Positions 1-64,000 of a stretch of DNA of 64,000 nucleotides are shown piece by piece. Position numbers and translations under genes: made by a program. The stretch is from Hirudinaria manillensis. Taxonomy: Eukaryota; Annelida; Clitellata; Hirudinida; Hirudinidae. The stretch is taken from positions 7,814,001-7,878,000 of the forward strand of contig CM067530.1 in NCBI GenBank assembly GCA_034509925.1, written 5' to 3'. The notes under the pieces were generated by a model, which worked only from the letters and a program-made list of their open reading frames with translations, was not told the DNA's origin and searched no databases. Numbering within the stretch: the stretch's first letter is position 1; each line of letters opens with the position of its first letter.

Positions 1-1331
1 ATTTTCACGCGGTTAGCATCAGAAACGTGGCCAGGAATCCTTGGGAATTAATGAATTAACGAATTATTGTTATGCTTATTGATGCTTCAAGTGATTGTGC
101 CCTACCAATCAACCAGAAGTAACTTCTTTGCTGTTTGGTCACCCAATGGGACGTCGGCTGCAAACAATGCAAATTTTGGGGTGGTGGAGCGTTCAAGATC
201 AGCAGCCAGGTCACTAAATCCAGCTCCTTTGAATTTTGTTTATCGATTAACTCCAAGCACTTAAAATCATTTTCTTGCGCATTTTTTTTTGTCATACCTC
301 GCCCAGCAACTTTTTCGAGTGAAATTGTTGAAAAGTCAGATGATACGTCAAAGATAACATAAGAACTGGATCCTTGGGCAACTTTTGAAAATCCTGAAAC
401 GGCACTGGCGTCCACAGTCACCGTATCCTTGCTCTACAAAAGACGTACCAAAAAAATGGCAGTTTTCAAAAGAAAACATGAAGGAAGTTTTTCTAAACTC
501 ACCACAACAGTTTCCTGGAGATCGTAAATGTATTCACCAGATTCAATGACGTTGTAACCAGCCAAACCGCTCTCAACGATGTTTTCCAAGTTGAGATCGT
601 GCTCGGAACCAGTGTGGACAACAACCCATACGTCAGCACCCAAAGCTTCGATTACATCGTCGGCTTCATCCTTGTAAACCTTTTTCAGTGAAACGGATGC
701 ACTCAATGGGATCCTGAAATCAGTTTGGAACGGCATGTGTCGGCATTTTATCACAAGGATATAAGATTCAGAACTGATAAAATGAATCGTACCAAGCAAA
801 GAAAAGCAGTTTGCTTTCGCCCTTCACCGTAGCAGAAAATACGGCGTATCTTGGCTGAGAAGTTTTTTTAGCGAGCGACAAATCAGCAACGAGACTTGAA
901 AATTCACCGCCTGCAAATAAAAACTTTGAGCATGTTTGAGCTCTTTTCGGATAAAATGAGTCGGATGACATTTTACGATCGTCTTACTGGAAGATTTGTC
1001 GAGGGCCAGCGTTGTCAGATCATCTCCCAGCCTGAAGACTGCATAGCGTTTACTTCCCTGAACCACTGCCTTAAATGCCGCCGAAGCTTCTATTTCAACC
1101 GTGACAGTTGAAGAAACCTTTGCAACACGAATACAAAATGAATTTATCGAGCGAATATAAATAAAAAAATATATATAAATACGTCGTACACTAGATTGTC
1201 ACTAACCACGTTGAAGCACACGAGAAGAATTCCAATACTCAAACCAGTCAGCAAACCCTGCGATCAAAATTTCAAATTTTTACTTCTGACTCGACATTTC
1301 AGTACAGACATTTAAAACTCCTTCTCACCAT
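1..1331 (-). CDS. Secreted tandem ADF-H-domain protein, third gene of the cluster (3' end outside window)
   Basis: Partial gene assembled from splice sites; frame is kept throughout. Coding exons: 1329-1331 (ATG only), 1207-1257, 988-1117, 793-910, 503-713, 298-433, 106-226 and 1-39. Exon 2 gives a hydrophobic leader, MGLLTGLSIGILLVCFNV, which looks like a signal peptide. Module 1 contains KRYAVFRLGDDL, then PRYAVF and LLFFAW. This matches the ADF-H pattern of a first strand (KYxIFKhSDD), an RYAhYD-like strand and a W that precedes the long helix. Module 2 begins in the exon at 298-433 (SYVIFDVSSDF) and reaches LLLVDW at 106. The 211-bp exon has exactly the same length as its counterpart in the neighbouring gene. 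The family assignment rests on motif order, not a search. Actin binding is not implied, because the protein enters the secretory path. Confidence 0.78.
298..713 (-). other. Module boundary in third gene: end of ADF-H-like module 1 and start of module 2
   Basis: The exon at 503-713 holds the C-terminal helical part of module 1, including GADVWVVVHTGSEHD and GLAGYN. The exon at 298-433 opens module 2. The boundary intron is phase 0, as at every module boundary in this cluster, whereas introns inside modules are phase 1 and phase 2. Confidence 0.65.
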
Positions 1332-1390
1332 CTTCACTCCAATGTCTTGCAAGCGATTTGAAGACTGCAAAGCAACTGGTTAATGTTGGC

Positions 1391-1398
1391 TTTTTATA
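1391..1398 (-). promoter_or_regulatory. TATA box of the third cluster gene
   Basis: Minus-strand TATAAAAA lies 60 bp upstream of the ATG at 1331. The other two cluster genes have equivalent boxes 37 and 42 bp upstream of their start codons. Confidence 0.6.
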
Positions 1399-4071
1399 CA
1401 TTTTCAGTGGACGCGTGTCAAGGTGAATCGGCCATAAAGTTTCCTGAAACATGTCGTCAAAGCCTATGACGTGTGACATGTATATTTTCAGAAATGTAAT
1501 TTATATCCATGTTTTCGATCGATTTGTCCATATCTTATGGTTTAAACCTTCGTGCACTTTGAGTTGGAGTTATAGTTATCATCCTACTATACTAGAGACA
1601 CAAGATCACACAAAGCGCCTCCGAAGCTATGCATATGGCGCTCTACAAATTAACTATTATTATCCTGTTTATCATTCTCAACTGTTTTTAAACTATGATT
1701 AACGTCAAATTTTATTTTTAAAAGTCATTAAATTACTTTACGAGTTATTTTAATTCAATCAATTAATAATTATGGTAATATTTTATAATTTAAACACTCT
1801 GTGAATTTCCAAAGATATCTTCTTTAATATTAAACATTGTACAATTATAATATAAAATAAAACTTCAAAAACGTGGTTAATCGTGTTTTTAATCGTTAAA
1901 ATGAAGCTGAAATACCTTTTTGAGAATGAGATCGTCGGTTTGTTTAACAAATAAATAACAAAATAAAATTCTGGATAAATTAAATTTAAAAAAAAAAAAA
2001 AATTAGATTATAATTCGAGCATTTAATAGGAATAAATGAATGAAAATCAACCATTTGTAACTTCATGTTAATTCATGTTTTGTCTTGGAGTTTTGTAAGT
2101 TAAAAAGATAATATTAAAATAATATTAAAACAAATATTAAAATAATATTAAAACAAATTGAAATTTTAAAATGACAACAATTAGAAGTTAAATTATTTTC
2201 AAGTGTCGCAGATGCTTCTAACGATTCACTTGAGACATTTGATCATGTGACAACCCATAAATGATATTCATGAATTTGCCTTGAAATTCACGCTTCAATG
2301 CTTCGCATCTTCTGTCATAGGCACCTGTTTATCAAAAAAAAACTTAAAATTAATTGTTCACAATGGTTTTTAATGCAATTTAAAATGATTTTTAATTAAT
2401 TAATTTCATATTTAATAATAATTTAATAAACATTTATAAATAATAACTCGTATTTGGAATAATTTCGAAGCATATGGAAAATATTAATTTATAATTTTTA
2501 TAATAATATCCTTTACTATTAAAATGCTTGAAATGTGTGATATATATTTGAAAGTAATATATATTCACTGTTGGTATATAATTTGTATAATTAATATTTT
2601 TAATTCAATAATTATGAACACGTAATTCAAATTATTTACTACAAAAAACAAAAATATAGATGAAGGTTTTAATGTGTAGGTGTTTGTTAAGTAATACTTT
2701 ACGATGACCCTATTGGCATCAGATGTTGGCCACGTTTGTTGTCAGCTTTTCTCGTATTTTGCAAATATTTTCAGCTCGAAATTGTTGAAGATTTGCAATT
2801 ATTTATAATTCCTTTTTTGAGTCTGTTGATTGTTAATCAAGGTTTAACTTGTTTGTATTTAATTTTATTGGCATTCAAAATTAAAACCTCTTAATTACAA
2901 TACAGATCATCCTTTCCCTTAAAAGCAGGACATATATTTAATTCTTAGTAATATTTAAAATATATATTGTTTAAATCACGTTGTGGTTTAACCACGGACC
3001 CTTACTTTTGAAGTTATAGAATTTCGTTGTCTGAACCCCTCAGACGGGTTCCAAACTATAATATTTAGGACAAATATGAGCAGTTTTTTATATTGAAAAA
3101 TATTTAAAACGCACTCAGTAATGTTTTAGTTTTCAAAAAATATCAAATTTAGCGGAAGAATCAAGATTCGTCTGCATCCTTAACATTCTACATAAATTCA
3201 TCTTCTTGTTATAACATAGCAATAACAAAGTCATACAAAGCATAAAAAAGATTACAAATTAAATTCATAATTTTCACTTGTAAACTTTTACCACACAGTT
3301 TGTGATGTGGACTTCCCGATACCTTAAGTAGTACTTACAGATACCTCAACTAGTAGTACTTAGATAAATCTCACGTTGAATTATTTGGTAAATTAGCGAC
3401 TCAGTGGATAAACCGACGATTATTTATGTAATATTCTCTTAATTCCCCTCCTGATAGGCATGGAAATTTAAAAATAATGGTATTTAAATGTTTTATTTAC
3501 AAATTAAAAATTTATTGTCGTTAGGATGTTTTCTTTATGAGACATTTAACTGTTTCCGCCACTAATTCCTTGAGTGACCTCACAATTAATTTGCACTTAT
3601 TTATTTTATTTATAATAAATTCGATTTTTTTAAAACAAACTTTGCAAATAATTTTTAAAGTGAAACTTGATAAGGTCAGATTCAACATCCTAAAAGAATA
3701 TTTATTTAATAGGTCAGGAATCATTCACCCCAATTGACTTTTGATACTGGAAAACGTGTCCAATCAATTGATATTTATAAATTTTATTTTTGATTATTTT
3801 GGGCACTCAATATTTGACCACACCGTCACCTATTTTTAAGATTTGTTACTAGAATTTCTTAGTTTTGTACTCCATAACCCCGATGGCTTTTGAAAGTATT
3901 TTAAAGAATAATTAAACTGGGAAATAATTTTATTTTCCTCCAAAATATCTATCAAATATGTTCTACACGATCACAAAAAGGTCAGACGACTTCGGAGTCT
4001 TCTCTTCTAAAATTGGAAATGATTCCTAAATATAGCTGCAGGAAATGATATTAATTTGAACTTCTAACCCA
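1399..4071. other. Intergenic, AT-rich, between cluster genes 2 and 3
   Basis: No ORF here has recognisable coding character. The stretch contains poly-A/T runs and the 3' flank of the middle gene. A minus-strand AATAAA at 3929-3934 is a plausible polyadenylation signal about 140 bp after the middle gene's stop. Confidence 0.5.
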
Positions 4072-7000
4072 TCAGTGTCTGTGACCTCCGTGACCCTATC
4101 AACGACAAACATTCAAATATTCAAATTAAATTAATCACAATCATAAATACTTTAAAACTTCCTACCCCTCCATAATGTTTTCCTTCGTATCCTCCAACCT
4201 ATTTATTTAAAAAATAACAAAAACACGGTGATTACAAAATTAAATAGAAATGTTATAACTACAAAAATCGTGAAAAACTTGATGGTTGATTAAGTTTTTA
4301 CGTGCCAGAGGAAAAGGATATAACTGTGAATTTATGTCTCTAATAAAATATGGAAGGAAAGATATTTTCCTCTGTAATTGCATCAGAGACTCCGATCCAG
4401 AGTTCACTGAGTATAAGATGTGGAGCAAATAGATGGATACATCGATCCAGGAGTACTCCTTCACTCTTCCATGACTTGGAAGGTCCTTCAGAGACATAAA
4501 AGTCACGGACTGCGGCTCAGTAGCCACAGCTCTCCCTTAATAATATCTCAAAGTTGTGTCCATCTTTGGGTCCATAGCGGAGGAGTGAAAGGTTACATTA
4601 AGAAATGTTTAAAAATTTAAATATATTAATATAGCATGAAGACAATTTTACTGTCGAGGTAACAATGTGTGCGTGTTAAAACTCCAATGTTCCCGACAAT
4701 TTTACGGCTAACTTGGTTAATGTGCGCCGACCAATTTAGGCATGTTTTTGTTGATAAATTTGTTTGGATTGTGAAATAATATGTAGTCGGATTTGTACAA
4801 GTTCAAAGAAAGTTTGTCTGTCGAAATCATTCAAGAATTACAACCAAAGTCATTATTAATTTTTTTTTCACATAATCAAATCAAATCAATTTATCTCCAA
4901 CTGCATAAAATTTGTATCGTCCGCAAACAAAAAGTGTTCATAGACTTCAAATAATTATTATAAGGATGAATAATAATAATAATAAAAATAAAAAATAATA
5001 ATAATAATAATAACACTAATAATAATGGATCCTGCGGAACTCATTTAACTTCAGCCATTCCTTAGGGTCTTCTGAATATTCCGTAATCTCTCTTTAAAAT
5101 AATAGAATTAAAATGAATAAGACTTTAACAGTCTTAATTTATTAATACTAATTGAATTATAATAATTTAAATAAATTATTTAATTGTAATGATCATTTTA
5201 AAATTTATAATAATTAGAATTACAATTGTAATTTAATCATAAATAATTTTATTTAATTAAAAATTATATTATGAATTTATTTTAATAAATCAGTTAAACC
5301 ACCATTAAATTGACCTTAAACTCCTTCTTATTGAATATTTACCATAATATATAATATTTACCATAAATTTACCATCGCATACGTCTAATCCTATTTATAA
5401 TAAATATTTAAAAAAAACTTATAACTTGTTGGAAGTATTACAAAGCAATCACTAATTGGTTAAGTTATACAATTTTTTAATATTAAAATTATAAATACGG
5501 AAAAACTCCGCCAAAAATGTAACTGACCTTTCCTCTGAATCCATGATCCTTCTGTTCGGGATTTTTTTAAAAATTAATTTTCACATTACAATCACAATTG
5601 CAAATATAACGAATCAAATATCTTATTTTAAATTTATCTTAAATTAAAATAATTTAAAATAAATTTAAATCAAACAATGGCAAAAAGTTATTTTAATATT
5701 TTTAATCGTTATTCTCACCGATCCACCGTGGAATCCACCCTGATTTAATGGTTAAATAAATGAACATCACATTTGGTGAATCATCGTTTCTTTATTGAGA
5801 TCTTATCAGCATTATTAAATTAAATATAAATAATTTTATTTAACTTAAGCCTACCTTTCCTCCGTATCCTCCGTGACCTTCGTGACCTCCGTAACCTCCG
5901 TGACCACCCTTTTAATTATTATAATTAATTTAATAAATCCTAAAGATAATTTAATAATAAATTTCAATGTTTAATTAATTAAAATGTTTAAAATAAATAT
6001 AATCTATAAATTTATTTTACCGGGTTAACCGGGTAAATCCCTTAACAAATTATCATCAAATCCCTATTAATTGAATATTCACCATAAATTTAATATCACA
6101 TTTAAACGCAGTTAAAATTCTGCCAAATTTGTAACAACGGACAAACAAAATAAATAAAAAATATTAGTTCATAGCGAGCTCTAACCTTCCCACCGTAACC
6201 TCCATAACCTCCAAGGTCACCCTTCTGCTCGAGAATTTTGTTAAAATTAACTTTTAAATTAAAATCATCACAAATGCACATTTAACGAATCAAATAACTT
6301 TGAATATAAATTACATTAAAATGAAATACAAATTAAACACCATGAAAACTTATTTTAATATTTGTAATCATTACTCTCACCAATTGACCGTAGAATCCAC
6401 CCTGAGTTAAAGGATAAATAAATAATCATCACATTCCGAGAGACATCATTTCGTTGTAATATATAATATATATAATAATAATAAGACATAATATATAATT
6501 TTATAGGTTAATAATATATAGTTATATGACATATAAATTAAAAATTAAATAAAATGTATGACAATCTTGTATGGCACATAATGATAACAAAATGATTAAA
6601 AGATCTAATCACTACTTAACCTTTCCTTCGAATCCTCCACGTCCCCCCTTTAATTAATTATAATATGAGTTATTTAAGTAAATTTTATTTATTACCATTA
6701 ATGGACAAATTGTAAACAATATGTAAATATTATATAAAAATTATATATAAATTGTTAAAAAGTTAATTTATTAAAAATTAAATAAATTAATTTCTCAACT
6801 TACTTTACGTCCTTCATCATCCGAGTCGCTTCCCTTAATTTTAATGAACATTATCTCTTTTAATAATCCATTTTCCAATATTATTATAAGTCTTATTAAA
6901 TTCAATATGTTATTGATATTTTTTATATCAATATTTTATATATAGATTCTAAAAACCAAATAGAGTTATGTATATATATATATATATATATATACTTATG

Positions 7001-10000
7001 TGTAATATGAGATTTTGGATCTATTAACAATTTATTAATAACCCAATTTATAGCAAATACATTAACAGATCATTAAAAATAAACGACAAATAATCAAAAA
7101 TAAGAAATTGAAATTAATTTATATTCATATTAGTTAACGATATACAATTTATGTTCAACTTACTTCTCCTTTGAATTTTCCAAAGCCTCCCTTCAATTAT
7201 TAGAATTTTTACGAATTATTTTTGAAAATTTAGAAATTATCATTATCAGAATCTTTATTCCGTTATTTATGAATCTTTAAAATGCCATTTGTTTACAAAA
7301 AAAACCTCCAAAATATCCAAAATTTCAATGTTAATATTATTATGCTGGTCTTAAATAGATTATTTTCTCAACTTAATTTACGTCCTTTATCATCTGAATC
7401 GCTTCCCTTAATTTTAATGAAAATTTCCTCAAATTTTATTAAAATAATTAAGTAATTCATAATTAAAAAAATTATTTTCCAATATCATTAGAATAACATT
7501 TGAGTAATAATTTCAAAATATTTTTAATATTTGTTATATTATTAATTGTTCTTGAATATTTAAATATAAATTATAAAAACCAAATACAATTATATTTATA
7601 CCACAGGTTTTGTAAAAATTTACGTTACGCAATTTATATTCAACTTACTTCTCCTTTGTATTTTCCAAAGCCTCCCTATGAACAATAAAATGTTTATGAT
7701 TTTTATTGAAAGGTTTAAATCATTATCTATTAAATATTTATTTCGTTATTTATGAATCTTTAAAATGATATTTGTTTCAAAACAAAACAAAATAGTTAAA
7801 ATTAAATGTTCGTTGTAAATTTCAATTACGTGTTTTTACATCCACCCTTATTTAATAATAAAAAATAATTTTTATTTATTTATAAAAAAAAATCTCATTA
7901 AGTTATTTTATTTATGAAATCATATTAAAATTGCCGTTGGAAAATAAGTGAATATCTGAACTCACTCCATGCTTTCCATATCCCTGTTATTTGAATTTTA
8001 AAAATATTTGCAACGTGGCAATCAAAATAATTTAAAAATAGCTCAATAACATTATTGTTGTAAGGTTAAGACAATATAAAGTTAGTAAATTATTAAAATA
8101 AATTAATAAAATTATTAGAACTTCTAATAACTAGTTAACCTTTCCTTCGAATCCTCCCTTCAATTAAATAAAATAAGGGTTAAAAATCGAGAAAACAAAT
8201 AATTAATCAACTAATTCATAACTTAATTAATAAATACCTTTCCTTCGAATCCTCCCTTGAAAATATTAAAATATGAAATATTAATTTAAATTAATTTAAT
8301 GATTTGTAAAGCTTTAGATAAATAATATGGTTTTAAACATTTTATACTGAAAAAGTTACAGTCATTTGATGAACCATTCGGTGAATTTCTAAACTCACTC
8401 CATATCCATGTCCCTGTAATTTGAAATTTTAAGAAACATTATTTATGGCGTAATTAAATAGAAAATAACTTAAAATGTCAAATTATATTACTATGGATGA
8501 TAGTACAAACAATGCTAATACATAATTAATTCACATTAATAGGGTTAATTAACCTTTCCTTCAAATCCTCCATGTCCTCCCTTGGATAAATTAAAATGTA
8601 AATTATTAATTTAAATTTTAATGACTGACTGGTAACTTGTAAAGCATTGGATAAATATTATGGTACAAACTCTTCTATGGTATTAAAACATTTGCGACAT
8701 TTTATGAACAAATCGAAAGATGAATCTGATTAATCTTCAAATCAATCCATGCCCGTTATTTAGAAATTAAAAACAATTGAAAACTATTGTTAAAAACTTA
8801 ACAGTCTTTCAATTATTAATAATATATTACATAACATAAACATAAACATGCCATTAACTAATTACCTTTAATCCGAATCCTCCAAATCCTCCCTTTAAAA
8901 TAAATTAAAATTTGAATTATAATTTTAGGTTTTAATAACCAATTAGTTATTTAAACTTTAAATAAGAATTGAAAAAAAAATAACAACATGGCACAATCTT
9001 TTAGAACTAAAACATTTCCACGTCCGATGAATCATAAATCAACATCCACATTAAATTCGTATTCCTGATACCAATCCTAAAACAATTATAATATACATAA
9101 TTACTTATACATTACACCAATTAAATGTATCAATGCTATAATTATCTAAATATAATACAATTGTTAAGCTTTTTAGATTATCAGATATTCTCAGATTCTC
9201 TACGATTCTCTGCAAAATAAAACTTTGTGTAAGCAATAAGGCAGACGGAAACATGCTTACCTTGTGATGTTTTCCTCCAAATCCGCCATGTCCCTTGTAA
9301 TTTAAAAATGAAATTTTAAAAAATTCCGCTATTAAATAAACGTTAATAACAAATAATAAAATAAATAATTAGCCATTTTATTAAATATTTTGTTTATTAC
9401 AATCCACCTTTTAAGAAAGAGCAATGACTTTCCTTAATCTAATCAGTATATTTTTTAACAATTTGTTTCAATCCTAGTAATTTATCCATAACTTTACCAA
9501 GCAATGAATACTACTGCTAAGCATAACGTTGGTAACTTTGTGCCGTAATAACTTAAGTTGTCAAAACATTCTGGTTCCTTTAAAACATTCAAAAAGAAAA
9601 TTATTTTTGAGATTAATTTTGTTTAAATAAATTGGCCAAAAATCAATTTTCAACTTAGCCCTGAATAATTTCGGAATAATATATTTCATATTACGATTAA
9701 CTATTATAATTGCAGTCTCGGATAATATTTTATTTCCCTCAGATTAATATTTTATTTAGTGTTGTTTACCTTCTTAATTCAGTTACATGTAAATTCACTT
9801 TTAGATACTTTAAGATATATTTTATTTTTAACAATTATCTACAATTATAAAAATAAATCTTGTAAGAATTTTTTCGACTTACTCCATGTCTCTCGCCAAA
9901 TCTATAGCCATGTTTACCGTGTCCGCCCTAAAAGGAATACACAAGCTTATCAATGAGTATTATTATTATTAGTATTAATATTATTATTATTATTCTTATT

Positions 10001-10557
10001 CTTATTATTATTGCATTCATCACATATCAACATTTTTAAAATAATATCCAAGTTTATACATATTTTGCTATGTTAATATGCTGCTGACTGACATTATAAA
10101 AACATTTTAAAGAATTGATAAAAACTTTCTTTAGACAATTAAATCAATAAGGATAAATTAAAATTTTTAAAATCTAATATAATATGAATTAATGAGACAA
10201 AATAAGAAAAATAATGCATTTTTTGCCAGTTCTCGAAGAACAAAGGTTGAGGTGGTTGCAAGAAAAAATAGCGGTTTTCATTTCGGAACAAACTTTAATC
10301 ATAAAAGATTAAAGTTGAAATTAATTGAAATTAAAATTTAAAAAATTAAATTAAAGTTTCAACCTTTTTGCCTTCTCCTTTGTGAAGGTGTTTTCCACGC
10401 AGGAAATTCTGGTTTTAATAATTTTATGTAATAAAATGTAAAATCCAAAAATAAATTTTGCTTATAAAAAAATGTTAAACATATTTGAAAACAATGAGTG
10501 AATCTGTCTTCAAACCTTCAGATAACCTTTGACTTTTTTGCCATGACCTTTGCCCTT
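4072..10557 (-). other. Gly/His-rich tail encoded by 21 micro-exons
   Basis: Exons, each a multiple of 3 bp and bounded by phase-0 introns: 10516-10557, 10364-10408, 9883-9927, 9261-9293, 8866-8892, 8554-8580, 8399-8413, 8238-8255, 8140-8157, 7966-7983, 7649-7675, 7164-7190, 6804-6833, 6621-6647, 6381-6401, 6186-6224, 5855-5908, 5719-5739, 5528-5551, 4166-4198 and 4072-4095. Typical peptides are GGHGGFEGK, GHGYG, GGFEGK, GYGKHG, GSDSDDEGRK, KGDLGGYGGYGGK and GHGGHRH. Any one exon can be skipped without losing frame, so alternative splicing could tune tail length. Evidence is the repeated acceptor-GGA...AAG-donor layout; transcripts would settle which exons are used. Confidence 0.72.
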
Positions 10558-13500
10558 CTGAAGGTTCAAAGGTAAAATTTATGAATCAGTTATATAAAAT
10601 CCTCAACTGATGTAATTTCAAAACCTTTCACCAAAAGACATTGTTTCAATTAGAATCTAGTAATTCATAAACTCTTACTACTCTAATTATTGTAAAATAA
10701 TAATTTTTTTTTTTAATGACGACTAACTTCGTAATGACGAAAGATTTACCTTTATCTTTACAACAAATTGATTGAACTTAATTAATTTGCCCACTCAAAC
10801 GTTTTTCGACGCTAAATTTCGTTGCAAAGGTGAAAGCAAGTCTCGCTTAGTCTCCTTAAAAGGAAACTCACTCCGTGTTTCTTGGCATGGCGTTTGAACC
10901 AAAAGTCAAAATCGAAGACAATTCCACGCCTGAAGAGCAATTGGAGATTCAAGTCAGCAACACTTCTCGAGACAACAACCAGGAATGTTTTCTTCAGCAA
11001 TTTCTTGAGCTTCTTGTATCCCTTTCTGTACAAAAAGATTTGTGCCTTGGGAAGGTCTGATGGGGTCCTATGTATTGTATATTTACTTTAAATCCTTTAT
11101 TTAAAATAATTTTTAGAAAAATAGACATAGGACAAAATATGCATAATGTCTAAATTATTATTCAACACGAATTACCAAATTTAAGAAAATAATAAATAGA
11201 GATATTAAAATGCTGTTTTGAAGCAACCTTTAAACACTAGTTGAACTATAAAACAGTGACAAACCAGACAATCAGTATGAGCTGCTTCTTATCAGGTTCA
11301 TAGTAAAGGGCATATCTTCCCTCTCCTGCTTTTTGAGCGGTTGTCAGGTCAGCCACCAGATTTTCAAATGTGGCTTCTTAAAAATGATTTTGTTTATATT
11401 AAGTTTATATTATGTTTGATATCTTTGTTTACGTTGTTATTATCGCAAGATAATTTAACATATCACTTTATTGCATATTCAATTCGTCACCGAAACCTTA
11501 ATCAATATTCCTTATAGAAATTATTAGTTATTAGCAAGGTGGAAGCAAGTCTATGAAAAGTCGAATCATAATCTAAGCTTACTGGGTCCAGCTGATTTGT
11601 CAACAAGCAGTTTTTTATCAGGACTCCATTTAAGGAGCAGATAACGTTTCAAGCCCTTGCTCACGTCATCAACAGCAGTCTCAACGCTTACATCCAATTT
11701 AACCTTAAAATCATTAAGTTATTGTCTTAATGAAGCATTTAATAAAGCTTAACTAATATTTACCAGATCGTCGTCATCGTCATCATCATCGTCGTCGGTA
11801 TCGGTATCGGTATCAAGTTCCTCTCCCTAAAAAAAACGAATGCGTGAAATGTCCAATCCAGTGAAAACATAAATTATTAATGAATATACTTCTGGTACGA
11901 CTTCCTTCTCAACGTCAAGTCTTTCAGGCTCAACAGGCACTTCAACAACTGGTTTCTGGAGACGTCCTATGAAGGCAGGAAGCAGGTCGTTGATGCCTTC
12001 GACTGAAAGTTCATCTGTGCTCTCGACTGTAACGTCGGTCCAAACAGGAAGCTTTAAGGAAGTTTTGAGACTCTTCAATTTCGAGAGATACTTCTTCACC
12101 AGAGTTTTGTCGGCTGTACTAGGAGCCCTACACGAGCGATTTCAGTGGTTTAGAAAATGATAGATACTTTGCCAAATGTCTTTCTTCAATGAAAATTACT
12201 TACCAAAGTATCAGCAGAAGTCTGTTTTCCACCAAACCATCTTCCACTACGGGCAAGTAGTATAGAACTACTCTCACTTGACCAGAGGCTTCGTATGGTT
12301 CAAGATCGGTTACTAAATTGCTGAAACTGGCACCTTTCAAGTATCGTTGAAAATTAAATAGCATCGTTGTTTTTTTTATTTGTTAAAAACTAAAACTAAG
12401 GTAAAGGATTTTTTATTGTGAATAAGGAAAGGCGATTAATTAAATTATTAATAATTAATTTATTAATTAGCTGATTTATAATTATTTAATTAATTAACTT
12501 AATTTAACAGGCACTCAACTTATTAGGTAAAAACAAATAGAAATAAAACTAACTCAGGTCGCCCACTTTATCAAGGACGACAGTTGAGAAATCGTCCGAG
12601 AACTTGAATACGACGTATCTTTTCGATCCGAGGCTCAAATCACTGAGAATTTGTTTCAGACTCACATCGACTTTGACCGTCTTTAATTGAAATCAAATAT
12701 CACTCAAAAATCTCTTTTAATGAAGGAAATTCCAATAAAAACTTTTTCAAACCACGACGACTTCTGTAGCTCCGTATTCCACGTGAGTGGAAATGATCCT
12801 ATTGTATCCCTGCGAGGCGCTTTCCAACAAAGCTTCGAAGTTCAAATCAGATTCTGAATCAGTCACCACTGCAAGCCAGACGTCTACGTCAAGGGCGTCT
12901 TCTGCCTCATCGACCAAAAGTGCGTATTTTTGACCTAATTCGTCAGTCAATCCTGTAGGCACCCTGAAAAGAATTTAAATTTCAAGTCACTTAAAGATCA
13001 ATTAATTGCCAAATTTAGGTCTAGTAATTTCTCAGAAGATAATGTAATCAAAGTAAACTCACCCAAACCTCATTGATTTAACAAAAATCGTTTTGAAAAT
13101 ACCTAAAACTAATTATGACGAGGGCATTTGTATCCAATAATCTTACCAAACCAAAACCACGAGCTCTTGTGTTTTCTGTCCAGTTTCATCTGTAACAGAA
13201 GCTGTATAGGCTGCTAACAAAGCTTCTTTGGAAGCCACAAGATCCTTGGTCAGATCAGTGAAATCTGATTATAACGTATATAATAAATTTAATGATTTTC
13301 CTGGGTCTTAATAAATCTGCAATTTATACCTCCATCCGACGCTTTGACAAAGGAAACAGTGCTTAAGTCCTTGGAAACTTTGAAGACAGCGTAATGTTTA
13401 CTTCCCGTAGAGACATCTTTAAATGCTTTGGTAGAGTCAGCATCATAGGTGACTGTTGAGGAACCCTAAAAGCCGATAAAAAATTTTTAATAAACACCAT

Positions 13501-13962
13501 ATTTTCATTAAACAAAATTTAAACCTGTTTCTAAACGTTTGGATTTACAAACTGCTCTCGTTATGAAAATACAAACAGATATTTACCGACTAAGTTACCA
13601 TCATGTGTACCAACCAATTTGAAGATTTGAAGAAGTAGGAGGAGCCAAGAAAGCTTCAAACCGACCGAAGTTGTAGGACCCTTCGAAAAAAAAAGTTTAG
13701 CAACATTTTCATGTATAATTTAATTTCTTGAATATTTAATAATATTCCAAACAAAGTGAATTATGGCAATTAAAAGTACATCCTTTGTTAGATATTAATC
13801 AACCCTATGCAATTGCCATTTTTATTTCAATAGCATATCCTTCTATCGCCAAGTAAAACAAATCAGAATACAATTATAATTGCCATATAATTAATTAATT
13901 CTCGGTAAACTTCTAATAAATAATGCGCTAATAATAATAATGTGATCCAGAAAATTTACCAT
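4072..13962 (-). CDS. Secreted protein with three ADF-H-like modules and a Gly/His-rich micro-exon tail (middle cluster gene)
   Basis: I trace 33 coding exons with GT-AG junctions and unbroken frame, giving about 711 residues. Exon 1 (13960-13962) is the ATG alone. Exon 2 (13615-13680) encodes the leader MGPTTSVGLKLSWLLLLLQ. Globular exons follow: 13330-13465, 13147-13264, 12753-12963, 12554-12680, 12204-12333, 11890-12127, 11764-11826, 11583-11703, 11265-11376 and 10872-11067. These give three ADF-H-like modules, with an Asp-run linker (11764-11826) before the third. Twenty-one micro-exons from 10557 down to 4072 then encode a tail of about 204 residues rich in Gly, His, Lys, Phe and Tyr, ending GHGGHRH-stop. 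Within modules the introns are phase 1 then 2; all other introns are phase 0. I infer an extracellular matrix, adhesive or mineral-binding protein; this is unproven. Confidence 0.78.
10872..11826 (-). other. Middle gene, Asp-run linker plus ADF-H-like module 3 (lysine type)
   Basis: The linker exon 11764-11826 reads GEELDTDTDT and then ten Asp and a Leu. Module exons are 11583-11703, 11265-11376 and 10872-11067. Motifs are KRYLLLKWSPDKKLLVDK, AGEGRYALYY, LILIVW and the basic helix FLYRKGYKKLKKLLKK. The 112-bp central exon matches module 15 of the large gene (other lysine modules have 106 bp), suggesting these two are closest relatives. Confidence 0.68.
11890..12680 (-). other. Middle gene, ADF-H-like module 2 (STADK type)
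   Basis: Exons 12554-12680 (127 bp), 12204-12333 (130 bp) and 11890-12127 (238 bp). It contains KRYVVFKFSDDFSTVVLDK, VRVVLYYLPVV, LLLILW and then APSTADKTLVKKYLSKLK. The 127+130 bp exon pair is identical in length to modules 2-4 of the large gene. The last exon is extended by a Pro/Val/Glu-rich linker. Confidence 0.68.
12753..13465 (-). other. Middle gene, ADF-H-like module 1 (N-terminal type)
   Basis: Exons 13330-13465, 13147-13264 and 12753-12963. Key stretches are KHYAVFKVSKDLSTVSF, DFTDLTKDLVASK, QELVVLVW and DVWLAVVTDSESDLNF. It is colinear with module 1 of both neighbouring genes, including the 136-bp first exon (shared with the large gene) and the 211-bp last exon (shared with the third gene). 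The helix after the W is not lysine-rich. Confidence 0.68.
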
Positions 13963-13998
13963 TTTGGTCAGCCAACTATTGAAAGCCTTAAGTAGAGG

Positions 13999-14006
13999 TT
14001 TATATA
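13999..14006 (-). promoter_or_regulatory. TATA box of the middle cluster gene
   Basis: Minus-strand TATATAAA ends 37 bp before the ATG at 13962, implying a 5' leader of only about ten bases. Confidence 0.65.
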
Positions 14007-16756
14007 GATTTTGGTAAAGGCTCGATGTAAAAAAGACTTTGCCCTGGTCTGTACCAGTTGGAGACAATGCGTCTCACGTATCACATTTCGTCTGACAATC
14101 AATTTTAAATTTATGGCATGATAAGGGGAAGCTGGTGGCAAGTTTATGTTTGAGTTAAAAATGATTTTAATTATAACAATTTATAAACTAAATTACAATA
14201 AAGTGATAAAATTATTAAGTGTAGGTTTATTAAGTACAAGTAAAATTAGTAAGTACAACCTAGAATCTTATTCATTTTAATATGTGAAATATAATCAAAG
14301 GATCATATTTAGCTTAAAAGCCTAAAGAACACTGAAGTTGTATTAGGCACAGACTGTAGAATATAATATTATGTATTATAATTATATCTTCAAGTATAAA
14401 TAATATCAACATAACTTTGGAATTGAAACAGTTGTATACAATTCTTTCAACATTCTTTACTATTAATCAATAATATCCTGCAGCAACATCAAATTTATGT
14501 AATGGCTATGTTTCTTTAATTCAATTTTAATCAATTTTGCTTTAATTTTTCTCAGGCAATTAATTTTTACCAGGGTGTATTCTACAACGGCACTAAAGTT
14601 TATGAAATTTCATTCATCGAAATAAAAAAAAACTGAAAAATATAAAACCAAATATGAGTCAAACGAGTTGAAATCGGATCAGACATGTGACTCCGCTGAG
14701 CTTTAAGTTGTGAAAATTTAATTTGTAAAATTATTTTTCTATTCTTAGAAAATAAATGGAGAATTCTAACATTTTTCAATCGATGGGGAGGACGATAAAA
14801 TATTTTAATGACAGCTTCGAGGAGGCAAAATAAAAATTTTAGGCCTTTTTGTTTTAAGATATGCAACATGTTGTACCATTTTTCTATCTTTTTTGACAAT
14901 TCAATGTAAATCTATAAATTTCATCAACCGCTGGCAACAGCAGTTACATGCAATTATAAAGGCAATAATTAATTAATTTTTATCTTTCACTAATTTAATA
15001 TTAATTTACTTTTTAAATAATTGATTGAAATGTCGCTTGGGATATACATTTATTTGATATGTATTTACTGCCTGTTTTAGCAAAACATTTATAACCATTA
15101 ATTTTTCCAAATCCACAATCAGGGTTAGGGTTAGGGTTAAGTGTGAAAATTTCATTTATAAAACTATTTTCATAATCGCTTTATTTACTCTTTTAATAGA
15201 TTTACTGAAAATCCTTTTAATGGTTTTTATAAATGTTCTTAAAGACAATCGGACGCACCTTTCAGGTATGAATCTATTCTGGTTAAACCTGTCAACAATG
15301 AATTAGATTCACTTGATCTCCAAGCAATCAATGAGAAGGTGATAAACACATAGAGTTGGCTTTCTATTCAAATCTTTTCTCCGCTTTATCCTCTCATCCC
15401 TAACAACTCCAAACATCACTACCGATAATTACAGCTTTTGCAATTCTAATCATCAGAAACTTTCTGTAAAAATATGATTTAAATTAAAATTATTTCATCT
15501 TCAAGGATACTTGAAAGTGATTTTGTTCAACTCGGAATACTGGTATATTTTTCAGAGCATATCAAATTATTAGCTAGTCGTTGTTTGCTGATATATAGAA
15601 AGAAAGTTTGCAAATTGTTCACAGCCTACAGTAGTACATGCTAAAGCTTTCAGCAAGATATGTTCATTTCTCAGTTACCTACTAAAAATAATGTATAAAA
15701 TATATTCTCTAACTCTGTAGACCTTTGTCGCAAAATTCAAAGAAGCTTTTCTGTTTTCTTACAGTCAAGTCGTAATAACCTCCTCCTTTTTGTCTCTTAG
15801 CGGAAAATGCAAATTTTTAAAATTAATTTTTAATTAAAAAAGGCATAATTCAACAAATTTCTTCATTAAGCTCTGCTGGCAAGGTGGAGATTTTGGATTA
15901 TAAGAAATTATTTGTTGACATCAGCATGAATGTGTATATTTTCCCTTGCTCTCTTCCAGGTACTCTCTTGGAAAACTCAAAGGATAAATATGAATTAAGA
16001 AAATATTTATTATTAAATATAAATATTATAATTGTTTTTGTTGAGAACTCGCGAATTCTTTTTCTAACTTTTGTCTCTTTGTATTCGCCTACAAGTTGTT
16101 CAAGTTTAGAGTAGTTGCTGTGATCAATTTATTTATCGATTGGAATAAAATTTTTCGAATTAAAGATTTAAATATTTATTAAAGGAATTAAAAGAATTAA
16201 ATATTGTAGTTTATTTTAATGGCATTAAAATTTCATAAAACCTTTAACTACTTTCTCAAACAGAATTAATGAGGGTTTTATTTGTTTTCTTCAATCCTTG
16301 GTGATTTTAAGTCTAGGATATTCCCTTATTTAATATTTTATATAATTTATATTTTATATATTTATAAATATATTAATTATTGCCTTTTCAAGGCAATGGG
16401 GAATCTATAGAATAGAATCTAGAGATAGAACTAGAAAATCCTTTTTAGTTTCACATTCCTTTGTTGTAGTTTTCGAAAACAATTATTGGAATACCCAAGT
16501 TTAGACTAAACGTTTGGTCTCCGTTTTGATACCTTGCTCCCTTTTATACATTACCCCCTATATTCCTACGAATGTCTGGCAAAAAAAATCGTCCTAATAT
16601 TAAATAGATACACGGGTATAATTTAAGATTGCAACTTTATTTGAGAAAATGTGATCATTCCATTTAACGAAGTCAATTTTTCAAAAACAAAAGTAAGATT
16701 AATAAATTTATTTATTTATTCATTCATTAATTCTTTAGAGTGGATCTAGTGGTTCC
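14007..16756. other. Intergenic, AT-rich, between the large and middle cluster genes
   Basis: I see no supportable gene. Short ORFs here are AT-rich and lack family motifs. AATAAA motifs on the minus strand near 16,700-16,720 could terminate the large gene. Confidence 0.5.
15122..15139 (+). repeat. Short TTAGGG-type telomere-like repeat
   Basis: Three consecutive GGGTTA units. Too short to be a telomere; it may be a chance or interstitial repeat. Confidence 0.5.
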
Positions 16757-17291
16757 TTACTGACGGAAAAGTTGCCAGGCCTGTATTTAAAATAAAATTA
16801 ATTATAAAAAGAATGGCACGAGTTGTATTAGTAAAGGAATCATACTCCTTTATCTCCAACAGATTGCTTCTCCTGGAAGGTGGTCTAAAAGTTAAATTTT
16901 AAGATTTTGTATAATTATAAGAAAGATTTAATTCAGATTATTTTTTTATATATCGATTCAATGTGCAGGAATGTTTGTGTTCTTAATTTACCCATCCGCT
17001 CTGACTTGTTCGAGTCTAGAAATCAAAGAAAGTAAAATATTACTAACAAAGAACAAATTTAATAAACTTACAATTAACTTCCTAATATCTCTTAAATTAA
17101 TTTAATTCATTAAATAGTAAATAGTAATTTAAATAGTAAATAAAATTAAATTTATTCATCGCCAGAAAAAGTAGCAGCGGTCACCGTTTAAATATATTCA
17201 AATTTTAAGGATATATTTTTTAAAAAAAGCTGAAAATAAAAATTAAACTTGCCTTAGGAAGCTTTGCATCGCTATCAGAATGTTCCAAATT
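16757..17291 (-). other. Large gene, C-terminal tail exons
   Basis: Four small phase-0 exons: 17253-17291 (NLEHSDSDAKLPK), 16992-17015 (TRTSQSGW), 16846-16884 (TTFQEKQSVGDKG) and 16757-16780 (AWQLFRQ-stop). The donor of the first is GCAAGT, a GC-AG intron. The others are GT-AG. These exons are on the far side of the Gypsy insertion, so they reach the mRNA only if the 5.9-kb intron is spliced. Confidence 0.6.
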
Positions 17292-20200
17292 CTAGAGGAA
17301 AAAGATATTTTACCGATTTTTAAATGAATTTATTTCGTTAATTGTAATAAGGCTTAAATATTGTAAGATGGATTTAATGCCATTAAAAGTTTTGCGGTGG
17401 TAACTAATATACACTTATAAATTCCTACCATTTGGTAGTTAAAAAAACTTATTTTTAAGAAAATCTACAAAGAAATAAATACAATGAACAATATCGTCTA
17501 TCGAGTGGAATGACAATTTAAAACTATTGTTGTAACCCGGGGTCTGATGAATTAATTAACGTAAGGATATCTTTATTGGATTTAACTAATGGCAAATACG
17601 GCTGGACGATTTGGTCGATTGCTTGTCCCGACGGAACTGCCTAATGACCCGAATCGCTAGATACGACTTTGAAATAAAAGATCCTGAATATTAACTAAAC
17701 TTAATTAATTAATTATTTAATTAATTAATTAATGTCAGGGATCCAACATTGCCCCCTCCTTAAATCTGTTCGTCCCGAACAGGCTGTTCTGTTTCTCCGT
17801 GATATTTTGCTAATCGATTGCTGTGGACCACTTTCATTCTAGTCCTTGCTGATTTCTGTATGCGGTATACCACGTCGTTTATTTTCTTTATGATTCGGTA
17901 TGGTCCTTCCCAATCTTTTTGTAACTTTGGCGACTTCCCTTTTTTTCGTTGGGGGTTGTATAGCCAGACTAGTTCATTTTCTTTAAAGCTTATATCATTG
18001 GCTTGCCTATCGTATCTCGCTTTGGCTTGATCGCTATTAACACTAATATTTTTCCGGGCAACCTGGTGTGTATCGGCCAATGTATTTCTTAGGCTTGAAA
18101 CGTAGTCACATGCCGACTTAGGTTCCTCTGCTCTTCCGAACATCATATCGGCAGGAAGACGGATCTCCCTCCCGAATGTCATTTTCGATGGACTGATTCC
18201 TGTCGTTTTATGCACGGCTGTCCGGTAGGCCATAAGGAAAAGTGGCAGGTATCTGTCCCAGTCATCTTGCTGTTCACTTACCATTTTTGACAAATACTGT
18301 TCCATGGTCCTGTTAAATCTCTCGACCATACCGTCCGATTGCGGATGCAATGCAGTGGTTCTTGTCTTATGGATTCCAAGGTTTTCGCATAGCTCTTGAA
18401 ATATTTTCGACTCGAAATTCCTTCCTTGGTCCGAATGTAACTCTAATGGCACCCCGAATCGACTAATCCAATTATTTACGAGAGCATCAGCTACATTTTC
18501 CGCCTCCTGATTTGGCAGTGCAAACGCTTCGGTCCATTTGGTGAAGTAATCGCTGATCACTAATATGTACCGATTTCCCTTCTTTGATGCAGGGAATGGT
18601 CCGGCAATATCCAAAGCTATTCTTTCAAAAGGTACTCCCACATTATAGGGTTGCATTAGACCTTTAGTCTTCTTTTGAGGACCTTTACTGGTTGCGCAAT
18701 TATTGCAATTTCTACACCACTCCTCAACGTCTTGTTTGTAGTGCAACCAATAAAACCTCTCCCTCACCTTCCTGATGGTTTTATTCACTCCTAGGTGTCC
18801 ACCTGAGGTTCCGTTATGGAATTCTTGTAACACCTCAGAGACGCAAGATCTCGGAAGTACTATTTGAAGGTGATAGTCGGTGCCATCCTCTGTTTCCCAC
18901 TTCCTATGTAGGAGTCCATTACTAATTCTCAAGGAATCCCACTGTGCCCAATAGGACTTAGTAACTTCTCCGTGCTCCGCTATCTGTTGCCAATCTGGTT
19001 TCACCCCGGCCTCCATCCACTGTAGTATGGGTGCAAGTGCTTCGTCTCTTAATTGTAGATCTCGTAACCCGCTTTCTGTCCAGGGTTCGGGAACCGTGAT
19101 ACGAATTTGTCGACATTCTTCGGTCTCCTGTTTTTTCTCTGCGTTGTTGCAGTGCCTGCAGTTAAGTTGACAAGGACGTCGTGATAGCGTATCAGCGTTG
19201 TTGTGTATTTGACCTCTCCTGTGTTCAATATTGAACTGAAAACCCTGTAGTCTTTCAATCCACCTCGCCATTTGACCTTCTGGGTTCTTAAAGTTTAACA
19301 GCCACCTCAGAGAGGCGTGATCCGTTCTTAGCAAAAACGGCTGGCCCAAAAGATATTTCTGGAAGTGTTTCATGGATTCTACTGCTGCTAATAATTCTCT
19401 CCTGGTTACGCAATAGTTTCTTTCCGCTTTGGACAGTGAACGGCTATAGAATGCTAGAACCTTTTCTTCGTTTTCAACCTGCTGGGAAAGAACTGCCCCG
19501 ATTCCACAGTTACTGGCATCTGTATCGAGGATAAAAGGTAATCCGGGAATAGGATATGCCAGGATCGGTGCCGTTGTCATAGCTTCTTTCAGATTATTAA
19601 ATGCTTTCTCACAGCTGCCGTTCCAGATAAATGGCTTGCCTTTTACAGTAAGCTCATGAAGGCTTTTTGCGATGTTTGAAAAGTTGGCAATAAATCGTCT
19701 GTAATAGGTACAAAGTCCTAAGAAGCTTTGAAGTTCTTGGATATTTTTGGGTACGGGCCAATTTTTCACTACATCGACTTTATCTGGATCTGTACTAACA
19801 CCTTCAGAAGACACGATATGGCCAAGGTATTTGACTTCTTTTTTAAAGAGTGAGCATTTCTTTGGACTCAGTTTCATGCCTGCCTCTCTAATCCTACTAA
19901 ACACTTCTCGGAGGTTGTCTAAATGTTCTCCAAATGTTTTTCCGACAACAATTATGTCATCTAAATATACCAGGCATACTTTCCAGTTGAGTCCCCTTAG
20001 TATGTGTTCCATTAATCTTTCAAACGTCGCGGGGGCATTGCATAGCCCGAACGGCATGACAGTGAATTGCCATAATCCTTCACCTGTCGAGAAGGCCGTT
20101 TTTTCTCTGTCGTCAGGATGTAACTCCACCTGCCAGTAACCACTTTTGAGATCTAACGTGGAAAAAATTTTTGATCCCGAGAGAGTGTCTAAAGTATCAT

Positions 20201-23200
20201 CGATTCTAGGTAAGGGGTAGCTGTCTTTAAGTGTCATTTCGTTCAGCTTTCTATAGTCGACACAAAAACGAAGTGATCCATCTTTCTTTTTAACGAGTAC
20301 CACTGGTGAGCTCCAGGGGCTATTTGACGGTTCAATAACCCCTTGGTCTTGCATTTCTTTTATCATTTCCTTGGCGTTTGCTCTTGTAGCTAACGGAAGT
20401 GGACGGGGGTTTTGTCGAATGGGTTTAGCACCGGCCGTATTTATTTGATGTTGCACGAGGTTAGTCCTACCCAAAGGGCTGTCTTGTTCAGCCATTATAT
20501 CCTGAAATTCGCTAAGCAGCTTTTCCGCTTGTTGATAATCTTCTTTTTGTAGGGTTTTGTTTAAATCTTTCAGGAGATTGTCCACCAATGGTTTAGGCAT
20601 GGCATCCCTTTTTATATGCTTATTTCCACTTCCATCTAATGTTAATATGTGTTCTAGGTTCCTGCAAAGTGCGATAGGTGTTCCTGCTTTGATCTGTTGT
20701 TCCTGGTCAGATAGATTCATTACCCTCAGTGGAACTCTGCCGGTGTTTAGCTTGACTAGTGCTCGTCCTATTAGTAGTCCTTGGCCAATGCCCGATTGAT
20801 CTTCGACTGCTCCTATACCAAATTTTGTGTGGTCGCCCTCTAGCCCGCCCCAAATTAAACTTTCCGACTGTGCTGGGATGGTCTCGTCCTGCAATACTTT
20901 TACAAATGTGTCTTTAATTTCTGTACCTCCGTAATTTAAAGGAATCTCCATCGTTCCTTGTTGAAGGGTACCGCCCTTCATGTCAATGGAAATTCCATAG
21001 CGTCGCATGAAATCCAATCCCAGTATACATTCATCTGTTATATTGGCTATCATAAATTCCTGTTCGAATGACTTGCCTCCTAAATCCACTGTAATAGTTG
21101 TGGTTCCTTGAACTGGCACTAATTCTCCGGTGGCTGTTTTTAGCTTGTAGTTGTTGGTCGTTACTTTACTGTTTCCTGCCAGCTTTGGTTGGACAATAGA
21201 TGTAGATGCCCCTGTGTCTATTACAAGATTATATTCCTTCCCTCCAATTTTTCCTTTAACCTCTAGTGATGATCCTTTTCCCAATGCCGTAACGTGAAAG
21301 ACGAGTGGGGCATTTCGAGTTTGCTGAAACGATCTTTGCCCCTTAAAATCAGAAGCTTCAGGTTTTTCTGATTTATAGGGCTCTCTCCAGTACTGCTGTT
21401 TTTTGGAGAAGGTCGTTCTACATTCTCGGGCTAAATGGCCTGGCTTGTTACACCTGAAGCACCTTGGTCTTCTATCTATTTCCTGGAATCTTAAGTTTCT
21501 TGGGGGCTTGCTGAAGTCATTGATTTGTCGGGCTATTTTTTTAATCATCTCTCTGTCTTTGTCATTATCTTTATCTTTCTCCTTGCCTCTGTTTTCCTGA
21601 GCTTCAATTTTCTTTACATTCAAGCTTTTTTGGATTGCGGCTCTTGCCGCTTCTATGGAGATTGCAAACGCCAATGCTTCATGGCTGGCCTTTATTCCAT
21701 GAATTTTTAGTGCCATTTTGGTTTCCGCATCCCTTATCCCATCAACGAAGGCGTCAGTTACAATGTTTTCAATGAAATCTGTTGACTGTCCTGGATGGGC
21801 TAAGTATGCGAGCCTTCTGACATCAGCCTCTAATTCTTGGAGTGATTCGCCCTGTTTTTGCGTACGATTTTTCAATTCGTTTTTATGTACTTCCAGCATG
21901 TGGCCATTCCCAAATCTTCTTTCCATTGCTTCTGCTATTTACAGTGGAGCATTGTTTGCAAAAGCTCGGCTGCCCTTCCTCGCAGTACCATTATCAGCTC
22001 TGTTGCTTTTTCCTCTTCGGTCCACTTGTTGCGTTCAGCGGCAGTTTCAAACTGATGTCTGAACACTGCCCATGGCCCTTGTCCGTCGAATAATGGTGGT
22101 CTTGTCGTTTTCTCTCTTCCATATGTCTCTGTTTTCGATTCATTGTATTTTTTAAACTTCTCTATTTCCATCCTCTGCTCTTCTTTTAGTGCATCTAATT
22201 CTGCTTTAACCTTTCTCAGGTCGGCCATCTCCTTGGATGATCTGAGGTTGGCTACGTCCGTTTTTACCTCTTCCCGCAGAGCATCCATGGATGTCTGGAA
22301 TTTGGCTGCATCAGTTTTTACCTCTTCCCGCAGAACATCCATGGATGTCTGGAATTTGGCTACGTCTGTTTTTACCTGCTCCTGTAAAACATCCATGGCT
22401 ACCTGGAAGTTGGCTATATCGGATTTCACATCTGACCGCAAAGTATCCATGCCGCAAATCAATTCTGACCGCAAAACATCTATGCCGCAAGTCATATCTG
22501 ACCGTAAAACATTATTGTCTGACCGCAAAGCATCCAGGGCCTTATTGTTGGCTTCTATAGCAGTCTGAAGGGCTTCCCATTGTTTTTCTTTTTGAGCCCC
22601 AAATTCATACTCCGACGGATCGTGATTATTTTCCAAAAGCCATTCCTCGAGCCGTCCTTGTAGTTCGGCTTTTAGGCCAGTTGCATCCAGGCCTCGATTC
22701 CTTAGTTCTCGTCTCAAATCGGGAACGCGCAAATCGTCCAGTATCTTAGGTCCCATTTCTGTCGTTAAAACTCGCTGTTTTACCTCTAGTGAATCGATAT
22801 CCCTTTACGACGTTAAATCCCACTCCTGACACCAATGTTGTAACCCGGGGTCTGATGAATTAATTAACGTAAGGATATCTTTATTGGATTTAACTAATGG
22901 CAAATACGGCTGGACGATTTGGTCGATTGCTTGTCCCGACGGAACTGCCTAATGACCCGAATCGCTAGATACGACTTTGAAATAAAAGATCCTGAATATT
23001 AACTAAACTTAATTAATTAATTATTTAATTAATTAATTAATGTCAGGGATCCAACACTATCATAACATTAATTTAAACGATTAATAACGTTTGTCTTAAA
23101 ATTATGAATTGTTGGATATAATTTGATCAATAAACATCTGAAGGCTGCACTTTGGTTCTTACCAGTGTCTGCCACCCCTGGCCTGAAAAGAATGAGCCAA

Positions 23201-26200
23201 AGTCAAGGCCACTGAGTGACTTGAGGATCGCACTGAGATTCAGTTCAGATACATTTTGAAGGATCACGTAAGAGAAACTTCTCTTGAGCAATTTTTTAAC
23301 TTTCTTAAACTTTCTCTTATACAAAGTCTGCTGCTTTTGAGGGGCATCTGCCGGGACCCTGAATTTTGAAATTTCGTTATGGATTTTAGGCCATAATTGT
23401 TTCAGGATTAAAATATGTAAACAGTTCCAAAATATTTTTCATCATATCATCGTTTCTAACAAACCGAGCTGCAAGGAAATGTGGTATTTGCTAATAAATG
23501 AATGTTTACAAGTCACGCTTACCATACCAAGATAACCAGCTTATTTTTGTCAGAATCGTGATAGAAGGCATATCTTCCTTCTCCAGCTTTCTGGGCTGCC
23601 ACGAGGTCTTTCACCAAGTCATCAAAAGAGGCTCCTTAAAAGTATCGAAAGAAATTTATTGATTAATAGCTAAATAAAAATAAAAACTTTATTTTGTATT
23701 CCTTATCAACCTGCGGCCCCGGATTTATCGACAACGAGAGTGTTTGCTGCTGTCCATTTGGTTGTTATGTATTTTCGTTTCCCTGAATTAACTTCATCGA
23801 TGGCAGTTTCGGTGCTTGGGTCCAAATTAGCCTGGATTAAATTACATATGTTTTGATAAATTTAATTAAATAAATTAAATTTTATTCAATTTTTAATTAA
23901 ATAAAAGTTTAATATTTTGTTGACAAACATTTGGATAAAATTTTGGATGAAGCGGTGAAACCAATTTAAGATGATTTAAAAATTTACTTTCAATCTTGCA
24001 ATTAAAATTTTTATTCAAACCGGCTCGTTATCTTCTGGTCCTTCATCGCTATCTTCACCAAAGACAATCTACATTAAAAATTGTTTAAATAAATTATTAT
24101 TTATTTCTAAACCATCACAGTTTATCCAAAATTGAACAAGTGAAACACCATGATACTGAATTAAAAACTACGAGGAGCGTTTCATAAATGATTGATGAAT
24201 AAACTTACTGGCACTAATGTGATTCATGACATGTTGCAATAAACGTAGTAATTTAAACTAAAATGGAAAATTAAAGTTTAAATTGAAGATCACCTGTTGT
24301 TTCCACTCGAATTTTGAAACCCAGCTGCTGAAGTCGAAGGAACTTGCTGACTTGAACAGCGCATCGAGGTTCAGGTCAGCAACTTTGCTGGTTATGACGT
24401 AGAAGAAACTTTTCTTTAGCAACTTCTTCAGTTTTTTAAGTTTTCGTTTGTACAAAACTTTCTGTGCTTCCGGTACACTGGCTGGTGTCCTAAACAATTT
24501 CAGATTTGCTTTTGAAATGCGCTAAGAAATGCTATCGGACGGGTAATCGTATGTTTAGAGCATATCTAATCATTTTCGGAGCGATAGGTTATCACAACTA
24601 TGGACAAATATGCTTTAGAAATGAATGAAATTATAGGTATAAGCACTATTAAACCGACCATACGACGAGAAGTAATTTTCCTTTGTCGTTGTAAAAAGCA
24701 TATCTGCCTTCACCAGATTTCTCTGCAGCTACTAATTCTTTCACGAGGTCGTCGAATTTGGCATCTTCAATAGAAAAGCATTTGCGTAATTTAAACTGAT
24801 AAACGAAATAGATTTTTTATTAATATTTACCTGGCGCTCCAGTTTTATCAACAACGAGTGTGTTTGCTGGAGTCCACTTAAGAGTCACATATTTTTTCGT
24901 GCCCTTTTTCACGTCTTCCACTACTGAATCAACTTTGACATCAAGCTGAGCCTAAGCCAATATTTAAAGAAATAACAAACAAAAAACATTATCTCTATTC
25001 TCCGCCGATAAAAGATTTTAAAAATATTTAACTTTTCAAATACATTCTGATTCAATATTTTTTTTTATGTAAGTCCTCTTAAGTTTTCTTCTTATGTAAA
25101 GTAAATTCTAATAAAAATATGTGTTAATATTGACAAGCATCTACGAGTGAGCACATCAAACAAATTAATAGAAACTCACGGGTTCATCATCATCGCCTTC
25201 GTCCTCTTCACCCTATAATAACAGTATACGATTAGTTAATATTTGCGACCAAATTCACTTTTCACGGAAATCAATAAATCAGATAAATTTTCATTTCAAA
25301 GATTCACGATGAATGCAAGCATAGTTAAGTACATATCATATAAATATTAGACAAATATACATATAATGTAATATTAATATATAATAAACTCACTCCAAAT
25401 TTCTTGACTTGTTTCAACAACCAGGAAGAAAAATCAAAGCTCTTCGATTTTTTCAAAAGTTTGGTGAGTTCCAATTCAGGAACACTTTCGGCGACAACGT
25501 AAGCGAAGTTCTTCTTCAGCAGCTTCTTTACTTTGACCAATTTCTTTTTGTACAACACTTTTTGTTTATCAGGTAGGGTCGATGGAGCCCTATGCGAAAG
25601 TGAGTGTAGAATATTATGGGTTAACTTTAATTTTATCTTTCGGGCTCAAATGTATCCATAAATAAGACAATCAAGTTACTGCCTTTATGTTTCACTACCT
25701 CTAAACCAGTCCGCACTTGTATAGCGCTTCTCCCCGATGATGCGTGGGGTTTACGACACGACACATTGTGGCGGTCGTCATTACGATGGTATGCAGGAAC
25801 GTCAAGGCCACATTTTTAATTAACATGATCTCACCATACGACGAGAAGCAAATTTCCATTGTCGTTATAGAAAGCATATCTTCCTTCACCAGCCTTTTCT
25901 GCATCAACCAGATCTTTTACCAGATCGTCGAACTTTGCATCTTGAGAAATATTTTCAGTACGAGATTTTGACAGAATTACAATATTAAAATGTTTTATGA
26001 TTATTAATTACTTGGAGCTCCAGTCTTATCGACGACAAGAGTGTTTGTAGGAGTCCATTTTAGAGTCACATATTTCTTTGTTCCTTTTTTCACATCTTCC
26101 ACAACGGGATCTACTTTTGGATCTAGTTCAGCCTTAATAACGCAAAGATCAATTTTAAAAATAATAATGTGTTTAATTGAAATTAAAATAAAACAATAAA

Positions 26201-29200
26201 TAGAGCCATGTTCAAAATGTAATGAGTAAATGATGAAATATTGGGACTGATTAAAAGTGCAATAATATCTCTAAGTATACTTCGACTAATATTAATACTT
26301 CGATTAACATTTAATATTTTTCTTACAGGTTCGTCATCATCTTCATCCTCATCTTCTTCTTCGGGCTTCTAAAATTTAAAGATTATTTGGTTGTTTACAA
26401 CTCAGTCCTAAGCTTTTTTAGAAGATAAAAATATAGAACTATATATTTCTTGTTATACATTAGAATCTATTAACTCTGAAAATAAACGAAATCAACTGAA
26501 ACATGAAAGAAATAGTTCTGAAACACAAACTCACCACTACTTTCTTCACCACTTTCGTAAACCACTTCACGAAGTCCAAAACTTTCACGGTTTTCTGAAG
26601 CTTTGGAAGATCCAAATCTTGGACTGACTGGGGAAACGCGTAAGTAAAGTCCTTTTTCAACAATTTCTTGACTTTAACGAGTTTCTTTTTGTAGAGCACT
26701 TTCTGCTTATCAGGAAGAGTCGATGGCGCCCTTTGTAATAATGAAATATTAAAGTATTATAATAAAAATAAATATTTTCTTGATACTTGTGCCTTTATCT
26801 GCCAATATAGTCTCTGCTAACCAAACGACGAGAAGCAAATTTCCATTGTCGTTGAAGAAGGCATATCTTCCTTCACCAGCCTTTTCTGCATCAACCAGAT
26901 CTTTAACCAGATCGTCGAACTTTGCATCTTGAGAAATATTTTCAATACGAAAATTTTACAGAATTACATTATTAAAATGTTTTATGATTATTAATTACTT
27001 GGAGCTCCAGTCTTATCGACGACAAGAGTGTTTGTAGGAGTCCATTTTAGAGTCACATATTTCTTTGTTCCTTTTTTCACATCTTCCACAACAGGGTCTA
27101 CTTTTGGATCTAGTTCAGCCTTAATAGGGAAAAGATCGTTTTAAAAATAATTATGTCTTTAATTGAATTAAAATAAACAATAAATAGAGCCATGTTCAAA
27201 ATGTAATGAGTAAATGATTAAATATTAAAAGTACAATAATATGTCTAAGTATACTTCGATTAACATTTAATATTTTTCCTTACAGGTTCGTCATCATCTT
27301 CATCCTCATCTTCTTCGGGTTTCTAAAATTTAAAGTTTATTCGGTTGTTTACAACTCAGTCCTAAGCTGTGTTTTTTTTTAGAAAATAAAACCATAGAAC
27401 TATATATTTCTTGTTATACATTAGAATCTATTAACTCTGAAAATAAATGAAATCAACTGAAGCATGAAACAAATAGTTCTGAAACACAAGCTCACCACTA
27501 CTTTCTTCACCACTTTCGTAAACCACTTCACGAAGTCAAAACGTTTCACGGTTTTCTGAAGCTTTGAAAGATCCAAATCTTGGACTGACTGGGGAACCGC
27601 GTAAGAAAAGTCCTTTTTCAACAATTTCTTGACTTTAACGAGTTTCTTTTTGTAAAGTACTTTCTGCTTATCAGGAAGAGTCGATGGCGCCCTATGTAAT
27701 AATGAAATATTAAAGTATAATTATAAATAAAATAAACTTTTATAGTACTTATGCCTTCATTTTAAACTCAAAATCGTGCAATTTTAAGAATTTAATTCCT
27801 GCTAACCAAACGACGAGAAGCAAATTTCCATTGTCGTTGAAGAAGGCATATCTTCCTTCACCAGCCTTTTCTGCATCAACCAGATCTTTCACCAGATCGT
27901 CGAACTTTGCATCTTGAGAAACATTTTCGATATGAGAATTAAGTTAATAAAATGTTTTATGAATAATTACTTGGGGCTCCAGTCTTATCAACAACAAGGG
28001 TATTTGTAGGAGTCCATTTTAGAGTCACATATTTCTTTGATCCTTTTTTCACATCTTCCACAAGGGGATCAACTTTTGGATCTAGTTCGGCCTTAATAAT
28101 GCAATGATCAATTTAAAAATAATAATGATTGAGATAAAATAAAATAAATTTAATGGGGCTATGTTGCAATGATGCAATGAATAAATGTAAATGTAAAGAC
28201 AAATACAGTTACGTCTGGCTACTATGCCACCCTCGCTATTATGCTACTTTTGGTCGGTCCCGACAAAATTCAATACAAAATAAATTTACTATGCCACCCC
28301 CAATCCTCGCTACTAGGCCACCATGGTCCTGACATTGTTTATCTAACCCATGAAGTTAAGGACATATTTCCAGTAGGGGGAAATAATTGAGAGTCATTTC
28401 CTTGTATTTTTAAGATTTTATCAGGTTAATACTTTGCCATGACTTGTTGGTGAGGGATGATTAAGGAAAGTAATGGAAAATTCCTTGGAATTTGATTGGT
28501 CTAATGGGCAAAGTTGCCTGGGAGTGTAAATAGGAATGAAAGTGAATGTTGAGATTTTATGTGAAAATTGCGAGTTGGAGTGAAGATCAGCAAATGTTAT
28601 CTCAGAAACGTAAGCGAACGTTTGGCTAGATAATTTCAAGAAGCGCCAAATCACGTTCAAGGCAGTGCAGGGTGAAGCTGAAGCTTTGGTCGCAAGTCTA
28701 GTGTGATGCAAGCGTGCGATCGACTAGACAACGAGATCCGCCGAAAGGAGATGCGTCAGCCAAAGATTGTGAGAGATGATCTGAGCTGATGGTTAACTTG
28801 AGAAAATAAAGCCGTTTTTATTTGATAAAATAAGGCCATTTTTACAAATCCTCGTTACTCTGCCACTCTCGCTACTATGCCACTTTTGCTCGGTCCCGAC
28901 GTGCGTCATAGCAGCGAGACTTGACTGTATAAATGTAAAATGCAGAGACAAATATCCAGATGAAATATTGGGCCTGGCCAAAAATACAACACGTCAACGA
29001 TTAATAAATATTAATTCAGCTTACAGGTTCGTCATCGTCTTCATCCTCATCCTCATCTGCTTCTTCGGGTTTCTAAAATTTAAAGATTAATAGGTTATTT
29101 ACAACTCAGTTCTAAGCTGTGGATTTTTTTCGAAAATAAAACCAAAGAACTAATTTTTATATATCTCTGTCGTATTTCTTGATTCTTTGTAAATTAAATT

Positions 29201-32200
29201 AACTCAAACAAAAAAATTAACTTAACTGAAACACAAACTCACTCCTGGTTTCTTGAACAGCTTCGAAAACCACTTCACGAAGTCAAAAGCTTTCACGGTT
29301 TTCTGAAGCTTTGGAAGATCCAAATCTTGGACTGACTGTGGAACCACATAAGAAAAGTCCTTTTTCAACAACTTCTTGACTTTAACGAGTTTCTTTTTGT
29401 ACAGCACTTTCTGCTTATCAGGAAGAGTCGATGGCGCCCTTTATAATAATGAAATATTAAAGTATTATAATAAAAATAAATATTTTCTTGATACTTGTGC
29501 CTTTATGTGCCAATCTGGTCGCTGCTAACCAAACGACGAGAAGCAAATTTCCATTGTCGTTGAAGAAGGCATATCTTCCTTCGCCTGCCTTTTCTGCATC
29601 AACCAGATCTTTAACCAGATCGTCGAACTTTGCATCTTGAGAAACATTTTCAATACGAGATTTTGACAGAATTACATTATTAAAATGTTTTATGATTATT
29701 AATTACTTGGAGCTCCAGTCTTATCGACGACAAGAGTGTTTGTAGGAGTCCATTTTAGAGTCACATATTTCTTTGTTCCTTTTTTCACATCTTCCACAAC
29801 AGGGTCTACTTTTGGATCTAGATCAGCCTTAACAACGCAAAGATCAATTTTAAAATAAAAATTCTTAAAATAAAACAAAATAAATGGAACTGCGTTCAAG
29901 ATGCAGTGAGCAATGCAGAGATAAATATCCATGTGAAATATTAGAACTGATAAAAAAAATGCATGCAATTTCTAAGTATACTTGGATTAACTTCTAATAT
30001 TTTTCCTTACAGGTTCGTCATCATCTTCATCCTCATCTTCTTCTTCGGGTTTCTAAAATTTAAGCATTATTCGTTTGTTTACAACTCAGTCTTAAGCTTT
30101 GTTTTTTTAAGAATATAAAACAATAGAAATATATATTTCTTGTTTTTTAGAAAATAAAATCATAGAACTAATTCTTATAGATTTCTTGTTGTAAATTAGA
30201 CTATTAACTCAGAGAATAAATTAAATTAAATGAAGCATGAAACAAATAGTTCTGAAACACAAGCTCACCAATACTTTCTTCACCACTTTCGTAAACCACT
30301 TCACGAAGTCAAAAACTTTCACGGTTTTCTGAAGCTTTGGAAGATCCAAATCTTGGACTGACTGGGGAACCGCGTAAGAAAAGTCCTTTTTCAACAATTT
30401 CTTGACTTTAACGAGTTTCTTTTTGTAAAGTACTTTCTGCTTATCAGGAAGAGTTGATGGGGCCCTATGTAATAATGAAATATTAAAGTATAATGAAAAA
30501 AATAAACGTTTATAGTGGTACTTGTGCCTTCATTTTAAACTCAAAATCGAGCAATTTTGAGAATTTAGTTCATGCTAACCAAACGACGAGAAGCAAATTT
30601 CCATTATCGTTATAGAAAGCATATCTTCCTTCACCAGCCTTTTCTGCATCAACCAGATCTTTCACCAGATCGTCGAACTTTGCATCTTGAGAAACATTTT
30701 CGATATGAGAATTACGTTAATAAAATGTTTTATGATTATTAATTACTTGGAGCTCCAGTCTTATCGACAACAAGGGTATTTGTAGGAGTCCATTTTAGAG
30801 TCACATATTTCTTTGTTCCTTTTTTCACATCTTCCACAAGGGGATCAACTTTTGGATCTAGTTCAGCCTTAATAATATCAATATCAGCCTTAATAATGAT
30901 CAATTTAAAAATAATAATGATTGAGATTATAAAATAAAATTCATGGGGCTATAATGGATATAAAATTTTAGAAATAATAATCGGAGGAGAGAATGTGTGT
31001 AATATATGACGGTAGAGATTATCTAAAAGGTGCATGAGATATTTATTTATGACAAAACTAACGGGTTCATCATCATCTTCATCTTCCTCTTCCTCCTCAG
31101 GTTTCTAAAGATATTAAAAGAAAGGCTTATATATCCATAATAAGTTGTACAACGAAATCAAATAACATATATCCATAATAGTTTAAAACAATTTCATCGA
31201 TGGAATCACTTACTTCTGGTTTCTTTCCTTGTTTCGACAAAAATGTTGAATAGTCAAAGTCCTTCACGGTTTTTAGAAGCTTTGGAAGGTCCAATTCTGG
31301 GACAGATTGTGGGGCAACGTACGAGAAGTTCTTTTTCAGCAATTTCTTTACTTTAACAAGTTTCTTCTTGTACAGAACTTTCTGCTTATCAGGTAGGGTC
31401 AATGGTGCCCTGAATGGCGTTCATATTGCAGTTTCTTAAATATGCTATCGCAGCAAAATAAATCATTTACAATGTCATGGGTACTCACCAAACAACGAGC
31501 AATAGTTTTCCATTATCGTTATAGAAAGCATATCTTCCTTCGCCTGCCTTTTCTGCATCAATCAGATCTTTCACCAGATCATCGAACTTTGCACCTGAGA
31601 AAGCATAACGATACTCAATAATAATATGAGTTATACCTTGAAATGTTTAGCGACCAAAAGTGAAGTGGGGAATGACCATAACTTGAACAAAGTTCAGAGC
31701 GTCTTACCTGGAGCTCCAGTCTTATCAACGACCAGTGTATTGGTTGGGGTCCACTTCAGTGTGACGTACTTTTTAGTTCCCTTTTTCACGTCTTCTACCA
31801 CAGTGTCAACATTTGGTTCCAATTGAGCCTATAAATTTTACATGGATTTAATATGTGTAAACTAATTCTTCATTTTAATGCCAGAATCATTAATATGAGA
31901 ACATCTATTCATTATTTCGGGAACACTTACGGGTTCATCGTCATCAACTTCATCGTCTTCCTCCGTGGGCTTTGGTAATGGCTTTAAAGAAGTAATGAAT
32001 GCAAGTCACAAGATAATTTATTTGGTATGTAAAAAAATTACATTTACGTGTATGGATGATTTAATAGCTTAGACAATACGTCTAATTAGGATTCACGATC
32101 AAAATCACTCACTTCTGGTTTCTTTCCTTGTTTCGACAAAAATGTCGGGTAATCAAAATCCTTGACGGTTTTCAGAAGCTTTGGAAGATCCAATTCTGGT

Positions 32201-35200
32201 ACGGATTGTGGGGCAACGTACGAGAAGTTCTTTTTCAGCAATTTCTTTACTTTAACAAGTTTCTTCTTATACAGAACTTTCTGCTTGTCAGGTAGGGTCA
32301 ATGGTGCCCTGAATGGCGTTCATATTGCAGTTTCTTAAATATGCTTTCGCAGCAAAATAAATTATTTACAATGTCATGGGTACTCACCAAACGACGAGCA
32401 ATAGTTTTCCGTTGTCGTTGTAGAAGGCATATCTTCCTTCGCCTGCCTTTTCTGCATCGACCAGATCTTTGACCAGATCGTCGAACTTTGCAGCTTGAAA
32501 AACATCAATATTATTCATTAAGGATTATGCATGGGGAAATGAAGCTTAGGATCGACTAGTTTGCTTAATTCTACGCTGATCTTTTTGGACTAGAATTGAA
32601 TAAGTTTCGGGAGTTATGGGACCAATAAATGACAGTTACCTTTTTTTTTCTTATGAACAAGATAAGAACTGGCATTTCATAGTCGTAAGGATAAGTTCAA
32701 CGCTACTCACTTGGAGCTCCAGTCTTATCGACGACGAGGGTGTTTGTTGGGGTCCACTTCAGTGTAACATATTTTTTAGTGCCCTTTTTCACGTCTTCGA
32801 CAACAGTGTCGACGTTTGGTTCTAACTGAGCCTATTAGATTTAGACAGGTTTAGTAATTATTTATTTCTTAAATTGGAGGCCAACATCAATAACATATCC
32901 ACTCCTATTTGTTTTAGTCTCACTTACAGGTTCGTCGTCATCAACATCCTCGTCTTCATCCACGGGCTTCTGTAATAAATTTAAATTCAACTAGTGCATA
33001 TCATAAGAGAAACGCAAAATTTCCAGTTATAAAAATGGACGATATTTAGATATATCCAGAATATATTCTATCGCCATCGACAGCATCACTTACTTCTGGT
33101 TTCTTTCCTTGTTTCGACAAAAATGTCGGGTAATCAAATTCCTTGACGGCTTTCAGAAGCTTTGGAAGATCCAATTCTTGGGTCGACTGAGGGAGCACGT
33201 ACGAGAAGTTCTTTTTAAGTAATTTCTTGACTTTAACAAGTTTCTTTTTGTACAGCACTTTCTGCTTGTCAGATAAGGTTGATGGTGCCCTAAATGACGA
33301 TGAGTTTATATTTAATTTATGGAATAGTGGTTTCTTGCAAAGTCATTCATTACTACCAAACAACGAGCAGCAGTTTTCCATTGTCGTTGAAGAAGGCGTA
33401 TCTTCCTTCGCCAGTCTTTTCTGCATCGACCAGATCTTTCACCAGATCATCAAACTTCGCACCTTAGTAAACATCAATATTTTGTCACTATATTCAATAT
33501 GGATTTTACCCGGAGATATGAAAATATCCTTATCATCTAGGATTAGAATTCATGGAACTAGACAGAGTTAAGAGCATAATACTTGCAGGGATAAAGTTGG
33601 GTTTTTTTTCTAAGAAATCTGAATTGGCGTTTCAAATGCACGTGGATAAAATTCAAGCGACATACTTGGAGCTCCAGTCTTGTCGACGACGAGGGTGTTT
33701 GTTGGGGTCCATTTCAGTGTGACATACTTTTTAGTACCCTTTTTGACGTCTTCAACTACGTTGTCGACGCTTGGTTCTAACTGAGCCTATAATTTTTAGA
33801 CAAGTTTAAACTTTATATCTTGTAGAATATTTCTTAATTTATAGGCTACTATTATTAACATCGGCATGCCTATTTTATTTTAGTTAAACTTACAGGTTCG
33901 TCGTCATCAACTTCATCGTCTTCTTCCGCAGGTTTCTGAAATGAATTCAGAGTAAAAAGAATACTGATCATAAAAAATTGTAAATTTTCGAACTTTGATC
34001 CTATGAATCGATATTTCCATCGACAGAATCACTTACTTCTGGTGTCTTTCCTTGTTTCGACAAAAATGTGGGGTAATCAAAATCCTTCGCAGTTTTTTGA
34101 AGTTTTGGAAGATCTAATTCCTGAGCCGAACGAGGAACAACGTACGAGAAGTTCTTTTTGAGAAGTTTCTTGACTTTGACGAGTTTTTTCTTGTACAGCA
34201 CTTTTTGTTTATCAGTTAGGGTTGATGGTGCCCTATATGACGAGGAGTTCATATTGCATTTTATCAATCGTGAGTTCTATCAAATTTATTCATGCGCACA
34301 GCAAAAAGATCGTACCACACGACTAGCAGCAATTTTCCATTGTCGTTGTAGAAGGCATATCTTCCTTCACCAGCCTTTTCTGCATCAACCAGATCTTTCA
34401 CCAGATCATCGAATTTCGCATCTTTGAAAATAAAATTAATATTTCTCGTAATATTAATATTTACTTAGTGGTTGTATCAAGAGATATGAAACGCGGACTG
34501 GGCTAATCTGGGCCTACGAAACTTTGGATGTAGCAGTGTTAGACAAGGATGCGTTGCTAAGTTTGTATTAAGTACCAAAAGTGATTTGGCGATTTATCCT
34601 TACTTGGACAAAGTCATACGTGTCTTACTTGGAGCTCCAGTCTTATCAACAACCAGGGTATTGGTTGGGGTCCACTTGAGTGTGACGTACTTTTTAGTAC
34701 CCTTTTTCACGTCTTCAACAACGGTATCGACGCTTGGCTCCAACTGAGCCTGATTTTAATGAAATGTTTAACTTAAAATTCTTTATTGAATTTAACTTTC
34801 ATTGAATTATGGAGTTTTGCTCGGTAATTATTTCCATTATTTGTTTAACATATACTTTGGTGCATTTGGTTTGTCATATTTTTGGTTATACTTTAAAAGT
34901 AAAACATATTTTCCACGTTTTACGCTTACCGGTTCGTCATCATCTTCGTCGCTCAGCTCTTCGGGTACCTTCATAAATTAGAATTTATGCTTATATTCCT
35001 TTATTTATATTCAAGAGTTATTTTTACTAATTATTCTATGTTCTTAGTTAGTCTGATCTATTCACCTCAACTTTTTCTGGTACTACAGGGGTTTCTTTGA
35101 CAGGCTCCTGGACTTGTCCACTGCCAGCTGGAAGAAGTTTGCTGACACCTTCTGGAGTTACTTCAGTGACGCTTTTTACGGTAACTTCATTCCATGCTGG

Positions 35201-38200
35201 TACTTTCAATGAGGTTTTTAGGCCTTTTAATTTCAATAGGTATTTCGTAACCAATGTTTTGTCGGCTGTGCTGGGGGTCCTATTAAAAACACATTTATTG
35301 ATCAATTATCAGCATAATTATATTAATCAACCTCTAAAAGAATTAACTTACCATAACAGTAAAAGAAGTTTATTTTGGGTTGTGCCATCTTTTAACACTG
35401 GCAGAAAGTAAAAGACTACTCTCAGTTGACCAGAACCTTCAAACTGTTTCAAATACGACGCCAACGAAGCAAAATCGGCACCTGTGGAAGGTAACATCAA
35501 GTTCGGTATTTAAGATTTTCCTGAGTTTTACAATTTTTTCTGTGCTTACTAAATAAGATTTAAATTACACTCCTTGTTTTTTTTAATGTCTTTTAAATAA
35601 TTATATTTTTTTTAAATAATTCCTCAAACTATTAATTTGATGAGGTAATTTTGTGAATGCATAGTTATGGCCTAAAATATATTTAAATGTCAACATTCTT
35701 CGCTATATATAACTAGAAAGAAAGAAAGAAAAATGAAACTTTGATCAACTTACTGAGATCACCCACTTTATCAACCACCACGCTGTTGAAATCGTCAGAA
35801 AATTTCAGGACAACGTATCTTTTCGATCCCTGACTGACTTCATTGACGCTGGTTTGCACACTTGTATCTACTTTCACCACCTTTGATGAAAGTGAAATTT
35901 TATAAAATCACAAGTTATTTGCAGCTAAGATTTACTGCAACATTTGCAGTGCAACCATATTATTTAATTGACTGTATCTAAATAATGGTGCTCCTCGTCG
36001 TGTAATGGTTAAGACACTGCCTCTTAAGATGGCGTCACGGATTGGAACACCATGTTATTGGAGCACCCTCCTATACATTCAGCTATGTAAGTTTATTTTT
36101 TATTATTGGATTTAAATGTTGTACCTCATCTGTGGTTGGTGTTGTTGTCGTCGTCGTCACGAGTTGTCCCGAATTGGCTGGAAGAAGTTTGTTGACACTT
36201 TCGGGGGTTACTTCCGTGACGCTTTTTACCGTAACTTCATTCCATACTGGTACTTTCAATGCGGTTTTTAGGCCTTTTAATTTCAACAAGTATTTCGTAA
36301 CCAACGTTTTGTCGGCTGTGCTGGGGGTCCTATTAGAAACACATGTATTAATCAAATAACAGCGTAGTTATATTAATCAATTCGAAAAGAATTAACTTAC
36401 CATAACAGTAGGAGAAGTTTATTTTGGGTTGCGCCATCTTTTAGCACTGGCACGAAGTAAAAGACTACTCTCAGTTGACCAGAACCTTCATACTGCTTCA
36501 AATATAGTGCCAACGAAGCAAAATCGGCACCTGTGGAAGATAACATCAAGTTCGGTATTTAAGATTTGCCTGAGTTTTACAATTTTTTCTGTGCTTACTA
36601 AATAAGATTGAAATTACACTCCTTGTTGTATTTTTAAACGACTTTTAAATAATTATAATTTTTTTAAATAATTCCTCAAACTATTAATTTGATGAGGTAA
36701 TTTTGTGAATGCATAGTTATGGCCTAAAATATATTTAAATGTCAACATTCTTCGCTATATATAACTAGAAAGAAAGAAAGAAAAATGAAACTTTGATCAA
36801 CTTACTGAGATCACCCACTTTATCAACCACCACGCTGTTGAAATCGTCAGAAAATTTCAGGACAACGTATCTTTTCGATCCCTGACTGACTTCATTGACG
36901 CTGGTTTGCACACTTGTATCTACTTTCACCACCTTTGATGAAAGTGAAATTTTGTCACAAGTTATTTGCAGACAAGCTAAGTTTTACTGCAACATTTGCA
37001 GTGCAACTGTATTATTTAATTGACTGTATCTAAATAATTGTGCTTCCTCGTGTAATGGTTAAGACACTGCCTCTTAAGATGGCGTCATGCATCGGAATAC
37101 CCTGGAGCACCCGCCTGCTCATTCAGATATGTAAAGAATTTTTTTAAATATTGGATTTAAATGTTGTACCTCATCTGTGGTCGTTGTCGTTGTCGTCGTC
37201 GTCACGATTTGTCCTGTATTCGCTGGAAGAAGTTTGTTGATGCCTTCAGGAGTGACTTCGGTTGTGGTTTTGACTGTTACTTCATCCCATATCGGTACAT
37301 TTAAGGAAGTCGTTAGACTCTTTAGTTTCGTCTGATACTTTGATACTAAGGTCTTGTCAGCGGTGCCAGGGGCCCTTTTAAGGACATTTAGAAGGTAGGC
37401 AAGATGGTATCCGCCATTCGACCATAGAGATAAACTTCTTAAATTACTTACCAGAAGATAAGCAGTACTTTGTTTCCTACGACTCCATCTTTAACGACAG
37501 GCACAAAGTAGATGACGATTCTCACTTCACCTGCTGCTTCGTACTTTTTCAGGTCTGCAGCCAGGTCGGCGAAGGTTGCACCTGCAAAATGTTTTATTTT
37601 TATGAGAGCATCAAACTGAATTAATTGTATTTTATATTATATTAATATTTATTATATTATTGAGCATTTGAAATTATTTTTATCCTTATATCTTAACATT
37701 TGCTGAGATCAGCCACTTTATCAATCAACAACGCTAGTGAAAATCATCAGAAAATTTCAGAAAAACGTACCTTATTATTACATTATTAAAGTTAGACAAA
37801 ACATAATCTGCCAACAATAGCCCCGGCCAAATCAGCCGCCATAAAATTATGGTAATTACAAGGTTTACATGGTTTACAAGTTAATTTTGAAGCATTTTAA
37901 ACCCACTGAGATCGCCCACTTTATCGAGGACGATGCTTGAAAAGTCATCGGAAAATTTAAAGATGACGTATCTCTTTGATCCGAGACTGACTTCTTGGAT
38001 GCTTGGCTTCAGTTGTACATTCACCGTTACTACCTTGAAAAATATATTGATTACAGTTGTTAATTACTGTTTTCCTTCCCAGAATTCGGACAAAAAAGAC
38101 TAGAATAATACTTCAGTAGTTTCTGACTCTCCGTACTCCGAGCTTGATATAATCCTATTGTATCCCTCTGCAGCGCTGTTGTGTAAGTACGTAAGATTGA

Positions 38201-39004
38201 AGTCGGATTGCAAATCAGATATCAGAGAAAGTACAATATCCTTGCTAAAAAGTTTTTCCAGTTCATCGACTACGGCCGAATATTTTTGGCCAACTTCTTC
38301 ATTGTTTCCCGTGGCTACCCTGAGGATATAAATATAAATGTAAAAGGATTTGTAACTCTTCAGATGTTACAATAAGAATATCTAAGGTTAAATTACATAT
38401 ACAAGACATCGTTCGTTATCAAAAGATGATTTCCTTAAAGTAGTTTTATTATTTTAACGTTAGAGTGTCCTCACCAAACTAAAACATAAAGTTCCTTTCC
38501 ACTTTTCCCGGCATTGGAATATGCTCCAAGTAAATCTTCTTTTGATGCCAATAAATCGGTTGTCAGACTGTTGAAATCTGTTGCATATGTTTTCTTCGTA
38601 TAATTTATGTTTTTAAACGTATCATAATCATTTAAAAATATTTTTTCTGTTTTTACCTCCAGCAGAAACTTTAACCAAAGAAAATGTGCTAAGGTCCTGA
38701 GATGGCTTGAATACGGCATAACTTTTTGCGCCTTGGGCTACGTCCTGATAAGCTTTCGAGGCATCGGCATTGAATGTTAAGGTCGCACTGGTCTGAATAA
38801 CAAAATGCAGAATTTCAAAAATACTCTAATTTAGATTGTTGATATGTGGCCACTGAAACTCACCAATTTGCAAAATTGGAGGATAAGGAATATTGTTCCC
38901 GACCAGAACGAAAAAGAGGCTGTGTGACCCTAGTTAAATAATGTAATTAATTAAATTTAATCAAAAGTCCTGTAGCCCAACTAGAGTAATAAGTAACTAA
39001 CCAT
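16757..39004 (-). CDS. Giant secreted protein with 15 tandem ADF-H-like modules
   Basis: Sixty-two coding exons join in frame (7,164 nt, about 2,387 residues). Exon 1 (39002-39004) is the ATG only. Exon 2 (38864-38929) encodes the leader MGHTASFSFWSGTIFLILQF, a likely signal peptide. Then come one N-terminal-type module, three STADK-type modules and eleven lysine-rich modules, each of the latter preceded by an acidic linker exon ending in DDDEP or similar. The last four small exons encode a 41-residue polar tail. Each lysine module has a first strand near KKYVTLKWTPTNTLVVDK, then GEGRYAFYNDNGKLLLVVW, then APSTLPDKQKVLYKKK. The order matches cofilin: core strand, RYALYD strand, hydrophobic strand ending FW, APxxAPxKxKMxY helix. 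A family search is needed. Ser/Lys actin-contact positions of cofilin are largely replaced by Lys, and the signal peptide points outside the cell, so an actin role is doubtful. Two mobile elements sit in its introns. Confidence 0.82.
17528..17748 (-). repeat. 3' LTR of the Gypsy element
   Basis: 221 bp, matching the copy at 22836-23056 base for base as read. On the minus strand it carries AATAAA at 17572-17577, a candidate polyadenylation signal. Confidence 0.93.
17749..17761 (-). other. Polypurine tract
   Basis: Minus-strand AAGGAGGGGGCAA abuts the 3' LTR and overlaps the end of the pol stop codon. This is the expected position for plus-strand priming. Confidence 0.8.
17760..21926 (-). CDS. 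pol: Gypsy capsid C-half, nucleocapsid and pol polyprotein
   Basis: 1,388 codons without a stop. Residues 1-100 are the C-terminal half of the capsid. A CCHC zinc knuckle is at 156-169, retropepsin VIDTGAS at 235-241, reverse transcriptase about 500-700 with YLDDIIV at 654-660, and RNase H opening at DTDASNCG (801-808). The integrase has an HHCC zinc finger (about 1037-1077) and catalytic D1106, D1166 and E1202 (LDIAGP, HSDQG, VERFNR). A GPYRI chromodomain-like end motif is near 1341. All key catalytic residues are present. The first ATG lies 12 bp after an in-frame TAA, so translation must depend on the upstream gag frame. Confidence 0.93.
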   Translation of the reverse strand: MERRFGNGHMLEVHKNELKNRTQKQGESLQELEADVRRLAYLAHPGQSTDFIENIVTDAFVDGIRDAETKMALKIHGIKASHEALAFAISIEAARAAIQKSLNVKKIEAQENRGKEKDKDNDKDREMIKKIARQINDFSKPPRNLRFQEIDRRPRCFRCNKPGHLARECRTTFSKKQQYWREPYKSEKPEASDFKGQRSFQQTRNAPLVFHVTALGKGSSLEVKGKIGGKEYNLVIDTGASTSIVQPKLAGNSKVTTNNYKLKTATGELVPVQGTTTITVDLGGKSFEQEFMIANITDECILGLDFMRRYGISIDMKGGTLQQGTMEIPLNYGGTEIKDTFVKVLQDETIPAQSESLIWGGLEGDHTKFGIGAVEDQSGIGQGLLIGRALVKLNTGRVPLRVMNLSDQEQQIKAGTPIALCRNLEHILTLDGSGNKHIKRDAMPKPLVDNLLKDLNKTLQKEDYQQAEKLLSEFQDIMAEQDSPLGRTNLVQHQINTAGAKPIRQNPRPLPLATRANAKEMIKEMQDQGVIEPSNSPWSSPVVLVKKKDGSLRFCVDYRKLNEMTLKDSYPLPRIDDTLDTLSGSKIFSTLDLKSGYWQVELHPDDREKTAFSTGEGLWQFTVMPFGLCNAPATFERLMEHILRGLNWKVCLVYLDDIIVVGKTFGEHLDNLREVFSRIREAGMKLSPKKCSLFKKEVKYLGHIVSSEGVSTDPDKVDVVKNWPVPKNIQELQSFLGLCTYYRRFIANFSNIAKSLHELTVKGKPFIWNGSCEKAFNNLKEAMTTAPILAYPIPGLPFILDTDASNCGIGAVLSQQVENEEKVLAFYSRSLSKAERNYCVTRRELLAAVESMKHFQKYLLGQPFLLRTDHASLRWLLNFKNPEGQMARWIERLQGFQFNIEHRRGQIHNNADTLSRRPCQLNCRHCNNAEKKQETEECRQIRITVPEPWTESGLRDLQLRDEALAPILQWMEAGVKPDWQQIAEHGEVTKSYWAQWDSLRISNGLLHRKWETEDGTDYHLQIVLPRSCVSEVLQEFHNGTSGGHLGVNKTIRKVRERFYWLHYKQDVEEWCRNCNNCATSKGPQKKTKGLMQPYNVGVPFERIALDIAGPFPASKKGNRYILVISDYFTKWTEAFALPNQEAENVADALVNNWISRFGVPLELHSDQGRNFESKIFQELCENLGIHKTRTTALHPQSDGMVERFNRTMEQYLSKMVSEQQDDWDRYLPLFLMAYRTAVHKTTGISPSKMTFGREIRLPADMMFGRAEEPKSACDYVSSLRNTLADTHQVARKNISVNSDQAKARYDRQANDISFKENELVWLYNPQRKKGKSPKLQKDWEGPYRIIKKINDVVYRIQKSARTRMKVVHSNRLAKYHGETEQPVRDEQI
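21935..22756 (-). CDS. gag: Gypsy gag, N-terminal part (SAP domain, coiled coil, start of capsid)
   Basis: 273 codons. Residues 1-42 are an SAP-type DNA-binding motif (LRVPDLRRELRNRGLDATG). Residues about 60-200 are a heptad-like coiled coil with repeated units (VLREEVKTDxAKFQTSMD). Residues from about 219 open the retrotransposon capsid (PPLFDGQGPWAVFRHQFETA). The frame then ends abruptly after LLQT, within the capsid. The remaining capsid half lies in the pol frame. The break probably inactivates this copy's own particle assembly. Confidence 0.85.
   Translation of the reverse strand: MGPKILDDLRVPDLRRELRNRGLDATGLKAELQGRLEEWLLENNHDPSEYEFGAQKEKQWEALQTAIEANNKALDALRSDNNVLRSDMTCGIDVLRSELICGMDTLRSDVKSDIANFQVAMDVLQEQVKTDVAKFQTSMDVLREEVKTDAAKFQTSMDALREEVKTDVANLRSSKEMADLRKVKAELDALKEEQRMEIEKFKKYNESKTETYGREKTTRPPLFDGQGPWAVFRHQFETAAERNKWTEEEKATELIMVLRGRAAELLQTMLHCK
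22817..22834 (-). other. Primer-binding site, tRNA-Leu type
   Basis: Minus-strand TGGTGTCAGGAGTGGGAT begins two bases inside the 5' LTR. It is complementary to the 3' end expected of an animal tRNA-Leu acceptor and T-arm plus CCA. The tRNA identity is from recognition, not alignment. Confidence 0.75.
22836..23056 (-). repeat. 5' LTR of the Gypsy element
   Basis: 221 bp, same sequence as the 3' LTR; directly followed on the minus strand by a tRNA primer-binding site. Confidence 0.93.
23163..24068 (-). other. Large gene, acidic linker and lysine-type module 15
   Basis: Linker 24021-24068 (IVFGEDSDEGPEDNEP); module exons 23711-23831, 23523-23634 (112 bp, two codons longer than in modules 5-14) and 23163-23358. 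Most divergent of the lysine modules; it resembles module 3 of the middle gene. The Gypsy element begins about 100 bp beyond its last exon. Confidence 0.68.
24294..25212 (-). other. Large gene, acidic linker and lysine-type module 14
   Basis: Linker 25180-25212 (GEEDEGDDDEP, the shortest); module exons 24831-24951, 24659-24764 and 24294-24489. The basic helix reads YKRKLKKLKKLLKKSFFYV. Confidence 0.7.
25394..26368 (-). other. Large gene, acidic linker and lysine-type module 13
   Basis: Linker 26327-26368; module exons 26012-26132, 25835-25940 and 25394-25589. The third exon is divergent from module 12: FAYVVAESVPELELTKLL, ending VKKFG. Confidence 0.7.
26535..27322 (-). other. Large gene, acidic linker and lysine-type module 12
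   Basis: Linker 27284-27322 (13 residues); module exons 26999-27119, 26822-26927 and 26535-26730. Introns are nearly the same sequence as those of modules 11 and 13. Confidence 0.7.
27496..29072 (-). other. Large gene, acidic linker and lysine-type module 11 (intron carries a DNA transposon)
   Basis: Linker 29025-29072 (16 residues); module exons 27971-28091, 27807-27912 and 27496-27691. The intron between linker and module is enlarged by the inverted-repeat element at 28206-28927; without it the unit would have the usual size of about 1 kb. Confidence 0.7.
28206..28927. mobile_element. Non-autonomous DNA transposon, pogo/Tc1-mariner-like
   Basis: 722 bp bounded by CAGT...ACTG and a TA duplication on each side (28204-28205, 28928-28929). 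Terminal inverted repeats of about 23 bp are imperfect (CAGTTACGTCTGGCTACTATG against CAGTCAAGTCTCGCTGCTATG). Subterminal direct repeats share CTCGCTAxTATGCxACTTTT followed by xGTCGGTCCCGAC or a close variant. No transposase ORF is evident. It sits in the intron of lysine-module 11. The start and TA duplication resemble pogo/Tigger elements; the superfamily is inferred. Confidence 0.75.
29243..30052 (-). other. Large gene, acidic linker and lysine-type module 10
   Basis: Linker 30011-30052 (KPEEEDEDEDDDEP); module exons 29707-29827, 29530-29635 and 29243-29438. The third exon ends FKKPG. Confidence 0.7.
30269..31104 (-). other. Large gene, acidic linker and lysine-type module 9
   Basis: Linker 31063-31104 (KPEEEEEDEDDDEP); module exons 30747-30867, 30580-30685 and 30269-30464. 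From here to module 13 the third exon carries variants of DFSYAVPQSVQDLDLPKL. It ends KKVL where modules 5-8 end PE. Confidence 0.7.
31214..31981 (-). other. Large gene, acidic linker and lysine-type module 8
   Basis: Linker 31931-31981 (17 residues, PLPKPTEEDDEVDDDEP, the longest of the set); module exons 31708-31828, 31489-31594 and 31214-31409. Confidence 0.7.
32113..32969 (-). other. Large gene, acidic linker and lysine-type module 7
   Basis: Linker 32928-32969 (KPVDEDEDVDDDEP); module exons 32711-32831, 32388-32493 and 32113-32308. The third exon differs from that of module 8 by about one residue (YPTF against YSTF). Confidence 0.7.
33094..33935 (-). other. Large gene, acidic linker and lysine-type module 6
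   Basis: Linker 33894-33935 (KPAEEDDEVDDDEP); module exons 33666-33786, 33357-33462 and 33094-33289. The central exon has FFNDNG in place of FYNDNG. Confidence 0.7.
34037..34968 (-). other. Large gene, acidic linker and lysine-type module 5
   Basis: Linker exon 34930-34968 (VPEELSDEDDDEP); module exons 34629-34749, 34316-34421 and 34037-34232. First of ten modules with the fixed 121+106+196 bp exon set. The helix reads TDKQKVLYKKKLVKVKKLL. Confidence 0.7.
35066..35880 (-). other. Large gene, ADF-H-like module 4 (STADK type)
   Basis: Exons 35754-35880, 35352-35481 and 35066-35279. The last exon carries a Val/Pro/Glu linker (EPVKETPVVPEKVE) where modules 2 and 3 have Thr runs. Confidence 0.7.
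35989..36067 (+). pseudogene. tRNA-like relic or SINE head, copy 1
   Basis: GGTGCTCC and GGAGCACC form an 8-bp terminal stem. Between them GTGTAATGGTTAAGACA resembles a tRNA A-box (as in tRNA-Gln/Glu), and CTTAAGA looks like an anticodon loop reading TAA. The T-arm/B-box is degenerate, so this is not called as a working tRNA. Confidence 0.45.
36125..36932 (-). other. Large gene, ADF-H-like module 3 (STADK type)
   Basis: Exons 36806-36932, 36401-36530 and 36125-36329. Its first exon encodes the same peptide as that of module 4, and the second differs by a few residues. The surrounding introns are also nearly the same, so modules 3 and 4 are a recent tandem copy. Confidence 0.7.
37042..37113 (+). 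pseudogene. tRNA-like relic or SINE head, copy 2
   Basis: Same GTGTAATGGTTAAGACA and CTTAAGA core as the copy near 36,000, about 1,046 bp away. It shares that copy's tandem duplication. The terminal stem is weaker. Confidence 0.45.
37170..38033 (-). other. Large gene, ADF-H-like module 2 (STADK type)
   Basis: Exons 37907-38033, 37452-37581 and 37170-37374. Contains KRYVIFKFSDDFSSIVLDK, VRIVIYFVPVV and APGTADKTLVSKYQTKLK, ending in a nine-Thr run that forms a flexible linker. Confidence 0.68.
38112..38929 (-). other. Large gene: signal peptide and ADF-H-like module 1
   Basis: Leader exon 38864-38929; module exons 38657-38792, 38475-38577 and 38112-38319. Motifs are KSYAVFKPSQDLSTFSL, ELYVLVW and SDLQSDFNL, followed by AAEGYNRIISS. 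The last exon (208 bp) is 3 bp shorter than in the two neighbouring genes. Confidence 0.68.
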
Positions 39005-39045
39005 ATTTGGTGGGTGCCCAACTGCTGGGGAAGCCAAACTGTAAG

Positions 39046-39054
39046 CTTTATATA
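39046..39054 (-). promoter_or_regulatory. TATA box of the large cluster gene
   Basis: Minus-strand TATATAAAG, 42 bp upstream of the ATG at 39004. The layout (TATA, very short leader, ATG, intron) matches the other two cluster genes. Confidence 0.65.
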
Positions 39055-40468
39055 CACTTCTAGAGTTAAATTTCATCAGCCTACATTGTGATGTACGACC
39101 ATTTGGCAGTCGACGTTGGGGACATTTCGGCGTGAGTTTAACGGGTTTTCATGACGGCAAAGTCAAAATTTATGACAAATTGATAGCGTGTGCTGGTGTT
39201 TGATCGCTAATGCTTTATCGTCTTTAATATGTGCAGACAATATTACTTATATGAAATTAACGACTATTGTGGTAATAATAGTAATGTCCTGTTGGGTTGG
39301 AAATGTTTATTTTCATTCTTTTACTTCATGAAGCCTTTAGTTGTTTCCATAAAATGTTGCCATAAAAACTTGCCGCCAAAAAGTCATCGAGCTATTCTTA
39401 ATTTTTAAGACCTTCACGGGTCTCTTACTTCATTTGCTGGCGTTGTGTTGCAATTTCTCAATAAAAATTAGTTAATAGCTCGGTGGAAAGAGCATAGGTG
39501 GGATATTAGGAGATATTGCACCTGTTGCGGCCTATGAATGAATTATTCTATTTTTCAATTTCATGCTCAATAAACAAACTGAAAACATTAAAACAGAGTA
39601 CAGCTTGTACCAACCTGAGTGTGAAAATGTATTTTCACATTATTTTATCCTCGATGCAGAACATTTTTCGAAACCTGGGACCCGTCGCGTCAGAACTTGA
39701 CGTAAGTAAAATTTCATCAGAATTATGTTTAATAGCTATCGAAATTCTAATAGTTAAAGATATTACTAATAAGTTCAGTTTTTTATAATAAAAAAACAAT
39801 TATTTTCGCTTGATGTTATTTTACCATACCGTAGACCATTTTTACCACAGTGTACGCTAGGGGATCTTGAGGGTATGGTCGTGATATAGAAAGTACCAAA
39901 ATTGTATGTCTGAGGGCATGGGAAGAAGATAACAGTAGACTGAATGCTTACATATATTCCCATGTCAAGTTTATCTCTTCCAAGTTATGATAACCCGCAC
40001 ACATGGTTTTATAATTGGTGGCTTTGTAATACTGATGTAAAATGCAAACTACGCCTGCACCATTTTTTTGAGGGCTTATTTTATGCTGGGTCTTTCTTTA
40101 GTCTATTAGACTGTGGCATCCTAACATTAAAAATTAACTCTTTACTCATTATAAACCTAATGTACATTGCGAACTAACTTTTACTTTTTTTTGTAAACCC
40201 TGGCCACAATAGCTTTAACCTTGTGCAAAACTGACGAGGGACACAGATGCACGTCTGAGAGGAAACACGTCATCGCGACGTTATGGTGATATCTTTGCGT
40301 TTCATTTCTAAAGTATTTCTCATGATCAGCAAAATTTCACATCACATGCAAACAATGTGACCATAATTGAACTTGATTGTACATTCTGATTTTAGGCTTA
40401 CAGCTTTAGAATACAGAAAATAATCCAGTCACGATCCCTCTACATTTTATTTGGACTAAATTAATATG
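39055..40468. other. Intergenic region between the ADF-H cluster and TATDN3
   Basis: No supportable gene. It should hold upstream control sequence of the large cluster gene. A TATDN3 polyadenylation signal (minus AATAAA, 40446-40451) lies 17 bp after its stop codon. Confidence 0.5.
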
Positions 40469-42264
40469 CTAAAGTGATAAAGACATAGATATCTTTGGAA
40501 ACAATTTCTTGGTGTTTTCCATCAAAATGCTTGCAAGTGATTCATGATCAAGTTTTTTGACTTGAGCAATGTATTCAAATGAAATTCTTGCATTTACAGG
40601 CTCATTCCTGATCTTGAAACAAAATAAAAAACATTTAGTTTATTTGTTATTTACCAAGCATCACAACTAATATTCATTTTTAAGACAAATCAAATTACCA
40701 TTTTCTCAGGGCCCAAAGCAGGAGAATCAGTTTCTAACAATATCCTGTCTAAAGGCAAAGCTTTGACTATTTTATCCTTCTGCAGGAATTTTTCAAAATG
40801 TTAAACAACTTTGAAAACAATTTTTCTAAAACAAGGCTTAAAACTCTGATGTAAATTCGACAATAAGGATAGAAAAAAAAACAGAATAAAAACAATGCAA
40901 TAAAAGATACTGGAAAGGTTCTGCTCATTAACATCAAATGCATAACTAAATAGAACAACTCTATTGCCGACATTGCAAGAGGCAAATTCTTAATTATTGG
41001 ACCATTTTGATATGTGACGGAAGAACTTAAGAACTAATCTACCTGTTCACTGCGAACGATTGAAGGAGGAAAAGAAAAGAAGAATCCCTGGGAAGCTCCT
41101 TCCAGTGCGACAGACACTTTTCCATCGAAAGCGTGCAAAAGAACGTTGCGTGCGTTCATTTCTTTCAACAACTTGATCACTGGTCGACCTGCAGATCTTG
41201 AATGAACATTTCTGAAGAAATTTCAATATATTAGTCAGATTGTGTCATTTTTAAATTACTATTTTATTTAAATTATTATTATTAAAATTCTATTTTTGGT
41301 ACTCACATGGGCAATCCATGTTGTTCTGCAAACTTTACCTAAATTGGAATAAAATTTAATGCATTTGCTGTTATTCTACTCCTATTACTATTAAGCAACA
41401 TACCTGTTCACTAAAAACTTGTCTTTGAGCCAATTTTTCATCCTCAGAATTGCAAACTCTTGGTGTGAAATCCAAGCCAATCTGAACAAAGCCAATTTTA
41501 ACTTTTGACTCACTATTAATTATCATCAGGCCTCATTAAAATGGAAGTATGAAAAGATATGTCACCTCGCCTATGCAAACAATTTCAGTTAAATGTTCAT
41601 GGAAATGTGGAAGCATTTTCTCCAAGTCCTTGAAAAAATTCAAAATTATTAAGTATATTCTAAAATCCCAGCAATTGATTCTACCTCCATTCTGGCACTT
41701 CTATCTTTATCTCCATCTTTCTAAAAGTTAAACAATAATTACGTCAAGTAAACATCCTCAGGGCTTTTTAAAAATCTCTGTTTTTACCTGGACTGGGTGA
41801 ACACCGATACCAGCAAAACAATAATTTGGATAGCTTTGATAATCAAGATAAAATCAAACTAAAAATAAACCAATGAATAAAGTAATTTCACAGCATTGTT
41901 TGTCTAACTTTTTCACCATTTGGAACAACGGTTGGACGTCATCGGCACTTTCTGTTACAGAGACCATTCCTTTAAGACCAGCCTAAGAAAAACATTGAAG
42001 TTCCATATATTCAAAATTCAGTCAGCCGTTGAAACTAACCCCCATAGCTTTTTGTATAACATCATCTCTATCCTGTTGAAATGATGAAAATATATTACAA
42101 ATCTTAACAATCAACACATCCAGCCACAATTTCAAAATTGTGTTAAATCCAATTCAGAAATGTAGCGCAAATGCTCCAGAGCATGATAATATTGATGGGC
42201 TCACTGTATCAAATTCTTCGCAATATAAATGGTTGTGGCAATCAATAAAATTTATTCCCGTCAT
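40469..42264 (-). CDS. TATDN3: TatD-family metal-dependent hydrolase, TATDN3
   Basis: Eleven coding exons in frame (816 nt, 271 residues, close to the usual TATDN3 length): 42205-42264, 42040-42072, 41909-41982, 41788-41833, 41685-41720, 41566-41628, 41404-41481, 41307-41338, 41043-41211, 40699-40779 and 40469-40612. TIM-barrel metal-ligand motifs are visible: the first-strand [40 protein letters not shown] and LLETDSPAL. The run [14 protein letters not shown]...LLHAFDG and the end [18 protein letters not shown] are characteristic of TATDN3 rather than TATDN1 or 2. The product is a putative cytosolic or nuclear divalent-metal nuclease/phosphoesterase. Shares a promoter region with FDX2. Confidence 0.93.
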
Positions 42265-42513
42265 GATTTACTCTTAAAGTTATTTCTAGCAACGGAAGGG
42301 AATGTTTATCACTGAACTTTTAATCATTAGCATAAATATACAATTTAAACTGTTTTTATTAAAACATACGTTAAAAAATAATTGCATAATGTTATTAATT
42401 TGTCGCAATTTGATAAATCTTTGCATTAATAAATCATGATTAAAAGTAGATTTAAGCATGCTTCTTTTGTAAACAAAACGTAAACCCCCTTCGCGAGTTT
42501 TACATTCGTTAGC
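42265..42513. promoter_or_regulatory. Bidirectional promoter region, TATDN3 / FDX2
   Basis: Only 249 bp separate the divergent start codons, so both core promoters must lie in this interval or overlap the first exons. No clear TATA box is apparent. Confidence 0.6.
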
Positions 42514-43850
<1,337 letters not shown>

Positions 43851-46800
43851 ATAATTTTAATGATTTATTTTTACCAACAAAATCAAGAATACTCAGTTTG
43901 CCTCCAGATACTTGATTGTGTGTTTTTGAGAGTACTTAAAGTACATAAATCAATGCAATGATTGTTTAAGTAAGTGAGGATCAGCAGAAATGAAAAAACT
44001 TAGCTTTGGAGCAAAGGTTTGGGGTTGTTCTTTCTGAATAGGGAAATGTTATTTTAATTAATCATTGTATAATGAAGATGTTTATTATTACTTGTCCATC
44101 TTTCTGGTCTGGACTTCTCAGCTCCACTTATTTAGCTTAGTACTTATTATGAAACTTATCAATATCTTTTTGTCATTCAAAGTCACATAAAAATTGACTT
44201 TGAAGGGCTCATAAGGCACCACAGCACTTAAGATTCGTTACCAATAGCCATGGTTTTTGGAACACATCTTCGTTTGCAGTTCTCGTGACAGGTGTGATCC
44301 TCAATCGAATATTCTCTCGTTGAAATGGCCAAACAACGTATTGATTAAAAAAAAATACGTATTGATAGAAAGATGAAACAGTTATGAATAATAAATTGCT
44401 TAGTTGCTGCGCTCGATGGTCATTCAAATGTTGAAGGTCGAAGGGATTTTGACCTTAGAATGAACCGCACTTAAGGTTCAAAAACGTGATGTTTGTTGCG
44501 CTAGCAGTACTTTTTATTCATTTTCAGATGCAACAAAGCCATACAAAGCCAAGGTAGTTATAATTATTTATAATAACACGTCTATGTAAGATTTGTTTGA
44601 TTAACATGTCTTTGATATGTTGAGGCCTACTTTAGGATCAGCAACTTAATGACATCATTTTTATTCCGTTTATTTCAAACGTTTTCCAGAGATTGATTTA
44701 TTTGAAAAATGTGACTTTGTTTTTAAATATTTCTTTTCAAATATTTCAATTGTTTGCTATGTTTGGCTATCCTAAAATATTAGTATTGTGGTATAGTATC
44801 GTATATAGTATTAAAATAATATTATAGTATATAATCGCATTATATAAGTAAATTATTATATAATTGCTTTGTCATATTTTGATGGCCCTTAATAATAAAG
44901 CTGTGTGGAGGACAATTCCATGAAATATAAATTCGACAATACTTAGAACTGCTGATATCTATTAGCAGAAAACCATTCTAAAAAAACCATTTTTTTGTGC
45001 CTAATTTCCTGAGAGCAAGGAATAAACCGAACGGCATTTAACTCATTTGTATTCATCAAGGAAGATTAACCGTCATTTTGCAGGCAAATACGAAAAGAAA
45101 TGAAAATAACGATGATTTGTTCTTTATATGGCTCATTACTTCCCAGACTCACGAATTGCAAACACACGAAACCATACGTCTCTTGAACTTCATCTTACCT
45201 GTTTTGAATTGTTTGATATTTAATTTTATGATTTTTAAGAATATTTTCACAATATGCACTTAGACTTTAACCATCGAAATTTGTTAAAAATTTAATTTTA
45301 GGATGAATAAAAGTGTCTAAGATGAGCATTTACTGTTGCGTGCTTCATATGATGTGGTCGTTGACTTTGACAAATGTTGTTTAAATTCAATTTAAGGTAA
45401 CAAACGACATTTCATTGTCTATGTAGATCTCTTTTAATTTCCGCTGATTACGTAAGATTTTTTTAAAATTTCCATTCAAAGTTTATTCAAGCAGTACTTC
45501 CGCTCCACGATGCTCACAAGCAGGGGCGTTATTAAAGAACACTTTTTTTTTGCTGAGAATTAAATGAAATTATAAAAACAAAACAGAACAAAATGGCATC
45601 TAATGCTTTGAACCTTAACCTGTTGACCTATTAATATAATTTAATTCGGAGGAATGCTTAATTTTGGTTAGAAATGATTTTAAGGCGGTATTTTTGACCA
45701 CAATGACATTGGTAGGTGCAAAGGAAGTGATGAGATATTAATGAACCATTAATACTTAAATAGCTTCCCCATCCAAGTCATTACCGGAGAAGGTGTCCAC
45801 ATTTTATATTAATCTAATTAAAACTAATTAGTTATTTATAATTTGCAAAATAAATAAAAACATTCATTCTCGGATGAATTTTCTATGACCGATTTGCAGG
45901 ATTAACGTTTCAAAAATGACGTCAGCCGTTGTTGTTGTTCTTGTTGGTATTTTACAATTTCTTTTGAATTTCTTTTGAATTTCTTCAATTGTCAGCACCC
46001 AGGATTAGGAATTGTTTTAAATTCTCCTTCAAGTTCAACGTAGGATTACAATTGTCCCTCCTCGACAGATCGCCTGACGTTGCTTCCGAGATTGACGACT
46101 GCTACAGGTATCAGGTCAGATGATCACGTGATCGCGACGTTCATCCAATCACCGAGAGGCTCCAGACGCACGTGCGCAAGAATATTCACGTACTTATTAT
46201 TATTACTATTATTTTTATTATTTCTTTTTTTTCAAATCCAAGGGCGTAAGATTTTAATATGGAATGCACTCGGATTTATTTCGAAATAAAAAACCAAAGC
46301 AAGCATTTAACATTTAAACCTGTAACGACTTAATCTTATAAGGAAATCTTCAATAAAATCGAATAACAATTCATTTGGCTTTTATCGATTTCAAAATTCT
46401 CTCCGGAAATTCGTCAAAAATGTCATGAAAGTGTCCTTGCGGTAGCAGTGAAAGATTCAATTCTTCCAAGAGCATCCGGCTCGAGATCATGGCAAAGCAT
46501 TCCTCTCGCGTAAAAGTGTCTAACATTCCCTCATCCAATTATTTCTTTTAACAGGCTTAAGGAAGCTCAATGAGCAAACATGGACGCTCGAAATCCAGAT
46601 ATTCACAACACGAGCTTCAGAAGTTCGTTCTAACTGAATTTTGAACCTAATTTCATTTAAGCATAAATTTAAAAAAAATCAATTTTAGCAATTTAATGTA
46701 ATTTATTTATTTATATATTTGTTGATGATTTATTTATTTTCAATGTTCATTAATTATTTATTTATTTATTTACAATATTATTTAATAACGTATTTGTTTG

Positions 46801-47439
46801 TTTCCGGACTCATTTTCAGAGTTGAATGTTTTGCATAACAATAATTAAAACAAAAGCCACGTGGTTTAATTCGCATGTTTATTTCAATATTTTATTACAA
46901 AGTTAGAAACCTTCCGAATAAACAACGAAATTATTTCCAAGAATTAAATTTAAATAATTTATCTTTCGAATGAAATTCTGCCGAAATTCTGCTGAAATTC
47001 GCTGATAATTTTTATCTTGAAACCGACAAACGAGAGAAGATGAAATTGATGAAAATATGAGAAATAAATCGTAGGAATATTGAACATTCCACGGCAGAAG
47101 TTTATTGATTTCACCCACAACAAAACATACTGAATTGATGGAGCATCATTAATAAATAAATTTATATTAACATTAGTAATATCGTTACTAACTAGATATA
47201 GTAATGATAATAAATAATGATTTTAAATAATCTAATGATAATAATTATAAATAATTGATAATAAATTATAATTAATATAATAAAGTTGATAAATATCCAA
47301 ATAATTATTAACATCTCTATTATAATATAATCGTTATCATTATCATTATAATTAATGTTGTTATTTATCGTCTCTTACCATTCTTATTTATTACAATTAC
47401 CAAATATATAATTATTATAATAATATATTATAATAGAAA

Positions 47440-47474
<35 letters not shown>

Positions 47475-48600
47475 GTTATTATTATTACTATTATTATTAT
47501 TGTTATTATTATTATTGTTACTATAAGTTACATAAAGTTAGTAGTGCAACCATCACGAAAGCATTGAACAACTAAACACAACTGAACATCTTCTACCATC
47601 TTGGTGACGTCGGACATCAACTCATCCTAATGGAGACCTGAAAGAAAATGTTTATTTAAATTAGTTAATACAAATAATTAAATACATTAACATTTAATCT
47701 AAATACATAGGTATATATAAAGATTAATTATTTCGTTTTTATATAATAAATAAATTAATCATAAAAATAATATTTTAAGTCGACATTTAAATTTAAGCAA
47801 CAAATTCCAATTACATTTCGAAAAACGTTAACGGCCAAAAAAGAAAGAACTATAATAATCGCTAGGAATAAATTATGATAAAACCCGAGAATAAATTATG
47901 ATAATGAAGAAACAATAAAATATTTACAAAGTATGATTATTCATTCATTTTCACGTTTGACTGACGTTAAAAAATAAACGGACGTAGAGAAGTGAGACAT
48001 GGTCGTGAAAAATAATTTTAATGAATCAATATCCGCGGGCCATCCATCATGTACCCCCATTAGATGCCAACAGGAAATATTCCAGAAAGCTCCACTTTAA
48101 TTAATCTCCTCTCGAATGTTTTCGGCTCTCGGAATAAAATTTATTTAAATTTAAAAAAATGGAATTCTATTCTAAAATATTTGTAAAACATATTCAACGA
48201 TAATTTTTCTGGCTAATCTTTTCTAATTCTATTAAAAGATGCTTAATTTATTAACAGTGAAAATGATGATGATGACGACGACGATGACGATGATGCAAAA
48301 CAACTGATTTGGCAGTTTAAGACAATATAAAAATAAAATAACTTTTAATATTTTCACAATTTCTTCACTTCGTTCTAATTATAGATAATTAATAATAATT
48401 ATTATTTAATTTCGAATATATTTGAGAGAATATTTGTAAAAATGTATATACAAATATATATATAAAAATAATTTTATTATTATATTTTATATTATATTAT
48501 TTATAAATATTATAATATAAAATCTCAAATTCTCGTGATAAAAACGTGAAACTGTTCAACCTATTAAAATGAAAGCGTTTTCTTTTTCTATGAATTCTTT
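43851..48600. other. Non-coding, AT-rich
   Basis: 3' flank of FDX2 (possible AATAAA near 44892) and then no supportable gene. Contains the palindrome GATCACGTGATC (46122-46133) and low-complexity AT tracts. Confidence 0.5.
47442..47520 (+). repeat. (ATT)n microsatellite
   Basis: Interrupted ATT/GTT repeats, about 26 units. Confidence 0.85.
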
Positions 48601-48624
48601 TCATAAAGTTAATTTCAATGACGA

Positions 48625-48765
48625 ATGAAAATATTTAATAAAAAATATTTAATAATTATTAAAAAATATTTAATATTTATTAAAAAAGATTTAATATTTA
48701 TTAAAAAATATTTAATATTTATTAAAAAATATTTAATAATTGTTAAGAAATATTTAATTTTTATT
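48625..48765 (+). repeat. AT-rich minisatellite, about 21-bp unit
   Basis: Six to seven imperfect copies of ATTTAATATTTATTAAAAAAT-type units. Confidence 0.75.
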
Positions 48766-48958
48766 CCATCAATTGAAGCCCCATTTCTTCTTTCTGGACA
48801 ACAAACGTGGACGACATTTTGAAGAATACGCAACAAATGTTTTCCAAATGTTTGAATTTTTTAATTATTTTGAAATTTAATTAAATGTTTAAATTTCAAT
48901 TTGACTTTTAATTGCATTTGTAGATTAATTCCATATTGACCTATTTCTCACTTCTCAC

Positions 48959-49209
48959 TATATAATATAATATAATATAATATAATATAATATAATATAA
49001 TATAATATAATATAATATAATATAATATAATATAATATAATATAATATAATATAATATAATATAATATAATATAATATAATATAATATAATATAATATAA
49101 TATAATATAATATAATATAATATAATATAATATAATATAATATAATATAATATAATATAATATAATATAATATAATATAATATAATATAATATAATATAA
49201 TATAATATA
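48959..49209 (+). repeat. (TATAA)n microsatellite, about 50 perfect units
   Basis: Uninterrupted period-5 array over 250 bp. The open frames through it are artefacts of the repeat. Confidence 0.95.
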
Positions 49210-49960
49210 TGCAACAAATGTAATAAATATGATAGACATAAAAAATATATATTAACATAATAAACATAACAAAGACTTTTGCTTTTGAGAAAACGCTTTT
49301 GAGTGTCACCTACACTGAAGAGAAAATGAAAAAAGAATTTAAATTAAAAATTTTCCAAACATTTACCAGCAGCTTATCATTGAATGCCGTTGCATGTCAT
49401 TACGTATCATTCCGTGTCATTGCATGTCGTGGCCATATTAACGCCCGAACGAAATATATTTGTCTCACGAGATTTTTGGCAACTTTGAATTCAAGCTTAG
49501 CAGTTTCGTTGATAAAAGATTGCGATTTAAAAAAAAGAAATTGGTTTTTAACTTCTTAAACTTCTGAAATTTACTGAAAATTCCAAAGACTAGTCCAAAG
49601 ACTTGACCCCCTGACTAAAATTTTCCAGGTGCAGATTCAAAATGTTCATGCAACTTATGTTGCAACTTGTGACTCACTCATGAAAGTTGTTCGATTCTGA
49701 TATCGAAACTTGGAAATGCCATAATCGACGGAATTTCATTGAATTTATGACGATTAAATTATATTTTTAAATAATCATCGATTTACATTGATGAATATTT
49801 TTCGACAAAATAACTTGAACAAACACGTGGCAATGCATGAAATCGATTTAACAGCATTAAACGGACTTAAATATTTGGCCATCTTGGATTTCCAGGAATT
49901 TGGCGTAAAAATTTAGAAATAATTCAAACAAGTTGTTCAAAAAATATTTGCACCCAATTT

Positions 49961-50130
49961 TCCAAGCATTATTGTGGTTAATCCGATATTATTTGCCATT
50001 TCGCATTTCTTTTGGCTACTTTAACTTTTAATATTCTTATCAGTATTAAATGAAGTCCCTATGCTACAGGTATCAATAAGACACATATCAAACTAATATC
50101 GTAATTATGACGTGATAATCATTCATCATT
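49961..50130 (+). repeat. Diverged direct repeat, left copy
   Basis: Shares GTTAATCCGATAT, ACTTTAACTTTTAATATTCT, TCAGTA..TAAAT and CATCATTATGT with 51640-51830. The order and orientation are the same. Confidence 0.7.
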
Positions 50131-50172
50131 ATGTAATAATAAACTATTACATCACATACCTAACATAATAAC

Positions 50173-51113
50173 ATCATTCAGAGGTTGCCGTTACTAGTGG
50201 AGTTCCCCAGGGGAGTGTTCTTGGGCCAACATTATTTTTACTCTACATAAACGACCTTCCTGGCTTATTCAAGAACTCAGACACAATTTGTAAGCTCTTC
50301 GCTGATGACATAAAGCTTTACAATAGTTCTCCTCTCCAGCTGCAGAGATCTCTTGATACGATAGTGGAGTGGAGTGAGAGATGGCAGCTACAACTCGCTC
50401 CCGACAAATGTCAGATTCTCTCATTAATTGGCTGCAAAAGATCTTTTCATCCAAATGAATATTGTATTCACAACCACATACTGTCAAGAGTTAACTTGAT
50501 TCGAGATCTAGGAATACTCATAGATTCTTCGCTCCGACTTGACAAACACATAGATAACATCACCAGAAAGGCAGCTACAATATCCAAACTGATTCTAGCA
50601 TCATTTTCCTCACGTGACCATGACATCCTCATAAGGGCATTTTGTACCTTTGTTAGGCCAATACTCGAGTATGGCTCTCCTGTATGGAACCCACACAAAA
50701 AACTTCTCATCGATAGGCTTGAACAGATCCAAAAAAGGTTCACCAAGGCCATTCCCACACTGGCCAAATATCCTTATCTGCTGAGACTAAAGATTCTTAA
50801 ATTGCCCACCCTAGAAAAACGAAGACTACTGGCCGATCTCACCATGTGTTTTAAATTACTAAAAGGCCTTACTAATAGCAAAATCTCCACTACTCTCAAC
50901 AGATCAACATACAATAGGACCAGAGGCCACAACTACAAACTCAGGACAAACAAATTCCGTTGTAATACTTCCAAATACTTTTTCTCCAATCGAATTGTCA
51001 AATCCTGGAACACCCTGCCAGCCCATGTCGTTAACTCCTCTACCACGTCCCGCTTCAATGCTGAGATCCACAAATTGAACCTTAACCAATACCTTAAATA
51101 TCATGAACCCTAA
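50173..51113 (+). pseudogene. 5'-truncated non-LTR retrotransposon (Jockey/CR1-like) reverse transcriptase
   Basis: One open frame from the truncation to the stop at 51111-51113, about 310 residues. It starts at TSGVPQGSVLGP, then YINDLP, FADDIKLY (catalytic palm motif, ADD), the thumb (LAPDKCQIL, DLGILID) and a C-terminal RPILEYGSPVWNP...LEQIQKRF region. The endonuclease and the first RT motifs are missing, so it cannot be autonomous. Loss of the 5' part is usual for target-primed insertions. Clade is from motif recognition only. Confidence 0.85.
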
Positions 51114-51296
51114 GAGCTTACATCTGTACAAGAGTTTTTTTTTTTGTTTTTGTTTTTGTTTTTTTTTGTTTTTTTAAGTCCGAATGGCGATTGTTTATGT
51201 TCTATTTGCGCTTCAGTTGTTTTTTTTTTCCGAACGTGTCAGAGGCCTCGGCCCTTCGTTCGTCTCGAATAAATAAATAAAAATAAATAAAAAAAT
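51114..51296 (+). mobile_element. 3' UTR and tail of the non-LTR element
   Basis: T-rich tracts, then a GC-richer segment (TCAGAGGCCTCGGCCC), and a terminal AATAAATAAA simple-repeat tail. This suits the 3' end of such an element. Confidence 0.6.
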
Positions 51297-51639
51297 TACA
51301 AAATACGAGACTATATGATCATTCAAGCTGCCATCATATTCCAATCACATGGTATTACATTTTTATGAGTTGCTATTCAAATTTCAATTACATTTGCATG
51401 AGGTGGTATTTCGGAGATGATGAAGAATATGACGAACCAATCCTCGATTGAGTTTTCGAATGAAACGTTCTTATTGGAGGATAAACTCATCATCAAGAGA
51501 TTTTGAGGGATTCCCCATTTCCTGTCCTCTTTAAATATTTTTTTTTCAAATTATTTTTATTAACTTTTTTTTAAAAAGTAGATCCCTTCTTGTGATTTGG
51601 TAGTTGGAGAATGAATCATTCAAATTCGACGTATTGTTC
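51297..51639. other. No recognisable gene
   Basis: AT-rich sequence between the retroelement tail and the right direct repeat. Confidence 0.5.
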
Positions 51640-51830
51640 TATGCATTAATATGGTTAATCCGATATATTTTTTTGTGGCATTTTGTAATCTTACCGATAC
51701 TTTAACTTTTAATATTCTCATCAGTAATAAATACCGTCCCTAAGGTAACATTGTAAAAGTACAAGGATACACATATTATAACTAATAACGTCATATTTTG
51801 TACAAGACAATCACTCATCATTATGTTGAT
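51640..51830 (+). repeat. Diverged direct repeat, right copy
   Basis: Partner of 49961-50130; the two flank the reverse transcriptase relic. Confidence 0.7.
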
Positions 51831-52165
51831 TACAAACAAACATACCATCAGAACAAGCATCACATTCTACATTCACGAGCACAAACATTTGCTCCAGTTT
51901 TGAAGGAAAATGACATTTTCAACTCGAACGACCTACAATTGAAAACATCGGCGTTGATTTTCAATTATTCCACGGTCATCACGTGATCTGGGACCGGATA
52001 TGACGTCAGGGAGTTGGACAAAATTGATTGTTTGAAAGGTCCACTCCTAATTAAGCCGACACGCAACAAAGCTGAACCCTCGAAGCGATCCTACGACGGC
52101 GATAGAAAGATGGAAGAAGAAGCGAAAGAAAGAAAGAAACAAAGTTCGGAAGGAACAAGTCGCAG

Positions 52166-52405
52166 TTGAAGAAAATAAGGATGAATCCAGAAAGTCCAGA
52201 GTCGATGATGGACCGACGAGAAATGTTGGAGTTGATCAGTCAAAGAGGAAGAGACGAGTGCTCTTCCATCGATTACGATGTTTCGCCGAGATTAAGTGGC
52301 CGTTGCCATGGAAACGGAAGTGCCCGGGGATTGATGGAAGGTGCCGAGGTTAGGAGTCCGTTTAATGGCCGGTCGTCGGGTTTTGCACCTACCAGTCGTT
52401 CGTGA
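52166..52405 (+). CDS. Possible first coding exon of an unrecognised gene (tentative)
   Basis: An ORF of 79 codons in a patch of clearly higher GC. It begins MKKIRMNPESPESMMDRREM and is rich in charged residues and Ser. A palindromic CRE (TGACGTCA, 52001-52008) and an E-box (CACGTG, 51980-51985) lie 160-190 bp upstream. A donor candidate (GAG|GTTAGG) is near 52350. I recognise no family and no following exon, so this may be non-coding. Confidence 0.2.
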   Translation: MKKIRMNPESPESMMDRREMLELISQRGRDECSSIDYDVSPRLSGRCHGNGSARGLMEGAEVRSPFNGRSSGFAPTSRS

Positions 52406-52451
52406 TGATTTCTGCTTCTCGCGACACGCATCGTTGCATTTCGACGACCTA

Positions 52452-52457
52452 GTTGTT

Positions 52458-52503
<46 letters not shown>

Positions 52504-52536
52504 TTGATGCTGTTGGTGGTGGTGGTGGTGGTGATG
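52452..52536 (+). repeat. (GTT)n and (GGT)n microsatellites
   Basis: About 17 TTG units followed shortly by GGT repeats. Confidence 0.85.
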
Positions 52537-52797
52537 ATATTGACGGTGAAGGTACGAGTTTTAAAAGTTTGTATCATGATTTTGTTGATTACTTTTTAAG
52601 AATATGATTAAAATGATTTAATTAATTAATTAATTTTTATTTCCTGACCAAGTAATTTCTTTATATGGACGTCATCAACCAAAACCGCCGTTTTATTTTT
52701 AAATCCGTAAAGTGCTGTTATATTTTAATAAATATTTATAATAAATGCTGTCAGAAGTAATTAAAAGTGGAAGGAAACTATTGCTTGGTGAGCGCAA

Positions 52798-52869
52798 GAA
52801 GAGGAGGAGGAGGAGGAAGAGGAGGAGGAGGAGGAGGAAGAGGAGGAAGAGGAGGAAGAGGAGGAAGAG
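52798..52869 (+). repeat. (GAG)n/(GAA)n purine-rich microsatellite
   Basis: AGG/AGA triplets over about 70 bp on the plus strand; a polypurine tract. Confidence 0.9.
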
Positions 52870-53024
52870 TACGACGATGGCTGCTGAAATGATTTTTGCT
52901 CGACTGAACATAATGTTGCAAAAGGAGGGAAACAATTTTGAAGAAAAATTCCTTTGTTGACCGAGAATGTTTGACCGTGACAGGTGATAACGATGAAATG
53001 ATAACATGTTAAGAGATATTAAAT

Positions 53025-53080
53025 TGTTGTTATTATTATTATTATTATTGTTGTTATTATTATTATTATTATTGTTGTTG

Positions 53081-53145
<65 letters not shown>
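53025..53145 (+). repeat. (ATT)n microsatellite
   Basis: About 40 ATT/GTT units. Confidence 0.92.
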
Positions 53146-54241
53146 GCCTGTAAAAATTGTAACAAATTGTAAGCGATTTGAAACTTCGTTTCATCCAAAA
53201 TTTGGTCTTTGTTTGATGGCGGGCCACAAAGTGCTCCTTTGAATTTTTCATAAATTCCAATGGAGTCATTTACTTCGAGAGACATTATTTTTATTATTAT
53301 TATTATTATGTTATTATGCTATTATTTTATTAATATTTTATTATTTTTTTCGGATCCTCGCCAGAAGTGAAAAAGCAAAATGTCTGCTTGGACGACCTGG
53401 AGGCGCCTCTGGGAATTGATGAATGTTGACTCCATTCCACGTCCATTCATCCGAGCATCGGTTCGCACACCGACCAACAAGAGCCATGAATTTCCCCTGC
53501 AATTCCAAGACCGCAACTGCTACCGTTTTGCCCCACGCAGCTTGCAAGTCTAACTGCTGGAGGTCGTGACACCCGAGTTGAGGATTTTCCTGTTCCATCA
53601 ACAAAACACCTGTCGACGAGGAACATTCGCTTTCGATGTGTTACGGTTTCCCCCCCGTTTTCGCTCGACGAGGTGTCGCGGGGTTAGGAGCTGTGCCCCT
53701 TCCCCCCTGTCGTCACGTGATGGATGGAGGTGTTTGGCCGTGCAAAGGCGCCTAAGTTGGTGATGATGTCATCGTCTGAATGCTATCATGTCCGAGATGC
53801 ACTGCCATCCATCAATTTAATGATCGCAACCGCTTCCTTTTTGAGAGTAATTTCTGATCCAAAAAACAAAGTATCGAATTCCGATATTATTTCTAGCATT
53901 GTTTTAAATTTATTTTTTTCGTATTTAAAAACAAAATCCACTTTATTTGTTACGTTTTCAAATTTAATCATTTCATTTTGCTAAAGAGATGAAGAATGAA
54001 ATTCTATCCAAGAAATAAAGTTTCTCTGTTACTCTGCTTGGATATAAACCTTGGTGAGATTATGATTATTATTATGATTATTATAATAGTAATATTATAT
54101 AATAACAATAGTTATTATTATTATTACTATTGTTTTTATTATTGTTTGACTTTTGAGATGCCACTTCTATTGGGACCAGCCATCATTCATTTTGATTGAA
54201 ATATTTATTCTGGAATGTTGCTCATCCATTATGGAACTCGT

Positions 54242-54254
54242 AAATAATAATAAC

Positions 54255-54330
<76 letters not shown>
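54242..54330 (+). repeat. (AAT)n microsatellite
   Basis: About 29 AAT units. Confidence 0.92.
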
Positions 54331-54333
<3 letters not shown>

Positions 54334-54879
54334 CAAATATTATTATAATAACATTAATTATGATGTCCTCAGATGTTCAGCGTTTTCAAATAAATATGTG
54401 AATAAATCAATTTATTTATTTATTAAAAATCTCACAAATAAATTTCAATGTCATTAATTTTCAATGTTGAGTTGAAAACAATTCTCGGAGATGAGGTGTT
54501 GGAAAAATAATTATTTGAAAATTCATCCAGTTTCATTGGTTACGTCATCAAACTGGGGATCCAATCATATCATTTCTTTAAGTCAAACTATTTATGTAGC
54601 GCAACTTCAAGAACTCTAGTTGTAGTTGTTGTTAATTCTTTAAGTACAAATGTACAACGACAATTCAATCGGTGCCGACTCCAGAACAACAAAAGTGTCA
54701 ACATTTTCAACCTTCTGACTAGAATAACCATCGATCATGTGATTTTAATCCCGCCTTTTTTATTGAATTTTCATTAAATTCTAAAATAGTCCTAAAATAG
54801 ATTTTTCCATAATTCGAAATACTTTTGAAATGAAATAAAAACATCATTTCAAGGTCATTTCAGGAACGGCTTGAACACC

Positions 54880-54930
54880 AATGCCACTGGTAACCATTAG
54901 TAACCATTGGTAACCATTGGTAACCATCGG
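54880..54930 (+). repeat. Short 10-bp tandem repeat
   Basis: Four to five copies of TAACCATTGG with small changes. Confidence 0.8.
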
Positions 54931-57537
54931 AAATGCACCTCACAACATCTCCTCCATTACAATTTTTAAAACTTTTAAATGTCTTGAAAGTATTTAAAAG
55001 CAAAATAATTGCTTTTGGTTAATTAATGTTATTATTCGTTTATTAATTAATTAATTAATTAATTAATTAATTATTTATTTATTTATTTCAACGATGATCT
55101 GTTCATAAAAGTCTCCTATCGGTTTCTTAGAAATCGAATTTGCATTGAAAGCTTCAATTAAATTAATGAACAATTTTTTAACAATTATTTAAATAATTTT
55201 ATAAATATCTGAATAACGTTTTTCTTTAGAAATGGATTCTAAGGATGCATCAATGAATTTAATAATGTTTTTAAAAATAAAATTATAAAATTTATAAAAA
55301 TTAAAATAAATTAAAAATGAATTTAAAGAATAATATAATTATCATCGATTTACTAAATTAATTAAAAATTAATTAAAATTAATTGCTAATTCCTTAATTT
55401 AATTTCAAGTGAACACATCCAACAAACATCATCACGTAAACAAATGTTTTTATAAGATATTATTAATATTGAGTCTATCGATTTTAAACATTTTTTTGGT
55501 AAATAACGAAAAATATTTTCATAAATTGAGCACGAATGATGGACATGGCGAGGTTTACTTAATGAACGTTAAATTTAAAATTTAAAATATCCAAATTTAT
55601 AATATATATATTTATTTTTTAAATATTTTAGAATATTTAATTTAAATATTTCTCAAGCGAACTGGAACCTGTTTCACTGAAATCATTGCAAGTCACACCA
55701 ACACCTCGTTAGGCCATGGGGCAGTCTTTTCTTTATTGCTCAATAAGTTCTGATCGTTCTAATTATTTTTAACTTTATTTAAATATTTGAAATTATTTAA
55801 AATCTCATTAAAAATAAAAATATGATTTAAAATAATTTAAAGGTAGTCGATAAAAAACAGGAACAGAATATTCATTTATTTGTTTGTTTATTTATCTATT
55901 TATATTTTATTTATACCTAATTAATTAATTATTCATTAATTACACTAATTTTTAAAGTGTTTGCCTCCCTGTTAAGGGGAATACTTAAGACTGAAACATC
56001 TTTCACTTTCAATGAATTTGCATCGAACTTCAATTCAAATCCCATTCAAAAGTTAACCAATGGTTGTTACACCTACTAATATTTCAACTAATATAACAAT
56101 AATAATGTAATAATAATGATAATAATTACTGTTATTATTGTTATTATTATTATGATAATAATAATTATTATTATTGCTATTATTATCATAGTATTGATTA
56201 TTATTGTTATTATTATTAATGACAAATTATTACTACTAATAAAAAGTTAATAGTATGATTTCATTTTAATCTGTATTTCCTCATCTCGTCGGATTAACAA
56301 TTTTGAGGCGAAAAGCTTAGATTAGATTTTGGCATTTCACATTAAACCCTGCTTTTTTGAAAAATATATCGGAAAATCGCGAATAGATTTTTTATTTTTA
56401 AATCCTAAAATAAAGGAATCAAATTTCAGATGACAATCAAAAGTTTTTAATTTTTAATCAATTTATTTATGTTTTAATTCAAATTATTTTATGGCATTTT
56501 ATGGTCATGAAATTAATGTCTTCCCTTGAAATATGGAATCCTTTGAAGTATTATTATACTTGCTTCTTAAAACATGGCTTGAAAAATTAATATTTTTATT
56601 ATTTTTATCGTTTTTATTGTTTTTATTGTTTTTATCAGTTGCGTTCACAATTTACGAGCAATTGATCAATAATTGCATTTAAAGTAGAATTTCATGCAAA
56701 AATATTTGAGATCTTCAAAAGGGTTTTCATCTTCTTTGAACTTCACAACATTTTCAAGATACGTTTTATAATTAATTATTATATTATATATATTTTATAT
56801 TTAATTAATTTAGGAAATTACTCTTCAGTTAATTAATTATTTTAATATATATTCAATTAGTTTTATGGTTAATTTAATGATTTGTTTCCTAAATAGTTTT
56901 TATTTTACTAGAATTGATTTTAAATTGTTTAATTTTATAATATTCGTAATGGAAGTCCTGAAAAATAAAGTTCCTTTTTCATATCCACTTAAAATGAATA
57001 AAATTAAATCATGAATTAAAAAGAAGTTAAAACTATTTTCTGTCATTTTATTTTTTATTTTATTCGGAAAACATGCCTCATTAATTCCCTTCTCTCTCAC
57101 TTCATATCACAATTTCTGGACCTCCTTCGTTTAATATAATAATATAATTATAATTATATCATATATTATTATAATTAATTATTATTTATATTTCATATTT
57201 AATTTATGAAATTTCTATTCAGTTAATTAATTATTTTAATTTATATTCAATTGGTTTTATAGTTAATTTAATGATTTTTTCATACATAGTTTTTATTTAT
57301 ATTATAATATATTTATATATATATTTATTTTATAATATAATTCTGGTAATTCAATTTGTTTTAAAAATCTAATTTTCCAAATTATTATATTAAAACCGAT
57401 TAAAAATTATTTCGAATTTATTCCAAACGACTTTGAAGCCAAGTATTAATTATTTTTCAACTCAACAAGCGTTGGATCATCAAAAGGATGGTCAAGAAGT
57501 GGTGAAGAAATGATGAAGGAATGAACTTGGAAGGGGT

Positions 57538-57660
57538 GATAAGGGTGATTGTGATTGAATGTGATAGTGCTTGAAGATGATAGTGATTGAAGGTGGTTGT
57601 GATTGAAGGTGGCTGTGATTGAAGGTGGTTGTGATTGAAGGTCGTTGTGATTGAATAGGT
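57538..57660 (+). repeat. 18-bp minisatellite
   Basis: About six imperfect copies of GTGATTGAAGGTGGTTGT. Confidence 0.82.
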
Positions 57661-58410
57661 GGTTGATTGATTAACAAATCAAGTTAGAGAATTTGTAATT
57701 AATTTGTAATTTAAAATTCAGGAAGCATTCAAACGTAGTTATTTAAAATAATTAAATAAATAAACAATTAAACTAATAATAAAAAGTTATGTTTAAATAA
57801 TCCATTATTATTTAATATAATAATAATAATAATATCATTTAATATAATTATTTAAATTAGCTTCATTAATCTGGGTTATTACAAAATATTCATGAAAATA
57901 TTAATAAAAATATCAACTATTATGTTTATTATCCTGCAAACGTAACAGCCCACAATTATGATTTTTAAATATTTGATGAAAAATCCGTAAAAATCATTAA
58001 AATAATTATTTTTAAAAATAAAAGCCATTTCAGATGAAATATTTAATGGGACAGGAAACTACACTTTGTGTCGTTTATTTTGTGGCGGGAGTTGAAAAGC
58101 AAAGAATCGTCTGCCTGTTTTGAGTCAATGATTGAGCGATAAATACGCATTTCCTGTTTTCGTCCATGCATTTCAGGTCCTAAAAGTGTTCCGCCATCTT
58201 TCTTTTATTATTTTTTCTTTTTTTTTTTTTAAATAATTTTGCAAATCTTTTGACACGTGACCTCTTCAGTGGCATTAAAAGCATCGCATGGAAAAAATAA
58301 ATCGTCTTCGTAAAAGCGTTGCATCGGAGGCAGAACAAGTTGGCAAAATAATAATTAATAATTATTCAAAATAATAATTAATAATAATTATTTTCGAGGG
58401 AAATGTTAGC

Positions 58411-58550
58411 GTTTCATTCGTTCATCCGTTCGTTCATTCGTTCGTTCGTTCACCGGAAGTTTAAAAGTTCTAGCAGCAACAATAGCAGTAGCTGATGATG
58501 GTGACGATGATGATGATGATGGAGAAGAGGAGGAGGAGGAAGAGGAGGAA
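58411..58550 (+). repeat. (TTCG)n followed by GAT/GAG triplet repeats
   Basis: Interrupted TTCG tetramers to 58451, then GATGAT and GAGGAG triplets from about 58496. Confidence 0.75.
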
Positions 58551-59176
58551 ATGAGAAATTAGCTTTCAATTTGTCGGTAAACGATGTCCGTGATGAACCG
58601 ATATTAAAAATTCACGACTAAAAAACTGCTCTGAGCAGTTTTCCATGGAAAGAACGTGGCTCCCTTCAAACAAACGACGATGTCTTCAATGGAGGACAAA
58701 CACATTCACAGCCACTCTCTGACCTCGTCGTGGCTTTGAGGTGAGGGTCCCGTCTTTTGTAAAGAGATGCCGAGAATTGTCGTTGCAGGAACATCATAGG
58801 AGTCGTTCGGTGTTCGAAGAGATTGGCGGGGAGGCAAATGTGAAAGATTTCGGCGCAAATTGGATTCCTGGAGACCCTTTTTAAGGAGAAAATGAGCTTA
58901 AAATCTTTAAAATGAATTCGAAATTCAAACTCATTCCTTTTATATTTGAAAAATCTGGGAATAATTTTAGCCAAGGTTTTGGCGAGAGAAAATTTCTTTT
59001 GCTTCAGCTTCATCGTAATCATCATCATCATCATTTCTATAGCATGACCTTCATCGTCGTTGTCATCACTTCCACTTTGGACAGGATTTAAAGCAAGAGT
59101 TGAAACTGAGACAAATTTAACTTTGCGGAGTGTTGAATCTGCCAAGTTACGTTAGCTTCAAGAAGACTGCAATGGT

Positions 59177-59368
59177 TGTTGCATGGTTACAATGCATGTT
59201 ACAGTGGTTGATGCATGGTTACAATGCATGTTACACTGAATGATGCATGGTTACAATGCATGTTACAGTGATTGATGCATGGTTACAATGCATGTTACAC
59301 TGAATGATGCATGGTTACAATGCATGTTAAAAGTGATTGATGCATTATTACAATGCATGTTACAACCG
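59177..59368 (+). repeat. Minisatellite of about 33 bp with internal palindromes
   Basis: About six copies of a unit GATGCATGGTTACAATGCAT plus a spacer that alternates ACAGTG.TT and ACACTGAAT. The TGCAT and ATGCA arms can pair within each unit. Confidence 0.85.
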
Positions 59369-59543
59369 ATTAATGCGTCATAAAAAAAAAAGAGTTTTAA
59401 TACATTAATGGAGTTCCAGGGTCATTCATTTGAGACATTGCAACAAAAGAAGTCGAAGACGCGTACGAGATGAGATCAAACAGGTGACATCGGATAACAT
59501 GATTGCATCCAGCCATACTCACTTGGCATTTTCTATTAATCAT

Positions 59544-59612
59544 TTAACTGATCATCATCATCGCCATCATCATCATCATCGTCGTCGTCGTCATCATCAT
59601 TATCATCATCAT
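59544..59612 (+). repeat. (ATC)n/(GTC)n microsatellite
   Basis: ATC and GTC triplets alternate in blocks. Confidence 0.85.
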
Positions 59613-59914
59613 ATTTAATAATGTCTCGACAAGGTGGGGACGTGTTAATCCGCAGGTTATGAATAAATAATTGCTGGCTGACTAAATATTTACAAATAAA
59701 TATTATTATTTAAAATTATTATTAAAAATTATTATTATTATTATTTATTAATATTATTATCACAATTATTTGAATTTTATTAACGTCTGTCGTTACGAAA
59801 GATATCGTCATACCAGTCATTACAAACACTTAATCTGTTTTCTAAATACACGTGTCACTGAAAACATAGGAGCTTATACAAAACAAACACTTAAAAATAC
59901 ACTTGTATATATAT

Positions 59915-60000
59915 TTGTATAATTGTTTTGTATAATTGTTTTTTATAATTGTTTTGTATATTTGTTTTGTATATTTGTTTTGTATATTTGTTTTGTATGC
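59915..60000 (+). repeat. T-rich minisatellite, about 13-bp unit
   Basis: Six or so copies of TTGTTTTGTATAT with small changes. Confidence 0.75.
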
Positions 60001-60950
60001 TTGGCAAAGAACAACAAATGGATGCGAAAGGTTTGCAATTATTTCTGAGATAAAATCAACTTTCAGTCACCAAGAAATTGCAGTCTTTTGATTGAGTCTC
60101 CATTGCCAGAGATTAGAAAAATAATTGAACAAATAAATCAATATTCCTTTATTTATATAAAAAAATATTTAATGATTTTAATTAAATTAATTTATTAAAT
60201 AATAGATCGATATTAAATTAATTAATTATATATAATTTTAAATTGATTAAATTTAATTAATTTGATAATTACTTTTTAATAATTAATTTTAACAAATAAT
60301 TTAATTAATTTGATAATTAATTTTAACAAATAATTTAATTAATTTAATAATTAACTGGTCACAAAAAATAAATGCACGTATAAATTGTAATAATAATCCG
60401 ACATGACGTAGATTTGAAATAAAATTTAAAGCCGTTTATCTGTTAATAATTAAGCCGACATAAAACATGATTTTAAAATTTTTAAAAATAAATTAATTAA
60501 ACGAGGATAAAATCTGAAATAATTTATTACTATTAATACAATTTATTGTTATAGAAATTATTGTTATTAATTATATTATTAATTTAATTTAGAAATAAAA
60601 TCATAATATTAATATTAAAATGTTAATGTAAATAATTATTGTTGACAAAGGATATTGTTGTCATTATTAGTTATTTAATGTAATATATATGTATAACTAT
60701 TTACATATTATAATTATTATAATTATTATAATATATTATAATTGTTATAATATATTATAATAATTATATTATTATAATATATTATAATTGTTATAATATA
60801 TTATAATTATTATTTAATTATAAATTATTCAATTAATAATTTATAATATTAATATAAAAAATTATTGTTTACATTTTTAATGTTATTGATGCCCATTATA
60901 ATAAGTACTAAGAAAAGCCAATAATCTGATTTAATGCCAATAAATCACAC

Positions 60951-61002
60951 AATCATCATCATCATCATCATCATCGTCGTCGTCGTCATCATCATCATCA
61001 TG
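60951..61002 (+). repeat. (ATC)n/(GTC)n microsatellite
   Basis: Block structure ATC-GTC-ATC, the same as the array at 59,544. Confidence 0.88.
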
Positions 61003-64000
61003 TCTCCTCAGGTTGAACTTGTTTATGTCTCGAATGTTTCCTTGTCTGAGATTTATGGGGGTTAGAAGCCCTTAAACAACCACGACCCCCTCCGCAGGGG
61101 AGGAACAGAAGGCAATTAATAACGAATTAATTAATTAATAACAATTAATTTAATTGTTTTAATGCATTTCGATGGCAAAAATCAAAAATCAAAGGTCAAT
61201 TTTATCGAGTCGAAATATTTTTCTCGAAATATATTTTTTAAAATAATTGTTATAAAAATTAATTTTATTAAATAATTTTGTTAAATTTGAAATTTATTAA
61301 GTAATTTTGTCTAAATTAATTTTATTAAGTAATTTTTTTTTAAATTAATTTTATTAAGTAATTTTTTTAAAATTAATTTTATTCTAGTCTTTTGACGAGA
61401 GACAAGACGATTAATCTCCATCCTCCTTTGTGACAAACGAAGCGGAACACCTGGATTGGTACTTCACACCTGATTAATTTCATTACGAAATGCAATTTAA
61501 GAAAATAATTTATTTCTATAAAAAGATTGGAGGAAATTATTTAGATAATATCAATTATAAAATAATATAATTATTAAAAATTATAAAAATTAATTATATA
61601 ATTAATTAATTGCATTATTTCTCAATTTAAGTGATAATTTTAAATATTCCCGTTTTTGAATATCATACGTAGACGCATTCAATTTTATAATTTTATATAT
61701 TTTATTTAATAATAATTTGTCGAAATTAAAAGATTAATTTCATTACTAATTACAGATATTCTTTATTATAAGGCTTCCTATTAATAAGTTGGAAAAGATA
61801 ATTAATATTAATGAGTTTCCTCTGTGAAAAGGGCGAAACATCATTCAGGAAGCGATGACGAATTATTTTTTTCCCAAATTCAATTCATAATTTCTTTATT
61901 TTCACAATAATAAAAAAATAATAAAATAAAAAAAATGGAGAATTTTAAGCGCAAAATGCGTTTTATCGATTTCTATGGCGGCTTTATAAAATGGACTATT
62001 TTCCCCTCCACTTTGGGGCTGAACAAGTCAACAGCTTTTTTCCATCACACGATTTCAAAGCAGGGTCCCATTGATGAGCTTCTCTCGAGTGTTTCCTCGG
62101 CTGGAGAGGCTACGAACGATCGTTATCAGCACCGACGGCCATTATCACGTGGCCCTAATGAGTCACGTGATTCGCAAAAAACTTGAAAGTCAGTTTCAAG
62201 GGTAGGATGTTGACATTTTCGTAGCCTGGGATTTCCTAAGGCAAACAACGAAGCTGATGATGACTATTATGACGACGACGACGATGATGATGTGCTGATG
62301 ATGAAGATGATGGAGAAAGAATGCTGTTTTATTAATTAATTTTAATTAATTTAATTTTAATCACAATTTTATCTGATGTATCGTCGATTAATTATATATA
62401 TATATATCATAATACGATCATAATACTCTCATTTGCTTGACTTTAACGATCTTCCATAAAACGTTAGAAGATGCCAAGTGAAGGTAACAAGACTTTGTGA
62501 AATTATGTCAAATTGATTTTATTTTACAACAACGACGATCCTATTCAACCAATTTTGCTCCTCCATTTCTACCACATTAAAAATCGCAATCGTCGTCGTC
62601 TTCATCATCGCCACCATCTTCATTATCATCACAGTCATCGTCATGTAATGACGGAGTATTCGTCTCAACCCGCCAACTTAAATGTTCCACTTTTCCTAAA
62701 GACTTCGGAGATTGAAAGAATCGATCCTGTGAGACGTGAAATCATCGGTCATGTTGAAACAAACGAAGCCATTTTGCCGGCCCGAGTGCCCGGGGTGTGC
62801 CAAACGTCGGTCTCTCCGTCGCTAATTCATCATACTCGATGCGGTCTCATTGTTCAACCCATTTGCTTCTTGAAGAGCTAAACTCATCGTGTATCCACGC
62901 CGTGGAAATTATCATTCATTACACTTAGGACGTCTGACACCGTCCATCCATCATCATAAGTTCCTGACTCAAGTAATTGTTTCCTTCCGATACGATTCTC
63001 CTTCTTTCCTATCGACGTCGGCGATTCTAGGAAATTCCTCTTCCGGTAGTTCGTGCCCATTTCTTGAGCTCCGAGCAGACTTTAAGGACGTGGAACGAAT
63101 ACTTCGCTAAGAAACAAAAGCAGGGCCGTGAAAAATGAGTCCCTTTCAGAAGTATCGACCAATTTATTTAATCATCAACGGATTAATTACGTTTGTTTTG
63201 AATATTTAATGATTGCTGACTTAAAATTGGAACCAGTATATTGGAACAAAATTATACTCTGCCAAAAACAGACGTAAATGAATGTATTGCCTTTGTATAT
63301 GGACCATCAACGTCGATAAAGTATTTGGAAGACCCTTAGAAGACCGATATCCATCAGTATTACGTGGTCTTTTCAGTCCACTTGGCCAATTCCTATGAAG
63401 TCATTTCATTGAAAGGTCGTATTTCCACGGAAGCTCTTAAGAAAATAAAAACCAACAAAGTCACAAGTTTCATCCCGCCACGCAAAAGCCGTGAAATGAT
63501 TGAACAACGGAAGGAGTGTCGAAGAAGTGGAGAAAAACCTTTGCAAGGAGTGCGACCGGTGCATTGGAGTGCCGTGGAGTGCCATAGAGTGCCATAGAGT
63601 GCAGCGGAGTGCCGTGGGTTGAATCCTCAGTTAATTGAGTTAAACGTCTCCATCACGTACTCAGCCGACCGAACTCTTTTGTCTGGATTTGCTTTCCTTC
63701 CGCTAAGACGAGGCCAAAGCGAGGCCAAAAGCTATTGGACCATTCCGAAAAAAGACATGAATTATTCACGGGAAATGTTATTATGATAATTGCATTCAAA
63801 GGGCGTCGTGCAATTGGGTTTTCCATGTTTTGGGGGCCAATCAGAAGACAGCGTTCAATGAGGAAAACGAAAATGCTATTAATCAAACGTAGACACGACT
63901 ATGGCGACAGGCACACATACAAAAACAAACGAAACATCAAAATTGCAAACATACAAATCTCGCGAACCCGTCCATTTATCAGAAATCGGCGAATTATTTC
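61003..64000. other. Non-coding to the right edge, with patches of higher GC
   Basis: No supportable gene. Patches near 61,940-62,180, 62,640-63,110 and 63,350-63,620 have higher GC and CpG than their surroundings and contain short ORFs without known motifs. A short GAGTGCC(A/G)T repeat lies at 63,560-63,620. Confidence 0.4.

Follow-up and report, generated by a model that had tools for sequence, protein, structure and literature searches.

A gene for a predicted secreted protein of fifteen ADF-H modules, one of at least four related genes

Proteins with the ADF-H domain are described in a review as actin regulators of one or two domains acting inside the cell, twinfilin having two (PMC5297645). 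The locus studied here raises the question whether this domain may also be exported in many tandem copies, and what such a protein would do outside the cell. A sequence-only reading had stated that ADF-H domains occur once or twice in cytosolic actin regulators; the review agrees with this, but the statement omits gelsolin. The window, by which we mean the whole stretch of 64,000 nucleotides analysed, is C5:7814001-7878000 of a genome of 148.4 Mb.

The gene model and its ADF-H modules

Gene 1 was reconstructed from splice signals, with an ATG at 39004, a TAA ending at 16757 and a coding length of 7,164 nt including the stop. Sixty of its 61 introns are GT-AG and the remaining one is GC-AG, and no in-frame stop occurs in the 62 exons of this splice-signal model. 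The limits are identical to those of the sequence-only reading, in which 62 exons had been joined in frame over 16757..39004. An ATG-only exon is followed by a signal-peptide exon, the 15 modules and a short tail, as listed here:

16757..39004 (-), gene 1: 62 exons, 2,387 aa, signal peptide plus 15 ADF-H modules plus short tail
39046..39054 (-), TATA-like box TATATAAAG, about 42 nt 5′ of the gene 1 ATG, recognised from sequence only
39002..39004 (-), exon 1, whose coding part is the ATG alone; identical plan in genes 2-4
38864..38929 (-), signal-peptide exon GHTASFSFWSGTIFLILQFCKL, phase 0-0, with likely cleavage after TSA in the following exon
38112..38792 (-), module 1: A1 38792-38657, B1 38577-38475, C1 38319-38112; placed via gene 2 module 1
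37170..38033 (-), module 2 (A, B, C), PF00241 E 9.4e-12
36125..36932 (-), module 3, PF00241 E 2.7e-9
34930..35880 (-), module 4 and the first acidic linker exon (D), PF00241 E 3.6e-9
33894..34749 (-), module 5 (A-B-C-D), PF00241 E 9.8e-11
32928..33786 (-), module 6 (A-B-C-D), PF00241 E 2.8e-10
31931..32831 (-), module 7 (A-B-C-D), PF00241 E 4.1e-10
31063..31828 (-), module 8 (A-B-C-D), PF00241 E 1.5e-10
30011..30867 (-), module 9 (A-B-C-D), PF00241 E 4.9e-10
29025..29827 (-), module 10 (A-B-C-D), PF00241 E 1.2e-9
27284..28091 (-), module 11 (A-B-C-D), PF00241 E 1.1e-9
26327..27119 (-), module 12 (A-B-C-D), PF00241 E 1.3e-9
25180..26132 (-), module 13 (A-B-C-D), PF00241 E 7.1e-11
24021..24951 (-), module 14 (A-B-C-D), PF00241 E 2.8e-12
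23163..23831 (-), module 15 (A-B-C), PF00241 E 1.9e-14
16757..17291 (-), tail: four small exons ending in TAA, placed by splice signals and phase only

Each module consists of exons A, B and C, and modules 4-14 carry an extra small acidic exon, D. The phases are uniform throughout, 0 to 1 for A, 1 to 2 for B and 2 to 0 for C (15/15 each), and 0 to 0 for D (11/11). Profiles of the A, B and C exons gave 20, 18 and 18 matches at E<1e-3 across every gene in the window, and none for any of the three in all five dinucleotide-shuffled versions of it, which rules out a chance array as the origin of the modules. As these profiles were derived from gene 1's own exons, Pfam provides the independent test. 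The Cofilin_ADF family (PF00241) matched the gene 1 protein with 450.5 bits (E 3.3e-137) in 14 separate stretches at E<=1. A profile search of the modules for ADF-H had been proposed with the sequence-only reading, and when they were scanned singly 14 of the 15 exceeded the curated PF00241 cutoff. Module 1 alone had no Pfam match; it was assigned to ADF-H because its paralogue, gene 2 module 1, with which it groups at 100%, matches PF00241 (E 2e-9).

Modules 5-13 are under purifying selection: variable columns number 35, 25 and 103 at the three codon positions, and dN/dS is below 1 in all 36 pairs (range 0.03-0.41). This bears on the possibility that gene 1 is an artefact in which the exons of several distinct genes, or of an array in decay, were strung together by eye. 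The introns between modules are somewhat longer than those inside them (median 186, n=14, against 113, n=41), and a retrotransposon precedes the last exons, both of which would fit such a view. Yet the model has a single start and signal unit, zero stops and uniform phases through all 62 exons, its dN/dS values are far below 1 and three further genes are built alike, so that we hold an artefact to be very improbable.

The retrotransposon, an LTR element at 17528-23056 (-), occupies the final large intron of gene 1 and might shorten the transcript. By eye its long open frames, one at 22804-21935 and the other at 21938-17760, resemble gag and pol of the Ty3/gypsy type. Over the 220 bases compared its two LTRs do not differ, and on the assumption that they terminate in CA the element has ATAG at either end, marking the insertion as recent. 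Elsewhere in the window, an open frame at 50172-51110 (+) resembles by eye the reverse transcriptase of a non-LTR retrotransposon, and 48960-49209 is a perfect 250-bp array of the 5-base unit ATATA. Rfam, at gathering scores, gave no match in the window.

Sister genes and the signal exon

Searches of the genome with five modules, in which only the best candidates were followed so that gene and locus counts are lower bounds, returned gene 1, three other places on C5 and a faint match to a cytosolic ADF on C7. The family thus comprises at least four genes with 26 modules, 15 in gene 1, three in gene 2, four in gene 3 and four in gene 4. Genes 2 and 3 adjoin gene 1, and gene 4 (locus L063) lies 1.7 Mb away on C5. 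The parts that fall in the window are:

4072..13962 (-), gene 2: three ADF-H modules (13465-10872), ATG exon 13962-13960, signal exon 13680-13615
11826-11764 (-), Asp-rich linker of gene 2
1..1331 (-), 5′ portion of gene 3: modules 1 and 2, ATG exon 1331-1329, signal exon 1257-1207

The final exon of gene 3 module 2 crosses the window edge, and the gene extends for about 4.6 kb below the window (locus L061). Scanned singly, all 11 modules of genes 2-4 passed the PF00241 cutoff (3/3, 4/4 and 4/4), making 25 of 26 for the family, as did all four whole proteins. The exon phases of gene 1 recur in the same 11 modules, gene 4 being without one C-D intron. Between genes 3 and 4, dN was 0.14-0.30 and dS 1.4-2.1 in three of the four module pairs, the fourth being saturated.

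Genes 2 and 3 end in Gly-rich tails. In our model of gene 2, for which the donor of exon C1 was chosen among several and one exon-like stretch of the tail (about 7406-7377) was excluded, 21 tiny exons encode a Gly/His-rich tail of 204 aa (44% Gly, 15% Lys, 10% His, pI 10) that ends in GHGGHRH before the stop; an SDSDDEG motif and a run of ten Asp also occur in the protein. The excluded stretch, 7377-7406 (-), reads GSDSDDKGRK, has TTAAGT in place of a GT donor and is probably a decayed exon. Gene 3 totals four modules, and its tail of 130 aa is rich in Gly and Leu (31% Gly, 21% Leu), with GGFLFG as the C-terminal end. The four modules of gene 4 are followed by a Gly-rich tail recognised by eye only: tiny Gly-rich exons like those of gene 3 appear to continue over about 3615-1902 (-) of L063, ending by eye in GFRFG and a stop. 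Just downstream of gene 3, at about 4375-3800 (-) of L061, an ATG-only exon is followed by an exon for a short signal-bearing peptide, MAFSFPLLAIVFMVSQTIAIS through to RIWG and a stop (by eye). A short interstitial telomere-like repeat of the TTAGGG type lies upstream of gene 2 (window about 15121-15140, (-)), and a similar short stretch is found in an intron of gene 3.

All four genes share the same opening: exon 1 is the ATG alone, and exon 2, of 51-66 nt and phase 0-0, encodes a hydrophobic core. The signal sequences, including the ATG, are MGHTASFSFWSGTIFLILQFCKL (gene 1), MGPTTSVGLKLSWLLLLLQIFKL (gene 2), MGLLTGLSIGILLVCFNV (gene 3) and MGKVINLRSAIAIFLLCTNL (gene 4), and acceptable -3/-1 sites follow the signal exon by eye in each (TSA, GSS, VSS and CSA). 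Among 95 exon-like stretches of the same region, a control set that includes the true signal exons, 14.7, 9.5, 3.2 and 8.4% were as hydrophobic by chance as the exons of genes 1-4, respectively; the naive product of these gives a joint chance of 3.7e-5. The region is AT-rich, so a lone hydrophobic exon would be unremarkable, and the evidence lies in the recurrence of such an exon in the same slot of four out of four genes. Taken alone, the gene 1 signal exon is weak, a domain strand elsewhere in the protein being more hydrophobic over 11 residues (2.36 against 1.85), and in gene 2 a domain strand (2.24) about equals the signal. Outside the signal, none of the four proteins (gene 4 taken minus its tail) has a 19-residue window of mean hydropathy >=1.6, which rules out a membrane protein on this measure. 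By hydropathy, then, with the tail of gene 4 left aside, all four products combine a signal peptide with the lack of a membrane anchor, and their predicted secretion is well supported. The signal peptide read earlier in gene 1 is hence one instance of a plan found in four genes, and the idea that the fold was moved outside the cell and multiplied fits both the signal exons and the module data. Two other fates of the chain were considered and dropped: N-myristoylation of an MG start, a pattern not kept across the four genes (by eye), and a furin-type polyprotein, the R-x-K/R-R site being absent from all four proteins.

The products could instead be cytosolic cross-linkers of actin with many ADF-H domains, the signal exon being misread or alternative. 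The description of the ADF-H family, in the review, as intracellular actin regulators (PMC5297645) and the weakness of the gene 1 signal exon when taken alone speak for this. It is nonetheless quite unlikely, given the plan of ATG exon and signal exon in all four genes, the Gly/His tails, and the absence of both Cys and Met from the mature chains of genes 1-3. The cytosolic, signal-free state that marks the ADF/cofilin class is likewise contradicted by the signal exon of all four genes, as judged from the DNA alone.

Ancestry of the modules

Three single-domain cytosolic ADF genes of the same genome (L064, L065 and L066) were read for comparison. In L065 and L066 a phase-1 intron marks the A/B boundary and a phase-2 intron, within the Trp codon, the B/C boundary, at alignment columns that coincide with those of the module introns; L064 shares only the intron at the B/C position. 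The agreement of two introns in both position and phase argues that the modules descend from an ADF/cofilin gene. In pairwise BLASTP with L065, gene 1 module 3 is 28% identical over 136 columns (E 3e-15) and gene 3 module 3 is 32% identical over 120 columns (E 8e-20). Profile A2 matched 33 distinct PDB sequences, 28 of them named actophorin, cofilin, destrin or ADF and four with uninformative names, and included one weak twinfilin-1 match (E 0.0011); of the 25 matched by profile A1, 23 bore the same group of names and two were uninformative. These module profiles align with the solved ADF/cofilin sequences over most of the domain. An ancestry from ADF/cofilin therefore appears well supported, and the proposal of 15 ADF-H modules in gene 1 now has behind it Pfam, the PDB-sequence profiles and the introns held in common with cytosolic ADF genes.

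A tree of 29 sequences (WAG+G4, 142 columns), with the three ADFs as its only outgroup, joined gene 1 module 1 to gene 2 module 1, modules 2-4 to gene 2 module 2 and modules 5-15 to gene 2 module 3, each at 100%. This pairing suggests that gene 1 grew from an ancestor with three modules. The modules of genes 3 and 4 pair in order (97-100%), and the deep nodes among the module classes are weak (35-48%).

The exon structure suggests a possible route. The ancestral ADF/cofilin gene would have had an ATG-only exon followed by A, B and C, with introns in phases 0, 1 and 2. L065 and L066 both lack an in-frame ATG in their first domain exon, which means that an upstream start exon is needed; from the MASG start of ADFs we infer that it codes for the ATG alone, and an ATG-only exon was looked for in these two genes and not found. 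A phase 0-0 signal-peptide exon inserted behind the ATG exon would have directed the product into the secretory pathway. As the A-B-C set starts and ends in phase 0, tandem duplication could proceed without a frameshift, and phase 0-0 exons of low complexity, the acidic linkers and Gly-rich tails, may have been added likewise. In gene 1 the ancestral module 2 would have given rise to three copies and the ancestral module 3 to eleven.

The family thus shares with ADF/cofilin proteins (actophorin, cofilin, destrin) the domain family, the intron positions and phases and the Trp-x12-Tyr spacing (24/26 modules). It differs from them in that ADF/cofilin proteins are cytosolic, have a single domain and start with MASG/Ser3, whereas the present genes have a signal exon, between 3 and 15 domains, acidic linkers and Gly-rich tails. 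Twinfilin likewise has more than one ADF-H domain per chain, but it is cytosolic, without a signal peptide, and has exactly two domains and a C-terminal tail, while the chains described here have 15, 3, 4 and 4 modules and so fall outside its definition. Plasma gelsolin also combines secretion through a signal peptide with domains that belong to the wider ADF/gelsolin fold class and have been multiplied. Gelsolin domains are of another family, however; the protein has six of them and severs actin under calcium control. Gelsolin repeats (PF00626) were ruled out as the identity of the modules, being absent from the Pfam matches, at E 1 for gene 1 and at E 0.1 for genes 2-4.

Relatives outside the genome were few. 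The first 1,118 aa of gene 1 were compared with a protein database in which animal proteins seem scarce; of the 8,000 candidates sharing most with the query, taken from proteins of 0.55-1.75 times its length, not one reached E<=10. Profile A1 picked up a single fragment, P0001, readable as exon C of a module together with flanking sequence, and this is the sole homologue of the family found outside its own genome; P0001 itself had no match in a collection of prokaryote genome contigs. Profile A2 matched four proteins resembling ADF, of which two are plain, the other two carry inserted stretches and none is multi-domain. Among the open-licence PMC papers listed, none described, by its title or the beginning of its abstract, a secreted ADF-H protein or one with more than two ADF-H domains. 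The domain is known; its architecture and location here are new to us.

Possible role outside the cell

The composition of the chains is unusual. No Cys or Met occurs in the 3,777 aa of the mature products of genes 1-3 (cleavage sites assumed), nor in the 1,919 aa of 13 representative modules of these genes; the 604 aa of gene 4, minus its tail, include 3 Cys and 11 Met, and Cys plus Met make up 5.2% of the three cytosolic ADFs. Without Cys, the products of genes 1-3 can form no disulphides, unlike many matrix proteins, and losing sulphur residues would be apt for a material that has to last under oxidising conditions. In gene 1, modules 5-15 are strongly basic from the Trp onward (pI 10.0-10.2), and the D linkers, judged from their sequence, are acidic. 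Few N-glycosylation motifs occur (7, 0, 1 and 1 in genes 1-4).

We consider it likely that gene 1 encodes a secreted, very long extracellular structural or matrix protein of 15 ADF-H domains, within a family of at least four genes. The product would be a string of compact domains with lysine-rich helices and acidic linkers, alternating in charge, and may combine with the Gly-rich products of the sister genes to form a material outside the cell; the structural role, the assembly and the cell type making the family are all inferred. The Gly-rich tails of genes 2 and 3 and the 3,777 residues free of Cys and Met speak for a structural role. Against it stand the near lack of such a tail in gene 1 itself, the low counts of N-glycosylation motifs and the lysine pairs of modules 5-13. 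The structural polymer of the sequence-only reading has accordingly gained the Gly/His- and Gly/Leu-rich sister tails and the sequence free of Cys and Met, but polymerisation itself remains conjectural. Silk-like proteins, resilin and shell proteins likewise have Gly-rich repetitive tails, and resilin lacks Cys and Met; here, however, the tail comes after ADF-H domains, and gene 1 has almost none.

The lysine pair, the Met and the Tyr of the long helix were taken as the residues of the G-actin site. The pair is kept in nine of the 26 modules, namely modules 5-13 of gene 1, and is missing from the other 17, so that the G-actin-binding lysines typical of the ADF/cofilin class characterise only a minority of the family. 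The Met that follows the pair is replaced in all 26, and the Tyr, in its Trp-x12-Tyr spacing, is kept in 24. In modules 5-13 the pair could mean that actin binding survives.

Plasma gelsolin is a secreted binder of extracellular actin, and the family might similarly be an exported scavenger of actin, whether released by dying cells or of the kind reported in the filaments of sponge spicules. Modules 5-13 of gene 1 retain the Lys-x-Lys...Tyr of the ADF G-actin helix, as do L064-L066, and F-actin has been reported inside sponge spicules (PMC11274843). This role is nevertheless unlikely: the lysine pair is limited to 9 of 26 modules, the following Met is replaced in every one, and neither the Gly-rich tails nor the sequence without Cys and Met would fit it. 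In addition, another group never saw actin-compatible bands in its gels for hexactinellid spicule silica, without calling this conclusive (PMC10772126).

A mineral-organising matrix protein would be a special case of the structural reading, in which the acidic linkers, Ser-Asp motifs, Asp tract and Lys/His-rich parts steer the deposition of silica or carbonate. We see this as possible, though on balance doubtful. In its favour are the Asp-rich linkers of genes 1 and 2 and, in gene 2, the SDSDDEG motif with the ten-Asp tract and the His-rich tail. Glassin, the calcarins and other sponge skeletal proteins are likewise secreted repeat proteins, and glassin of glass sponges is described as His-rich (PMC10282587). 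Neither the HX-type repeats of glassin nor the di-cysteines of calcarins could be seen by eye, however, and no Ser-type silicatein was seen in the genome. A silicatein fragment gave 29 matches there, at no more than 59% identity, and the active sites seen in four cathepsin-like loci read Cys; a pattern for the Ser active site gave four matches, all reading Cys, against one in the control. A word search of the main texts on Aphrocallistes, on hexaxilin/perisilin, on Sycon calcarin and on Vaceletia gave no occurrence of cofilin.

The genome has six loci with fibrillar-collagen COLFI domains, which identify it as that of an animal. Exon-wise matches to Peptidase_C1 number 160 genome-wide, many of them clustered on C8, C9, C12 and C13. 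At C11:2940129-2942860 two cathepsin-L-like genes lie side by side (L072 and L073), each a single open frame of 360 aa, and their active-site and C-terminal stretches read identically; in a cathepsin-like cluster at C12:3679758-3690327 the active site reads CGSCYAF at four places, Tyr replacing the usual Trp.

Returning to the structural reading, a wider form of it seems to us somewhat better than an even prospect. The family would represent a new class of extracellular structural proteins, in which an actin regulator was exported by means of one signal exon, expanded to as many as 15 domains by phase-0 exon triplets and freed of Cys and Met in three of the four genes, and which may form skeletal or adhesive material together with Gly/His- and Gly/Leu-rich sisters. 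In its boldest form, the modules would have kept their ability to bind actin after export and would organise it extracellularly, which would touch on the dispute over actin filaments in sponge spicules. If the family is real, a core cytoskeletal domain has been recruited to the matrix, and the exons would preserve a record of the route, from a signal exon placed behind an ATG-only exon to in-phase duplication. Its members would be candidates for the matrix or skeletal proteome, and their 26 modules, the lysine pair of the actin contact being absent from 17, may serve as a natural library of ADF-H variants.
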